From a virus, in the IMG/VR virus record IMGVR_UViG_3300009156_000051, positions 1 to 41,765 of that record: DNA of 41,765 nucleotides, one strand, 5' to 3'. Of this stretch, positions 1-41,765 are shown piece by piece; within the stretch, counting starts at the first letter, position 1, and each line of letters begins with the position of its first letter. Both the position numbers and the translations under genes were made by a program. Under the pieces are notes generated by a model. It did no database searches and was not told the DNA's origin. It was given only the letters and a program-made list of their open reading frames with translations.

Positions 1-106
1 GGCCCCTTATCCTGGTTAGAGGCATGCTCACCGGGAGTCTCATCGGAGGGAGTGGTCCGAGCGCTTCCGGAAGCCGCGCAATATTGAGTGCAAGTTGACT
101 CAACAC
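1..106 (-). CDS. Possible small protein, 3' end outside window
   Basis: A minus-strand reading frame opens with GTG at 106 (or TTG at 103), four bases after the stop of the preceding ORF, and stays open to the window edge. The 35 visible residues are rich in proline and leucine and match nothing I recognise. The ribosome binding site is poor. The tight spacing to its neighbour is the only real support. It could equally be chance read-through at a contig edge. Confidence 0.28.
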   Translation of the reverse strand, partial: MLSQLALNIARLPEALGPLPPMRLPVSMPLTRIRG

Positions 107-110
107 CGGC

Positions 111-326
111 TCAGACCTGTTTTATACTCCCTCCGAATTTGATGGTCCACGGCGAGGGCTTAATAGCCCCATTCTTACATCTGAGGTAAGTTACGCGTTC
201 CTCCGCAACGAGGCAGCCGCTTTGATACTTAGTGAGGTTGCGCTCAGCTAAGCTTTTGTCGGCTCTATTATGTGCGCGGACCAAAGACCAAACTTCTTTT
301 TTTGTATTGTACCGTTTTAAAATCAA
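111..326 (-). CDS. Hypothetical protein, 71 aa
   Basis: The longest minus-strand frame here encodes 71 residues starting at a TTG without a clear Shine-Dalgarno. An internal TTG about 13 codons in is an alternative start. The product is basic, with two cysteines about 18 residues apart and a C-terminal segment KPSPWTIKFGG. I do not recognise the family. It overlaps the small ORF at 268-378, and only one may be real, or the two may be coupled. It sits at the end of the leftward cluster of small genes. Confidence 0.38.
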   Translation of the reverse strand: MILKRYNTKKEVWSLVRAHNRADKSLAERNLTKYQSGCLVAEERVTYLRCKNGAIKPSPWTIKFGGSIKQV

Positions 327-378
327 TGGTAAAGCGAGTGTTACTACTGAGGCGTAGTTCCTCAGGCTCTCCAGGCAT
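268..378 (-). CDS. Possible micro-protein, 36 aa
   Basis: An ATG-started frame of 36 residues lies between the stop of the 421-615 gene and the next ORF, which it overlaps by 59 bases. Its ribosome binding site is weak. A perfect 6-bp inverted repeat (CTGAGG / CCTCAG at 347-352 and 360-365) lies in its first codons and could be a regulatory hairpin instead. No family recognised. Confidence 0.25.
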   Translation of the reverse strand: MPGEPEELRLSSNTRFTIDFKTVQYKKRSLVFGPRT

Positions 379-420
379 AATAATCAATCTCAGATTTAAG
401 CGTCTGAGTGCGCTAGTCCA

Positions 421-615
421 TCAGTTCTTTTTCAATCTCAGTCTATCCAAAGAATCTCTGCTAAAGAATAGACTCTTGATATGATGTACCTCCTTGTATT
501 CGAACAGCTTTTCTGTGATCTGACGTACACGAGCTTGTGGTTCGCCGGTCTCGATCATCCGTTTGATTCGTCGTTTCGCCTTCGTGATGGTCTCTGGATC
601 GGTCTCAGTTTGCAA
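421..615 (-). CDS. Hypothetical charged protein, 64 aa
   Basis: This small protein starts at a TTG preceded by AGGGGG at good spacing, and its start overlaps the last codons of the 605-1234 gene, which suggests translational coupling. It is highly charged (KAKRRIKRMIE near the N-terminus, LRLKKN at the end) and probably helical. I recognise no domain. A DNA- or RNA-binding role would be a guess from charge alone. Confidence 0.6.
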   Translation of the reverse strand: MQTETDPETITKAKRRIKRMIETGEPQARVRQITEKLFEYKEVHHIKSLFFSRDSLDRLRLKKN

Positions 616-1234
616 GAATTCCCCCTATTCTCTTCGGAAGAGGCTTGTGCTTTTTGACAAACTTCGGACTCGAGCTCTTGTAGATCTCGATCGTCAATCG
701 AGCTGCTCGCTTGAATTCGTACTCGTCCGAAAGATCTTGGGTTACCTCTCCCTCTCTGTCCAGACGACCAGACGACCAGTATTTCGGAGTCGACTCGATG
801 CGAAGAGCAAAGCCTCGACTCATCGTCAACCTCGGAAAGGTCTGCACGCCAACGTTGTTGGTCTTGTCGGCATACGACAGCAAGTTGAACTTCTTGACGC
901 GGAGACCCTTCGGGATACTCCCCAAAAATCCGGTGTCGAAGATGTAAACGTCCTTAAACGTTCCATGATCGATCCGGATCTTGTCCACGGTCATCCGAGA
1001 GCACTCCGGCATGAACAACGTCGGATATCCCTCTCGACGCGCCAAAACCTCGAACAGCCACACATCTCTTCCGGGAAGGAAGATCTTCCGACCTCGGGCA
1101 TTTTTCTTGGTTGCCCGCCAGGCGTTCTTCATGATCGTGATCTCTTCTGGCTTGAAAAAGCCAAGCGGAGATTCGTCGAAATCTCCGACGACCGGACGAA
1201 CGAATTCGTCCAAATGGGTTTCAAGCCAGCTCAT
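605..1234 (-). CDS. Conserved phage hypothetical protein, 209 aa
   Basis: A 209-residue soluble protein with the order expected of a real folded protein. Residues about 50-65 read FLPGRDVWLFEVLARR and residues about 98-110 read IFDTGFLGSIPKG. This combination recurs in actinophage proteins of unknown function and is faintly like a phosphoribosyltransferase-type nucleotide fold, though I cannot show that. The start ATG follows GAAGGAGGATC, a strong ribosome binding site. It is followed with overlap by the 64-residue gene downstream. Confidence 0.8.
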   Translation of the reverse strand: MSWLETHLDEFVRPVVGDFDESPLGFFKPEEITIMKNAWRATKKNARGRKIFLPGRDVWLFEVLARREGYPTLFMPECSRMTVDKIRIDHGTFKDVYIFDTGFLGSIPKGLRVKKFNLLSYADKTNNVGVQTFPRLTMSRGFALRIESTPKYWSSGRLDREGEVTQDLSDEYEFKRAARLTIEIYKSSSPKFVKKHKPLPKRIGGILAN

Positions 1235-1259
1235 CTACGATCCTCCTTCAATAACTCGA

Positions 1260-1439
1260 TTAGTGCTCGAAGTAGAGGTTGATCCCCACGATGTCGCCCT
1301 CTTTGGTGATCTGCTCGACTACGTATAGATCTTTATCACCACGAAGGAGCGAACGAGCGATAGATTTGGCAGCTTCTCCGTTTGACGCAGCAACGATACA
1401 AACGGCTCTTCCGTTACGGACCGACCAAAGAAATTTCAC
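1260..1439 (-). CDS. Hypothetical protein, 59 aa
   Basis: I place the start at GTG 1439 rather than the longer TTG start at 1454, because GAAAGGA sits just upstream of the GTG and the TTG lies before that site. The 59-residue product has alternating beta and helix character and an acidic segment near the middle. No family recognised. It follows the single-TM gene at 1455-1706 with 15 bases between, so the two are probably co-transcribed. Confidence 0.7.
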   Translation of the reverse strand: MKFLWSVRNGRAVCIVAASNGEAAKSIARSLLRGDKDLYVVEQITKEGDIVGINLYFEH

Positions 1440-1454
1440 ATTAGGTCCTTTCAA

Positions 1455-1706
1455 CTAAATATTGCGCCCGGCGTTGTAGAGAATCGCGCCGATGATGAAC
1501 AGGGTCGCGCCTAGTCCCATGAAAGTACCGCCCCAGATCCGATAGCCCTGAGCGACCTGCTCAGCTGTCTTAATGACTTCGGTCCGATTGATTGTCGTGG
1601 GCTTGTCAGCTGCTTTGAGTAGCTGTTCGTACTTCTCGATCGAGATCTTGACACTTCCATCGCTCGACGTCTTGACTTCGCTGATGTCAGTGACTTCGTC
1701 GGGCAT
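1455..1706 (-). CDS. Small membrane protein with C-terminal TM, 83 aa
   Basis: The first 55 residues are soluble and charged, and residues about 58-78 form one hydrophobic segment (GGTFMGLGATLFIIGAILY) ending in a short NAGRNI tail. That gives a tail-anchored topology with most of the protein in the cytoplasm. The ATG follows GAAAGGAAGT. It is the first gene downstream of the structured non-coding stretch at 1736-2014, so that RNA may be its 5' leader. Function unknown. Confidence 0.75.
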   Translation of the reverse strand: MPDEVTDISEVKTSSDGSVKISIEKYEQLLKAADKPTTINRTEVIKTAEQVAQGYRIWGGTFMGLGATLFIIGAILYNAGRNI

Positions 1707-1735
1707 TACTTCCTTTCATAGTGAGTTAATAAGGA

Positions 1736-2014
1736 GGCGGGGGCTTTTTTGTTCCCTCGTGGGGAGTGAACTAAACCCCCGCCATGATTGAAAGTTTACC
1801 AGCTCCGCGCGGCACGGGGTCCCCCGCTTTGCGCTGCAACGCCGGACGATTTGTCACCAAGGCCTTTGCAGAGATCTCGGTTCTTTGTCGCCCCACTTCT
1901 TTGTCCGTGGGCTATCAACCCTGCGAAGCTGGTAAATATCGACGGCAGGATCGATGGTCCGAGAGGAGACGTACCCGTATCGATCTTTTCGGTGTCCCCA
2001 CACCTAGCCGTCGA
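1736..2014 (-). ncRNA. Structured non-coding RNA or long 5' leader
   Basis: This stretch has no convincing gene but carries nested perfect inverted repeats. A 10-bp stem joins 1795-1804 with 1927-1936 and encloses smaller pairings. An 8-bp stem joins 1939-1946 with 2007-2014 and encloses two hairpins (1949-1955 with 1979-1985, and 1991-1995 with 2000-2004), giving a cloverleaf-like domain. A third 8-bp G/C stem joins 1736-1743 with 1776-1783. It lies between a leftward promoter-like element at 2056-2082 and the gene at 1455-1706. It is not a tRNA: there is no T-arm consensus or CCA end. The strand is inferred from the promoter; the pairings themselves are strand-neutral. Confidence 0.55.
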
Positions 2015-2017
2015 AAG

Positions 2018-2059
2018 AAAAAACGAATGAGAGGAACGTAGATCTTGTGTCCCTCTCAT
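2018..2059 (-). terminator. Hairpin with T-tract overlapping a promoter -10
   Basis: On the minus strand ATGAGAGG (2052-2059) pairs perfectly with CCTCTCAT (2027-2034) and is followed after three bases by six Ts. It can terminate read-through from the 2084-2404 gene. Its upstream arm overlaps the -10 hexamer of the promoter-like element at 2056-2082, so it may instead act as an operator or as the leader of that promoter. Confidence 0.55.
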
Positions 2060-2082
2060 TAAAGGGGAAGTTTTTTCTGCGA
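2056..2082 (-). promoter_or_regulatory. Promoter-like element, copy 12
   Basis: Minus strand TCGCAG at 2077-2082, 13-nt spacer, TTTAAT at 2058-2063, followed by GAGAGG. It has the same layout and spacing as the eleven other copies further right. It faces the structured RNA and the genes at 1706 and below, and is isolated from the main cluster by more than 11 kb. Confidence 0.65.
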
Positions 2083-2083
2083 A

Positions 2084-2404
2084 CTACCTCTTGGTAGATC
2101 TTCTCTGTTGCTGGGGTTTATTCTCTTCTTCGTCCTGACTCTCGCTCTCGTCCTCCGTCCCCGCTTCGTCCTGACTTCCTTCATCAGGCTCTTCTTCGTC
2201 CTCTTTTCGCCCCTCTTCCTCTTCTTCGGAGAGCGCTCTGTCGGCGTCAGAAAGCCGCGCGGCAGCCTTGTCGGCCGTCGTGGAGATCTCGTCGAACATG
2301 TCGGCCAGCTTCCCGAGATCCTCCTCGTCACTGTTCTTCAAGTCCTTCAGCTTGGTAGTCAGTTCCTGTACGGCATTCTTCACCAGATCTGAGCTCTTTG
2401 CCAC
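2084..2404 (-). CDS. Acidic low-complexity protein, 106 aa
   Basis: It starts at GTG 2404 after AGAAAGGG. The first ~60 residues look like an amphipathic helical or coiled-coil region (VKNAVQELTTKLKDLKNS). The rest is a run of Glu/Asp-rich sequence (SEEEEEGRKEDEEEPDEG) ending in a short basic tail, QQQRRSTKR. Such acidic proteins can be DNA mimics or chaperone-like, but nothing here shows that. It is the last gene before a terminator and promoter. Confidence 0.72.
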   Translation of the reverse strand: MAKSSDLVKNAVQELTTKLKDLKNSDEEDLGKLADMFDEISTTADKAAARLSDADRALSEEEEEGRKEDEEEPDEGSQDEAGTEDESESQDEEENKPQQQRRSTKR

Positions 2405-2411
2405 GATGTTT

Positions 2412-2576
2412 CTACCCTTTCTGTTGTGTTTGTTTACTGGACGTCAACATATCGGGTATTGTTCTGGGAATCGACTCGGCGATTTTCGCTTTCATGGTCG
2501 TCCAGGCGACGAATCCAAATAGGATTGCTACGATCCCAAATATCCCCAAGATTAGTGTTACCCATTCCCAGGTCAT
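2412..2576 (-). CDS. Small single-TM protein, 54 aa
   Basis: An ATG-started frame of 54 codons with an N-terminal membrane segment, VTLILGIFGIVAILFGFVAW, preceded by MTWEW and followed by a polar tail. Its start overlaps the stop of the upstream frame in an ATGA arrangement, which indicates coupled translation. It fills the gap between two neighbouring genes exactly. Function unknown; small phage membrane proteins are common in this cluster. Confidence 0.65.
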   Translation of the reverse strand: MTWEWVTLILGIFGIVAILFGFVAWTTMKAKIAESIPRTIPDMLTSSKQTQQKG

Positions 2577-2719
2577 CGTGCAACCCAGGACCAGGGACTA
2601 TCGGTTACCCATAGCGCATACTGCCATTCGGCATTAGGAGTCGGGGGGCGAACAACGAATGCCGTCAATGGAACCATAATCAGATCAGCTTCCCGAACTA
2701 ATATCTGGTTTTGCCTCAT
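2573..2719 (-). CDS. Hypothetical protein, 48 aa
   Basis: The frame is open much further upstream, but that part is out of phase with two better genes, so I keep only the C-terminal 48 codons from ATG 2719, which has GGGGAA upstream. An alternative ATG at 2677 would start just past the end of the 2685-2891 gene. The product has a proline/tryptophan-rich end (PPTPNAEWQYALWVTDSPW). Its stop overlaps the next start (ATGA). No family recognised. Confidence 0.45.
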   Translation of the reverse strand: MRQNQILVREADLIMVPLTAFVVRPPTPNAEWQYALWVTDSPWSWVAR

Positions 2720-2891
2720 TCTCCGTTTCCCCGCGGAGGATTTTCTCGATTCCTTCGGCGTCATGTGCACCGAATCCAGTTTGAGCTTGGACCAGCCACT
2801 GTGCCATCGTACCAATTGCACGATCCACTCGTTCAAGCTTTTCTTCAAGAGCGTCCATCCTCTGATCAATCTGAAGTTTTGGCTCAGCCAT
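2685..2891 (-). CDS. Coiled-coil protein, 68 aa
   Basis: ATG 2891 follows GAAGGTG. Residues about 8-35 (DQRMDALEEKLERVDRAIG) have a heptad pattern typical of a short coiled coil, followed by a less charged segment and an acidic tail. It lies directly after the small membrane protein at 2884-3033, overlapping its stop, so the pair may work together at the membrane, for instance in the manner of holin accessory pairs. That role is an inference. Confidence 0.68.
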   Translation of the reverse strand: MAEPKLQIDQRMDALEEKLERVDRAIGTMAQWLVQAQTGFGAHDAEGIEKILRGETENEAKPDISSGS

Positions 2892-3033
2892 TCGTCACCT
2901 TCTTCTCGATTCGATCCAGCTTGCGCCATTTGGCTACCGCGTAAATCACGCGTAGTGAAATAAGAAAGCCAAGAACGCCCGTAATCTTCTCAGCATCGAG
3001 AAATTGACGGTACTTGAACAGGGTCTTAAACAT
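2884..3033 (-). CDS. Small membrane protein, 49 aa
   Basis: A frame of 49 codons with one hydrophobic segment (ITGVLGFLISLRVIYAVAKW) and a basic cytoplasmic-type tail (RKLDRIEKK). The start ATG overlaps the TAA of the upstream gene and its stop overlaps the start of the coiled-coil gene, so all three are translationally chained. Function unknown. Confidence 0.68.
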   Translation of the reverse strand: MFKTLFKYRQFLDAEKITGVLGFLISLRVIYAVAKWRKLDRIEKKVTNG

Positions 3034-3280
3034 CAATCCGCTCGATCAACCTCGACAAGCGAAAATTGAGCTCACCGAGACGATAAACGCGCTTACGCAA
3101 TTCGGATGTCGCAATCTCTTCTCTCGACGCTTCTTCTGGACTCGGAGGGCGTAGCGCGGGTTCCAAGACGGTTTGTAGTTGGTCGAGAAGTGCACCGAAA
3201 CGCTCGAGCTCCATCGAGAAATGATCGGCTGCGCCTTGTTTAATTGGAGATTCGCTTTCGGAATATGCCAGTTCAGTCAT
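3026..3280 (-). CDS. Helical hypothetical protein, 84 aa
   Basis: An 84-residue, mostly helical and charged protein with leucine repeats (FGALLDQLQTVLEP and ELNFRLSRLIERIDV), likely to oligomerise. Its start overlaps the stop of the upstream gene (ATGA) and its stop overlaps the next start. No family recognised. Confidence 0.7.
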   Translation of the reverse strand: MTELAYSESESPIKQGAADHFSMELERFGALLDQLQTVLEPALRPPSPEEASREEIATSELRKRVYRLGELNFRLSRLIERIDV

Positions 3281-3480
3281 CGTCTCACCGTCCTTGCCGA
3301 AGGAATGTTTATTACTCTCCGTTTTGCCAGCTCCTCGACCACAGCTGTCATCAGTTTCTTGTTGTTATCAGGAACGGACTCCCAAGATCCACGTGACTCG
3401 GGGCGAGTCTTGTAACCGAAATCGGGAGCCAAACGCTCGTACACCTGATGAAATTCTCGAGCAACCTCTTCGGCGGTCAT
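3277..3480 (-). CDS. RyR-domain-like small protein, 67 aa
   Basis: The sequence VAREFHQVYERLAPDFGYKT, then SRGSWESVPDNNKKLM and AVVEEL, follows the pattern of small phage proteins resembling the RyR (ryanodine-receptor repeat) domain: an initial helix with H/Y, a central W-x-x-V-P-x-x-N-K, and a final helix. The domain is known in phages but its role there is not settled. It overlaps the next gene by four bases (ATGA). Confidence 0.78.
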   Translation of the reverse strand: MTAEEVAREFHQVYERLAPDFGYKTRPESRGSWESVPDNNKKLMTAVVEELAKRRVINIPSARTVRR

Positions 3481-3560
3481 TTCGACTTATGTCCCTTCGA
3501 GTTCTTCTTAGGGGCCTGAATCTTCCGTCTCTGCTTCTTCGCCTTCTTACTTTTGATCAT
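3477..3560 (-). CDS. Very basic micro-protein, 27 aa
   Basis: A 27-codon frame with a good ribosome binding site (GAGGAAAGAAGT before ATG). Thirteen of its 27 residues are Lys or Arg. It fits exactly between its neighbours: the TAATG junction upstream and the ATGA junction downstream are both overlaps. It is probably a nucleic-acid-binding or otherwise polyanion-binding peptide, inferred from charge only. Confidence 0.6.
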   Translation of the reverse strand: MIKSKKAKKQRRKIQAPKKNSKGHKSK

Positions 3561-3736
3561 TACTTCTTTCCTCGTTTTCCACCACCTTTCTTCTTCGCTC
3601 TTGTCGGCAGTCCCTTGATCTTCGAGCCTCTCAGCATCTCCTTCGCCTGATCTTTCGACGGTCCACCCTTCTTCTTCGATTTCCCGCCCGCAATCGCACC
3701 GAGGAAACCGGCTTGTTTCTTGGATTTTGGAGGCAT
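3560..3736 (-). CDS. Lysine-rich protein, 58 aa
   Basis: I start it at ATG 3736 (MPPKSKKQAGF) because GGAGGAGTGAA lies right before it; the frame extends eleven codons further without such a site. The protein is lysine- and glycine-rich, ending KKKGGGKRGKK, like histone-tail or DNA-condensing peptides. It is followed immediately by the 27-residue basic gene, so two basic proteins are made in tandem. Function inferred from composition only. Confidence 0.65.
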   Translation of the reverse strand: MPPKSKKQAGFLGAIAGGKSKKKGGPSKDQAKEMLRGSKIKGLPTRAKKKGGGKRGKK

Positions 3737-3737
3737 T

Positions 3738-3983
3738 TCACTCCTCCTCTCGATTCCTCGCAAATCCATAGACAGCCGTTAAACGATCTAGTGCTTGTAC
3801 GTACAGTGCCCGATCTTCAGGATTGGAGAACGTGATTGTTCGTCCATCCGCAAATACGTACTTTTTGTCCAGATCACATTTCATGTAGCCGAGCTCGTCG
3901 TAATGAACGGCTTTGTGTGAACTGTTCGTGCAAATATCGGTAAAGTCTCGAGGATCTTCTGGATCAATGAGTTTTTCTGACAT
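3738..3983 (-). CDS. Hypothetical protein, 81 aa
   Basis: The start ATG at 3983 (MSEKLIDPEDP) is preferred over the TTG two codons earlier. The protein is soluble and acidic, with a central segment HYDELGYMKCDLDKKYVFADG and NPEDRALYVQALDRL after it. Two lone cysteines do not make a metal site. It overlaps the end of the zinc-ribbon gene upstream by 20 bases. No family recognised. Confidence 0.7.
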   Translation of the reverse strand: MSEKLIDPEDPRDFTDICTNSSHKAVHYDELGYMKCDLDKKYVFADGRTITFSNPEDRALYVQALDRLTAVYGFARNREEE

Positions 3984-4119
3984 TACCAATCATCTTTTTC
4001 TCACACCAAGGACAAATCATCTCTTCTTTCGGGCCGTGCCAAGTACCGATCCAACTGTGATTGCAATTTTCACAGTAAAATCGTCCTCCGATTACTTCAA
4101 CGAAAGCTTTTTCTCCCAT
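3964..4119 (-). CDS. Zinc-ribbon protein, 51 aa
   Basis: This 51-residue protein has two CxxC pairs, FYCENCNHSW and MICPWCEKK, about 20 residues apart, which is the classic rubredoxin-like zinc ribbon. Such mini-ribbons often bind nucleic acid or act as protein adaptors. The ribosome binding site is weak, but the coding pattern and position between neighbours are good. It overlaps the next gene by 20 bases. Confidence 0.68.
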   Translation of the reverse strand: MGEKAFVEVIGGRFYCENCNHSWIGTWHGPKEEMICPWCEKKMIGNVRKTH

Positions 4120-4122
4120 ATT

Positions 4123-4479
4123 TTACTCACAACCGCGTCGGAATTTCTTCGTCTCGGGATCGAAGCGATACCAACAGATCGCTTCCGCAAGCGGCATTCC
4201 GCCGATCCACTCCTCTGTGACTCCGGCAGGTCGATTACAATGTTTGCAAGTTCCACCATCGATTAATTGGTCGAGAAGCCGCATAACCGCTCGAGTCGGA
4301 TTTGTTCCTGCTCCGGCGTCCCACCGGTTTTCCTCGTACTCGGCGACGGCCATCCAGACTATCGGCAAATTATCATCTGAATAACGGATGCTGAATGTTC
4401 TGGCACCGGTACGATGCACGAGATCAACCGCGGCGAGGAATAGCGGTTCGTTCTCTAGGTGCGGTTCTTCTTGAGACAT
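4123..4479 (-). CDS. Conserved actinophage protein, 118 aa
   Basis: I use ATG 4479 (MSQEEPHLENE) because GGAGCAAAG precedes it; a longer frame runs back into the upstream gene. The pattern RTGARTFSIRYSDD, then VVWMAVAEY-like sequence, GGTCKHCNRPAGV and ICWYRFDPETKKFRRGCE is one I recognise as widespread in actinobacteriophages. The CKHC and terminal RRGC cysteines could form a metal site. Its function is not known. It overlaps the upstream gene by 56 bases. Confidence 0.82.
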   Translation of the reverse strand: MSQEEPHLENEPLFLAAVDLVHRTGARTFSIRYSDDNLPIVWMAVAEYEENRWDAGAGTNPTRAVMRLLDQLIDGGTCKHCNRPAGVTEEWIGGMPLAEAICWYRFDPETKKFRRGCE

Positions 4480-4747
4480 CTTTGCTCCAAAGATCTTGGG
4501 GGGTCGTCGGATCGACTCTCTCGGCAAATGCTGGTAGATCGAGCATTCCTTTTGCCGGGACTTTGAAGTAGTTGTGCTTCACCATTCCCAGACAGTCAGG
4601 ACAGAGATCGGCCTCGAACTTCGTCGACCCTTCGGGGAAGCGAGGATCCTCCACGACCATCAAGGTGACCTGATTGATCGTCCGGTTCGCCTTCGGGATA
4701 TTCTCGTCTTCCGGAAAACCGCAGCCGTCGCAATGTACCTGTCTCAT
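4424..4747 (-). CDS. Zinc-finger-like protein, 107 aa
   Basis: The N-terminus VHCDGCGFPE and the later LCPDCLG give two CxxC pairs about 40 residues apart, as in a treble-clef or zinc-ribbon protein. A soluble beta-rich segment between them ends FPEGSTKFEAD. The C-terminal part is basic (RRTAPRERT). The start ATG follows AGGAGAAATT, a strong site. Its 3' end overlaps the next gene by 56 bases. Confidence 0.76.
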   Translation of the reverse strand: MRQVHCDGCGFPEDENIPKANRTINQVTLMVVEDPRFPEGSTKFEADLCPDCLGMVKHNYFKVPAKGMLDLPAFAERVDPTTPQDLWSKDVSRRTAPRERTAIPRRG

Positions 4748-4755
4748 AATTTCTC

Positions 4756-4983
4756 CTATACATAGATGATCTTTATATTTTTAGTTTTCAGGTAATCGAT
4801 TGCGTCGGGATACCAACGATGTTCGAAAGCGGTACCGACAACGTAGACCTGAATATCTTGTCGACCGAAAAGGTCTTGCAACTCGCGAACGTAACACCAC
4901 TCGTCGGGATGAAGTCCCTGCTCACGAGCGTAAAACCGCGCCTGTTCGTAGTTACCGGCAATAACTAAATCACGCACTCCCAC
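4756..4983 (-). CDS. Conserved small phage protein, 75 aa
   Basis: This belongs to a recognisable actinophage family: VIAGNYEQARFYAREQGL followed by EWCYVRE, then YVVGTAFEHRWY. The beta-alpha-beta rhythm suggests a small Rossmann-like fold, but no catalytic residues are evident. GTG at 4983 or 4977 may be the true start. It overlaps the Rpf-like gene upstream by 14 bases. Confidence 0.75.
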   Translation of the reverse strand: MGVRDLVIAGNYEQARFYAREQGLHPDEWCYVRELQDLFGRQDIQVYVVGTAFEHRWYPDAIDYLKTKNIKIIYV

Positions 4984-5290
4984 ACCTCGGCCAAGGTCTA
5001 TAGCCGCGTTGTTTGATCAACCTCACTGCTCTGTACTTCTGTTCCAGCTTGCTGTTGTGATGAGGATAGCCGCGTCCCCCCACCGATTTCCATGTCGACA
5101 GATCGAACTGCAGTCCACCGTAATATCCGTTCCCTGAGTTCAGAAACCAACGCGCATGACCGTTCCAACGGGTTTCACATACCGCTATGCGTTCTAACTT
5201 CGCATTGTACGGACGAACCGTTTCCCAACGAGCATCGTAGTTCTGCGTTACAGGTAGAAATAGTACGAGTGCTGTCAGTAGTACTGTCAA
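4970..5290 (-). CDS. Secreted Rpf/lysozyme-like cell-wall protein, 106 aa
   Basis: I choose TTG 5290, which has GGAGGAGAT just upstream, rather than the longer GTG frame from 5362. This gives a clean signal or anchor segment (TVLLTALVLFLPV) and then a domain resembling resuscitation-promoting factors and transglycosylases: AVCETRWN with the candidate catalytic Glu, GNGYYGGLQFDLSTWKSVGG, and a final PWPRCG. The two cysteines are placed as in Rpf domains. The expected role is cleavage of peptidoglycan glycan strands outside the membrane. It sits among replication-side small genes, far from the endolysin. Confidence 0.8.
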   Translation of the reverse strand: MTVLLTALVLFLPVTQNYDARWETVRPYNAKLERIAVCETRWNGHARWFLNSGNGYYGGLQFDLSTWKSVGGRGYPHHNSKLEQKYRAVRLIKQRGYRPWPRCGSA

Positions 5291-5435
5291 AATCTCCTCC
5301 AGCTCGGGGACTAAGACTGTGAGCTCCAAGCTGCTTATCTCCACTGGGCAGAAGACGAGCACTTCCCCACGGAAAGCCGATGAGGTCGGGGAATAAAGTG
5401 GGGTCCCACTCAGAGCTCAACCTTTTTCGCTCCGA

Positions 5436-5753
5436 TCAGCTTTGCGTTACGGGATCGAAATTAGCCTGAAAAGCCTTCGTCGTATAGACTTTATAGCCAC
5501 GCTCTGTATAGAGAATCCAGTCGCCCACGAACGCCTTTGTCTGCCGAGGATTCTTGGGGTTGTGAACTCTCACATGGATGTACTGCTTGGTTGGCTGAAC
5601 TGCTTGGGACCTGTCAACTGGCGTCTCGTCGATATTACCGATTTCGCCAAAGCACCATCGGGCGATGTCCTCGAAGTTCTGCTCTGTCACCTGAACAGCA
5701 TCCACGTATAACGGCTTTCGAACGTACTTGGTTGTAATACTGGTATTTTCCAT
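5436..5753 (-). CDS. Conserved phage protein, 105 aa
   Basis: The pattern YVRKPLYVDAVQVTEQNFEDIARWC, then YIHVRVHNP, TKAFVGDWILYTERGYKVYTTKAF, matches a small protein family common in Gram-positive phages whose function is unknown. It is complete in length. AGGGACT precedes the ATG. About 145 bases separate it from the Rpf-like gene downstream, with no convincing gene between. Confidence 0.8.
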   Translation of the reverse strand: MENTSITTKYVRKPLYVDAVQVTEQNFEDIARWCFGEIGNIDETPVDRSQAVQPTKQYIHVRVHNPKNPRQTKAFVGDWILYTERGYKVYTTKAFQANFDPVTQS

Positions 5754-5758
5754 AGTCC

Positions 5759-5866
5759 CTATTCGTTTCGGTATTCATTCCGGTTACGGGTTATACCTAG
5801 GAAGTAGCCAAAAGCAACGCTGATCAGAACTATAGAAGAAATAGAGAGAATGATGATTATGATCAT
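5759..5866 (-). CDS. Micro membrane protein, 35 aa
   Basis: A 35-residue peptide that is almost entirely one membrane span (MIIIIILSISSIVLISVAF) with a short polar tail, ITRNRNEYRNE. Its ATG overlaps the stop of the ssDNA-binding-type gene (ATGA), so translation is coupled. A longer frame from 5971 exists but would overlap the upstream gene by more than 100 bases. Function unknown. Confidence 0.6.
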   Translation of the reverse strand: MIIIIILSISSIVLISVAFGYFLGITRNRNEYRNE

Positions 5867-6330
5867 GCCTGATCGAGCTCGGAGTACTTTATCTCCAAAG
5901 GATCCTCCTCGATCGTTACGTAGATACTTTGGAGATATGCCTTGATTCCGGTCTTGTTGTTGACCGTCCACTCATAGGGGCGAACGATCAGATCCACATT
6001 GACGATGTCGGCCCAGTCGAGCATTTCGACCGAGCTCTCATCGAGATTGGTACGACCACGTGATGTGATCAACACGATTCGTGGCGGACGACCCTTGAAG
6101 TTAACTGAAACGGGCAAATACGCCTGCGGAGACTCTTCCTCGTCTTCGTCGCGGGGCCTCAGCCATTTGACGTTCCAGTTGTCCTCTGCCATTGCGGTGG
6201 CAGTCGAGTCATCTAGCAGCACGGCAAAATTACGGTCGCCTTCCCGGTTGTACTGTCCCTCCTTTCCCGAGAAATTCCGAAAAATGATCCGGACGCCTTC
6301 CATTAAGACGGTGTTATCATTGGGTGGCAT
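5863..6330 (-). CDS. Putative ssDNA-binding protein, 155 aa
   Basis: The order VRIIFRNFSGKEGQYNREGDRNFAV... then VSVNFKGRPPRIVLITSRGR and DWADIVNVDLIVRPYEW matches a phage family that other genomes place beside replication enzymes and often call ssDNA-binding. The beta-strand pattern with aromatic residues fits an OB-like fold, and the C-terminus is acidic as in many SSBs. It directly follows the helicase-primase-polymerase gene, which supports a replication role: coating single strands and recruiting partners. The function is inferred from family and context. Confidence 0.8.
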   Translation of the reverse strand: MPPNDNTVLMEGVRIIFRNFSGKEGQYNREGDRNFAVLLDDSTATAMAEDNWNVKWLRPRDEDEEESPQAYLPVSVNFKGRPPRIVLITSRGRTNLDESSVEMLDWADIVNVDLIVRPYEWTVNNKTGIKAYLQSIYVTIEEDPLEIKYSELDQA

Positions 6331-6339
6331 CTCTCTCTC

Positions 6340-9300
6340 CTAACTCACAAATTCCCGGAACGAACCGAATTCCTCGATGGTCTTTATCGCCTCTTCTTTC
6401 AAGGCGTCGAAATATGTCATGTCGATCTTCAGATCCGGCATCGACTGAGCAACATTAGCCTGGATCCATTTGTGACCCTTGGTTCCCGTTACCGCGTAGT
6501 ACTTGTCATCTTTGACGCGATAGAGTGTACCTCCTCCTTCTTGTACAGGTACAAAGCGGCCAGCACGGCCGAGATGGTGCATGTTGCGATAATCCAATCC
6601 GTCTTTTCCATCATGTCCCTCTCTATCTAAATACATGGTCCCCTGCAGAACAGTTCGATTCTCGCAGAAGTCGTCGAAATCGAGCTCTTCGCCGGAGAAC
6701 AAGGTCTTGAATACGTAAGGATGTTGGAATTGGGAACCGACGGCAGTCCATTTGTTGTCTTTGCGAGCGATGTAAACCGCGTCGTTCACGAGACATAACT
6801 TGTCGTAGCTGATCTCGTGCTCGAAGTCGTAACCGTACCGCTTTCCGTGATCTATCACGAAGGAGATCGCGTTCGAAGTAGCATCGGGTAGTTTTACCGA
6901 ATCGGTCTTGATGTGTACTACCGAATGTCCTTTGTCTTTGAGATCGTGCTTCAAGTCGATCATATACAGGGCGCCGCGCTTGGCCACAATATTGTCTTTA
7001 TTGCGGTTGTCGCGGAAAGGGTTGGGGAAGGAGGCCGAGGTAAATCCGTAGACGATGTTGATGATGATCTTCAGTGCGTATGCTAATTTGTCGGCTTGAT
7101 TCTCGTCTTTTAGATATGGGGCTAATCGACCGTCCATCATCTTCCTGGCTAAAACGAAATCTCGACGCTTGATAGCCAGCCGGGCCTTCTTGAGATCACT
7201 GAATCTATTAGTGTACTTACCGAAGAGATTGAGGATCTCAATTGTGGTTGGGTGCATAGAAGCAATGTCCAGAAGAGCAACGTTTGAGTAGATCCCGGGT
7301 TCTGCGTAAACGTATCCACCCTCACCGGGATCCTCACCACGATACCAGCTCTTTCCAGCGTCAAATTTATAACCATCAAACTCCTCGCTGAGATCCGTGT
7401 ACACGAAGTACTGCTGGGGATTTCTCTCGTCCCCAAATATGATCTTGGCTGTGTGTCGTTGCGTTGTGTCGTTGACTGTCAGTCCACTCAGTTCCGCTAG
7501 GATCTGGCGAGCGACGAAATCTTCCCAACGATCCTCGAGCACAGCCTCCGTTGCTCGAACATCGTTGACACAGTATTCGACGACTCGTGGCCAATCCTTC
7601 TCGTCTACCGGTTGATCCAAAGGGAAATCCAGTTCCATGTGCAAAATCCCGAGATCAATCTCGAACTTCTTTAAACTTTGCTTGATCGAACTGAAATCCC
7701 AGATATCGGCATACGACAAATTGTACGCCTGAGCGAAAAAAGCATTACGGTTGTTTTCGATGATGATCTTCCGGGTCAGGTTGTACAACTGCTCTACGCT
7801 GTACCCCTGAACGGCGCCATAGAGAATATGATTGTCGAAGCGACGATTGTAGAAGCCGACCAACTTCAACCTCGTCAAGGCCTCAACGTCTTCTTTACTA
7901 GGATTGATCATCCGAACAACCTCATCCTCACCGCGGAATTTCCAGCAGACGACAAATAGATTCGGGTAGACTTCAACGTCAAATATAACCATCCGATCGT
8001 CGTCTACCTCGACAACAGCATCTGCACTAACTTCCGGCTCGGATTGGAACTTCATCGTTTGAACTGTCTTTAGACACGTCGATGCTTGATGCGTGCTGTT
8101 ATTGGCGAAAGCGAGAATACGGGGCCGTAGATCGGTGACGTCATACTTCATCCCGGATTCATGAGCTTCTTCGAGAATATGAGCTATGAAATCGACTGAT
8201 GGCTTGGTACCGGGATGGATCTCTTTTCTCAGATTTCGCTCGATCAACTGCCTAAGACCTTTTTCGCTTGAGATCGTCTTAGCCTTAAGCATCGTCTCCT
8301 TCTTCGGTTTGAGCGGCAACCCACCGTTTATCGATGCGACAGGAATCGAATTACACAGCGTCACTCGTCGTCGTAACGAGGCATCTCCTGTAAATACCTT
8401 GATCTCGATACCCTCGGAATATACCGATGCGAGCTCAGTAGGATCTCCTTCATAATCGTAATGCAGGTGAACGCCACCAGAAGATTTACTGAGCTCGGCG
8501 TAAGTTGCTGGCCACTTGCTTGCGGCTTCAAGATTCCGTTCGAGAGCAGTAACTCCATTAGTCTCTTTCAAGTCGAAGTCGATGATAATGTGTTTTTCAG
8601 GTACTTTTACGAAGTGAATTTCGCTCGTATCAATATCTGAAAGGGTAGTCTTGACGTTTTCCCACTTGCGAGACGGAGCTTCGTTCTTGTTCGCCTTCTG
8701 CGCTGGTTGATTCGCGAAATAGATGTCCAACAGCGACTCCGTCTGGTCCATGACCAGCGAATATAACGGTTGATCGCTGTCAACATCTTTGGGGATCTTG
8801 AACTTCTCCGCGTTGAAACCGAAGTAGACACTGCGGAGTCGTTCGCCGTCTACTTCTCCCCGATCCTTGAATTCGTCGAAGTAGTTGCGGAGCTCTTCAC
8901 GTATCTTGTACTGCGCCCTCGGATTAGTTATTCCGCTTTCGGTGCAGAATTCCTTATAGAACGCATACGCCTGCTTCAAGGTCGTGTAGTTCTGGGATTT
9001 GAATACGTCGTAGTAAGCCTCGATAAAGTTGAAGAAAACGTCGGTCTGCAACATCATTTCCAACGGACGGTAGCCGTTGTAGTAGTTCCTACCCATCTCC
9101 AAATATACCTTTTGACAGTGAGCTGCGATCGCACCTAGCTCAAAGTCGATCCGTTCGATCAAGGTATTGTAGTGACTGACAGGAATTCTTACACCCGTCG
9201 GATGAATATCGATCAGCCTACGTATGATCCCCGATTTGGCATCCGAAATCTTCACCGGTTGATTGGAACCGATGAACAACAATGCCGACGACTTTGCCGT

Positions 9301-10092
9301 GTAACTCGGCTTGTACTTCTCGTTGATCGTCATCCGTTCGTGCGAGACGATCGAGTTCAGCCGAGTATTATCCTCCAGTTTCGACAAATCGCCGTCGTGC
9401 TGAATTGCAACCAGAGGATTGTTCTTGAACGCTTCAGTAGCGAACGTGCTTTCGGAGCGTCCAAGCGCTTTTCCATCGAATGCTGTGGTGTATCCCTCGA
9501 ATAATTTGTGGATTATGTTCAGGATAGTGGACTTACCGGATCCAGCAGGACCATAGAAGACAAAGAATTTCTGGATATTCTTCGATTCTCCCGCCACGAT
9601 GGATCCGATAGCCCACTCTATCTTAGCCCGTTCCTCCACGGAGTACAATGTCCCCACGAGCTCATCCCACGCTGAGATGTCGCCTTCTTCCAGGGCGTAG
9701 CTCAGATGTTTGCTTGCATAGTCAGTTTTCTTGATTTCCGAGTTCGAAAACATGACCTTTTGATCGAGGGGGCGGCTGTTATCACTGATGTTTGCCAAGA
9801 ATTTTCGGAACTGCGCCCATGAGTTAGTGTTAAAAGAGCGCATATACTTGGCGGTATAGTTGACCCCTGTTTCTTCACGCATCCTCTCGACTTCACGTTC
9901 AAGATGCGCGTCGACCAGCCGTTGAACATCGTACTCGTCACGAGACCAAAGACCTTTTTCTTCGTCCCAAATGGCATAAAAGGTCTTCCCCTGTACCATC
10001 AGATCCTGAGAACGCTTAACGATGAAATCAGGGTACAACTCCATACCCTTTTCCTTCGTTTCTCTAGAAAGAATCTGATAAAAGTCCAACAA
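6340..10092 (-). CDS. Helicase-primase-DNA polymerase fusion, 1250 aa
   Basis: Three replication activities appear in one chain. Residues about 115-300 form a D5-type SF3 helicase with Walker A GPAGSGKST (181-189), LLFIGSNQP (271-279) and an arginine finger in SGIIRRL. Residues about 495-600 resemble an archaeo-eukaryotic primase: IIIDFD (502-507), SSGGVHLHY (537-545) and GIEIKV (561-566). Residues about 700-1240 are a family-B polymerase: exonuclease motifs FDVEVYP (704-710), YNRRFDN (748-754) and YCVNDVRATE (840-849), then polymerase motifs LDIASMHP (941-948), KIIINIVYG (1008-1016) and IKTDS (1061-1065). In the last motif the usual first Asp is Lys. Two TTG codons after AAGGGGG are possible starts. 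It should unwind, prime and copy the phage genome. Domain boundaries are approximate. Confidence 0.9.
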   Translation of the reverse strand: MLDFYQILSRETKEKGMELYPDFIVKRSQDLMVQGKTFYAIWDEEKGLWSRDEYDVQRLVDAHLEREVERMREETGVNYTAKYMRSFNTNSWAQFRKFLANISDNSRPLDQKVMFSNSEIKKTDYASKHLSYALEEGDISAWDELVGTLYSVEERAKIEWAIGSIVAGESKNIQKFFVFYGPAGSGKSTILNIIHKLFEGYTTAFDGKALGRSESTFATEAFKNNPLVAIQHDGDLSKLEDNTRLNSIVSHERMTINEKYKPSYTAKSSALLFIGSNQPVKISDAKSGIIRRLIDIHPTGVRIPVSHYNTLIERIDFELGAIAAHCQKVYLEMGRNYYNGYRPLEMMLQTDVFFNFIEAYYDVFKSQNYTTLKQAYAFYKEFCTESGITNPRAQYKIREELRNYFDEFKDRGEVDGERLRSVYFGFNAEKFKIPKDVDSDQPLYSLVMDQTESLLDIYFANQPAQKANKNEAPSRKWENVKTTLSDIDTSEIHFVKVPEKHIIIDFDLKETNGVTALERNLEAASKWPATYAELSKSSGGVHLHYDYEGDPTELASVYSEGIEIKVFTGDASLRRRVTLCNSIPVASINGGLPLKPKKETMLKAKTISSEKGLRQLIERNLRKEIHPGTKPSVDFIAHILEEAHESGMKYDVTDLRPRILAFANNSTHQASTCLKTVQTMKFQSEPEVSADAVVEVDDDRMVIFDVEVYPNLFVVCWKFRGEDEVVRMINPSKEDVEALTRLKLVGFYNRRFDNHILYGAVQGYSVEQLYNLTRKIIIENNRNAFFAQAYNLSYADIWDFSSIKQSLKKFEIDLGILHMELDFPLDQPVDEKDWPRVVEYCVNDVRATEAVLEDRWEDFVARQILAELSGLTVNDTTQRHTAKIIFGDERNPQQYFVYTDLSEEFDGYKFDAGKSWYRGEDPGEGGYVYAEPGIYSNVALLDIASMHPTTIEILNLFGKYTNRFSDLKKARLAIKRRDFVLARKMMDGRLAPYLKDENQADKLAYALKIIINIVYGFTSASFPNPFRDNRNKDNIVAKRGALYMIDLKHDLKDKGHSVVHIKTDSVKLPDATSNAISFVIDHGKRYGYDFEHEISYDKLCLVNDAVYIARKDNKWTAVGSQFQHPYVFKTLFSGEELDFDDFCENRTVLQGTMYLDREGHDGKDGLDYRNMHHLGRAGRFVPVQEGGGTLYRVKDDKYYAVTGTKGHKWIQANVAQSMPDLKIDMTYFDALKEEAIKTIEEFGSFREFVS

Positions 10093-10135
10093 ACCCCCTT
10101 TCTAAAATGGGGTTTACAGCTTCGTGACGTAGTAC

Positions 10136-10666
10136 TTACAGCCCTTGAATCTCACCGACGTAAAGATTCATCTGATGCCAGATTTCCTCTTCGGTCTGAT
10201 CGCCCTTCGGTCGTCGCAATGGGAAGAAGCCCCCGTGTCCGTCTGGATCGTACGTTCTCCAGATCAGAGATTCGAGAATCTCGTCGACTTGCTCGGCCTT
10301 TCCATTCAAGGGATCGGACATGTCCTGCAGCTGAAGATTCTCGATTAGATGCCACGCCCATTGAGGAGCCTCACCATCAGCCATGAAGGCAACTCTTCGG
10401 CTGAGACCGATCAACACCTCCAGAACCGTGGCTCCTCGCTGGAACACGTCTTCGACAATCAACCGCTTCTTCTTTTTCCAGTTCAAGAACTGGGTTCGTA
10501 GATCCAGACCGTCCTGCACACGATTGTCGTCATTCGGAACCGTCCAGATGAACTCGGTGTTGTGCATCCGTTCGAACAGTTCGTGATACGTGTTCGGATT
10601 GTGATCGTGGATCTCGATCTGTGACACTAACCAGTCGAAATACTCTTGATCAATTTGTGTTGTCAT
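10136..10666 (-). CDS. Conserved phage protein, 176 aa
   Basis: I start it at ATG 10666 (MTTQIDQEYFDWLV), preceded by GGTAGAG. The pattern YHELFERMHNTEFIWTVPNDD, RVQDGLDLR, VLIGLSRRVAF and IWRTYDPDGHGGFFPL is a family I know from many Gram-positive phages, of unknown function, usually near replication genes. It is complete. Its last codons lie 44 bases before the replication fusion. A role in replication or takeover is inferred from position only. Confidence 0.8.
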   Translation of the reverse strand: MTTQIDQEYFDWLVSQIEIHDHNPNTYHELFERMHNTEFIWTVPNDDNRVQDGLDLRTQFLNWKKKKRLIVEDVFQRGATVLEVLIGLSRRVAFMADGEAPQWAWHLIENLQLQDMSDPLNGKAEQVDEILESLIWRTYDPDGHGGFFPLRRPKGDQTEEEIWHQMNLYVGEIQGL

Positions 10667-10698
10667 GATCATCTCTACCAAATTGCCATTGTTCTCTT

Positions 10699-11457
10699 TC
10701 ATGAGCCGGAACTGTCTAAGCCCCCCACTTCCTCCTCGAAGCTTTTATTGATCCTGCAAAGCTCGATCTCGAGGTTGTACTTGTCGTTGCGAATGAACAC
10801 GACGTCCTCATCATCAGTGCCGTGTCCAAACTTGGTCAAATTGACCAAATCGACGACTTCGTTCACGTTGTCGAGCGGATTGTCGTCATCGTCTGTGACC
10901 TTGCCGTCGCGAGCGTAATAAGTATACGCCACCTGCCGATATCCGGTCTCGTTATGGGAGTACTCGTCCTGATGAATGACGTAAGGACGCATCTCCTCCT
11001 GCAACACAGCTCGCCGGGCAAGTTCCTTGGGGAAATCCCAACCCTCGTCCTTGTGTGTCACAGGGGGTCGAGCCTTCGGGAACTGCACGCGCCGCGTCGT
11101 CTCCTGCACGGGAACCGGGGGTCGCAAGGGCCTCTCCTCTTCGACCGAGTACCCCTTCTCCTCGACTACCTCCTCGACCGGCGGTTTGGTCTGCGCCGCA
11201 GCTGCTGCTTTGGCCGTGTTGTAGCGCTCCTGATAGACGGTTCGGATCTGCTCGATCTCTTTCTCGGCTTGAGCAAAGATCTCCGCCTTGAGCTTCCGCT
11301 TGCTGTAGCGGTAGCCGTAGAAAAAGCCGAGGCCGAATCCAAACAGGGCACCGGCGGTGAAATATCGCCCCGCAAGTGCCGGATTGATCTGTCGGGTTGC
11401 CTCGGCTACGTCCTCGATACGTTCAGCTACTTGTTCAGCTACTTGGGTCGTCGCCAC
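10699..11457 (-). CDS. Membrane-anchored phage protein, 252 aa
   Basis: GTG 11457 follows AAAGGAGAAATTGAC. A single membrane span at about residues 32-50 (FTAGALFGFGLGFFYGY) is followed by a basic stop-transfer (RYSKRKLKAE), a helical linker, a proline-rich stretch, and a C-terminal domain (about 155-252) with YVIHQDEYSHNETGYRQ, DNPLDNVNEVVD and VVFIRNDKYNLEIEL. The last domain recurs in actinophages without a known function. It overlaps the diverged DUF6353-type gene, so the two membrane proteins are co-expressed. Confidence 0.8.
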   Translation of the reverse strand: MATTQVAEQVAERIEDVAEATRQINPALAGRYFTAGALFGFGLGFFYGYRYSKRKLKAEIFAQAEKEIEQIRTVYQERYNTAKAAAAAQTKPPVEEVVEEKGYSVEEERPLRPPVPVQETTRRVQFPKARPPVTHKDEGWDFPKELARRAVLQEEMRPYVIHQDEYSHNETGYRQVAYTYYARDGKVTDDDDNPLDNVNEVVDLVNLTKFGHGTDDEDVVFIRNDKYNLEIELCRINKSFEEEVGGLDSSGS

Positions 11458-12371
11458 GTCAATTTCTCCTTTGGTACGCTACCGAGCTTGTCGTAAATCA
11501 CGCCATCGACATTGAAATCGAGTAGAATCGATCCTTCATAGCCGTTGACGAAATCCCGAGCAGGCTCTGATCCATTGAAAATATCGAAACTGATGTGGTT
11601 ATCAGTCGATCCATCATCCGAGAGGATCCACCCTACCACAGCACCTGCCGCGGACCTTTCGAGTCCGAGCATGTCGTAGACCTCATTCAAGAACACGTGC
11701 CCACGAGAACGAAGCAGATCATTCGCCCAATTCTGTTGCGAATTGATCAGCATTCGATTGTAATCGGGATTCTTGTTCCACTGTCCAGAAGACTCATCGA
11801 AGAAACGCGCGTAGACCGAGGGCTCATTCGGACCCAACTGCCTGATCGTTCGCTTCTTCTTTGTTTCTGGATCTGTAATCTCGACCTTCTCGATCCCGTA
11901 TCGAAACTCTCGATCTCGTTCTTCTCCGTATCGCTCGATCACACGAGCACGGTACTCCTTGAACCCCTTGTCCAGAGCCGCATAGGCCGCAGTCAACCCA
12001 GCGTTTCGCGTAGTGAGGATCTTGTGCGAGCTCGTCAGAGCAGCGATGGCAAGTCCACCCAGAATAACGGCCGGAGCGTATAGCCTGACGAATTTCACGC
12101 CGGTCTGGAAATAGAGAAGCGTCATATCCTTCGAACGATCACTGTCGTCGTAATCGTTATCTTCCGCAGCGTGCACCGTTCTGACGATCTCACGCTTCGT
12201 TCGCATTTCGGTCAAGACTTCGTGGGCCTTCAACGTGGATCGGCAAGCCAGAACCGTGCCTCCAACCATGCCTGCTACGCCTGCGACGAAAAGCATCTGT
12301 GGTGATGCCTTCTGCGCAAGCAGAGCATTACGGGCAATCCCCCTTCCGATCACCTCTGGAACGAGATTCAT
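11439..12371 (-). CDS. Diverged DUF6353-like membrane protein, 310 aa
   Basis: Residues about 25-45 (MLFVAGVAGMVGGTVLACRSTLKAHE, read in two parts around VGGTVL) and about 100-115 (LYAPAVILGGLAIAAL) form two membrane spans in the places seen in DUF6353 proteins. After them comes the helical LTAAYAALDKGFKEYRARVIERYG, then a domain with NRMLINSQQNWANDLL, FLNEVYDMLGL and GAVVGWIL that parallels the 14378-15193 protein. Function unknown. ATG 12371 has AGAAGGAGTC upstream. DUF6353 assignment is by motif order and would need a profile search. Confidence 0.72.
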   Translation of the reverse strand: MNLVPEVIGRGIARNALLAQKASPQMLFVAGVAGMVGGTVLACRSTLKAHEVLTEMRTKREIVRTVHAAEDNDYDDSDRSKDMTLLYFQTGVKFVRLYAPAVILGGLAIAALTSSHKILTTRNAGLTAAYAALDKGFKEYRARVIERYGEERDREFRYGIEKVEITDPETKKKRTIRQLGPNEPSVYARFFDESSGQWNKNPDYNRMLINSQQNWANDLLRSRGHVFLNEVYDMLGLERSAAGAVVGWILSDDGSTDNHISFDIFNGSEPARDFVNGYEGSILLDFNVDGVIYDKLGSVPKEKLTWRRPK

Positions 12372-12382
12372 TATGACTCCTT

Positions 12383-12637
12383 CTAATTTTCTTCTTTGGA
12401 AGCAACGCCTTGCATGTAATCGCTGAGACCTTCGATCGATCCCACACCCAGTAACTGAATACGATCGAATTGAATATCAGCTGCTTCCTCTTTTAGATTT
12501 TCGATCACTTTGAGGTCGTTTGATCCGTCTTTTCCTGTTTCTTCAGCCACCTTTCCAATGAAGAAATCGCACAGACGCTCTACACGTCTGGCAAACTCCT
12601 TAATCTCGACTTTCTTCGTTGCTGTCACCCTCACCAA
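12383..12637 (-). CDS. Helical hypothetical protein, 84 aa
   Basis: A charged, helical, probably coiled-coil protein (VEIKEFARRVERLCDFF near the start, VIENLKEEAADIQFDRIQ near the middle). The start is ambiguous: TTG 12637, GTG 12634 or GTG 12628, all close to AAAGG. It lies between two recognisable membrane-region genes and shares their orientation and spacing. Function unknown. Confidence 0.65.
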   Translation of the reverse strand: MVRVTATKKVEIKEFARRVERLCDFFIGKVAEETGKDGSNDLKVIENLKEEAADIQFDRIQLLGVGSIEGLSDYMQGVASKEEN

Positions 12638-12678
12638 CCTTTCGGCCAGGTGGAAGCATTTTCGGTTCCTTGATTTCC

Positions 12679-13305
12679 TTAGAGCGGTTGCGGTTCCGGT
12701 AGATCAAGTAGGTAACCATCCCTAGTTCTCGTAACACCGGCGCCCCTAATATCCGTCCAGCCCCACTTATTATCGGTATGAGTAGGGGCAAGACCCACCA
12801 ATTCGTAGAGGTCTGCGACTGTTGCTTCGTCATAGCGACTCACCAGGTCGAATAGTCGGTCGATTACTTCTTCAGCGTCCACTCTCGAATCCAGAATGAT
12901 CTCGTCGAAATCGTGTCTGGCACGTGCTTGACGGCTCATTGCCCTTTGCGAGGAAGACATCGGCATTCGACTCGACGACGAATATCTATTGTACTGAACG
13001 TAGCCGAGATCACCCGATTGTGGACGTGTTACTCCTCGATAACGACGAGATTCTCCGAAGATCAGCTTCTCCATGCCAGAGTGAGTTGCATCGACAATCA
13101 TGTCCTTTACGGCCGGAAGCAGTACGTCCAACAGAACATAACTCACGACCATTCTGCCGTCTCCGGCGACGAGCGACTCCGAGAACCGCTTCCGAAGCGA
13201 CTTCTTCTTCCGAATCGCCTCGCTCGAAGTAACCCGCTCGACATGCCTATCTTCCGTTCTTCTCTTGCTTACTTCACTATTAGGCGGAAAATCAGGTGTC
13301 TCCAT
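12679..13305 (-). CDS. Conserved actinophage protein, 208 aa
   Basis: ATG 13305 follows AAGGAAATAA. A basic N-terminus (RKKKSLRKRF) leads into a partly hydrophobic segment, MVVSYVLLDVLLPAVKDMIV, then a linker with many Ser/Arg. The C-terminal domain, from DFDEIILDSRVDAEEVIDRL through TVADLYELVGL to KWGWTDIRGAGVTRTRDGYL, is a pattern I recognise in many actinophages. Its job is not known. The conserved end looks like a small mixed alpha-beta domain. Confidence 0.8.
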   Translation of the reverse strand: METPDFPPNSEVSKRRTEDRHVERVTSSEAIRKKKSLRKRFSESLVAGDGRMVVSYVLLDVLLPAVKDMIVDATHSGMEKLIFGESRRYRGVTRPQSGDLGYVQYNRYSSSSRMPMSSSQRAMSRQARARHDFDEIILDSRVDAEEVIDRLFDLVSRYDEATVADLYELVGLAPTHTDNKWGWTDIRGAGVTRTRDGYLLDLPEPQPL

Positions 13306-13325
13306 TTATTTCCTTAATTAGAAAA

Positions 13326-13360
13326 ACGAAAAAAGGAAAGCCCACATTGGACTCTCCTTT
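13326..13360 (-). terminator. Rho-independent terminator
   Basis: On the minus strand AAAGGAGAGTCC pairs with GGGCTTTCCTTT across a five-base loop (arms 13349-13360 and 13332-13343), followed by a T-run. It closes the 13367-13615 transcript. It shares stem sequence with the terminators at 16.7, 17.4, 17.7 and 18.0 kb. Confidence 0.82.
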
Positions 13361-13366
13361 GAGGTG

Positions 13367-13615
13367 CTACTGGTCTCCGTTCTTGTCTTTCTGATTCTCG
13401 TACCACTGCCGCGCCTGCTCGATACGGAGTTCGAGATGTTCCGAAGTCTTGTCAACGGCCATCGACGACAGCACGAGACCTCCTGCGGCAACTCTGACTG
13501 CGTCAAAGTTGGTCACAACAGCCACATTGCTGCCGATAATATCGTTGACGATCTTGTGAACACCAAGACCCGTCACGACCTGCGCGGCAAGCTTAGCGAG
13601 AGTAAAAGCAGACAT
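13367..13615 (-). CDS. Conserved small phage protein, 82 aa
   Basis: ATG 13615 (MSAFTLAKLAAQV) follows AAGGAGAAGTTA. The segments VVTGLGVHKIVNDII and DAVRVAAGGLVLSSMAVDKTSEHLE match a small actinophage family I recognise, with one or two weakly hydrophobic helices that may touch the membrane. It is the only gene between a promoter-like element and a terminator, so it is an independent single-gene unit. Function unknown. Confidence 0.8.
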   Translation of the reverse strand: MSAFTLAKLAAQVVTGLGVHKIVNDIIGSNVAVVTNFDAVRVAAGGLVLSSMAVDKTSEHLELRIEQARQWYENQKDKNGDQ

Positions 13616-13641
13616 TAACTTCTCCTTAAGTAGTGTACCTC

Positions 13642-13668
13642 TCATTAAAGAGCAGGTTTTTACTGCGA
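13642..13668 (-). promoter_or_regulatory. Promoter-like element, copy 11
   Basis: Minus strand TCGCAG at 13663-13668, 13-nt spacer, TTTAAT at 13644-13649, followed by GAGAGGTACAC, a stretch shared with the copy at 15959. The gene start at 13615 lies about 28 bases beyond the -10 with only a ribosome binding site between, so here there is no leader structure. Confidence 0.75.
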
Positions 13669-13671
13669 ACT

Positions 13672-14217
13672 CTATTCGACGATTTTGATTTCACCTGCTG
13701 CCAAACGAGGACCGATTTTCTGAGCTTCCTCCGAAGACATCTCTTCGATTTCCTTACGGGTTACAGTTTGTGGTTCTGTCTTGATATCACCGTCGACTAC
13801 CGCAATGATCGGCGTCTGTTTGGGATCGATTCCAGCGGCTTTGGCTGCCTCCTCGCTCATACCCTGCGGGATGATTCCGTTGACGAACTCGATTGCGGCG
13901 TCCGTATTCGTCACCAGCTCCATGAATAGCGCCGAATATGCTTCTGTCGACACGAACTCGTCGCGTAGCTCCTGATTCTTGATGAACCGTCGCCCATCGT
14001 CCGAACGTTTCCCGTATGAGGTCAGGATGATGTTCTTGAATTCCTTGATGATGCCCGGATTGTCCTCAGCGGCGATGATTCGTTCTAACGTCGCTGACAG
14101 ACCATCCTTATGACTCATCTCGAGTTCAACGAGCTCCGCCTTGGACAGATGGAAGAAGAAGTCCTCACTAACCGTCTCTCCGTCGAAATTCTCGTAAGTT
14201 ATCGTCTTCTTGAGCAC
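13672..14217 (-). CDS. Tail-assembly-chaperone-like protein, 181 aa
   Basis: The N-terminal 115 residues (KTITYENFDGETVSEDFFFHL, SKAELVELEMS, then FKNIILTSYGKRSDDGRRFIK and AYSALFMELVTN) follow a pattern I recognise from siphophage proteins called tail assembly chaperones. The C-terminal 60 residues are acidic and less ordered. It starts at GTG 14217 after GGAGGCATA. It is far from the tail genes, in the DUF6353 operon, and a separate chaperone-type gene exists at 29582-30124. So either it serves another assembly step or the family name is misleading. Confidence 0.6.
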   Translation of the reverse strand: MLKKTITYENFDGETVSEDFFFHLSKAELVELEMSHKDGLSATLERIIAAEDNPGIIKEFKNIILTSYGKRSDDGRRFIKNQELRDEFVSTEAYSALFMELVTNTDAAIEFVNGIIPQGMSEEAAKAAGIDPKQTPIIAVVDGDIKTEPQTVTRKEIEEMSSEEAQKIGPRLAAGEIKIVE

Positions 14218-14355
14218 CTATGCCTCCGGATCTTGAAGCTTGATAGATATTACCTCCCGAATGCTGTCGATATACTCGTACACCTCGACAGCCTCCATAC
14301 CGAGTTCTTGAAGGAGATTGATCGCGGACTCGATCTCGTGCTTGATCTCAGTCAC
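14218..14355 (-). CDS. Small helical protein, 45 aa
   Basis: A GTG-started frame of 45 codons (MTEIKHEIESAINLLQELGM...) predicted as two helices. It ends immediately before the start of the next gene and its last codons carry that gene's GGAGG. Its own ribosome binding site (AAGGAG) is about 17 bases upstream, longer than usual. Function unknown. Confidence 0.55.
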   Translation of the reverse strand: MTEIKHEIESAINLLQELGMEAVEVYEYIDSIREVISIKLQDPEA

Positions 14356-14377
14356 AGCATCCGCGGGGCCAACTCCT

Positions 14378-15193
14378 TCAGTCCTGCAGAAATTTCGAGT
14401 GATAGTCCGTGATCGGATGATGCACGAAGTCGATCGTTACGACTGGCCGACTGTCCGGTGACATCGCCGTCGAGAACTTGACTTCTACACGGCTGTTCGC
14501 ATTCCAACCGACTTGATCCGAGTGTGACGTCGGAGGCAGACCGATCTCGTCGTAGAACTCACTCAGACTGACGTACATGAAGTTGAGCAGCTCGTGGTTG
14601 ACCTTGTTCTCGGCCCGCTTGATCTCTTCGATCGAGCTCTGGAAATACCGGCCGCTGTACATGTCGTAACAGAGAACTTCCCCCGTACCGGCCAGGATGA
14701 TCTCTTTGTTGCTCGGCGGATACTTGTTGACACGATCCTGAGCGACAGCATCGTGGATCTTCTGCTCTTCCCTTTCACCGAGCTTGTCGAACACCTTCGA
14801 CTTGTACTCTTGCAGAGCTCGCTCGGAGATACCCGAAGCCACTGTAAGGGCGGCGATCTTGGTCGAGGCGATCCGATTTGCCATGACGATACAGGTAATC
14901 GTGATCACACAGGACCCAAACGGCGGAATATACTCACGCCAGACCAGCTTGATCTTCTGAGGATTGGTCAACGGCTGAATTTCCAGTGGATGCTCGACCA
15001 TATTGGTCAAAGACTTGTCTTTGCGCTGTCTCTCCTCTTCGTCGATGATCCGAGCTGCCTTGAGCGTCGCACGACCGGTCAGAAATGTGGTCGAGAGTGT
15101 ACCGACGACTCCCATACCCGTAAGGATAGTGGTCGAGTTATCGTTGAGAAGGAACTTGACTTGCTGGATCCTTTGAGCCAATCCAAGTAGCAT
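14378..15193 (-). CDS. DUF6353-family membrane protein, 271 aa
   Basis: ATG 15193 follows GAAAGGTATATAG. Residues about 20-45 (TTILTGMGVVGTLSTTFLTG) and 93-113 (GSCVITITCIVMANRIA) are membrane spans. Then come ALTVASGISERALQEYKSKV, a linker, GEVLCYDMYSGRYFQSS, ELLNFMYVSLSEFYDEIGLP and VGWNANSRVEVKFST. This order is that of DUF6353 proteins found in phages of Gram-positive hosts, function unknown. A diverged relative is encoded at 11439-12371. Likely at the inner membrane with the C-terminal domain in the cytoplasm. Confidence 0.8.
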   Translation of the reverse strand: MLLGLAQRIQQVKFLLNDNSTTILTGMGVVGTLSTTFLTGRATLKAARIIDEEERQRKDKSLTNMVEHPLEIQPLTNPQKIKLVWREYIPPFGSCVITITCIVMANRIASTKIAALTVASGISERALQEYKSKVFDKLGEREEQKIHDAVAQDRVNKYPPSNKEIILAGTGEVLCYDMYSGRYFQSSIEEIKRAENKVNHELLNFMYVSLSEFYDEIGLPPTSHSDQVGWNANSRVEVKFSTAMSPDSRPVVTIDFVHHPITDYHSKFLQD

Positions 15194-15204
15194 CTATATA
15201 CCTT

Positions 15205-15378
15205 TCAATTTTGAGGATAGGGTGAACGATCCACTCCGGTGGCGGCGGGATACTTCCTTAGTGCACGTCTCTCTGCTTGCTGTTTGTTTTTTGCCTTGAC
15301 GAACACCGAACGAGACATACCAAGCGGAAAAGCTAACACCACTCGGTACACCTTACGTCTATCTTGTTTGCTTTTCAT
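15205..15378 (-). CDS. Basic hypothetical protein, 57 aa
   Basis: A frame of 57 codons whose ATG overlaps the stop of the small membrane gene (TTATGA). The product is basic with YRVVLAFPLGMSRSVFVKAKNKQQAERRALRKYP, here read in pieces: a beta hairpin then a helix, a common pattern for small nucleic-acid- or protein-binding modules. Function unknown. Confidence 0.65.
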   Translation of the reverse strand: MKSKQDRRKVYRVVLAFPLGMSRSVFVKAKNKQQAERRALRKYPAATGVDRSPYPQN

Positions 15379-15512
15379 AAGTACCTAGGTTTTCTCATTT
15401 CACGCACGAACACCCAGATCAGCCAGAATCCGAAGGTGATGATCGTCATCAGACAATCGCCGATGAACCTCCAGAATCCGTACCGCTTTTCCCGGACAAC
15501 GATCACGTACAT
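15375..15512 (-). CDS. Small membrane protein, paralog of 18017-18142, 45 aa
   Basis: ATG 15512 has GGGAGGTGCCT upstream. After a basic start (VVREKRYGFWRFI) one membrane span runs through DCLMTIITFGFWLIWVFV and ends REMRKPRYL. The same WLIW(V/I)F(V/I)REMR ending occurs in the 41-residue protein at 18017-18142. Such peptides recall small superinfection-exclusion or immunity membrane proteins, but nothing here proves that. It lies downstream of a promoter-like element and a leader hairpin. Confidence 0.72.
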   Translation of the reverse strand: MYVIVVREKRYGFWRFIGDCLMTIITFGFWLIWVFVREMRKPRYL

Positions 15513-15525
15513 AGGCACCTCCCGT

Positions 15526-15586
15526 CAAAAAGAAAACTGAAAGGGCGCTGCTCCTCACAAGCGCGAGGCTGCAGAAATTACCTTTC
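15526..15586 (-). promoter_or_regulatory. Leader hairpin with U-tract (attenuator-like)
   Basis: Just after the -10 of copy 10, GAAAGG (15581-15586) can pair with CCTTTC (15539-15544), enclosing a GCGCT/AGCGC hairpin, and a T-rich tract follows before the gene's ribosome binding site. The layout equals that at 15873-15960 and 16595-16655, with a different stem sequence. It would end or attenuate transcripts started at this promoter. Confidence 0.6.
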
Positions 15587-15588
15587 TT

Positions 15589-15615
15589 TCGTTATACAGC
15601 ATGATTTTGCTGCGA
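15589..15615 (-). promoter_or_regulatory. Promoter-like element, copy 10
   Basis: Minus strand TCGCAG at 15610-15615, 13-nt spacer, TATAAC at 15591-15596, followed by GAAAG. It begins directly after the stop of the 15616-15849 gene and faces the operon of small membrane gene, basic gene, DUF6353 gene and chaperone-like gene. Confidence 0.7.
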
Positions 15616-15849
15616 TTACGAAGCCGTACCGTAACGACGAAACCAAGCGGCGGTATTGGTCTCGTCCATGATCTCGGCAGCTGCTTGTAGAACGTGCTGT
15701 CCGTAAACGCGCTTGTCTTGACGATCGGCGAGAGCCTTTGCGCGCATCGGAACATCTTCACGCAAGACTCGAGGACGATGGGCGAACCACGAGTGATTGG
15801 CCAGGCACTCCAGAACTTCATTCGACTCTTTGTTCCAACCAACGATCAT
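15616..15849 (-). CDS. Hypothetical protein, 77 aa
   Basis: The true start is ATG 15849 (MIVGWNKESNEVL), preceded by GAAAGGAGCCAAT; the frame extends upstream into the leader RNA. The protein is soluble and helical with RVLREDVPMRAKALADRQDK and WFRRYGTAS at the end. I do not recognise it. It has its own promoter-like element and structured leader. Confidence 0.7.
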   Translation of the reverse strand: MIVGWNKESNEVLECLANHSWFAHRPRVLREDVPMRAKALADRQDKRVYGQHVLQAAAEIMDETNTAAWFRRYGTAS

Positions 15850-15872
15850 ATTGGCTCCTTTCAGAGCATAGG

Positions 15873-15960
15873 AAAAAACAAAAAAGAGAGGCTGGGGATA
15901 TGTTTCCAATTCCATTTAACACAGGGTCTGTCGTCAAACGACAGTTTTCGTGTACCTCTC
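15873..15960 (-). ncRNA. Small RNA or attenuating leader
   Basis: The expected transcript from copy 9 begins near GAGAGG (15955-15960), which pairs with CCTCTC (15886-15891) just before a long U-tract (15873-15885). Between them is a perfect 6-bp hairpin (CTGTCG at 15939-15944 with CGACAG at 15928-15933 on the RNA strand). An RNA of about 75-85 nt with paired ends and a terminator-type tail would result, upstream of the gene at 15849. Confidence 0.6.
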
Positions 15961-15985
15961 ATTAAAGGGGAGGTTTTTCTTGCGA
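15959..15985 (-). promoter_or_regulatory. Promoter-like element, copy 9
   Basis: Minus strand TCGCAA at 15980-15985, 13-nt spacer, TTTAAT at 15961-15966, followed by GAGAGGTACAC. The upstream hexamer differs from the consensus in its last base. It starts right at the end of the 15986-16162 gene. Confidence 0.72.
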
Positions 15986-16162
15986 CTAGATCCTGGTCTT
16001 TGCCACGTGGATAAGAATCTCACAGATCGTGTCCATACTCTTTCGGATGATGATGATCCCGACGAGATTCCTGCCCAGCGCATCGACGATGCCGCTATAG
16101 TCAATCGGTTGCTTCGGTATCGTCTCCTCCGTCGCCTCCGTCTTCTCCTGATCCTTCACCAT
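15986..16162 (-). CDS. Hypothetical protein, 58 aa
   Basis: ATG 16162 (MVKDQEKTEATEE) is a plausible start with GTGAAG nearby; a longer frame from 16192 is possible. The first 20 residues are charged; the rest (YSGIVDALGRNLVGIIIIRKS...) holds a short hydrophobic stretch, too short for a sure membrane span. It overlaps the upstream gene by 62 bases in another frame. Function unknown. Confidence 0.55.
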   Translation of the reverse strand: MVKDQEKTEATEETIPKQPIDYSGIVDALGRNLVGIIIIRKSMDTICEILIHVAKTRI

Positions 16163-16379
16163 CTTCACTTGAAAAGCTCGGTTCTTGAACAACCCAAATC
16201 CCTTCTACTATTTTTTCGGGAACGAATACGACTCGATCCTCAGATTCAGTAAGGATGATAAAGGGATTCCTACTATCACCTATCGTTTGCACACTTTCAA
16301 TTACGCCAGTAAAAACCCTCCCGTTGGTAGTATGGATCACTGCGTCCTTACCCAGTAACAACGATCTCCAGGAAATCAT
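16101..16379 (-). CDS. Possible Sm-like/SH3-like small protein, 92 aa
   Basis: ATG 16379 (MISWRSLLLGKDAVI) follows AAAGGAACC. Residues 6-60 run as beta strands: LLGKDAVIHTTNGRVFTGVIE, then NPFIILTESEDRVVFVP. The 'loaded strand, NG turn, F-x-G' pattern recalls Sm/LSm RNA-binding folds. The C-terminus is a glycine- and acid-rich tail (GEGSGEDGGDGGDD). The Sm-like idea is weak and based on pattern alone; a structure prediction would decide. Confidence 0.6.
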   Translation of the reverse strand: MISWRSLLLGKDAVIHTTNGRVFTGVIESVQTIGDSRNPFIILTESEDRVVFVPEKIVEGIWVVQEPSFSSEDGEGSGEDGGDGGDDTEATD

Positions 16380-16396
16380 GACGGTTCCTTTCGTAG

Positions 16397-16579
16397 TTAC
16401 CATTCGTCTCTATATCGTCTATCTCTTCGAATGCTCAGATATATGTCGAGAATATCTGCAGCATAAAGCAAATAACGCCTCAGAGAAGACGCATTGGTAA
16501 GACGCAGACCTCGAGGAGAAACCTTTTGATACGACTGATAAGACTCTCTCAGAGCTTTGAGCATATCGGTTTCTTCCAT
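16397..16579 (-). CDS. Helical hypothetical protein, 60 aa
   Basis: ATG 16579 (MEETDMLKALRESY) has GAGAGGATCATA upstream; the frame continues eight codons further but into the leader. The protein is basic and helical (SSLRRYLLYAADILDIYLSIRRD). It is the first gene after promoter copy 8 and its leader, and is followed by the Sm-like gene after 17 bases. Confidence 0.65.
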   Translation of the reverse strand: MEETDMLKALRESYQSYQKVSPRGLRLTNASSLRRYLLYAADILDIYLSIRRDRRYRDEW

Positions 16580-16594
16580 TATGATCCTCTCGTC

Positions 16595-16655
16595 GAAAAA
16601 CAAAAATAAGATGAACGATTCACTTACGCTTTCTCAGCCGGTAAGGCCTTCATCT
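16595..16655 (-). ncRNA. Small RNA or attenuating leader
   Basis: AGATGAA (16649-16655) right after the -10 of copy 8 pairs perfectly with TTCATCT (16609-16615), which is followed by a U-tract (to 16595). A small GCC/GGC hairpin lies between. The stem differs from those at 15955 and 15586 but keeps the same position, which supports a conserved RNA architecture. Confidence 0.58.
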
Positions 16656-16681
16656 CATTAAAGGAGATGTTTTTCCTGCGA
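16655..16681 (-). promoter_or_regulatory. Promoter-like element, copy 8
   Basis: Minus strand TCGCAG at 16676-16681, 13-nt spacer, TTTAAT at 16657-16662, followed by GAGATG. Its TCGCAG abuts the T-run of the preceding terminator, so terminator and promoter form one joint module. Confidence 0.75.
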
Positions 16682-16709
16682 AAAAGGAAAGTCCGTGTAG
16701 ACTCTCCTT
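16681..16709 (-). terminator. Rho-independent terminator
   Basis: AAGGAGAGTC pairs with GACTTTCCTT (arms 16700-16709 and 16684-16693) with one G-T wobble and a six-base loop, followed by Ts that run into the next promoter. It ends the 16717-16953 gene. Confidence 0.78.
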
Positions 16710-16716
16710 CTTGGAA

Positions 16717-16953
16717 TTACTTCCAGACGAATAGCTTGAGGTCGCGATGAAGCGCCACAGCCTGATGCCGTTGGGGATGATCTTCGTCGACATCCTCGAG
16801 TTGCAGCTTGATCTCGAAGTAATCGTTCTTCGTTTCGTATACGTTACGAACGATTGCGCGATTCTCGAGATCGACCTGCATGAGGTCGCCGATCTGAAGA
16901 TCCTCCACACGAATAACAGTCTGGGTCTTCTTTCTGCGAAACAACTTAAGCAT
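16717..16953 (-). CDS. Hypothetical protein, 78 aa
   Basis: ATG 16953 follows AAAGGAGAAAA. A basic start (MLKLFRRKKTQ) leads to a beta-rich segment, VEDLQIGDLMQVDLENRAIVRNV, that resembles small barrel folds such as those in KOW or SH3 domains, then a charged helix. It forms a single-gene cassette with promoter copy 7 before it and a terminator after it. Function unknown. Confidence 0.7.
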   Translation of the reverse strand: MLKLFRRKKTQTVIRVEDLQIGDLMQVDLENRAIVRNVYETKNDYFEIKLQLEDVDEDHPQRHQAVALHRDLKLFVWK

Positions 16954-16972
16954 TTTTCTCCTTTAGTAGGTT

Positions 16973-16999
16973 TCATTATAAGCCTGGTAATTCCTGCGA
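16973..16999 (-). promoter_or_regulatory. Promoter-like element, copy 7
   Basis: Minus strand TCGCAG at 16994-16999, 13-nt spacer, TATAAT at 16975-16980, followed by GAAACC. The ATG at 16953 is 22 bases past the -10 with AAAGGAG in between, so the mRNA leader is short. Confidence 0.8.
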
Positions 17000-17008
17000 T
17001 TTGCAGGC

Positions 17009-17044
17009 AAAAAAATAAGAGCCCCGTGTTAGGAGCTCCTATTT
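17009..17044 (-). terminator. Rho-independent terminator
   Basis: AAATAGGAGCTCC pairs with GGGGCTCTTATTT (arms 17032-17044 and 17013-17025) and a run of Ts follows. It ends the 17047-17289 gene, ten bases before promoter copy 7. Confidence 0.82.
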
Positions 17045-17046
17045 GT

Positions 17047-17289
17047 TCACTCGTCATCTATGAGATAAGATGCGAGAGCGGTAAGAAGCAATCCTCTTAC
17101 TCGATAACCTGCCATGACGCCGTTTGAGACGAACATCGGGTACATAGATTCTTTCTCACTGTCCGGGTTTGTTGCATAAGCAACCAGGACCCAGTCAATG
17201 AGCATATCTCCTTCTTCCCAATCGTCGTGCTCAGACAAGACTTCATTCAGCACGGCTTCGATCTTGTCGGATCTTTCCTTAGCTGTCAT
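17047..17289 (-). CDS. Hypothetical protein, 80 aa
   Basis: ATG 17289 (MTAKERSDKIEAVLNEV) has AAGGAGGCGAG upstream; a frame start at 17325 lies inside the promoter. The protein is acidic, with a central segment DWVLVAYATNPDSEKESMYPMF and GYRVRGLLLTALASYL. The fold looks like a small alpha-beta protein. Function unknown. Single-gene cassette. Confidence 0.75.
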   Translation of the reverse strand: MTAKERSDKIEAVLNEVLSEHDDWEEGDMLIDWVLVAYATNPDSEKESMYPMFVSNGVMAGYRVRGLLLTALASYLIDDE

Positions 17290-17321
17290 TCTCGCCTCCT
17301 TGAATATGTGATAGTTGAGTG

Positions 17322-17348
17322 TCATTATAAGGGAGGTAATATCTACGA
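17322..17348 (-). promoter_or_regulatory. Promoter-like element, copy 6
   Basis: Minus strand TCGTAG at 17343-17348, 13-nt spacer beginning ATATTACCTCCC, TATAAT at 17324-17329. A 15-base part of this element recurs in the opposite orientation at 14244-14258. Confidence 0.8.
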
Positions 17349-17350
17349 CG

Positions 17351-17379
17351 AAAAAAGAGAGTCCATGATTTAGACTCTC
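17351..17379 (-). terminator. Rho-independent terminator
   Basis: GAGAGTC pairs with GACTCTC (arms 17373-17379 and 17357-17363) over a nine-base loop, followed by six Ts. It ends the 17388-17687 gene. The loop and stem are nearly identical to the terminator at 17735. Confidence 0.82.
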
Positions 17380-17387
17380 CTTTTGAA

Positions 17388-17687
17388 TTACTGTTTGACC
17401 AGGTAGTCAGACGGAATCTCTTCGTCGTTGTCGAACAGCTCCAAATGTCCACCGTTGATCTCGGAAAGATGATTCATGAACTTCGCGAAATCGTTGTACA
17501 CCTTCTCTTCCTTCTTGGTCCATTGGATCATCAAGGGCGTGCTGGGATCCCACTGGGAACCCGTTCTTTCCATGTGATCGCTTTGAGCCTTGAAGAAAGC
17601 TTCTTGCGCACGATTATACGTAGTTGCAAAATCATCGTCGAGGATCAGGTGCAACTTTGAGCCGTAAACAGCGTAAATAGATTGCAT
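17388..17687 (-). CDS. Hypothetical protein, 99 aa
   Basis: ATG 17687 follows GAAAGGAGAGAG. A soluble protein with YAVYGSKLHLILDDDFATTYNR at the start, a helical middle (EEKVYNDFAKFMNHL) and an acidic end. It has a short mRNA leader after promoter copy 5 and a terminator close behind. Family not recognised. Confidence 0.75.
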   Translation of the reverse strand: MQSIYAVYGSKLHLILDDDFATTYNRAQEAFFKAQSDHMERTGSQWDPSTPLMIQWTKKEEKVYNDFAKFMNHLSEINGGHLELFDNDEEIPSDYLVKQ

Positions 17688-17708
17688 CTCTCTCCTTTCA
17701 AATAGGTT

Positions 17709-17735
17709 TCATTATAAGGGATGTAATATCTACGA
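17709..17735 (-). promoter_or_regulatory. Promoter-like element, copy 5
   Basis: Minus strand TCGTAG at 17730-17735, 13-nt spacer beginning ATATTACATCCC, TATAAT at 17711-17716, then GAAACC. Only a few bases differ from copy 6. Confidence 0.8.
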
Positions 17736-17766
17736 AAAAAAGAGAGTCCATGATTTAGACTCTCTT
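17735..17766 (-). terminator. Rho-independent terminator
   Basis: AGAGAGTC pairs with GACTCTCT (arms 17758-17765 and 17741-17748) and a T-run follows that ends at promoter copy 5. It closes the 17793-17912 gene. Confidence 0.8.
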
Positions 17767-17792
17767 CTTCGAGCCGTCGAGCTCTGGTGATG

Positions 17793-17912
17793 CTATGAAT
17801 TGTCTTCTGCGCGGATAGCCGCCCAGGCGTAGTAGACCATGGCCGCACACAGGAATGCGTACGTACCAGGCCAACGCCGGACATGCCGACCGAAAGCACG
17901 AAGAATAACCAT
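17793..17912 (-). CDS. Small membrane-type peptide, 39 aa
   Basis: ATG 17912 follows AAAGGAGAAATT. The 39 residues have a basic start (RAFGRHVRRWPG) and one moderately hydrophobic segment (TYAFLCAAMVYYAWAAI) ending RAEDNS. A single-span inner-membrane peptide is likely. Its cassette has a promoter-like element before and a terminator after. Function unknown. Confidence 0.68.
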   Translation of the reverse strand: MVILRAFGRHVRRWPGTYAFLCAAMVYYAWAAIRAEDNS

Positions 17913-17934
17913 AATTTCTCCTTTGTCGAGGTTC

Positions 17935-17961
17935 TCGTTATAGACCATGTATTTTCTGCGA
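17935..17961 (-). promoter_or_regulatory. Promoter-like element, copy 4
   Basis: Minus strand TCGCAG at 17956-17961, 13-nt spacer beginning AAAATACATGG, TATAAC at 17937-17942, then GAGAAC. Confidence 0.75.
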
Positions 17962-17971
17962 ATTTGCAGGG

Positions 17972-18006
17972 AAAAAAGGAAAATCCGGGTTTTGGACTCT
18001 CCTTTT
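17972..18006 (-). terminator. Rho-independent terminator
   Basis: AAAGGAGAGTCC pairs with GGATTTTCCTTT (arms 17994-18005 and 17975-17986), largely matched, and six Ts follow. It closes the 18017-18142 gene. Confidence 0.8.
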
Positions 18007-18016
18007 GAATTGCACG

Positions 18017-18142
18017 TTACCTCAGAACGAGGACGTTATTGCGCCTACGCATTTCTCGAATGAAGATCCAGATCAACCACAGTCCGCCAGTTATGCAGAC
18101 CAGGATGACATCCAGAACAAACTTGAAAAATCCGTAGTTCAT
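18017..18142 (-). CDS. Small membrane protein, paralog of 15375-15512, 41 aa
   Basis: ATG 18142 follows AAGGAGGAATT. One membrane span (VLDVILVCITGGLWLIWIF) ends in IREMRRRNNVLVLR, the same LWLIW-F-REMR ending as the 45-residue protein at 15375-15512. Both sit in their own promoter-driven units. A role at the host membrane, for example against superinfecting phage, is a guess from size and topology. Confidence 0.7.
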   Translation of the reverse strand: MNYGFFKFVLDVILVCITGGLWLIWIFIREMRRRNNVLVLR

Positions 18143-18168
18143 AATTCCTCCTTAAGATATATTACATT

Positions 18169-18195
18169 TCATTATATACTATGTATTTTCTGCGA
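18169..18195 (-). promoter_or_regulatory. Promoter-like element, copy 3
   Basis: Minus strand TCGCAG at 18190-18195, 13-nt spacer beginning AAAATACATAG, TATAAT at 18171-18176, then GAAATG. It abuts the T-run of the terminator upstream. Confidence 0.78.
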
Positions 18196-18231
18196 AAAAA
18201 CTAAGGCCCCGCCGCATGGGGGCCCCAGTTT
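18195..18231 (-). terminator. Strong terminator directly after promoter copy 2
   Basis: AAACTGGGGCCCC pairs with GGGGCCTTAGTTT (arms 18219-18231 and 18198-18210), with two mismatched positions, followed by six Ts. It starts only about eight bases beyond the -10 of copy 2, so a transcript from that promoter would end after roughly 40 nt without crossing any gene. Confidence 0.8.
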
Positions 18232-18236
18232 GTCTC

Positions 18237-18263
18237 TCATTATATGCGATGTAATATCTGCGA
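18237..18263 (-). promoter_or_regulatory. Promoter-like element, copy 2
   Basis: Minus strand TCGCAG at 18258-18263, 13-nt spacer beginning ATATTACATCG, TATAAT at 18239-18244, then GAGAG. It drives no gene before the terminator at 18195. The 73 bases to its right are AT-rich and hold only an imperfect CGAAAA/TTTTCG hairpin around CCCCGGGG. Confidence 0.76.
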
Positions 18264-18336
18264 CTTTGAGCGAAAATACTCCCCGGGGTTTTTTCGGAAA
18301 ATGAAAAAAATCAATCCATGTTTGAAATGCGAAGTC

Positions 18337-18375
18337 AAAAAAATATGAAAGGCCGCGTATTCTGCGGCCCTCCAT
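18337..18375 (-). terminator. Rho-independent terminator
   Basis: ATGGAGGGCCGC pairs with GCGGCCTTTCAT (core arms 18364-18369 and 18351-18356), and a run of seven Ts follows. It ends the 18400-18684 gene. Confidence 0.82.
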
Positions 18376-18399
18376 ATCTCGATCTCTCTCGGCTGCCTG

Positions 18400-18684
18400 T
18401 TATCTGATCCGAGTCACCATGTTCCACGCTCGAGACGTGATCACGTTGCCGAGATGCTCATGCCTGATGACCATGATCATTCCCACGAAGTTCGCTACAA
18501 TGGCCGCCATCGTATCTCTGCTCACAGATTCCGGTTTTTCTTCTTCCTTCATTCTATGCAGTTTCACGATCGCGTCCAAAGTTTGCGTGTACTCCTGAGA
18601 ACCGATTGCATGGTTCTTCAGCTCACGAACTGCTCGGTCGATCTCTAGTTCGAGCGGAGTTGGCTCTCTCACCCTAGAAAACAT
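18400..18684 (-). CDS. Conserved actinophage protein, 94 aa
   Basis: ATG 18684 follows AAAGGAGGTCT. A helical N-terminal half (ELEIDRAVRELKNHAIGS) leads to LHRMKEEEKPESVSRDT, then a membrane-like segment (MAAIVANFVGMIMVIRHEHL) and NVITSRAWNMV. I recognise this order in many phages of Actinomycetota and relatives, where it lies close after tail genes. Function unknown, probably membrane-associated. It has its own promoter-like element and terminator. Confidence 0.82.
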   Translation of the reverse strand: MFSRVREPTPLELEIDRAVRELKNHAIGSQEYTQTLDAIVKLHRMKEEEKPESVSRDTMAAIVANFVGMIMVIRHEHLGNVITSRAWNMVTRIR

Positions 18685-18705
18685 AGACCTCCTTTAGATA
18701 TGATC

Positions 18706-18732
18706 TCATTATAGGGCAAGATTTACTCGCGA
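18706..18732 (-). promoter_or_regulatory. Promoter-like element, copy 1
   Basis: Minus strand TCGCGA at 18727-18732, 13-nt spacer, TATAAT at 18708-18713, then GAGATC. The element overlaps the last ten bases of the upstream gene. It marks the border between the tail operon and the small-gene cassettes. Confidence 0.75.
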
Positions 18733-18959
18733 TTGAGATCTTCGAGCTGGGAAGGTTCGACTCGGAAGACCACCTGCTTCTGGAACTCGATCTTCTCGGG
18801 ATAGTCGTCGAGCACGAGCGTATATACGGTCTTTTCTTCTTTCTTTGTCACCACAATGGTGCCGGTGTAATCCAAGAATCTTTTCGACACGTACGATCTC
18901 AAAATATACCCCGCCATCAGACCGAAGTAGAAAATAACGATGTATATTATGATCGCCAT
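18723..18959 (-). CDS. Small membrane protein, 78 aa
   Basis: An N-terminal membrane span (AIIIYIVIFYFGLMAGYIL) is followed by a beta-rich cytoplasmic part: YTGTIVVTKKEEKTVYTLVLD, then EKIEFQKQVVFRVEPS. The same plan occurs in small proteins of many siphophages, function unknown. It starts a few bases after the Gp37-like tail gene and so is probably transcribed with the tail operon. Confidence 0.76.
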   Translation of the reverse strand: MAIIIYIVIFYFGLMAGYILRSYVSKRFLDYTGTIVVTKKEEKTVYTLVLDDYPEKIEFQKQVVFRVEPSQLEDLNRE

Positions 18960-18962
18960 AGC

Positions 18963-20093
18963 TCAGCCCAACATCGCTACTGTGGGATAGGATCGCTCTC
19001 CTGCTTCGTCCTGGGCGCGAATATACTCGGTTACTCGAGAGATCGAGACGACTCCGGTATTGCCTTGAACCTCGATGATGTCGCCGAGGTTGTAGTGAAC
19101 TCCGTACTTGAACGGATTCTTGGGCACGATCTCTCCGTCCACCGCCCTTACAAAGTGGTGGTTGTTCAGATCGTCCTTCGCCCGGCTGTTCAAGATGTTG
19201 AGCAGGTTCGCCGAGCTTCCACCGACCATGTCAGTCGTGATGTCGGAAGGAAATATCATCGAAGCGCGCAGATCGAATCCCGTGTATTGCGATCCAGACA
19301 GAGCCGCTGTTCCAGGAGTAGTTATTAGCGCTTTCAACGCGTCATCCGAGGTGGGAAGAAACGCGTACGACAAGGTCTTGAGCGACTCGATCGACTGCAA
19401 CTCCTTGATGTTGGTCAAAGACTCCATCTGCGCAGAAAATCGTACAATCGGATAGGTGGTTTGACGACTTGTCCGATCCAGTCCCCTGTAACTCCGAAAG
19501 CCAAGTGAATATGCGGTATCTGTAGCTGATTCAAGAGTAATTTGCATTCCAACTTCATAAGTGGTAGCAATCTCACGCATAGCGTCGTAAACCGGTCCAA
19601 AAGGTACGCCAACAACGATGTTATCGCCAGCTTTATCATAATCTTTGAGACCCAATCCCGGGATTGCCAATTGTTGTGGATTAGAAATGCCGATCGGACT
19701 AGCGCCGGTCAAATATGGACTACCAGTGACACACATGTTGTAGATAATCGCCCACAGTACCCATCCGGGTGGTCCTCCGGAAATATACCAGTACTGATCC
19801 TCATGCTTTGCCGATACACGAATGAAACGATTGTTCATCCATTTTAGGAGCGAGACCCCGGTGACTTTCAGGCTTTCCTTCTCGATGTTGAACGTCTCGA
19901 GAATCATCACCTCGTTCGAGCCACGAAGACTGAGAAACGTGCCCACAGGTAATTTCTTGATCATCTCCTGCGTTGCAGGCACGACCAGCTCGACCTCGCT
20001 GTCGCCGTAATATCGCTCCGTCCAGATGGCCGACAGAAAGCCGTCGATCACGTCTTGCCTGAGAAACTTTCGGTTCAGAGTGATCAACTCCAT
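18963..20093 (-). CDS. ReqiPepy6 Gp37-like minor tail protein, 376 aa
   Basis: I use ATG 20093, which overlaps the TGA of the distal tail gene. The start (MELITLNRKFLRQDVIDGFLS), the AIWTERYYGDSEVELVVPA stretch and the long beta-rich body ending GVHYNLGDIIEVQGNTGVVS match the siphovirus ReqiPepy6 Gp37-like family, which takes the place of the tail hub or base-of-tip protein after Dit in such phages. It should sit at the tail tip and take part in host contact. Position after tape measure and Dit is as expected. Confidence 0.85.
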   Translation of the reverse strand: MELITLNRKFLRQDVIDGFLSAIWTERYYGDSEVELVVPATQEMIKKLPVGTFLSLRGSNEVMILETFNIEKESLKVTGVSLLKWMNNRFIRVSAKHEDQYWYISGGPPGWVLWAIIYNMCVTGSPYLTGASPIGISNPQQLAIPGLGLKDYDKAGDNIVVGVPFGPVYDAMREIATTYEVGMQITLESATDTAYSLGFRSYRGLDRTSRQTTYPIVRFSAQMESLTNIKELQSIESLKTLSYAFLPTSDDALKALITTPGTAALSGSQYTGFDLRASMIFPSDITTDMVGGSSANLLNILNSRAKDDLNNHHFVRAVDGEIVPKNPFKYGVHYNLGDIIEVQGNTGVVSISRVTEYIRAQDEAGERSYPTVAMLG

Positions 20094-20935
20094 CACAGAC
20101 CGCCGAATCGCTCGTAGTAGGTGAGTTCCCAGTCTTGGCCACCCTGGTTGGTAATAACTGAAAAATCGTTCTCACCCGGTTCGAGTATCGGCCAGGAAGA
20201 GCCTTCTTGTACTTTGGACAGGAGATTGGTGATCACGCCGCTGTTCATGTCGATGCTCTGAACGAACTTTTGCATTCGGATCGAGCCCATCTCGAAGTAC
20301 TTCGTCGCGGTCACGTCCGTAGTCACGTTGAAGCGCTGGATCGACGGGTCCCCGATCTGAATCCCGATCGAAGATGGGGCAGGATCCGCGTTGCGTGTGA
20401 CTTTGACGTAGATTCCCGTATCGATATTTCCCTTGTAGTCGACAGTGGTCACGGTACCGCCAGAACGAATGGCTTGGCCCGTGAGGATGACCGGATCGAG
20501 CGCAGTGAAATATGGATCGGGACAGACGATCGAGACGACGAATTCCGGATCATTGGTGAACGGATTGACCTCGGCACTCTCGACAATTCCCTCGATTTGC
20601 ACGGGATCTATGTCGTCGCTGTAAAAGACCAGCTTTACCGGCCTCTTGGGGATGAAATATGAATAGAGAAGCCTGCGGAGACTTTCGTACGTCCACTTGT
20701 CCCAATCGGGGTTCGGATGCAGTGTAAGGACGATGTTGCGACCCAATACGCTGCTACCTGTATAAGCCGCGCCATCGATCGATCCAAATGGAGCAGTATT
20801 GACAGAGGCTTTGACCGGGTCCAATCCGGTGATGTTGCGAATCTGAATCAAGTCCGTCTCGGCCCTGCCATTGTCATCCAAAATAAGCGTAGGAGCTGAT
20901 TGCCAAGAGCTGTACGCCTTGACTTCTGTTAGCAC
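20093..20935 (-). CDS. Distal tail (Dit-like) protein, 280 aa
   Basis: GTG- or ATG-type start at 20935 with a good AAAGGAGGTGCC upstream. The N-terminal part (TLILDDNGRAETDLIQIRNITGLDP, SSVLGRNIVLTLHPN, WDKWTYESLRRLLYSYF) resembles the tail-component domain of siphovirus Dit proteins; the C-terminal half (from about 150) is a beta domain with EFVVSIVCPDPYF before it. Dit proteins form a hexameric ring that joins the tail tube to the tip. Gene order tape measure, Dit, tip protein supports the call. Confidence 0.82.
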   Translation of the reverse strand: MLTEVKAYSSWQSAPTLILDDNGRAETDLIQIRNITGLDPVKASVNTAPFGSIDGAAYTGSSVLGRNIVLTLHPNPDWDKWTYESLRRLLYSYFIPKRPVKLVFYSDDIDPVQIEGIVESAEVNPFTNDPEFVVSIVCPDPYFTALDPVILTGQAIRSGGTVTTVDYKGNIDTGIYVKVTRNADPAPSSIGIQIGDPSIQRFNVTTDVTATKYFEMGSIRMQKFVQSIDMNSGVITNLLSKVQEGSSWPILEPGENDFSVITNQGGQDWELTYYERFGGL

Positions 20936-20945
20936 GGCACCTCCT

Positions 20946-23900
20946 TTACGTAAGGGCGAATGCGGACTTGAGTTGCGAAAGTTGATTCTTCGTCTGCCTG
21001 TAGATCTCGACCTCGCTCAAAGATTCGGGCGAGTAGTTGTTCTGCTCGAACTTGACCGAGGTTCCTCCGGCAGTAGCCGCGACGACATCGGCTTCGGCTT
21101 GCATCTGGGCGGCAGATATGGCCGAAGCTTGTCCGTACGAAGCCGCTGCGGTGATCGGAACCGTATTGGTCAAGGCCGCCAGCTTCTCGGCCTCGGTTTG
21201 AACCTGTGTCAGATCGAGAACAGGTGTGATGACCGGATTCACGTCGGCAATATCTTGCATCGTGTTCTGAAGTGCGGCCACCGCATCTAGGGCAACTTGA
21301 TTGACGGAGTCGACGACAACCTGAGACGAATTCGAGATACCTTGAGCCATGCCAGCCATTGTCTGCTGGCCGATCTCGGCGAATACTTGCGACGGCGACT
21401 TGATCTTCAGCTTCTTCTTTACGGCATTGACGATCGCTTGTACGAAGGCATTCATCTTCTTTACAGCTTCGTTCACATCTTTGGTCAATCCATTCACAAG
21501 ACCTTGCTGAGCCTTGACACCCGCATCGTAGAGATTGGCCGCAGCCTTGTTGCCGAGCGCCTGGGATTGAATTTCGAGCTGATTGCTGAGCAGACCCAGC
21601 TGCTTGACCGCTGCGGGCCCAGCTTGTTCCAACTGAGTCGCAAAAGCTTGTGCCGAAGGACCCTCGGCCAGAAGCTTCTTGTACGTCTCGTCGTCCAAAC
21701 CCATTCCTCTTAGCCGCTGCAAGGTTGCTGCATATGTCGCAACGGCTTCGATTTGGGAAGCAAGGTTCTGCGTATATGCGCCCAATGCGTCGGCAACCGG
21801 CTTACCCTCGGCATCCTCCGGAGTGACATCGGGCAATTCGCTATACTGCTCTTGGATGCTCTTTCTGTAGTCGTCTCGCGTTCGGATCAGATCTTCGAGC
21901 GTGTTTTGCTCTTCATCCAGCTTCGTTACGAGTCTCTCATGCTCGGCTGTAGCAGCGATCAAGCCTCTCTTCTCGTCACCAAGACCGCTGACCAGCTCTC
22001 TACGACCAGCATTCAATCTGGCTATAATATCTGATTGAGTCTTGATCTCTTGCTGAGCTTCTCTGATCGCAGCTTTGTCTTGCTCCTTGGGCTTCTTGGC
22101 TCGCTCTTCGGCAATCCGCCTCCGTGCTTCAGCGATTGTGTCTTGAGCATCCTGGATTGCATCGCTCATCGTCATGTTCAGATCGGCGAGGGCTCCGTTG
22201 ACGTCCTCTGCAGTACCCTTTCGTAGACCGTCGGCAAATCCGCCAGTTACCTCTCGCCCGAGATTCTGCATGACCCGAGAGGGCGATGTGATCTGGAAAA
22301 GCGTCTTGACAGCGTCGATGACGCCGTTGCTCATGTCTGAAGCAGCTCCCTCGGCATGAGAGGAGTTGTCGGACATGCCGTTGGCCATACCAAGGACGAT
22401 GTTCTTGCCGATCTCCTCGAACACACCTGAGGGAGACTTGATGTGGAGCTTCTTGAGCGCGGTATCCTTCACCTTGTTCACCAAGTCACCGGCAGCCTTC
22501 ACGGCGCTCGGAGCCAGCGAAGCGATACCTCGAATCATTCCTCTGACGATTGCCACGCCGATTCGTGCACCAGCTCGGATCATCTGCGGCTCGTACCGAT
22601 CGATCGCATCGGCAACGCCGTTCATGAACTTGATGATCGCCTGGGCACCAACATTGACCAGCCTGAGTGCACCATTGACCATCGCGTTGATGAATCTGGT
22701 AATAGCTGTTACTGCAGCAGTGACAAGCCTTGGCAGCGAACTGCTGATGCCTCTGAGGAAATTGGTGATGACGCTGACACCAGCGGTTACGAGCCTGCCA
22801 ACGTTGCTGGCGATCGCACTTACGATCTTGGTCACCATGCTGATCGCGGCCGAGATAATCCGACTATAGCTATTGGTGAGACCTTTGATGAAGTTGACGA
22901 CGATGTCGACTCCAGCTCTGATGATCATCGAGTAGTTACTGACAATTCCCTTGACGAAACTGATGACCAGGTTGAAACCGGCACGAATGATCTTGTTCAG
23001 GTTGCTGCCCAGAGCTTTGATCAGCGTGACGACGATCTCTGCCACCATTCGGACGATTGCGGGCAGGTTGTTTCTGATTCCCTTCAGAAGCGCAATCAGT
23101 AGATCGAAGCCCGCCTGGATGATCTTGTCCTGGTTTTGGGCGAGAACATCCAGAATCAGCTGGATCAGGACGTTCATCATCTCTCGCATCTTCGGTGCCA
23201 GCTTGATGATCGCATCTACGACTGTACTGAGAATCTTGACGATGGCGTCCACGAATTGTGGAGCCGTCTTTGCCAATTCCCTCACAATTTGAAGGAGACC
23301 GACAATTAGCAGCTTGGCATTCTCGATGATGCCCTTCTGAAGTTGTACGAACGCTTGAACAATGACTCCGGCAGCGATGGGAGCCGATGTTGCGATAGCT
23401 GCGAGGCCGATGCCGATAAGTGCGACACCAGCACCAGCCAAAGCGATACCTGCCCCGATCAAGGTCAGTGCTGCACCAAGCGCGATCATGAACGGGATAG
23501 CTTCCGCTAGAGCGACGCTTGCCAGAGCCAGAACAGCCAAAGCCGAGGCAAGTGCAACCAGCCCCGTGACGATCTGCTTCCACGATTGCTTTCCAAGCGC
23601 GATCAGAGCCGGAGTGAGAAGAGCCAACCCTGCCGCGGCAATGGCCAGGGCAGCCGCTCCTCCGATTGCTCCCTCCATGAGATACAATGCACCCGCCAGA
23701 ATTGCCAAAGAGGCGGCCAAGCTGATCAAACCCTTGGCCATCTGACTGATCGACATCCCACCCATGCTTTCGACGGCCGACGCGATCTTCCCTAGAGCGA
23801 ATGAGACAAGTAGAAGTCCAGCGGCGGAAGCGACCATACCCGGCGGCATAAGTCGCATTGCTCCGGCGATAATAACTAGACCGCCGCCAATTCCAGCCAT

Positions 23901-26591
23901 GCCCTTGGCGATCTCGGTCCAGTTCAGCTCGCCGAACGTCTTCACAACGTTGGCCAGGATTCGAAGCGCAGTAGCAATGCCGATCAAAGCTGCGGCTTGT
24001 AGCGCCATGCCCTTCGGCATCACCTTCATCGAGCCTGCAATCAACTCGAGTCCAACTGCGATTCCACCCAAGCCCTGAGCCATCTCCGAGAACGACATTG
24101 AGCCGAAGTTGCGAACTGCTAGTGCCAGCAAATTCAAGGCGATTGCCAGAGCCGTAATTCCGACACCAGCTCGGATCAGGCCCGCTGAGCTCGAGCCCAA
24201 AGGTCCAGCTGCTACAGCAAGTCCAGCCAAAAGAACCGTAATCCCACCGAGACCCTTGGCCAACTCTTCCCAGCTCAAGAAGCTGAGAGCAATAACTGCA
24301 ACAGTCAACAGGTCGATAGCTCCAGCCAGCATGATCAAAGAGGCGGCGATCAGAGGCATCTTGATGAAGCCCATCGACTTGCTGACCTTTTCCAGCAAAG
24401 CCATCGCGCCGATCAACTGACCGAAGGCGATTGTGATTGCAGCCATCGAGTTACTGAGCTTCTTGGGATCGACGAACGACAGTGCTACGATCGAGGCGAC
24501 TAGGAGAGCAATTGCAATAGCTATTTCTCGTAGTGTCTTCGCCTTCAGATTTGTTTGGTACGCTTGTAATGTGCTCTGTACCGTCTTGAGCGATCCCGTC
24601 AGGCCCGCGAGCGGTCCGAGACCCTTATCTCCGAACAAACCACCCATCAACTGCTCCATGAACGAGCCTTTTCCGGCGAACTTTCTCAGCATCAGTACGA
24701 GCGCACCAAACAAACCGGTTCGGATCACTGCGAGAATCGCTTCGAAATTCATGTGAGAGATGGCTTCGCCGATCGCTGGCCCGAGAGAGGAGAAGAAATT
24801 CACTAGCGCTTCGAATACCGGCTTCATGATCGATCCTACATCACCAAGCGAGTTGAAGAATCGATCCAGAGCATCGGAGACACCGTTCAGAGCCCTCTGG
24901 AAGGGCGTCAAGGCCTGGGTCATACCTTCTACTTGTCCGACGGTTCGTCCACCGAACAAGTCCACCAGAGCGTCCTTGAACTCGACCAGCATCTTGATCG
25001 GAGCTGCAAGGGCGGTACCGATTCCGACGAAGAACTTGTCCAGGCGTTCGCCCTTACGCAGGGCTTGGTCGACGGCGTAGAGAAAGTCGCCGATCCTTGC
25101 CGTGATGCTCAGGAAACCTCCACCAGCACCGTCTAGTGCGCCGAAGAGTCGGCCGAAAACTGTAAATATCCCCTGAACGATCATCTTCCCGATATCGAGA
25201 AGCGCGAACAGACCCCGGAAAGTACGCTTCAAGTTATCGACCGTCTCCGGACTGGGCATCAGCGTCTCGGTGAATTCCTTGAACTGCTTGGTCAGAGCGG
25301 CGAGCTGCCTTCCGGTGACCGCTGGGAAAATATCCCTGAAAGCTTCCTTGATCGGCTTCAGAATCGCTCCCAAAGCCTGAAATACGTTCTTAATTGCTTC
25401 GATCAGAACTGTACGACCACCAAGAGCTTTCCAATCGGCAAGAACTTCGTTGCGAGCATCGGCCGAGGCATTGATGAAGTCGTTGACCGCGTTGGAGACG
25501 TCGGTGAAGAGCTTCTTGGCCTCACCGAAGTCACCAAATATGATCTGCCAGGTCTGGGCCCAGCCCGATCCAGCCGTTTCCTTCGCCGTATCGAGGACAC
25601 CCTGCAGCGTCTTGACCTCGGTGGCGGCGTGCATGGCCATTTGGCCCGTTTGCTGAATCGCCTTGATCTGGGCGTCGTTGAATCCTTGAGCTTTGAGCTC
25701 GGCAGCGGTCAGATCGCCCGTAAACTGCTTGAGCGTGGTCGTGAGAACCTTGGAAGTCAGCCACGATTGCTTGCCTGGACCCGCTTGGATCGATTGACGG
25801 AACGATTCTCCGTTGATCGCAACGTTCTTCATCGGACCGACAAGCCTGAGACTGCTGTCTTTCAGCGAACCCATCGCTACAGCCGTCTGGGCCAGAGCTC
25901 GCTGGAAGACCGTGCCGCCCATACCCGCGTTGACAACCGAGTTCCAGTCCTGCAGAGAGACTCGACCAGCTGAGATTGCCTGGGAGAGCTGATACATCGC
26001 CGTCGAGGCCTGCTCAGCGTTCGAGCCGGACAGCGCGGCCAGGTTGGCGATACCCTTGATGGCTCCCGTAGCCGTATCCAGATCGACACCGGCTGCAGTG
26101 AACGTACCGATGTTCTTGGCCATCTGGCTGAAGTTGTAGATCGTCTTGTCCGAGTACTCGTTCAGTTCTTGAAGCGCTCGGTTGACGTCCTTCAACGTAG
26201 TGCCAGCGGCTTTGGTATTGGACAAGATCGTCTGGACGGCATTTAGATTGGTCGTATACTCCCCAAAGCCTGCTTTGATCGGATCCAGCGTAAATGCTTT
26301 GACGAATCTTGCCCCAGCCGCAACCGCTCTGTTGGCAATATTCGTCATAACACCGATGGCGACGAGCCTCAAGCTTGAGAGACTACCTTTGAGCGACTCG
26401 ATAGCTCTGGCGATGAAACCAAGATCTACTTTCTGGGCAGACTTATTGATATCTTCCAAGCCTTTACCAGCTTCGGGAAATTTGAGCGCTGCCTTCAGCT
26501 TGTCGAGCGAGCTGATCGTCCTGCTGACGCCTTGCTCGAACTTGCTGGATTCGAAACTCATTGCAACGACTTTGTCATCAATAGTTGCCAC
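20946..26591 (-). CDS. Tape measure protein, 1881 aa
   Basis: I start at GTG 26591, which overlaps the stop of the upstream gene and follows AAGGAGGTGACC. Residues about 75-220 match the usual tape-measure N-domain (NLNAVQTILSNTKAAG, NEYSDKTIYNFSQMAKNIGTF). A long hydrophobic region spans about 700-1080 and a series of amphipathic repeats (II-x-AG-V/F) about 1130-1330. Three copies of a KSPSxVFxEIG-type motif with MAxGM lie near 1384, 1437 and 1730. The protein sets tail length and passes through the tube during DNA entry. By the usual rule of ~1.5 angstrom per residue the tail would be near 280 nm (an estimate). Confidence 0.95.
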   Translation of the reverse strand: MATIDDKVVAMSFESSKFEQGVSRTISSLDKLKAALKFPEAGKGLEDINKSAQKVDLGFIARAIESLKGSLSSLRLVAIGVMTNIANRAVAAGARFVKAFTLDPIKAGFGEYTTNLNAVQTILSNTKAAGTTLKDVNRALQELNEYSDKTIYNFSQMAKNIGTFTAAGVDLDTATGAIKGIANLAALSGSNAEQASTAMYQLSQAISAGRVSLQDWNSVVNAGMGGTVFQRALAQTAVAMGSLKDSSLRLVGPMKNVAINGESFRQSIQAGPGKQSWLTSKVLTTTLKQFTGDLTAAELKAQGFNDAQIKAIQQTGQMAMHAATEVKTLQGVLDTAKETAGSGWAQTWQIIFGDFGEAKKLFTDVSNAVNDFINASADARNEVLADWKALGGRTVLIEAIKNVFQALGAILKPIKEAFRDIFPAVTGRQLAALTKQFKEFTETLMPSPETVDNLKRTFRGLFALLDIGKMIVQGIFTVFGRLFGALDGAGGGFLSITARIGDFLYAVDQALRKGERLDKFFVGIGTALAAPIKMLVEFKDALVDLFGGRTVGQVEGMTQALTPFQRALNGVSDALDRFFNSLGDVGSIMKPVFEALVNFFSSLGPAIGEAISHMNFEAILAVIRTGLFGALVLMLRKFAGKGSFMEQLMGGLFGDKGLGPLAGLTGSLKTVQSTLQAYQTNLKAKTLREIAIAIALLVASIVALSFVDPKKLSNSMAAITIAFGQLIGAMALLEKVSKSMGFIKMPLIAASLIMLAGAIDLLTVAVIALSFLSWEELAKGLGGITVLLAGLAVAAGPLGSSSAGLIRAGVGITALAIALNLLALAVRNFGSMSFSEMAQGLGGIAVGLELIAGSMKVMPKGMALQAAALIGIATALRILANVVKTFGELNWTEIAKGMAGIGGGLVIIAGAMRLMPPGMVASAAGLLLVSFALGKIASAVESMGGMSISQMAKGLISLAASLAILAGALYLMEGAIGGAAALAIAAAGLALLTPALIALGKQSWKQIVTGLVALASALAVLALASVALAEAIPFMIALGAALTLIGAGIALAGAGVALIGIGLAAIATSAPIAAGVIVQAFVQLQKGIIENAKLLIVGLLQIVRELAKTAPQFVDAIVKILSTVVDAIIKLAPKMREMMNVLIQLILDVLAQNQDKIIQAGFDLLIALLKGIRNNLPAIVRMVAEIVVTLIKALGSNLNKIIRAGFNLVISFVKGIVSNYSMIIRAGVDIVVNFIKGLTNSYSRIISAAISMVTKIVSAIASNVGRLVTAGVSVITNFLRGISSSLPRLVTAAVTAITRFINAMVNGALRLVNVGAQAIIKFMNGVADAIDRYEPQMIRAGARIGVAIVRGMIRGIASLAPSAVKAAGDLVNKVKDTALKKLHIKSPSGVFEEIGKNIVLGMANGMSDNSSHAEGAASDMSNGVIDAVKTLFQITSPSRVMQNLGREVTGGFADGLRKGTAEDVNGALADLNMTMSDAIQDAQDTIAEARRRIAEERAKKPKEQDKAAIREAQQEIKTQSDIIARLNAGRRELVSGLGDEKRGLIAATAEHERLVTKLDEEQNTLEDLIRTRDDYRKSIQEQYSELPDVTPEDAEGKPVADALGAYTQNLASQIEAVATYAATLQRLRGMGLDDETYKKLLAEGPSAQAFATQLEQAGPAAVKQLGLLSNQLEIQSQALGNKAAANLYDAGVKAQQGLVNGLTKDVNEAVKKMNAFVQAIVNAVKKKLKIKSPSQVFAEIGQQTMAGMAQGISNSSQVVVDSVNQVALDAVAALQNTMQDIADVNPVITPVLDLTQVQTEAEKLAALTNTVPITAAASYGQASAISAAQMQAEADVVAATAGGTSVKFEQNNYSPESLSEVEIYRQTKNQLSQLKSAFALT

Positions 26592-26968
26592 TAGACCTTG
26601 GTCACCTCCTTCCACGCTTCGGCTGCTATTCGGTCAAATATAGGCCGTATTGCAGGCATAATATAATCTCGGCCTTGTACGTATCCTCCCGTTCCCGTAC
26701 CATGGCCATACTGAATCAGGACGGCAATCGGAATACCGTCTTCGATATGTCGATTATGCCAGCGGATGGAGTAATATCCCGGTCTCTGAACGATCGAGTA
26801 ATACCATGACTCCGCGGTCTCACCAGATTCTCGAGGAGTTGCGTTGGAAAGGGCGACTAAACCCTCATTGGCGTACTTATTCAGAACTGAGAGTAGCTCT
26901 TGAGTCTTCAGTCGACTCAAATATCTTTCGGTATTGCTGAATGAACCCTTCTCGGTGATAGTGATCAT
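26591..26968 (-). CDS. HK97 gp10-like/tail completion-type protein, 125 aa
   Basis: The body, with ALSNATPRESGETAESWYYS, HNRHIEDGIPIAVLIQYGHG and YIMPAIRPIFDRIAAEAW, matches the HK97 gp10-like family, which normally closes the head-tail interface. Here it lies just before the tape measure and after the fibre genes rather than with the connectors at 31 kb. It may therefore act in tail assembly. ATG 26968; ribosome site modest. Confidence 0.72.
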   Translation of the reverse strand: MITITEKGSFSNTERYLSRLKTQELLSVLNKYANEGLVALSNATPRESGETAESWYYSIVQRPGYYSIRWHNRHIEDGIPIAVLIQYGHGTGTGGYVQGRDYIMPAIRPIFDRIAAEAWKEVTKV

Positions 26969-26971
26969 GGG

Positions 26972-27853
26972 TCATTCCGCTGTAAGACGGACGACTACCG
27001 TGCCTGGATCACCAGCAGCTCGAGAGCTCTTGGACTGCCCGTATACCGTGGGAAGACCGTTCAAGGGAGATGCTTTAGCTCCACTTGCACCTCCTGGTAT
27101 AACACTTTGTGATCCACTGCTTGGATCTGGTTTGGGGGTGTCTCCTGGACCATAAACTGAGGTATCTCCAGGATTGTAGGAACCTCGACCACCGCTAGTA
27201 GCCGCATTACAGGTAGTCCCCGCTCCGCCATACTTGCCGACCCCTCCTGCTCCTCCACCACCGCCTTGACCAATATTTTGAAAGAATGTACCATCAGCAC
27301 CTGCCGTCCCTGCAATACCAGGGCCAGTTGCGGATGGGGTTCCAGCTACCCCTCCCACCGCTCCGCCACCAGCGATGGTACGATTTCCAATTCCTCCGTC
27401 GCCCCCATCTGCCAAAGTTTGCTGTGTTAGAGAATTTGTCTGGACTCGCTTACCGCCCTTACCTCCTGAGGCCCGACAGGTGGGGTCGTTGAACGAGGAC
27501 GCGCCACCGTCACCACCATTGGTCGTAAGGGCAGGATTGTTACCATTGTTTTCGGTTCCCAGCGTACCCCCAGCACCGACAACAATTGGAACTGAAACGG
27601 GTAGAGCTGAGAGAAGACCCCGTACTCGATGAAACCCGCCGCCACCACCCGCTCCGCCATAACTCCTAACAAGTGTGCCTGAGTTCGCTGTGTCAATACC
27701 TCCACCCATGCCACCCCCGCCACCGATGCAAATAACATCGAAGTGAGTATAGCCTAGATCGATGTACTTCTGAACATCGAGGTTTTGATTACTGCTGAAC
27801 CTCAAGACCAATGGGTCGGGAACAACTGAGCTTCCGGCCAATTCGATTCTCAT
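26972..27853 (-). CDS. Glycine-rich minor tail/adhesin-like protein, 293 aa
   Basis: An N-terminal beta segment (about 1-45, with FDVICIGGGGGMGGG at the join) leads into about 230 residues of Gly-rich sequence, including SYGGAGGGGGFHRVRG, IVVGAGGTLG, GDGGIGN and QGGGGGAGG, and ends in GTVVVRLTAE. Such proteins form polyglycine-II bundles in some phage fibre tips and serve in receptor binding. It overlaps no neighbour by more than a few bases and follows the collar fibre, which supports a fibre-tip role. The role is inferred. Confidence 0.75.
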   Translation of the reverse strand: MRIELAGSSVVPDPLVLRFSSNQNLDVQKYIDLGYTHFDVICIGGGGGMGGGIDTANSGTLVRSYGGAGGGGGFHRVRGLLSALPVSVPIVVGAGGTLGTENNGNNPALTTNGGDGGASSFNDPTCRASGGKGGKRVQTNSLTQQTLADGGDGGIGNRTIAGGGAVGGVAGTPSATGPGIAGTAGADGTFFQNIGQGGGGGAGGVGKYGGAGTTCNAATSGGRGSYNPGDTSVYGPGDTPKPDPSSGSQSVIPGGASGAKASPLNGLPTVYGQSKSSRAAGDPGTVVVRLTAE

Positions 27854-27857
27854 TGGA

Positions 27858-28742
27858 CTAACCGTCTAGTTTGCAAATATACGGAACCATGACCGTAGGT
27901 TGCACATTCTCGTGTGCTGCATTGCCGCCCTCTGCGCTAATCCCAAGCGCTGGAACACTGTGCAAATGGTCAGGAGTGTACACCGTGTGTGCGTGATTAC
28001 CTTGCGCATCCGTATTCTGGACACCGGCAATCATCTGGTAAAGAGAGCCGCCGCTCGCGACAGTTTGAAAACGATACGTGGTAGGAGCACTACTAAACGT
28101 AAACGGTTGTCCGCCACTACCGCTATGTGCGTGATTACCTTGCGCGTCGGTCGAACCTTGCAATGATCGATCAGCAGCTCCACTCATTCCGCCACCAGTT
28201 GCTCCACCATGTGCGTGCGAAGGCATCTCAGAAACCAGGACAACATGCGTTTCTTTACCAGTCTTGGATGCTATGGTAATAGCTACAGCACGAGTCATAC
28301 GATTTGCTCGTGGCATACCCCCACCCGGCATTTGATCCAAACCGACAGGTGACAGACCTCTTAGATCCGGTACTCGAAAGTTGGCTGCACCAGGATCGCT
28401 GAGACCATCGAAAGTACGCCATCTAGTATGAATATTCGCAGCTGCTTTGGGATATGTTGCAACCAAATATACTGCGCCGTCAGCCCACACCCATTTGCCG
28501 TACTGCGCAGGATCTGGAAGCACATCGGTGGGCCACATCTTTACTTCACCGGGAATCGCACTGACCGTAGCGGGACCTGGAGGACCAGCAGGACCAGCAG
28601 GACCAGTCACAGGACCAGCATTGATCGTCGTTCCGTCGTGTTTGGTGAGAATCAAGTTGCTGCCGACAACCTCACCGTCAACAACCGAAGCCGCTTCGAT
28701 TTCCAGCATTCTTTCCGATGTAAGACCGGTAATTGTAGCCAT
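27858..28742 (-). CDS. Tail fibre: collagen-like segment plus collar domain, 294 aa
   Basis: ATG 28742 follows AAGGAGGTGAA. Residues 1-40 form a short head, 44-58 are collagen-like (GPAGPAGPPGPA), and about 65-135 plus the C-terminus match phage tail collar/microcystin-dependent-type proteins: GEVKMWPTDVLPDPAQYGKWVWADG, PDLRGLSPVG, and AHENVQPTVMVPYIC. Two copies of TDAQGNHAH (near residues 197 and 245) and histidine-rich HAH and HLH segments resemble metal-binding fibre needles. It should trimerise and bind the cell surface. Confidence 0.85.
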   Translation of the reverse strand: MATITGLTSERMLEIEAASVVDGEVVGSNLILTKHDGTTINAGPVTGPAGPAGPPGPATVSAIPGEVKMWPTDVLPDPAQYGKWVWADGAVYLVATYPKAAANIHTRWRTFDGLSDPGAANFRVPDLRGLSPVGLDQMPGGGMPRANRMTRAVAITIASKTGKETHVVLVSEMPSHAHGGATGGGMSGAADRSLQGSTDAQGNHAHSGSGGQPFTFSSAPTTYRFQTVASGGSLYQMIAGVQNTDAQGNHAHTVYTPDHLHSVPALGISAEGGNAAHENVQPTVMVPYICKLDG

Positions 28743-28756
28743 TTCACCTCCTTAAT

Positions 28757-29569
28757 CTATTCGCTAATATTCGTGGACGAAACCTGGTACGTATCTGCGT
28801 CTAAATATGTAGCATCCGCATTATCGATCTGGAAAGTAGTACTATCAATCATCGTAATATAAGTATCTGACTCGTCGATAGCAGACCAAACACCACCACC
28901 ATGATCGATAATGAGAAGTGCACCCAAATATCCGAAGAATTCAGCGACTTCTTGAATAGATGGAAGACGTGCATCATTGGTATTCGTCCCGTAGAGCGTA
29001 TCTTCCAATAGCTTCAAAATATCTGGAGGTGTTTCGCGCGAATCGATAGAGATATGGACTGTCGGCCTGTATCTATCGATTCCTTTCGGTGGAGTTCCGC
29101 TCAAAGCCCAAACGAACTCGATCGGGTCGAGTGAATCCTTGATCGTCTCGAACGAATACGCATCGGGATTGGCGAGAACGTTATAAAGAATATGAATCTT
29201 GTAGGCGTAATTTGATCCGTCTAGATCGTTGCCGATTCTCGATCTATACGACAAATCGAAACTCTTTGCGGGCTGATCGTAGTAATCCAACCCAGGAGAT
29301 GTACCAACCGTGGCAACCCCGGTAAGTGAATCAAGCTCGTCGGGATAGGTGAATGCCTTTAGTTTACCGGAAAAGTCCCCCGGGATAAAATTCTCCAAAT
29401 ATTTTACCCCATCGAGGTAATAGGACTTAATTTCAGAAGTAGAACTCGATTCTACACCGGTAAGTCCATTCCAAACGGCCACCGTACCGTCATGCAGATA
29501 AAGGACACCGCGATCAATACCAACCTGGTAGAGTCGCTCTCCGACTTGATCCCAGACAAGAGTTGCCAC
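28757..29569 (-). CDS. Second tail-tube protein, paralog of 30158-31039, 270 aa
   Basis: GTG 29569 follows AAGGAGGTGAC. The first ~230 residues align by eye with the major tail protein: WDQVGERLYQVGIDRGVLYL against WDQVGERLYETGVDHGVLYL, KAFTYPDELD against EAFTYPDEFA, LSYRSRIGNDLDG against LSYRTKLGNDVEG, TLYGTNTNDARLPS against MLYGSAGGDARLPL. The C-terminal 55 residues are different and lack the Ig-like domain of the other protein. It could be a minor tube component or a cap. Order is major tail protein, chaperone, this paralog. Confidence 0.82.
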   Translation of the reverse strand: MATLVWDQVGERLYQVGIDRGVLYLHDGTVAVWNGLTGVESSSTSEIKSYYLDGVKYLENFIPGDFSGKLKAFTYPDELDSLTGVATVGTSPGLDYYDQPAKSFDLSYRSRIGNDLDGSNYAYKIHILYNVLANPDAYSFETIKDSLDPIEFVWALSGTPPKGIDRYRPTVHISIDSRETPPDILKLLEDTLYGTNTNDARLPSIQEVAEFFGYLGALLIIDHGGGVWSAIDESDTYITMIDSTTFQIDNADATYLDADTYQVSSTNISE

Positions 29570-29581
29570 GTCACCTCCTTT

Positions 29582-30124
29582 CTAACCGGTGGTACCCAGC
29601 TGCTTTTTACGTTGAGCATTGAGTTCTCGATTCCGAGCTGCGATCTCCGAACGACTCATCTTCTTGGGCTTTGCCTGTTTGATGTTGCAGACTCGAATTA
29701 GAGTGAACAATCGATTCAGATGCCAGTTCTCGCACTCGAACGGAATCTCGAAAGCGATCATCCAGTAGTAGATGAGCTCGGCTGTGATGACATCTCTACT
29801 TTTCGGGGCACCCGGAGGCTCGTTGAACCAAGTAGCAGTCATCTTGGCGTCGATATAGCTATTGATAGCTTGAATATTACCTTCGGAGAGTTTGAGGAAA
29901 ACTTCCTCTGGAACATCGGGGGTCAATGTCATCAGCTTTATGTAATCGAAGACTTCTTCCGATGTCTTGTCACCTTTGCCCAAGAACGGTTTCTCGTGTT
30001 TTGACTCCCATTTTGACAGTGAGACCAGAGAATGCTCTAGCTCCAAAGTTATATCGTCTCGAGTGACGAATTCGTGTGTCTCTTCGTCAAACATTTCGAT
30101 GCCCGGAACCACAATCGTGAGCAT
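29582..30124 (-). CDS. Tail assembly chaperone, 180 aa
   Basis: ATG 30124 ([14 protein letters not shown]) follows GGGAGGCTGGAG. The segments [36 protein letters not shown] and [14 protein letters not shown] belong to a family I recognise as the tail assembly chaperone of many actinophages. These bind the tape measure before tube assembly. I see no slippery site or second reading frame for a frameshifted form; the second tail-tube gene follows instead. Confidence 0.8.
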
Positions 30125-30157
30125 TCTCCAGCCTCCCATCCACATGAATACCTCTTA

Positions 30158-31039
30158 TTAGTAGTCGAACGTCCAGTCGGTATCACCCGTAAGACGGTAA
30201 CCCGACTGAGGATGAGCCGTGACTTCGGAAGTCTGTCCCGTAGTCATTGCGGGCTGAGCTCCAGGCGTCTTGTTGACGCCGTTGACCTTCCACTGAACAC
30301 CGGAGACAGCAGGAAGGGTAACAACATGAGTGGCCGCATCGTACGTCGGCTGGTTAGTCGAAGTACCCAAATCTACATCGGTCAAGCCAGCGCCGAAGAT
30401 GGCAATAACTTCGTCCGGAAGAGGAAGTCGAGCGTCGCCTCCGGCTGAACCGTAGAGCATATCTTCGAGAGTGGAGAGATCGGCCGGGTCGACTACCGAA
30501 GAATCGACTACGACCAAAGCCGTTGGCTTCAAGTCCGTAACGCCGACCGGCGTGGTCGTGACTTCCCAGCTGAATGCAATTGCTTCGGGTGAATCGTTGA
30601 TCGTAGCGTAGGCCTTCTCGGATGGAGCCGCCTGGCAACCATAGACCAAATGCAGTTTGTAGCCGAATTCCGTCCCCTCGACATCATTACCCAATTTAGT
30701 CCTGTAGCTCAGACCGAAGATCTTTCGACCCTGCTGACCGACAGCTACGCCCGGAGAAGGAAGAACCGTACCATCGCACTCTGCAAACTCATCCGGGTAC
30801 GTGAATGCCTCGATCGTTGCGCCGAACTCTTCGGCGGAAATCAGATTCAGATACTTGATGTTGTCGGCGTACTGCGGGTTAGATTCGGCACCAGAAGGCG
30901 ATTCGGTAACAGTTGTGAGACCATTCCAGGCGACCCCGGTCGAGTAATCTCCACCAGTATCAGGGAGATACAGGACGCCATGGTCCACACCAGTTTCGTA
31001 CAATCGCTCACCAACTTGGTCCCAAGTCAAAGGGGCCAT
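30158..31039 (-). CDS. Major tail protein with C-terminal Ig-like domain, 293 aa
   Basis: ATG 31039 follows AAAGGAAGAAA. The tube domain is about 1-225 and the last ~65 residues form a separate beta domain ending SGYRLTGDTDWTF. A very similar end closes the major capsid protein. Tube subunits polymerise into the tail; Ig-like appendages often face outward and touch cell surfaces. It lies after the terminator-type gene at 31054, as in other siphophages. Confidence 0.86.
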   Translation of the reverse strand: MAPLTWDQVGERLYETGVDHGVLYLPDTGGDYSTGVAWNGLTTVTESPSGAESNPQYADNIKYLNLISAEEFGATIEAFTYPDEFAECDGTVLPSPGVAVGQQGRKIFGLSYRTKLGNDVEGTEFGYKLHLVYGCQAAPSEKAYATINDSPEAIAFSWEVTTTPVGVTDLKPTALVVVDSSVVDPADLSTLEDMLYGSAGGDARLPLPDEVIAIFGAGLTDVDLGTSTNQPTYDAATHVVTLPAVSGVQWKVNGVNKTPGAQPAMTTGQTSEVTAHPQSGYRLTGDTDWTFDY

Positions 31040-31053
31040 TTTCTTCCTTTCCC

Positions 31054-31353
31054 TTAGAAGAATACGGTATAAACGTCGTGATTTAGATCATCGGCTGTAT
31101 AAAACCGATTGAATAGACTCATCGGAATCGAAGCCACTTTACCTGGAATGTCACTATCAGGATCCCGATCAATAACTGTAACCATATACCTCAATCGATG
31201 ATTATAAGGTATATCGTCCGCAAATTTGGTCTCTGCAAAGTCGCGTTTGTAGATAATACACGGGTATTTCAAGTGTATGTTGGTCGGAGGCTGAAAATAT
31301 ACATTGTCCACAAACGTCTCAAGGAGTTGGTGTAGTTGCAGGCGTTGGCCCAT
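31054..31353 (-). CDS. Tail terminator-like protein, 99 aa
   Basis: The start (QRLQLHQLLETFV) and the body (IHLKYPCIIYKRDFAETKFAD, YMVTVIDRDPDSDIPGKVAS) match the compact fold of tail terminators, which cap the tail tube before it joins the head. It lies directly before the major tail protein, the standard place. It overlaps the connector gene by 35 bases. Confidence 0.75.
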   Translation of the reverse strand: MGQRLQLHQLLETFVDNVYFQPPTNIHLKYPCIIYKRDFAETKFADDIPYNHRLRYMVTVIDRDPDSDIPGKVASIPMSLFNRFYTADDLNHDVYTVFF

Positions 31354-31660
31354 TGTACACCTCCCCCAATCTCAGCAGAAGACGGGGACTCTGCACTTCG
31401 ACGCTCGAAACCGTCCACAAAGCCCCCGCCCACTCTACGTAACGAATAGCAAAGAAATGATCGTTGGCATAGGCATCAGCTACGATACTGATCGAATTCT
31501 GGACGCTGAGATTTTTGTTGAGATTTTCTCCTTCTTGAAGATTCCTCGCATTCCGAATCACATCTCCAAAATATGAATACTCAACAATATCATCAACGAA
31601 TACTCCAGGTGAAGTTTCTTTCGTTTCTCCATAACCAATACGGCCGAAGAACCTTGCCAT
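31319..31660 (-). CDS. Head closure/connector protein (DUF7253-like), 113 aa
   Basis: The pattern RIGYGETKETSPGVFVDDI, YSYFGDVIRNARNLQEGEN, NSISIVADAYANDHFF and VQSPRLLLRLGEVYNGP is one I recognise from actinophage connectors sometimes labelled DUF7253. It should seal the portal side of the head. ATG 31660 follows AGGTAGGACGC. It follows the capsid gene after 12 bases. Confidence 0.82.
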   Translation of the reverse strand: MARFFGRIGYGETKETSPGVFVDDIVEYSYFGDVIRNARNLQEGENLNKNLSVQNSISIVADAYANDHFFAIRYVEWAGALWTVSSVEVQSPRLLLRLGEVYNGPTPATTPTP

Positions 31661-31672
31661 GAGCGTCCTACC

Positions 31673-33697
31673 TTACGCCGTATTCTTGAAAGTCCACTCG
31701 TCGTCCTGGTTATTTGCGAAGTAGTAACCATTGGCGGGTTCAGCCTCGACCGTGAGCGATTCACCCGGAGCCAGAGCAACCGGCGAGGCCGTGGTCAGCG
31801 TCGAACCCGTATCCTTGTTCTTGTAGACGACGTTCGCCGTAGTCTTCACGACAACGGTCGTACCATCGAAGTCCGGCTTCTCGGGCGCGACGAGCTGAGC
31901 ACCAGCAGGTGCGCGCTTGATGACCAGTGCAGAGCGAATCTTCGTCAGAGCACCCGAGATTCGAGTCTCGTACAGGTACTTGTACTGGTTGTAATCGATG
32001 TCGAAATCGTCGAAGAAGGCGATCTCACCACCCTTGTCGGCGCCAATCGTGTAGTCTTTCAGATTCACGATGATGCCGAGAAGATCCTGCTCGCTCTCCA
32101 TGACCTCGACAGTGACGATGTTCTGAACACCCATCTCGGAGGCAAGCTCGGCTGGGGTCTTCCAGTAGCGCTGATTCTGCTGTGGATCTCGTGCCAGCAA
32201 GAGCGAAGTGAGAGTCTGAATCGTCGTGTAGAAGGTCGGCGAACCAGAGCCTTTGTAGTACTGCATTGACCCGACGATCGCGTCGACCACGTCGATAGGC
32301 GGAGCAGAGTCATCGACATTGATCGTAGAGGCATAGAGATCATGGTCGTAGAGAATCGAGCGAACGCCTGCACCCTCACTGGCGCCCATGGGATCCTTGA
32401 TCTTGTCGTCGTCGTCGACAGCGCGACCATCACCGATCAAGACTGCCCGAGCAAGCTCCTCGTCGAGCATGAGACGCATCTCGGCCTTGAGCCACATCAC
32501 GATGTCGAAATCCGTGATGTCGATAATGTCGTCGCGATCCAGCTTCTGCTTCTTGTAGACCGTGCTGGGAGTAGTGCTACGCTTCGAAACTGCGAACCAC
32601 TCTTCCTTCTTGAAGTTGCCCTTGATGTAGCCCCTTGCCCGCGCTTCATCAAAGGTAATATCAGCAACGAGAGACTTGATTCGGGAGAACGGCGAGTGCT
32701 TCGTTCCGTTCATAACATTGGAAACCCACTCGACCCTCCGCTGATCGAACTCGGGAGTGTCGGTAACGGACTTGGCGTCCGGGAAGAGAGTCTCGATGTT
32801 GTCGATGCCGTGCTTGATCGCGTAGTGCTCGACGGCTTCCTTCAGCGATCCGCTTCTCTGAGCATCGGCAACGATTCCTCTGATCGCATCATGAGTGAGA
32901 GTGTGCTCCTCTTCCTTTTTGCCTCCGTTCTCTTGCTCGAAGACGTTGCGGGTCATGCGCCGTCCTTCCTCTTCATTATTATCTTCATGGACAAGTTCTG
33001 ACTTAGACTCATCATCCGACGACTGCTTTACTTCTGTGGAAGTCTCTTCCGAAGTCGAAGTCATACTCTCGAGAGCAGCTCCAACCATGTAATGAACGAC
33101 TTCCTTCTGCTCATCGGTCATCGAGTCATAAACTTCCTGAACTGTGGGGTTCGCTTCGGAGTGCTCGACTTCTTCCTCTTCTCCATCTTGCTCGTCCTTA
33201 CTTTCCGAAGAATCTCCCTCAGCATGAACAAGTTCCAAACCGGTGTAGATAACTGCCTCGTCCTCCAGCGTCACCATCTCGCCGTCGGAGTGAGCTAGAG
33301 TAACGTTGTCGATAAGCGCGCCAGGATTCGCACCCGACAGCACCAGACTCAACTCGCGGATAAACCCATGGAGAACCTGCTTGGCTTTCTCTGTGAGCTG
33401 ATTGGCATAGATGGACAACGACTTGATATCCCCATGCTGCACCAAAACTCGAGCATTCTTCGCCTGATCGGTATCGTTGAAGAACCCGTAGGCGTAAACA
33501 CCATCGTCACGATGCTCGAGAACGGCGTAACCTAGGACATTGCTGGGCTCATTGTGACCGTGTTGCCAGACCAGTGGAACTCTTGCTTTGTCCTGATGCT
33601 TGAAGGCATCGGGAGTGATCGTCCGGCCATCCGAGCACTTAAGACCAGCCTTAGTGGCGTAGCCGCTGAAATCAGGCTTAGCCTCATCTGCTCCCAT
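31673..33697 (-). CDS. Prohead protease-major capsid fusion, 674 aa
   Basis: I start at ATG 33697 (MGADEAKPDF) with AGGAGG upstream. Residues 1-135 look like an HK97-type (S78) prohead protease: VPLVWQHGHNEP with candidate His near 46-48, then IKSLSIYANQL with candidate Ser 93/95, and ELSLVLSGANPGA. Residues about 140-260 are an acidic, scaffold-like delta region. The capsid domain starts near 265 and ends near 600. The last ~65 residues form an Ig-like domain ending SLTVEAEPANGYYF and DEWTF. One polypeptide thus supplies protease, scaffold and shell; cleavage between them is expected. MTRNVFEQ near residue 248 could be an internal start. Confidence 0.88.
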   Translation of the reverse strand: MGADEAKPDFSGYATKAGLKCSDGRTITPDAFKHQDKARVPLVWQHGHNEPSNVLGYAVLEHRDDGVYAYGFFNDTDQAKNARVLVQHGDIKSLSIYANQLTEKAKQVLHGFIRELSLVLSGANPGALIDNVTLAHSDGEMVTLEDEAVIYTGLELVHAEGDSSESKDEQDGEEEEVEHSEANPTVQEVYDSMTDEQKEVVHYMVGAALESMTSTSEETSTEVKQSSDDESKSELVHEDNNEEEGRRMTRNVFEQENGGKKEEEHTLTHDAIRGIVADAQRSGSLKEAVEHYAIKHGIDNIETLFPDAKSVTDTPEFDQRRVEWVSNVMNGTKHSPFSRIKSLVADITFDEARARGYIKGNFKKEEWFAVSKRSTTPSTVYKKQKLDRDDIIDITDFDIVMWLKAEMRLMLDEELARAVLIGDGRAVDDDDKIKDPMGASEGAGVRSILYDHDLYASTINVDDSAPPIDVVDAIVGSMQYYKGSGSPTFYTTIQTLTSLLLARDPQQNQRYWKTPAELASEMGVQNIVTVEVMESEQDLLGIIVNLKDYTIGADKGGEIAFFDDFDIDYNQYKYLYETRISGALTKIRSALVIKRAPAGAQLVAPEKPDFDGTTVVVKTTANVVYKNKDTGSTLTTASPVALAPGESLTVEAEPANGYYFANNQDDEWTFKNTA

Positions 33698-33735
33698 TTT
33701 GAATGTTCCTCCTAACTTTCGGATCATCGCCCCTA

Positions 33736-34278
33736 TTAGTTACTCCTAGTGGCCGAAGCTAAAGCGCGCTGTTTTGCCACCGCATCCAAAAGTCGAACCT
33801 TAACGACGGCAATCTTTCCTTCAAGCCTAGCAACGGGATCTGCTTCTGACCTAGATTTTGAAGACTTTCTTGTAGATCCTCTTCTTCTCTTGGTAGCAAG
33901 CGTTTGTCTATGCTTTTCTCGATATTGCTTAGATTCTCTAGCCGCTTTAGATTTATCTGCTGCGGTTGGAGTTCTTCTAGCTTTCCTTCGAGATGAACTT
34001 TCTTCTGCTTGAGCTTTGGCTCTCGCCTCAGCGAGTTTGGTGCCTAGTTCAGCTAAACGGTTTTTGATATCATTGACTCTTTTAGCCGCATACGCTCGCT
34101 GCTCGGTCAATTCTCGTCCCGTAAGCTCAACCGTTCCGCTTCTTGACCTGACCGTGAATCTGGGAGCTCCTTTTCGACGTCCTGTCAATTGGCGAGTACG
34201 CAGATAGTACTCATGAGCTTTGACCGGATCGTAGGGAGCTCGTTCGTGCATGAGAATAGTGCCATCAGGAAGCTCCAT
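33736..34278 (-). CDS. Basic head-associated protein, 180 aa
   Basis: ATG 34278 (MELPDGTILMHERAPYDP) follows GGAGTAGTTCCA. YDPVKAHEYYLRTRQLTGRRKG is a pattern found near the ends of head-assembly proteins in several Gram-positive phages. The rest is a long charged helix with Ser/Arg/Lys runs (SSRRKARRT, TKRRRGSTRKSSKSR). A scaffolding or head-decoration role fits its place between portal and protease-capsid genes, but that is inference. It overlaps the portal gene by 14 bases. Confidence 0.7.
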   Translation of the reverse strand: MELPDGTILMHERAPYDPVKAHEYYLRTRQLTGRRKGAPRFTVRSRSGTVELTGRELTEQRAYAAKRVNDIKNRLAELGTKLAEARAKAQAEESSSRRKARRTPTAADKSKAARESKQYREKHRQTLATKRRRGSTRKSSKSRSEADPVARLEGKIAVVKVRLLDAVAKQRALASATRSN

Positions 34279-35647
34279 TGGAACTACTCCCGTTAGAACT
34301 GCTCCCATTGGTACTTACTTGCGCGAAAGCGTCATTAATAGCTTTGTCAATCTCATCGAACGAAGCTGCCAACTCCGTATTAGCAGGGGCATCTTCTGTC
34401 GTAACTCCAGTTGGTACCAAAGCTCCCTGCGGCATGTTACTGTTGACCAGCAGATCGGCTTTCGGATCCGGATGCGGAGCCATACCGACCACCTGCCGCA
34501 TCTCGTTCGACGTCATGATCTCGTTACGAGTAAACTTGTCCGCAATCTCGGCAATATTCTCAACCGGAACCAAGCGAAACGGATCTCGGAAGAACATAAC
34601 TGTTTGTCGTTGCGTTCGAGCAGTTTTGGTCAAGAAAGTACGTCGCATAGCTTCGACGATAGCGGTGAGAATGGGTTCGATTGTCCGGTTCCAATAGTTC
34701 AACATAGCTTTTTCGTCGGCCGTACCATTCATGACCTCTTCGGTAAGACCGAGCTGGCCATAAAGCATGACGGTCAGATACTCGATCTGAGCCATCAAGT
34801 TGTTCTCAGCCGGACGATTCAATTGAGTGATCTTCTCGGTTGCGTCGGTATAAGCAATGCCATACTGACTGTCCTTGAGTTGGAACTCGATATCTTCTCG
34901 ACGCTGGTGAGCCTGTTGTCGCTTGGCTTCAGACTTGATCACGTACGGAAGCTGAATGATAAGGTCGAGTTTCCCGGAAGCAGATTGCTTATCGATCGCA
35001 TCCAACGCTTCGAGTTTGTTGAGTAGACGCTGAAGAGTCGAGTTCGGCTCGTTCATCACCGAATAAAGAGGATTCTCGATGATGGCAACCGCACTCTTCT
35101 CCAAGACGATCTCTTCTCGCTTGGCCTTTTCCTCGTTATACACACTCAACTTTACGTGCTTTGGGTACCAGGTCACGATCTCACCGACCCGAAGCGTCAA
35201 GATCTCGAATCCACCGCTTTTCTCTGGACTGATTGACGTATCGACTGGAACAAGCGCTGCGACACCTCTGTCAAAAAGAGTCATGGCGACATCTTGTCGA
35301 AAAGCACGCGCAGCCTGATCAAGATTGGCTTCAACAGTCAAACAGTTATTAAGACCACTGTCAATATCTTCGATATATCGTTTTTCTGAATCAGTTCTAC
35401 AATGGCGCATGTCTATTGAAGCCACGTCGATACTAAGGCGTGTATAAATCGAGGAGATCATCGTTCGAGCGTTGGGAATCCGAAGTCTTAGGCGATCTGG
35501 TCTCGTTCCATTGGCGACACCATACGCAGGATAAGCACCCGGATCGGGGACAGGCTGAACCGGCCAAGGAGAATTTCGTTTCTGAACCGATTCTTGATTA
35601 CTGAAAACGTTCCAAGCATGTCTCAACGTCTTACCAAATCGCGACAC
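34265..35647 (-). CDS. Portal protein, 460 aa
   Basis: GTG 35647 follows GGGAGGTGAGAA. The N-terminal part (LRIPNARTMISSIYTRLSIDVAS), the central wing-stem part (NEPNSTLQRLLNKLEALDA) and the clip-like LTVMLYGQLGLTEEVMNGTADE, followed by the crown segment (FFRDPFRLVPVENIAEIADKF, then MRQVVGMAPHPDP), fit the HK97-type portal family, including its usual length. The C-terminal 30 residues are Ser/Asn-rich and disordered (SSSNGSSSNG). Twelve copies form the DNA entry ring. Confidence 0.86.
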   Translation of the reverse strand: MSRFGKTLRHAWNVFSNQESVQKRNSPWPVQPVPDPGAYPAYGVANGTRPDRLRLRIPNARTMISSIYTRLSIDVASIDMRHCRTDSEKRYIEDIDSGLNNCLTVEANLDQAARAFRQDVAMTLFDRGVAALVPVDTSISPEKSGGFEILTLRVGEIVTWYPKHVKLSVYNEEKAKREEIVLEKSAVAIIENPLYSVMNEPNSTLQRLLNKLEALDAIDKQSASGKLDLIIQLPYVIKSEAKRQQAHQRREDIEFQLKDSQYGIAYTDATEKITQLNRPAENNLMAQIEYLTVMLYGQLGLTEEVMNGTADEKAMLNYWNRTIEPILTAIVEAMRRTFLTKTARTQRQTVMFFRDPFRLVPVENIAEIADKFTRNEIMTSNEMRQVVGMAPHPDPKADLLVNSNMPQGALVPTGVTTEDAPANTELAASFDEIDKAINDAFAQVSTNGSSSNGSSSNGAS

Positions 35648-35669
35648 TTCTCACCTCCCTTCACCAAAC

Positions 35670-37415
35670 TCACTCGAAGGCCTCCTTATTCAGCTTATAT
35701 GCAACCCAAGCATCCAGAAGAGCTGCGACATTGTCGATCTTCTCCTCCTGTCGCCGCTTCAAGAGCTTTCGGTTCCCATTGGTATCCTCGAGAGTGATCG
35801 CATTGCCCATCGCAAACGACATCAACGCTTGATCAAAGATCAGAAGTCGCTCCTCGCTCATGATCTTGATCTCACCCAGAGGAACCGACTCAGTCTTCGA
35901 TCCCTGCATCACCTTCTCGATACCGAAAGGACCATTCTCCGCTTCCCAGCGAGCAATGAATTCCTTCGCATTGTAGGGGTCGTAACCAAGAGACCGAACA
36001 TCGTATTCGGAAGTCATGATAAATCGATCAAGATCCTCGTAGACTTCCATCATGTCGAGAATGTTTCCCGGCATCACATGGAGACTGCCCTCGTTGATAA
36101 ACTCTTCGTACTTCTGCCGCATGGCGGCGGGAAGTTTCATCAACGTGAGCTCAGTGATGTAGCTCCGAGTCTTCACTCCATACTTCTCACGACCTAGTGG
36201 AAATAAGAATGTGAACGCACAGAAGTCATCACCTTGCGACAAATCGGCTCCGAGAGAACAGGGCATCTGCCAGAATTCTCGATGACGATGTGGAAGCGTC
36301 TCTTCATATGTAAAGAAATATGTATAACCCTCCATTGGAATGCCAAACCGCTTGGCGAGGATATCATTGCGAGAAGCAGGAGCTTTCTCGGCTCGCTCCA
36401 CGTCAAGGTGATACGTTTCGTAGGAAACGGTCGCTCCCAAATTCGGATTCGCCTTAACCCACATCGCCGGGTCGGAGACTTCCTCGATTTCATCCAGCTT
36501 GTAATGCCAGATCGAAACGTGTGGTGCAAAGTACTCACCCTTGAGTATGTCTGCAAGCTCCATTTTGATGGTGTCACCGGAACCTGCTCTGACAGTTCCT
36601 TCCGAACTAATAGCTACAATTAAATAGTCCTCCAGCTTGGACGCTCCCTGTTCTACAGCGCCAACCACATCCTCTCTGAGATCGCCGGACAGCCATTCGT
36701 CGATCGTGGAGATCTTGGGTCGCAGTCCCTGCAACTTATTGATGGCCATCGGTCGAATCTCGAGCAACGAACCGGTGAGAAAATTCTCGATCCCCTTCTT
36801 CGTTGCCGCCAACTTGACTCGGTTGGCTCTGGATCCCGTTGTGTTCTGAAGAGATCCCTCTGTCAGGAACTTGAACAGCGGTCCACGAGCACGTGTAATC
36901 GATGTACGGATCGGAGAGACGACTTCATCAGCCTGTTTCATCGTCGGAGCAGTCGTTACCTGATGGGTAGTCGACGTGTCGACGTTGAGAAAGTAGCTCT
37001 GAATGACCGATGCGTACATCGATTTGGCGGCTCCACGTGCGACTATCAGGTACTGTTTGAGCGTCAGGCGTTTCTTGATCAGCCTTTTCTCGTAATGACC
37101 GCCATGGTTGTCCTTGGTAGGAACGTAGACGCTACGTTCGACGAAGTAGTACCAGCCAAAGATCTGTTCGGCCCAGAGCTTGAACGAATCGAGTAGATGA
37201 AGATCCGATCCATCCGTTAATGTCAACTCGCCTTCGCAGTAACGAATGAATCCCTCGACGGCCTCGTCATCGTAATAGATATTGAGATTATTGATCAGCG
37301 AATCGATCCGATTCATCTCCAAAGAGATTTCCCGATTGACAGGAATCTCTCCTCGGATGACCATTTCGCGAAATTGGCCGTAATAAATCGGGATGGCAGT
37401 ATTAGAGAGGCTCAA
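35670..37415 (-). CDS. Terminase large subunit, 581 aa
   Basis: TTG 37415 follows GAGGGGG. The ATPase has ARGAAKSM (126-133) as Walker A and STIDEW (236-241) as Walker B. The nuclease half starts with LGADLSQGDD (388-397, candidate metal-binding Asp391), continues with YDPYNAKEF and ends with KIDNVAALLDAW. This is the Terminase_1 pattern. The enzyme cuts concatemers and pumps DNA into the portal. No small terminase gene was recognised in the window. Confidence 0.92.
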   Translation of the reverse strand: MSLSNTAIPIYYGQFREMVIRGEIPVNREISLEMNRIDSLINNLNIYYDDEAVEGFIRYCEGELTLTDGSDLHLLDSFKLWAEQIFGWYYFVERSVYVPTKDNHGGHYEKRLIKKRLTLKQYLIVARGAAKSMYASVIQSYFLNVDTSTTHQVTTAPTMKQADEVVSPIRTSITRARGPLFKFLTEGSLQNTTGSRANRVKLAATKKGIENFLTGSLLEIRPMAINKLQGLRPKISTIDEWLSGDLREDVVGAVEQGASKLEDYLIVAISSEGTVRAGSGDTIKMELADILKGEYFAPHVSIWHYKLDEIEEVSDPAMWVKANPNLGATVSYETYHLDVERAEKAPASRNDILAKRFGIPMEGYTYFFTYEETLPHRHREFWQMPCSLGADLSQGDDFCAFTFLFPLGREKYGVKTRSYITELTLMKLPAAMRQKYEEFINEGSLHVMPGNILDMMEVYEDLDRFIMTSEYDVRSLGYDPYNAKEFIARWEAENGPFGIEKVMQGSKTESVPLGEIKIMSEERLLIFDQALMSFAMGNAITLEDTNGNRKLLKRRQEEKIDNVAALLDAWVAYKLNKEAFE

Positions 37416-37428
37416 TCCAACCCCCTCT

Positions 37429-38481
37429 TTATGCGGCAGCCAATAGACCCAGTTGAATCATGCGTTTCCTGACTTGCTGAGATGCGACTTCATTTGCAGC
37501 ATTTTGAGCTGTCTGTTTGCCTGTCTGTCCCAGAAGCTTCGCAACGAACTTCTGAGCAGGATTCTTCTGCGTGTACTGAAGTCGCTGTACGTTCTGTTCG
37601 AGCTGAATTCGCTTCGCATACTCATTCAACTGGTCATTCGTAAGTGCTTTGAGCCCACTTTTCTGTCCGATCTGTCCGATCTGTCGTACACGAACAGCTT
37701 CTGTGGTTGCGGGATGTCCTCTACCACCGGCAGACCTGAGACGCTTTCCGGTCACCCTCGAATCTCGAACAATGACTTCCTCGGGTCCCACAGTAGCCTT
37801 ACGACGAACACCCCACTTCATACCTTTGACGCCGAAATGAAGAAGCTCGTTGACAATTTCTTCACCTTGACTCATGGCGTCTTCTACCAATTCGAAATCG
37901 ACAAGGTATCCATCATCGTCAAAAATAGGACGTGCTCGAATTACGAGGTCAGCGTCTTTCTCTGTAATGGCGTGCTTAGCACTATCGACTTCTTTTACGT
38001 ATGCAGTCCACATTCCATTCTTTGAGACGTAAAGTTTTGTCTCCCACTTACCAGAAGGACTGGTTTTCATGAATTTTGGCGCTGTCGCCCGGATATGCTT
38101 ATCGAAAATCTTGCCATGCTCATCGTAATACTGCTTTGCGATGCCACTTTTTCGAAGCTCCGTGTTCGTACTAGCAGCTTTAATCTCTTTCTTAGCCTGA
38201 CGAGTATTAAACTCCGGTCTTTTGTTAAGCGCCTTGACATCCGGCTTCATTGCCTTGAAAGTGGCTTTTCCGATTTGTCTATTGATTTTGCTGGTAAGAA
38301 ATATCGAAGGAAACCGACCTCTGACCTGAGTACTCCTCCAACGTTCGTCGACACGACGTTCGGGTTTTCCACTAATTTCCGATAAAACCCCACGGCTAGA
38401 CGTTCGTTCTCTTCGAACACCCCACTTCATACCTTTGACACCGAAATGGAGAATATGATCTACAAGTTCAGGAGCATTCAT
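37429..38481 (-). CDS. Protein with two GVKGMKWGVRR motifs, 350 aa
   Basis: ATG 38481 follows GGAGAGGAGATGA. HFGVKGMKWGVRR occurs at residues 12-24 and again near 217-229, each preceded by an LxxHxL-like acidic lead-in. This motif is often seen in phage head-region proteins, frequently near a minor capsid or portal protein, and is thought to be a short targeting tag. The part between the copies is basic, with KWETKLYVSKNGMWTAYVKEV, then GYLVDFELVEDAM. The C-terminal part is basic and helical. Its job is not known; a packaged or capsid-bound effector is one option. Confidence 0.75.
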   Translation of the reverse strand: MNAPELVDHILHFGVKGMKWGVRRERTSSRGVLSEISGKPERRVDERWRSTQVRGRFPSIFLTSKINRQIGKATFKAMKPDVKALNKRPEFNTRQAKKEIKAASTNTELRKSGIAKQYYDEHGKIFDKHIRATAPKFMKTSPSGKWETKLYVSKNGMWTAYVKEVDSAKHAITEKDADLVIRARPIFDDDGYLVDFELVEDAMSQGEEIVNELLHFGVKGMKWGVRRKATVGPEEVIVRDSRVTGKRLRSAGGRGHPATTEAVRVRQIGQIGQKSGLKALTNDQLNEYAKRIQLEQNVQRLQYTQKNPAQKFVAKLLGQTGKQTAQNAANEVASQQVRKRMIQLGLLAAA

Positions 38482-38494
38482 CTCCTCTCCTATT

Positions 38495-38815
38495 CTACTT
38501 CTTACGACTTCCTGATCTTGGCTTGGCAGCTGCCTTTTCCTCTGTCTTCATAGAAGTCGATTCCTCGGACTTCTCTTGAGACTCCTCTTGAGACTCCTCT
38601 TTCGGTTCAGGCTCTGTGGGGTTGTCTGGATCCTCAATAACCCCCATCCGAATCTGCCGTCGCTGATTGTCCGCTGCGATCTGTGCTTCCTGTGCCCTTC
38701 TTTCGGCTTCGCCACGGCTTTCAGCGTTTTCGTGCTTCTCTTCCTTCTTCTCTTCCTTCTCTTCCTTCTTATCCTGCTTCGAAACTTCTTGTTCTTCTTG
38801 CACTTCTGGTGCCAT
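38495..38815 (-). CDS. Charged low-complexity protein, 106 aa
   Basis: ATG 38815 follows TGGGAGGATA. Nearly the whole length is Lys/Glu-rich (KKEEKEEKKEEKHENAES) and then SQEESQEKSEES, with a less regular QIAADNQRRQIRMGVIEDPDN in between. It is likely a long single helix or disordered linker, as scaffold proteins often are. It sits between the connector and the GVKGMKWG protein in the head region. Function inferred weakly. Confidence 0.66.
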   Translation of the reverse strand: MAPEVQEEQEVSKQDKKEEKEEKKEEKHENAESRGEAERRAQEAQIAADNQRRQIRMGVIEDPDNPTEPEPKEESQEESQEKSEESTSMKTEEKAAAKPRSGSRKK

Positions 38816-39239
38816 TATCCTCCCATCGTCTGAGTGTTCTCAGATTTGGGTCGAAATATGCATCGTCTTCGGTAAGCAAAGGAGGATCTGGATCAACCCA
38901 ACCCGTTTCCTCTCGATGCACATTCAAACGCCACTCGAGCTCCTTGATCTGCCGCTCGGTCGCATCAATTAGATATGATGTTGTGGGTGGATCAAAGAGT
39001 TGTCGAACACGGAGAAAAACGTACGATTTAACCGAATTATACTGCAAATCGTCTTGAATGAAATCAGTCCAGACTGCACTCTCATCTTCGATCATAAAAC
39101 CTTCAGCCGGACCAATTCCCAGCTGGGTGAGAGTAAAGAACGCAGTATTGATATGAGTGATGATATCGAGATCAAATACAGTATAATCTTGAGCAATCCC
39201 CAAAATTTTCTTTGTGCTAGTAAGAATACTCTGTTCCAT
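38769..39239 (-). CDS. Head-tail connector protein, 156 aa
   Basis: The start MEQSILTSTKKILGIAQDY, then FDLDIITHINTAFFTLTQLG, VWTDFIQDDLQYNSVKSYVFL and FDPPTTSYLIDATERQIKELE, is the pattern of phage head-tail adaptor (gp6-like) proteins in Gram-positive phages. These form the ring under the portal. The C-terminal tail (about 125-156) is basic and variable. Unusually it lies upstream of the terminase in transcription order instead of after the capsid. Confidence 0.8.
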   Translation of the reverse strand: MEQSILTSTKKILGIAQDYTVFDLDIITHINTAFFTLTQLGIGPAEGFMIEDESAVWTDFIQDDLQYNSVKSYVFLRVRQLFDPPTTSYLIDATERQIKELEWRLNVHREETGWVDPDPPLLTEDDAYFDPNLRTLRRWEDNGTRSARRTRSFEAG

Positions 39240-39262
39240 TTTACTTCACCCCGTTCTTAAAC

Positions 39263-39418
39263 TTAGGGTCCTCTTCGTCCGCGAAAATGGCTGTAGCCGT
39301 AACCGCTGTCCCACGGCACGAAAAACAGTACAAGACCCAAAATTACTAAAATAACGCCTAAGAGCGAATTAATGAAGAGCCAGACGATGATTCCAATGAG
39401 AATCAGAGCCAATCCCAT
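39263..39418 (-). CDS. Small two-TM-type membrane protein, 51 aa
   Basis: ATG 39418 follows GGAGAGTGAGCC. A first hydrophobic segment (GLALILIGIIVWLFI) and a second (LLGVILVILGLVLFFV) are separated by NS, then WDSGYGYSHFRGRRGP. It could be a hairpin membrane protein and thus a second holin candidate next to the lysis genes. That is inferred from topology and position. Confidence 0.66.
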   Translation of the reverse strand: MGLALILIGIIVWLFINSLLGVILVILGLVLFFVPWDSGYGYSHFRGRRGP

Positions 39419-39421
39419 GGC

Positions 39422-39592
39422 TCACTCTCCATCTGCCTCGTCGCCGTTGTTGGCATCGTCGTCTCCCTCGGGCCTCTGCTCGGGAGGAGCCGTATCGGGG
39501 GCCGGAACACCCTCAGGGGACGGCTGGCCAGGATCCTGCTCTGGCGAAGGGGGCTGAGGCTGATCGGGCTGATCGGGATTGTTCGGTTCCAC
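39422..39592 (-). CDS. Proline-rich acidic protein, 56 aa
   Basis: GTG 39592 has AAGGAGAAAAC upstream. Almost a third of residues are proline (DQPDQPQPPSPEQDPGQPSP) and the C-terminus is strongly acidic (GDDDANNGDEADGE). It must be unfolded. Its stop is three bases before the start of the next small membrane gene. Function unknown. Confidence 0.64.
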   Translation of the reverse strand: MEPNNPDQPDQPQPPSPEQDPGQPSPEGVPAPDTAPPEQRPEGDDDANNGDEADGE

Positions 39593-39604
39593 GTTTTCTC
39601 CTTT

Positions 39605-39802
39605 TCATTCGAAGCCGAGCTTTTTCAAACGCTCGACCATTGTTTGGATTCTCTTACGATGGCGCCAATCGCTTAAAGATCGCTTCCAAAACGGTTTCTG
39701 CAACGTCCTCTTCAACTGCTGTACAAGCAAATCGTCCGAACGCGGCTCCGATGACCAATCGGGAGCATTCGGCTCTGTCTCTAGATTCGGCTTATGTGTC
39801 AT
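39605..39802 (-). CDS. Hypothetical protein, 65 aa
   Basis: The ATG overlaps the TGA of the endolysin gene (ATGA). The first half is polar; the second half is a basic helix (QKPFWKRSLSDWRHRKRIQ). Not recognised. It is translationally coupled to the endolysin, so it may help lysis or may just share its transcript. Confidence 0.65.
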   Translation of the reverse strand: MTHKPNLETEPNAPDWSSEPRSDDLLVQQLKRTLQKPFWKRSLSDWRHRKRIQTMVERLKKLGFE

Positions 39803-40773
39803 GGTGCATCCCGGAGAAGGGCAATACCGCGGATCTCACTTGGATAACGAGTTCGGCGATAAGCACCTCCACCATTCGATTGACTCCCAGAAGTACCAGC
39901 ACTGGTATTTCCACCCCAAGTAGGAATGCTTCCATCGGAATTCATCTTTCCACGAGCCATCTCCACGTGAACCCCATATCCACCGACAATCACCAGATCA
40001 CACATCTTGACGGAGGAACGATTCGTTGACCAACCGCGAAACGGATATTGACCATTCTTAGCCATCCCCTCGATGGAGGCAACGCTGGCTAGATTGCTGT
40101 TCACCTTAAACCCACCCGCGGTCAGCGCATATTGACACCAGGACCCGCACCAAGCTGTACGATCGAGCCAATGCCCACTGGCAGTCACGTCCTGACATTT
40201 GTGAATACCGTTCGAGCGACTGTCGAAGTTGGAACCAGACGGATTCTCGGTAAACCCGACTCGAGCTTCCATATGCGCCTTGATCTTGTCCTTGAACGAG
40301 CCAGAAGCTGGCGCATCGTCCTCCGGCTCTTTATGAAAACGCTGATACGCCTCCTCGAGCAATCCAGCGGCGCGCTTGTTGATCGCAAGCGGTAACTTTC
40401 CCGCATTCGGTAATCCTTCGGGAATGCGCTGATAGATCAAAATATCGAAAGTACGATGACCAATCACGCCATTCGCTCCGGCAACCTCGGCTTGTCGTTG
40501 GATACCCTGAATTCCCGAGTCACCAACATTCGACCCCTTGCCATGAGCGAAATTGTTCGAATATGAGCGATCGAAATTTGTTGGACTCTGCGGTTTCCCA
40601 TCTACAGTGAACCAACGGCCGAAATACCAGGCAATGATCTTGTAGACTTCGACATCAGGCCCATCTTCAACCGGCCCATCTGGATGATCTGGAGGATACA
40701 GTGGACGTGGAAAATTGAAGAACGGAGCTTCGCCGATGTCATAGACGGGCTCGAGCTCGTAGTACTTTGCCAT
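39799..40773 (-). CDS. Endolysin with CHAP domain, 324 aa
   Basis: ATG 40773 follows AGGGAGGTTAA. The N-terminal half (about 1-165) contains a segment like peptidoglycan-binding or lysozyme-linked regions (IGHRTFDILIYQRIP). The C-terminal half is a CHAP-type amidase/endopeptidase: candidate Cys in AWCGSWCQYAL, candidate His in GYGVHVEMARG, and GGNTSAG before the end. It should cut cell-wall peptides from outside the membrane after holin opening. No signal peptide is seen. Neighbouring small membrane proteins fit a lysis cassette. Confidence 0.86.
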   Translation of the reverse strand: MAKYYELEPVYDIGEAPFFNFPRPLYPPDHPDGPVEDGPDVEVYKIIAWYFGRWFTVDGKPQSPTNFDRSYSNNFAHGKGSNVGDSGIQGIQRQAEVAGANGVIGHRTFDILIYQRIPEGLPNAGKLPLAINKRAAGLLEEAYQRFHKEPEDDAPASGSFKDKIKAHMEARVGFTENPSGSNFDSRSNGIHKCQDVTASGHWLDRTAWCGSWCQYALTAGGFKVNSNLASVASIEGMAKNGQYPFRGWSTNRSSVKMCDLVIVGGYGVHVEMARGKMNSDGSIPTWGGNTSAGTSGSQSNGGGAYRRTRYPSEIRGIALLRDAP

Positions 40774-41052
40774 TTAACCTCCCTCCCTTATGCACCCATA
40801 AATGGTGACCTGACCACCAGGATGATTGATGACGACTTCTCCCGTCTCGAACAAGTTCGGACAAGTAGTTGCTCCTGGATCTCCCTTTTCGCCTTTAGGA
40901 CCAGGTGGTCCGGGCGGTCCCTGCTCACCATTACGAAGAGTAATAACTACTCTTTTCGGAGGATTATCTTGTCCAATCGCAGAGGCGATGAAGAATCCGG
41001 ACGCAGCGGCGAGGATCGTAGATATAATCATGATGCTAACTGCTTTTTTCAC
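40774..41052 (-). CDS. Secreted collagen-like protein, 92 aa
   Basis: GTG 41052 overlaps the end of the upstream gene. A basic start and one hydrophobic segment (SIMIISTILAAASGFFIASA) form a signal or anchor. It is followed by a collagen-like Gly-Pro repeat, GPPGPPGPKGEKGDPGA, and then a small domain with two cysteines (TCPNLFE and YGCIREG). A stalk-like surface protein is likely. It is next to the lysis genes, yet a holin or spanin-type job is only a guess. Confidence 0.75.
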   Translation of the reverse strand: MKKAVSIMIISTILAAASGFFIASAIGQDNPPKRVVITLRNGEQGPPGPPGPKGEKGDPGATTCPNLFETGEVVINHPGGQVTIYGCIREGG

Positions 41053-41197
41053 TATGCTTCAATCCTTCCCTGAAAGCCTCCATTCGTTTTTCGCATTGGT
41101 CCATTTCGTGCTTGATTATCGCCTTGACGGCCCAAACCGAGCCAGCTACGCTAGACAACGCCGATACAACAGCCAGAATATACTCACTTGGAGGCAT
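41036..41197 (-). CDS. Small membrane protein, holin candidate, 53 aa
   Basis: I start at ATG 41197 (MPPSEYILAVVSALSS). One membrane span (ILAVVSALSSVAGSVWAVKAI) is followed by a charged helix (KHEMDQCEKRMEAFREG). Size and topology fit small phage holins or holin partners, and the endolysin gene lies two genes downstream. The frame extends to 41296 but its earlier part overlaps another gene. Confidence 0.62.
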   Translation of the reverse strand: MPPSEYILAVVSALSSVAGSVWAVKAIIKHEMDQCEKRMEAFREGLKHSEKSS

Positions 41198-41381
41198 CTT
41201 CCGAAAGCGGTGGCGGCATATTACCGGCCATGCCTTGTACAGCCGGATGCATGACATTGACTGAGCAAATATCCTTCTCCTCGTCGCCGCCAACAACGCT
41301 CAGAATGCTGTTTGCAAGCGTGTTCGCATCCTCTTCTAGCTCTTCGCCCTCGGCGAGGGTAATCGAAACGTGAATCTGCAT
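41184..41381 (-). CDS. Hypothetical protein, 65 aa
   Basis: ATG 41381 follows GAGGGCC. The first half is a beta strand plus helix (IHVSITLAEGEELEEDANTLA), then SILSVVGGDEEKDICSV. The C-terminus is proline-rich. I do not recognise it. It overlaps the small membrane gene by 14 bases and precedes it in the same transcript. Confidence 0.65.
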   Translation of the reverse strand: MQIHVSITLAEGEELEEDANTLANSILSVVGGDEEKDICSVNVMHPAVQGMAGNMPPPLSEDASK

Positions 41382-41388
41382 GGCCCTC

Positions 41389-41765
41389 CTATCCGACCCT
41401 TATCGGAGTCACTTCCAACCAGCGACCCCCGAAGCTCGCCTGCAAACCGCCTTGCGTGGAATACTTTGCCCGTAAAAGTGTTCCCACAGGCGTAATTGTT
41501 TTGCGAAGTTTTATTACACCATCTCCTCCGGCGAACTGAGCCGCGAAAATATGGCTACACGCTTCTGTGCCAAGTGCGGGAATACTCATATATGCTTCAA
41601 ACACACCGGATACGGACGACTGCATCCGTGCGCCCCATTCCACATCGTAATCACCGGCAAGCGGCGGCGTTACATCCGGACCAAGCGTAGTAAGATCACC
41701 GTTTGTTGCACTTGCACGACTCTCACTTGCAGCGACGTAGCCATACAGCGATGGCCCGCCGACAA
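41389..41765 (-). CDS. Probable fibre/structural protein, 5' end outside window
   Basis: The frame is open from the right edge and ends at 41389. About 124 residues are visible: GGPSLYGYVAASESRASATN, TTLGPDVTPPLAGDYDVEWG, then FEAYMSIPALGTEACSHIFAA and TPVGTLLRAKYSTQGGLQASF. The beta-strand pattern with many Thr, Gly and Ser fits the jelly-roll end of a fibre or tail protein. An internal GTG at 41643 is not needed as a start. Position just ahead of the lysis genes is common for fibre genes. Confidence 0.68.
   Translation of the reverse strand, partial: VGGPSLYGYVAASESRASATNGDLTTLGPDVTPPLAGDYDVEWGARMQSSVSGVFEAYMSIPALGTEACSHIFAAQFAGGDGVIKLRKTITPVGTLLRAKYSTQGGLQASFGGRWLEVTPIRVG

Follow-up and report, generated by a model that had tools for sequence, protein, structure and literature searches.

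Elements and adjoining genes in the window

The window, i.e. the whole analysed stretch of 41,765 nt (positions 1 to 41,765 of the virus record IMGVR_UViG_3300009156_000051), contains twelve copies of a short element TCGCRG-N13-TWTAAY-GA, all of them on the minus strand, which is the coding strand in every case, and none on the plus strand. All features described below lie on the minus strand. Copy 1 (18706..18732; TCGCGA...TATAATGA) precedes a gene for 94 aa (18400-18684). Copy 2 (18237..18263) is followed by a predicted small RNA of ~43 nt (18196..18238; fold z -3.7), which ends with a G+C hairpin and a U-tract directly upstream of copy 3 (18169..18195), itself located before the gene of a small membrane protein (18017-18142, 41 aa). 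Copy 4 (17935..17961, with TATAAC) precedes a gene for 39 aa (17793-17912), while copies 5 (17709..17735) and 6 (17322..17348), both with TCGTAG and both adjoined by an upstream terminator, precede genes for 99 aa (17388-17687) and 80 aa (17047-17289), respectively. Copy 7 (16973..16999) lies before a gene for 78 aa (16717-16953), and copy 11 (13642..13668, TTTAAT) before one for 82 aa (13367-13615).

The remaining copies are followed by predicted leader or small RNAs. Copy 8 (16655..16681, TTTAAT) precedes the gene 16397-16579 (60 aa) and a putative leader (16597..16656), whose 5' end GAGAUGAA can pair with UUCAUCUU, followed by a U-tract. Behind copy 9 (15959..15985; TCGCAA, TTTAAT; gene 15616-15849, 77 aa) the 5' GAGAGGU of the predicted RNA (15878..15960; fold z -3.7) pairs with GCCUCUC ahead of UUUUUU, and behind copy 10 (15589..15615, TATAAC; gene 15375-15512, 45 aa) the 5' GAAAG.. 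of the predicted RNA (15530..15590) is paired with the arm preceding the U-tract. Copy 12 (2056..2082, TTTAAT) stands before a predicted hairpin RNA of 41 nt (2017..2057; fold z -3.6), in which GAGAGGGAC pairs with GUUCCUCUC, again followed by a U-tract. The DNA primase/polymerase (phrog_4210; 6340..10092) lies outside the promoter and was used as the lineage marker. Neither Rfam nor a tRNA scan gave a match in the window.

An earlier note on this DNA had reported the twelve sites, the exact 13-nt gap, the spacer letters WAWWAC and GARA behind the hexamer; all are present at the claimed places, the coordinates given there being the left end of each site including the trailing GA. The conservation is in fact wider than described in that note, and comprises TCGCRG, WAWWAC, an invariant C at position 12, a T at position 14 and TWTAAYGA-A. 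With a 27-nt weight matrix derived from the twelve elements the sites score 30.8-38.7, against 7.1 for the highest-scoring other position on the two strands; 50 first-order Markov shuffles of the window reach 13.9 at most, which places the motif far above chance. The matrix was built from the very sites that it scores, but independent genomes contain the element too, and zero matches were found there on the opposite strand. An inverted repeat around the hexamer of some of the copies, seen by eye, was discarded.

The element in related phages

Relatives were collected with phrog_4210. The window used as a nucleotide query gave no match in the phage collection. In 86 related phage loci we found 452 distinct copies of a lineage-wide 29-nt element TCGCRnnAWWWACATGnnnTATAAT|GAGA, with 0 copies on the opposite strand. 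The motif-bearing loci span 31-59% GC, and the hosts of these phages include Gordonia, Rhodococcus, Arthrobacter, Streptomyces, Microbacterium, Faecalibacterium and Lactococcus; phages ReqiPepy6, Kerry, Mudcat, SheRa, 1706, P078, Gordon, Camille and FP_oengus as well as contig89 carry ~7-16 copies each. In 257 Gb of bacterial genomes only 8 stretches with the motif were found. Our search of the literature on this motif, or on promoters in these phages, found nothing relevant.

The elements are strictly oriented with the genes, the median leader from element to ribosome site is 25-26 nt, terminators are located back-to-back upstream and RNA structures begin at the element end. Such an arrangement agrees with the promoter-like character proposed earlier, and it argues against a repeated operator or a replication or packaging site, to which we give almost no credence even though the element is repeated and intergenic and its spacing is invariant.

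The hexamer itself resembles a bacterial -10 box, and TATAAT is the consensus of the host sigmaA -10 in most of the lineages, which counts against a promoter read by a phage polymerase. One could imagine that the host sigmaA-RNAP uses the hexamer as a true -10 and that a phage activator bound at TCGC...ACATG replaces the -35 contact, as MotA does in T4 middle promoters; in favour of this, the box ~13 nt upstream suits the geometry of MotA, and these genes show no other promoter type. However, the hexamer is not kept across the phages: the promoter variants drift as a set in each phage, hexamer included (within-genome identity, z=12), with CTTTAT predominating in Faecalibacterium phage FP_oengus and TATAGT in the copies of Lactococcus phage 1706. 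Phages 1706 and P078 share the host L. lactis and have different promoter variants (by DNA polymerase, only one phage is related to P078). Furthermore, no conservation was found 23 nt upstream of the hexamer, where a sigma -35 box with a spacer of 16-18 nt would lie, and the sole box is 13 nt away, too close for a -35/-10 pair, as the earlier note had rightly argued.

The position of the transcription start points in the same direction. The stretch that starts at the hexamer end pairs with the arm preceding a U-tract at 59 sites versus 11.8+-4.5 in swapped controls; such terminator-pairing leaders occur in 46 of the 86 genomes, and the first G is paired in the folds of 4 of the 5 RNAs predicted in the window. 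In relatives, tRNA genes start 1-8 nt after the hexamer. From these leaders and tRNA positions we infer that +1 immediately follows TATAAT; this distance is too short for sigmaA, which would start 6-8 nt downstream of its -10 hexamer; a start at +7 is disfavoured because the tRNA acceptor arms would be truncated. GARA as the first transcribed bases, suggested in the earlier note, fits this placement, and positions +1 to +4 are strongly conserved across the relatives, which again speaks against sigmaA. Since a separate activator was not identified either, we regard activated sigmaA promoters as very unlikely, and the 29-nt block is best read as one promoter and not as a box next to a host -10.

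A candidate polymerase and its helix-turn-helix modules

The earlier note had considered TCGCAG a site for a phage activator, a repressor or an unusual sigma. That the specificity factor is encoded by the phage appears correct; a distinct site beside a host -10 is not supported, given that the hexamer changes along with the other letters of the element and that the RNA 5' ends are placed directly behind it. As for sigma, region 2 (PF04542) was found in 0 of 15 records (the control matched in 10 genomes), and the phages have a predicted single-chain RNA polymerase of their own, of which HTHs form part. For T7-type RNAP (PF00940) the 15 records likewise gave 0 matches, in a search whose control matched nowhere.

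The phage-encoded polymerase, phrog_4291 (~900 aa), which most genomes annotate merely as "HTH protein", has two N-terminal HTHs and one C-terminal HTH, and the catalytic signature DxDGD, in the form SGADFDGD, is invariant in 57 of 57 distinct proteins. Mudcat gp94, Kerry gp92 and 1706 gp75 are examples of the polymerase. A fold search was needed because phmmer of the polymerase against the PDB gave no match. Foldseek with an AF2 model of modest quality (pTM 0.58) reported QDE-1 (7y7r, E 1.2e-8) and gp64 of phage P23-45 (8f72, E 9.7e-7), with low TM-scores (0.2-0.35). The signature together with the overall fold leads us to predict that phrog_4291 is a DPBB-type single-chain phage RNA polymerase with two barrels.

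An exact-motif scan of IMG/VR, independent of gene content, gave 29 long motif-bearing contigs (36.9 kb or more); 27 of them carry phrog_4291, and the other 2 break off beyond the DNA polymerase, at a distance of 3 and 9 kb from it. The contig of the window ends 6.3 kb past the DNA polymerase, before the expected polymerase gene; phrog_4291 has no match in it and does have matches in its relatives, which counts against the reading for the window itself. Of the 8 bacterial genomes with the motif, 5 contain the polymerase. A Saccharibacteria-binned contig with 10 motif copies and no polymerase proved on inspection to end before the replication genes. Since DNA polymerase and RNA polymerase both belong to the core genes, co-occurrence with the motif does not by itself point to the RNA polymerase. 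In 34 of 61 loci the RNA polymerase gene is preceded by a motif copy, at a distance of ~907 nt.

The recognition helix of an N-terminal HTH (HTH2) appears to covary, in part, with the TCGC box. The helix ES[ST][VI]R occurs together with TCGC, PTSTYK with TAAC, SPGSVT with TTTT and SDHTVK/NDHTVA with TCGT; the exceptions are EGTVR with TCGC (locus L277) and NDHTVA with CGC (locus L253). The association (p=3e-4) is based on hand-scored counts without phylogenetic correction. It bears on what is, with regard to the enzyme, a sub-case of the explanation that we prefer, namely that a second phage factor reads the TCGC and ACA boxes and the HTHs of the polymerase are otherwise employed. Some relatives do have other small HTH proteins in their annotation (Mudcat gp42, 1706 gp64), and the need of YonO for factors was left open by Forrest 2017 (PMC5467207); nonetheless, with the HTH2 helix covarying with the box in several lineages and three HTHs already present in the enzyme, we consider a second factor unlikely.

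Altogether, it is highly probable that each element is a complete promoter for the single-chain two-barrel RNA polymerase that the phage itself encodes (phrog_4291, QDE-1/YonO-like). The promoter would extend from about -25 to +4. TCGC (-25 to -22) and ACA (-14 to -12) are separated by one helical turn and, as the covariation suggests, would be contacted in double-stranded form by the HTH modules, while TATAAT (-6 to -1) would be melted and the RNA would begin with GARA at the purine (+1) right behind it. The polymerase is probably carried in the virion, and would transcribe the small, presumably early genes, several leader or small RNAs and its own operon. On balance we also favour the more general proposal that a sizeable group among the siphophages of Actinobacteria and Firmicutes inject a single-chain two-barrel RNAP that works without sigma. 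Its own HTHs would recognise a bipartite box in duplex DNA, its core would melt TATAAT and begin the RNA immediately downstream, and enzyme and promoter would have co-evolved many specificities.

The start signals of this type of polymerase were largely unknown before. With a consensus at hand, together with natural variants in the hundreds and the enzymes that belong to them, one can directly test how a sigma-free relative of cellular RNAP recognises promoters. The findings also account for a core gene that had been mis-annotated, and they indicate how transcription is likely to be organised in ~250 sequenced phage records (actinobacterial, Lactococcus, Faecalibacterium and oral); the polymerase-promoter pairs may be mutually orthogonal in Gram-positive bacteria.

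Comparison with known systems

T7-type promoters are likewise compact, have a TATA box that adjoins a start rich in purines, and drift in concert between phages. Their polymerase has an unrelated fold, however, and the element described here, at 29 nt, is longer and has a further box upstream, at -25. In T4 middle promoters the MotA box lies ~13 nt upstream of TATAAT, whereas here the hexamer drifts with the phage and the start would be directly behind it; a relative of MotA was not noticed.

Among the two-barrel enzymes, gp96 (vRNAP) and gp64 (nvRNAP) of Thermus phage P23-45 each have their own short promoter motif, described as AT-rich and GC-rich (PMC10770324). Like phrog_4291 they are two-barrel RNAPs of siphoviruses, and the model of phrog_4291 matches gp64 in fold; the differences are the AT-rich and GC-rich motifs, as described, and in phrog_4291 the N- and C-terminal HTHs and the lack of a tape measure fusion. 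According to the account in PMC10770324 of Drobysheva 2021, gp66 of the crAss-like phage phi14:2 is a virion two-barrel RNAP delivered for the early genes; to the extent of that account the likeness lies in the two-barrel enzyme, and delivery with the virion would be a parallel for phrog_4291.

YonO of Bacillus phage SPbeta, the best-studied phage relative of this polymerase type, is a ~100 kDa single-chain DNA-dependent two-barrel RNAP of one late operon, for which the promoter sequence was left undetermined in 2017 (PMC5467207). In the region upstream of yonK in SPbeta, inspected by eye irrespective of the exact mapped start, no obvious copy of the motif was seen. The likeness is one of enzyme kind, i.e. 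phage-encoded, single-chain and two-barrel; in contrast to the one late operon of YonO, the phrog_4291 phages have many dispersed promoters with a clear consensus, placed before small genes of early type.

The repeated element and its distribution

The pattern TCG[CT][AG][AG]-N13-T[AT]TAA[TC]-GA is present at all twelve places listed in the earlier note, exclusively on the minus strand (plus strand: 0), the strand on which the genes here are encoded. Under a 27-nt matrix the twelve sites score 31-39, the next best place in the window 7.1 and the best of 50 shuffles 13.9. The further claims that the spacer tends to read WAWWAC and that GARA follows the TATAAT-like hexamer were borne out, so that the conserved block extends from TCGC through WAWWAC to TATAATGARA; conservation is absent at the expected -35 position, in agreement with the view that a 13-nt gap leaves no standard -35/-10 pair. 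The structural modules of the window and of phage Gordon contain no copies.

The window is an IMG/VR record of a siphovirus with terminase, portal, capsid/protease and tape measure, truncated downstream of the DNA polymerase. Its primase-polymerase belongs to phrog_4210, with relatives in phages of Gordonia, Rhodococcus (ReqiPepy6), Arthrobacter, Streptomyces, Curtobacterium, Microbacterium, Faecalibacterium and Lactococcus and in 80 IMG/VR loci. Two phrog_2152 paralogues are encoded (11439-12371 and 14378-15193), the former matching Pfam DUF6353; phage FP_oengus has three annotated DUF6353 proteins.

The scan of relatives identified the element in nearly all of them and never against the direction of the genes: 452 distinct sites across 86 loci, opposite strand 0. 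The consensus from 280 sites is TCGC(A/G)nnAAWWACATGnnnTATAAT(G/A)(A/G)(G/A)A. The copies lie mainly in a block of small genes between the tail and replication genes and often adjoin an upstream terminator, with a median leader of 25-26 nt; in 34 of 61 loci one copy precedes the RNA polymerase gene by ~907 nt. Paralogous membrane proteins of 41-45 aa at 18017-18142 and 15375-15512 of the window (..GLWLIWIFIREMR / ..GFWLIWVFVREMR) each follow a promoter copy of their own. A phage contig that was binned into a Saccharibacteria MAG (L333-L334) has ten copies; it may come from a phage of that phylum or be a case of mis-binning.

A two-barrel polymerase as the predicted reader

The element is well supported as a promoter read by a phage polymerase, by a mechanism predicted from sequence. 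In a contig set collected by a motif search independent of any gene, 27 of 29 long motif-bearing contigs carry the polymerase, phrog_4291, and the remaining two end 3 and 9 kb past the DNA polymerase. A scan of 257 Gb of bacterial genomes for the exact motif yielded no more than 8 stretches; most are phage-like contigs with several copies, and 5 of the 8 genomes carry the polymerase. Co-occurrence alone does not single out the RNA polymerase, because it and the DNA polymerase are both core genes; it was chosen because the copies drift in concert. They change together in each phage, hexamer included (within-genome identity 0.905 vs 0.850 shuffled, z=12), as in FP_oengus (CTTTAT-GG), 1706 (TATAGT-AGAAAG) and Camille (TATGRT), and two phages of the same host species differ (1706 nnCACATG...TATAGT vs P078 TTTTAAG...TATAAT). 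Host sigmaA with a MotA-like activator would agree with TATAAT and the 13-nt spacing, but cannot easily be squared with a hexamer that drifts, whereas a phage polymerase reading the whole block can explain it. A search of 15 records for sigma region 2 gave no match although its control did; the search for a T7-type polymerase gave no match, but its control likewise matched nowhere. Possibly a second phage factor helps the polymerase.

The ~900-aa phrog_4291 protein was found in all named relatives examined, mostly at the genome end. It is present in 250 phage records, whose counts per genus equal those for the full-length DNA polymerase. Its labels are "RNA-dependent RNA polymerase" and, in many SEA-PHAGES records, "helix-turn-helix DNA-binding domain protein". 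SGADFDGD is invariant in 57 sequences. A near-invariant HYGxxRxSGRYPWGSG tag is followed by a tandem pair of HTHs, with a third HTH at the C-terminus (Pfam: HTH_23 / sigma70 region 4-like). The AlphaFold2 model (pLDDT 79, pTM 0.58) matches QDE-1 and the Thermus phage gp64/gp62 RNA polymerases. The tag, at the polymerase N-terminus (e.g. L086:38289), resembles the H(Y/F)GVKGMKWGVR tag of head-module proteins (window 37429-38481; L122:10, L122:2190) and may be a capsid-targeting signal; the only hints of virion carriage are this tag and the GenBank annotation of the 1706 copy as "structural protein".

In almost every TCGC phage the second HTH reads (N/P/S)ES(S/T)(V/I)R, and a divergent HTH2 tends to accompany a divergent box: PTSTYK with TAAC-type boxes (L054), SPGSVT with TTTT (P078), SDHTVK (L072) and NDHTVA (L261) with mostly TCGT, and SEGT(V/I)R with TCGT (L065/L068). 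Exceptions are EGTVR with TCGC (L277) and NDHTVA with CGC (L253). Arginine loss is associated with box change (Fisher p=3e-4, hand-scored, no phylogenetic correction). This covariation supports, but does not prove, that HTH2 acts on the TCGC box.

Start site and transcripts

At 59 sites the sequence from motif positions 22-26 pairs with the arm just before a U-tract, vs 11.8+-4.5 when downstream halves were swapped between genomes (stricter score: 25 vs 1.0); 46 of 86 genomes carry such an RNA, and in 4 of the 5 RNAs of the window, base pairing in the predicted fold begins at the first G after the hexamer. In eight relatives a tRNA or tRNA-like gene starts 1-8 nt after the hexamer (L250:1451, L252:876, L065:3334, L260:5314, L297:579, L310:1537, L263:2556, L084:8800), hence these transcripts would need almost no 5' trimming. 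Together, RNA pairing and tRNA positions place +1 putatively at the purine behind TATAAT or at most three bases upstream of it. Were transcription to begin 7 nt downstream, as with sigmaA, most of the eight tRNA cases would lose part of the acceptor arm; sigmaA with an activator is also at odds with the inferred start sites.

Leader or small RNAs with the 5' end paired to the terminator arm before the U-tract were predicted at ~75 sites in all loci, in the window at 15878-15960, 16597-16656, 15530-15590 and 2017-2057 (minus strand). Their inner structures vary and a gene often lies close behind; possible roles are attenuator, stable RNA or decoy.

Relation to known phage polymerases

Our literature search, which took in few subscription papers, found no paper on this motif or on promoters assigned to phrog_4291. 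Two-barrel phage RNA polymerases are already known as a kind (YonO, crAss-like gp66, P23-45 gp96/gp64); the YonO promoter was explicitly left open (PMC5467207), and mapping in P23-45 gave one AT-rich and one GC-rich motif (PMC10770324).
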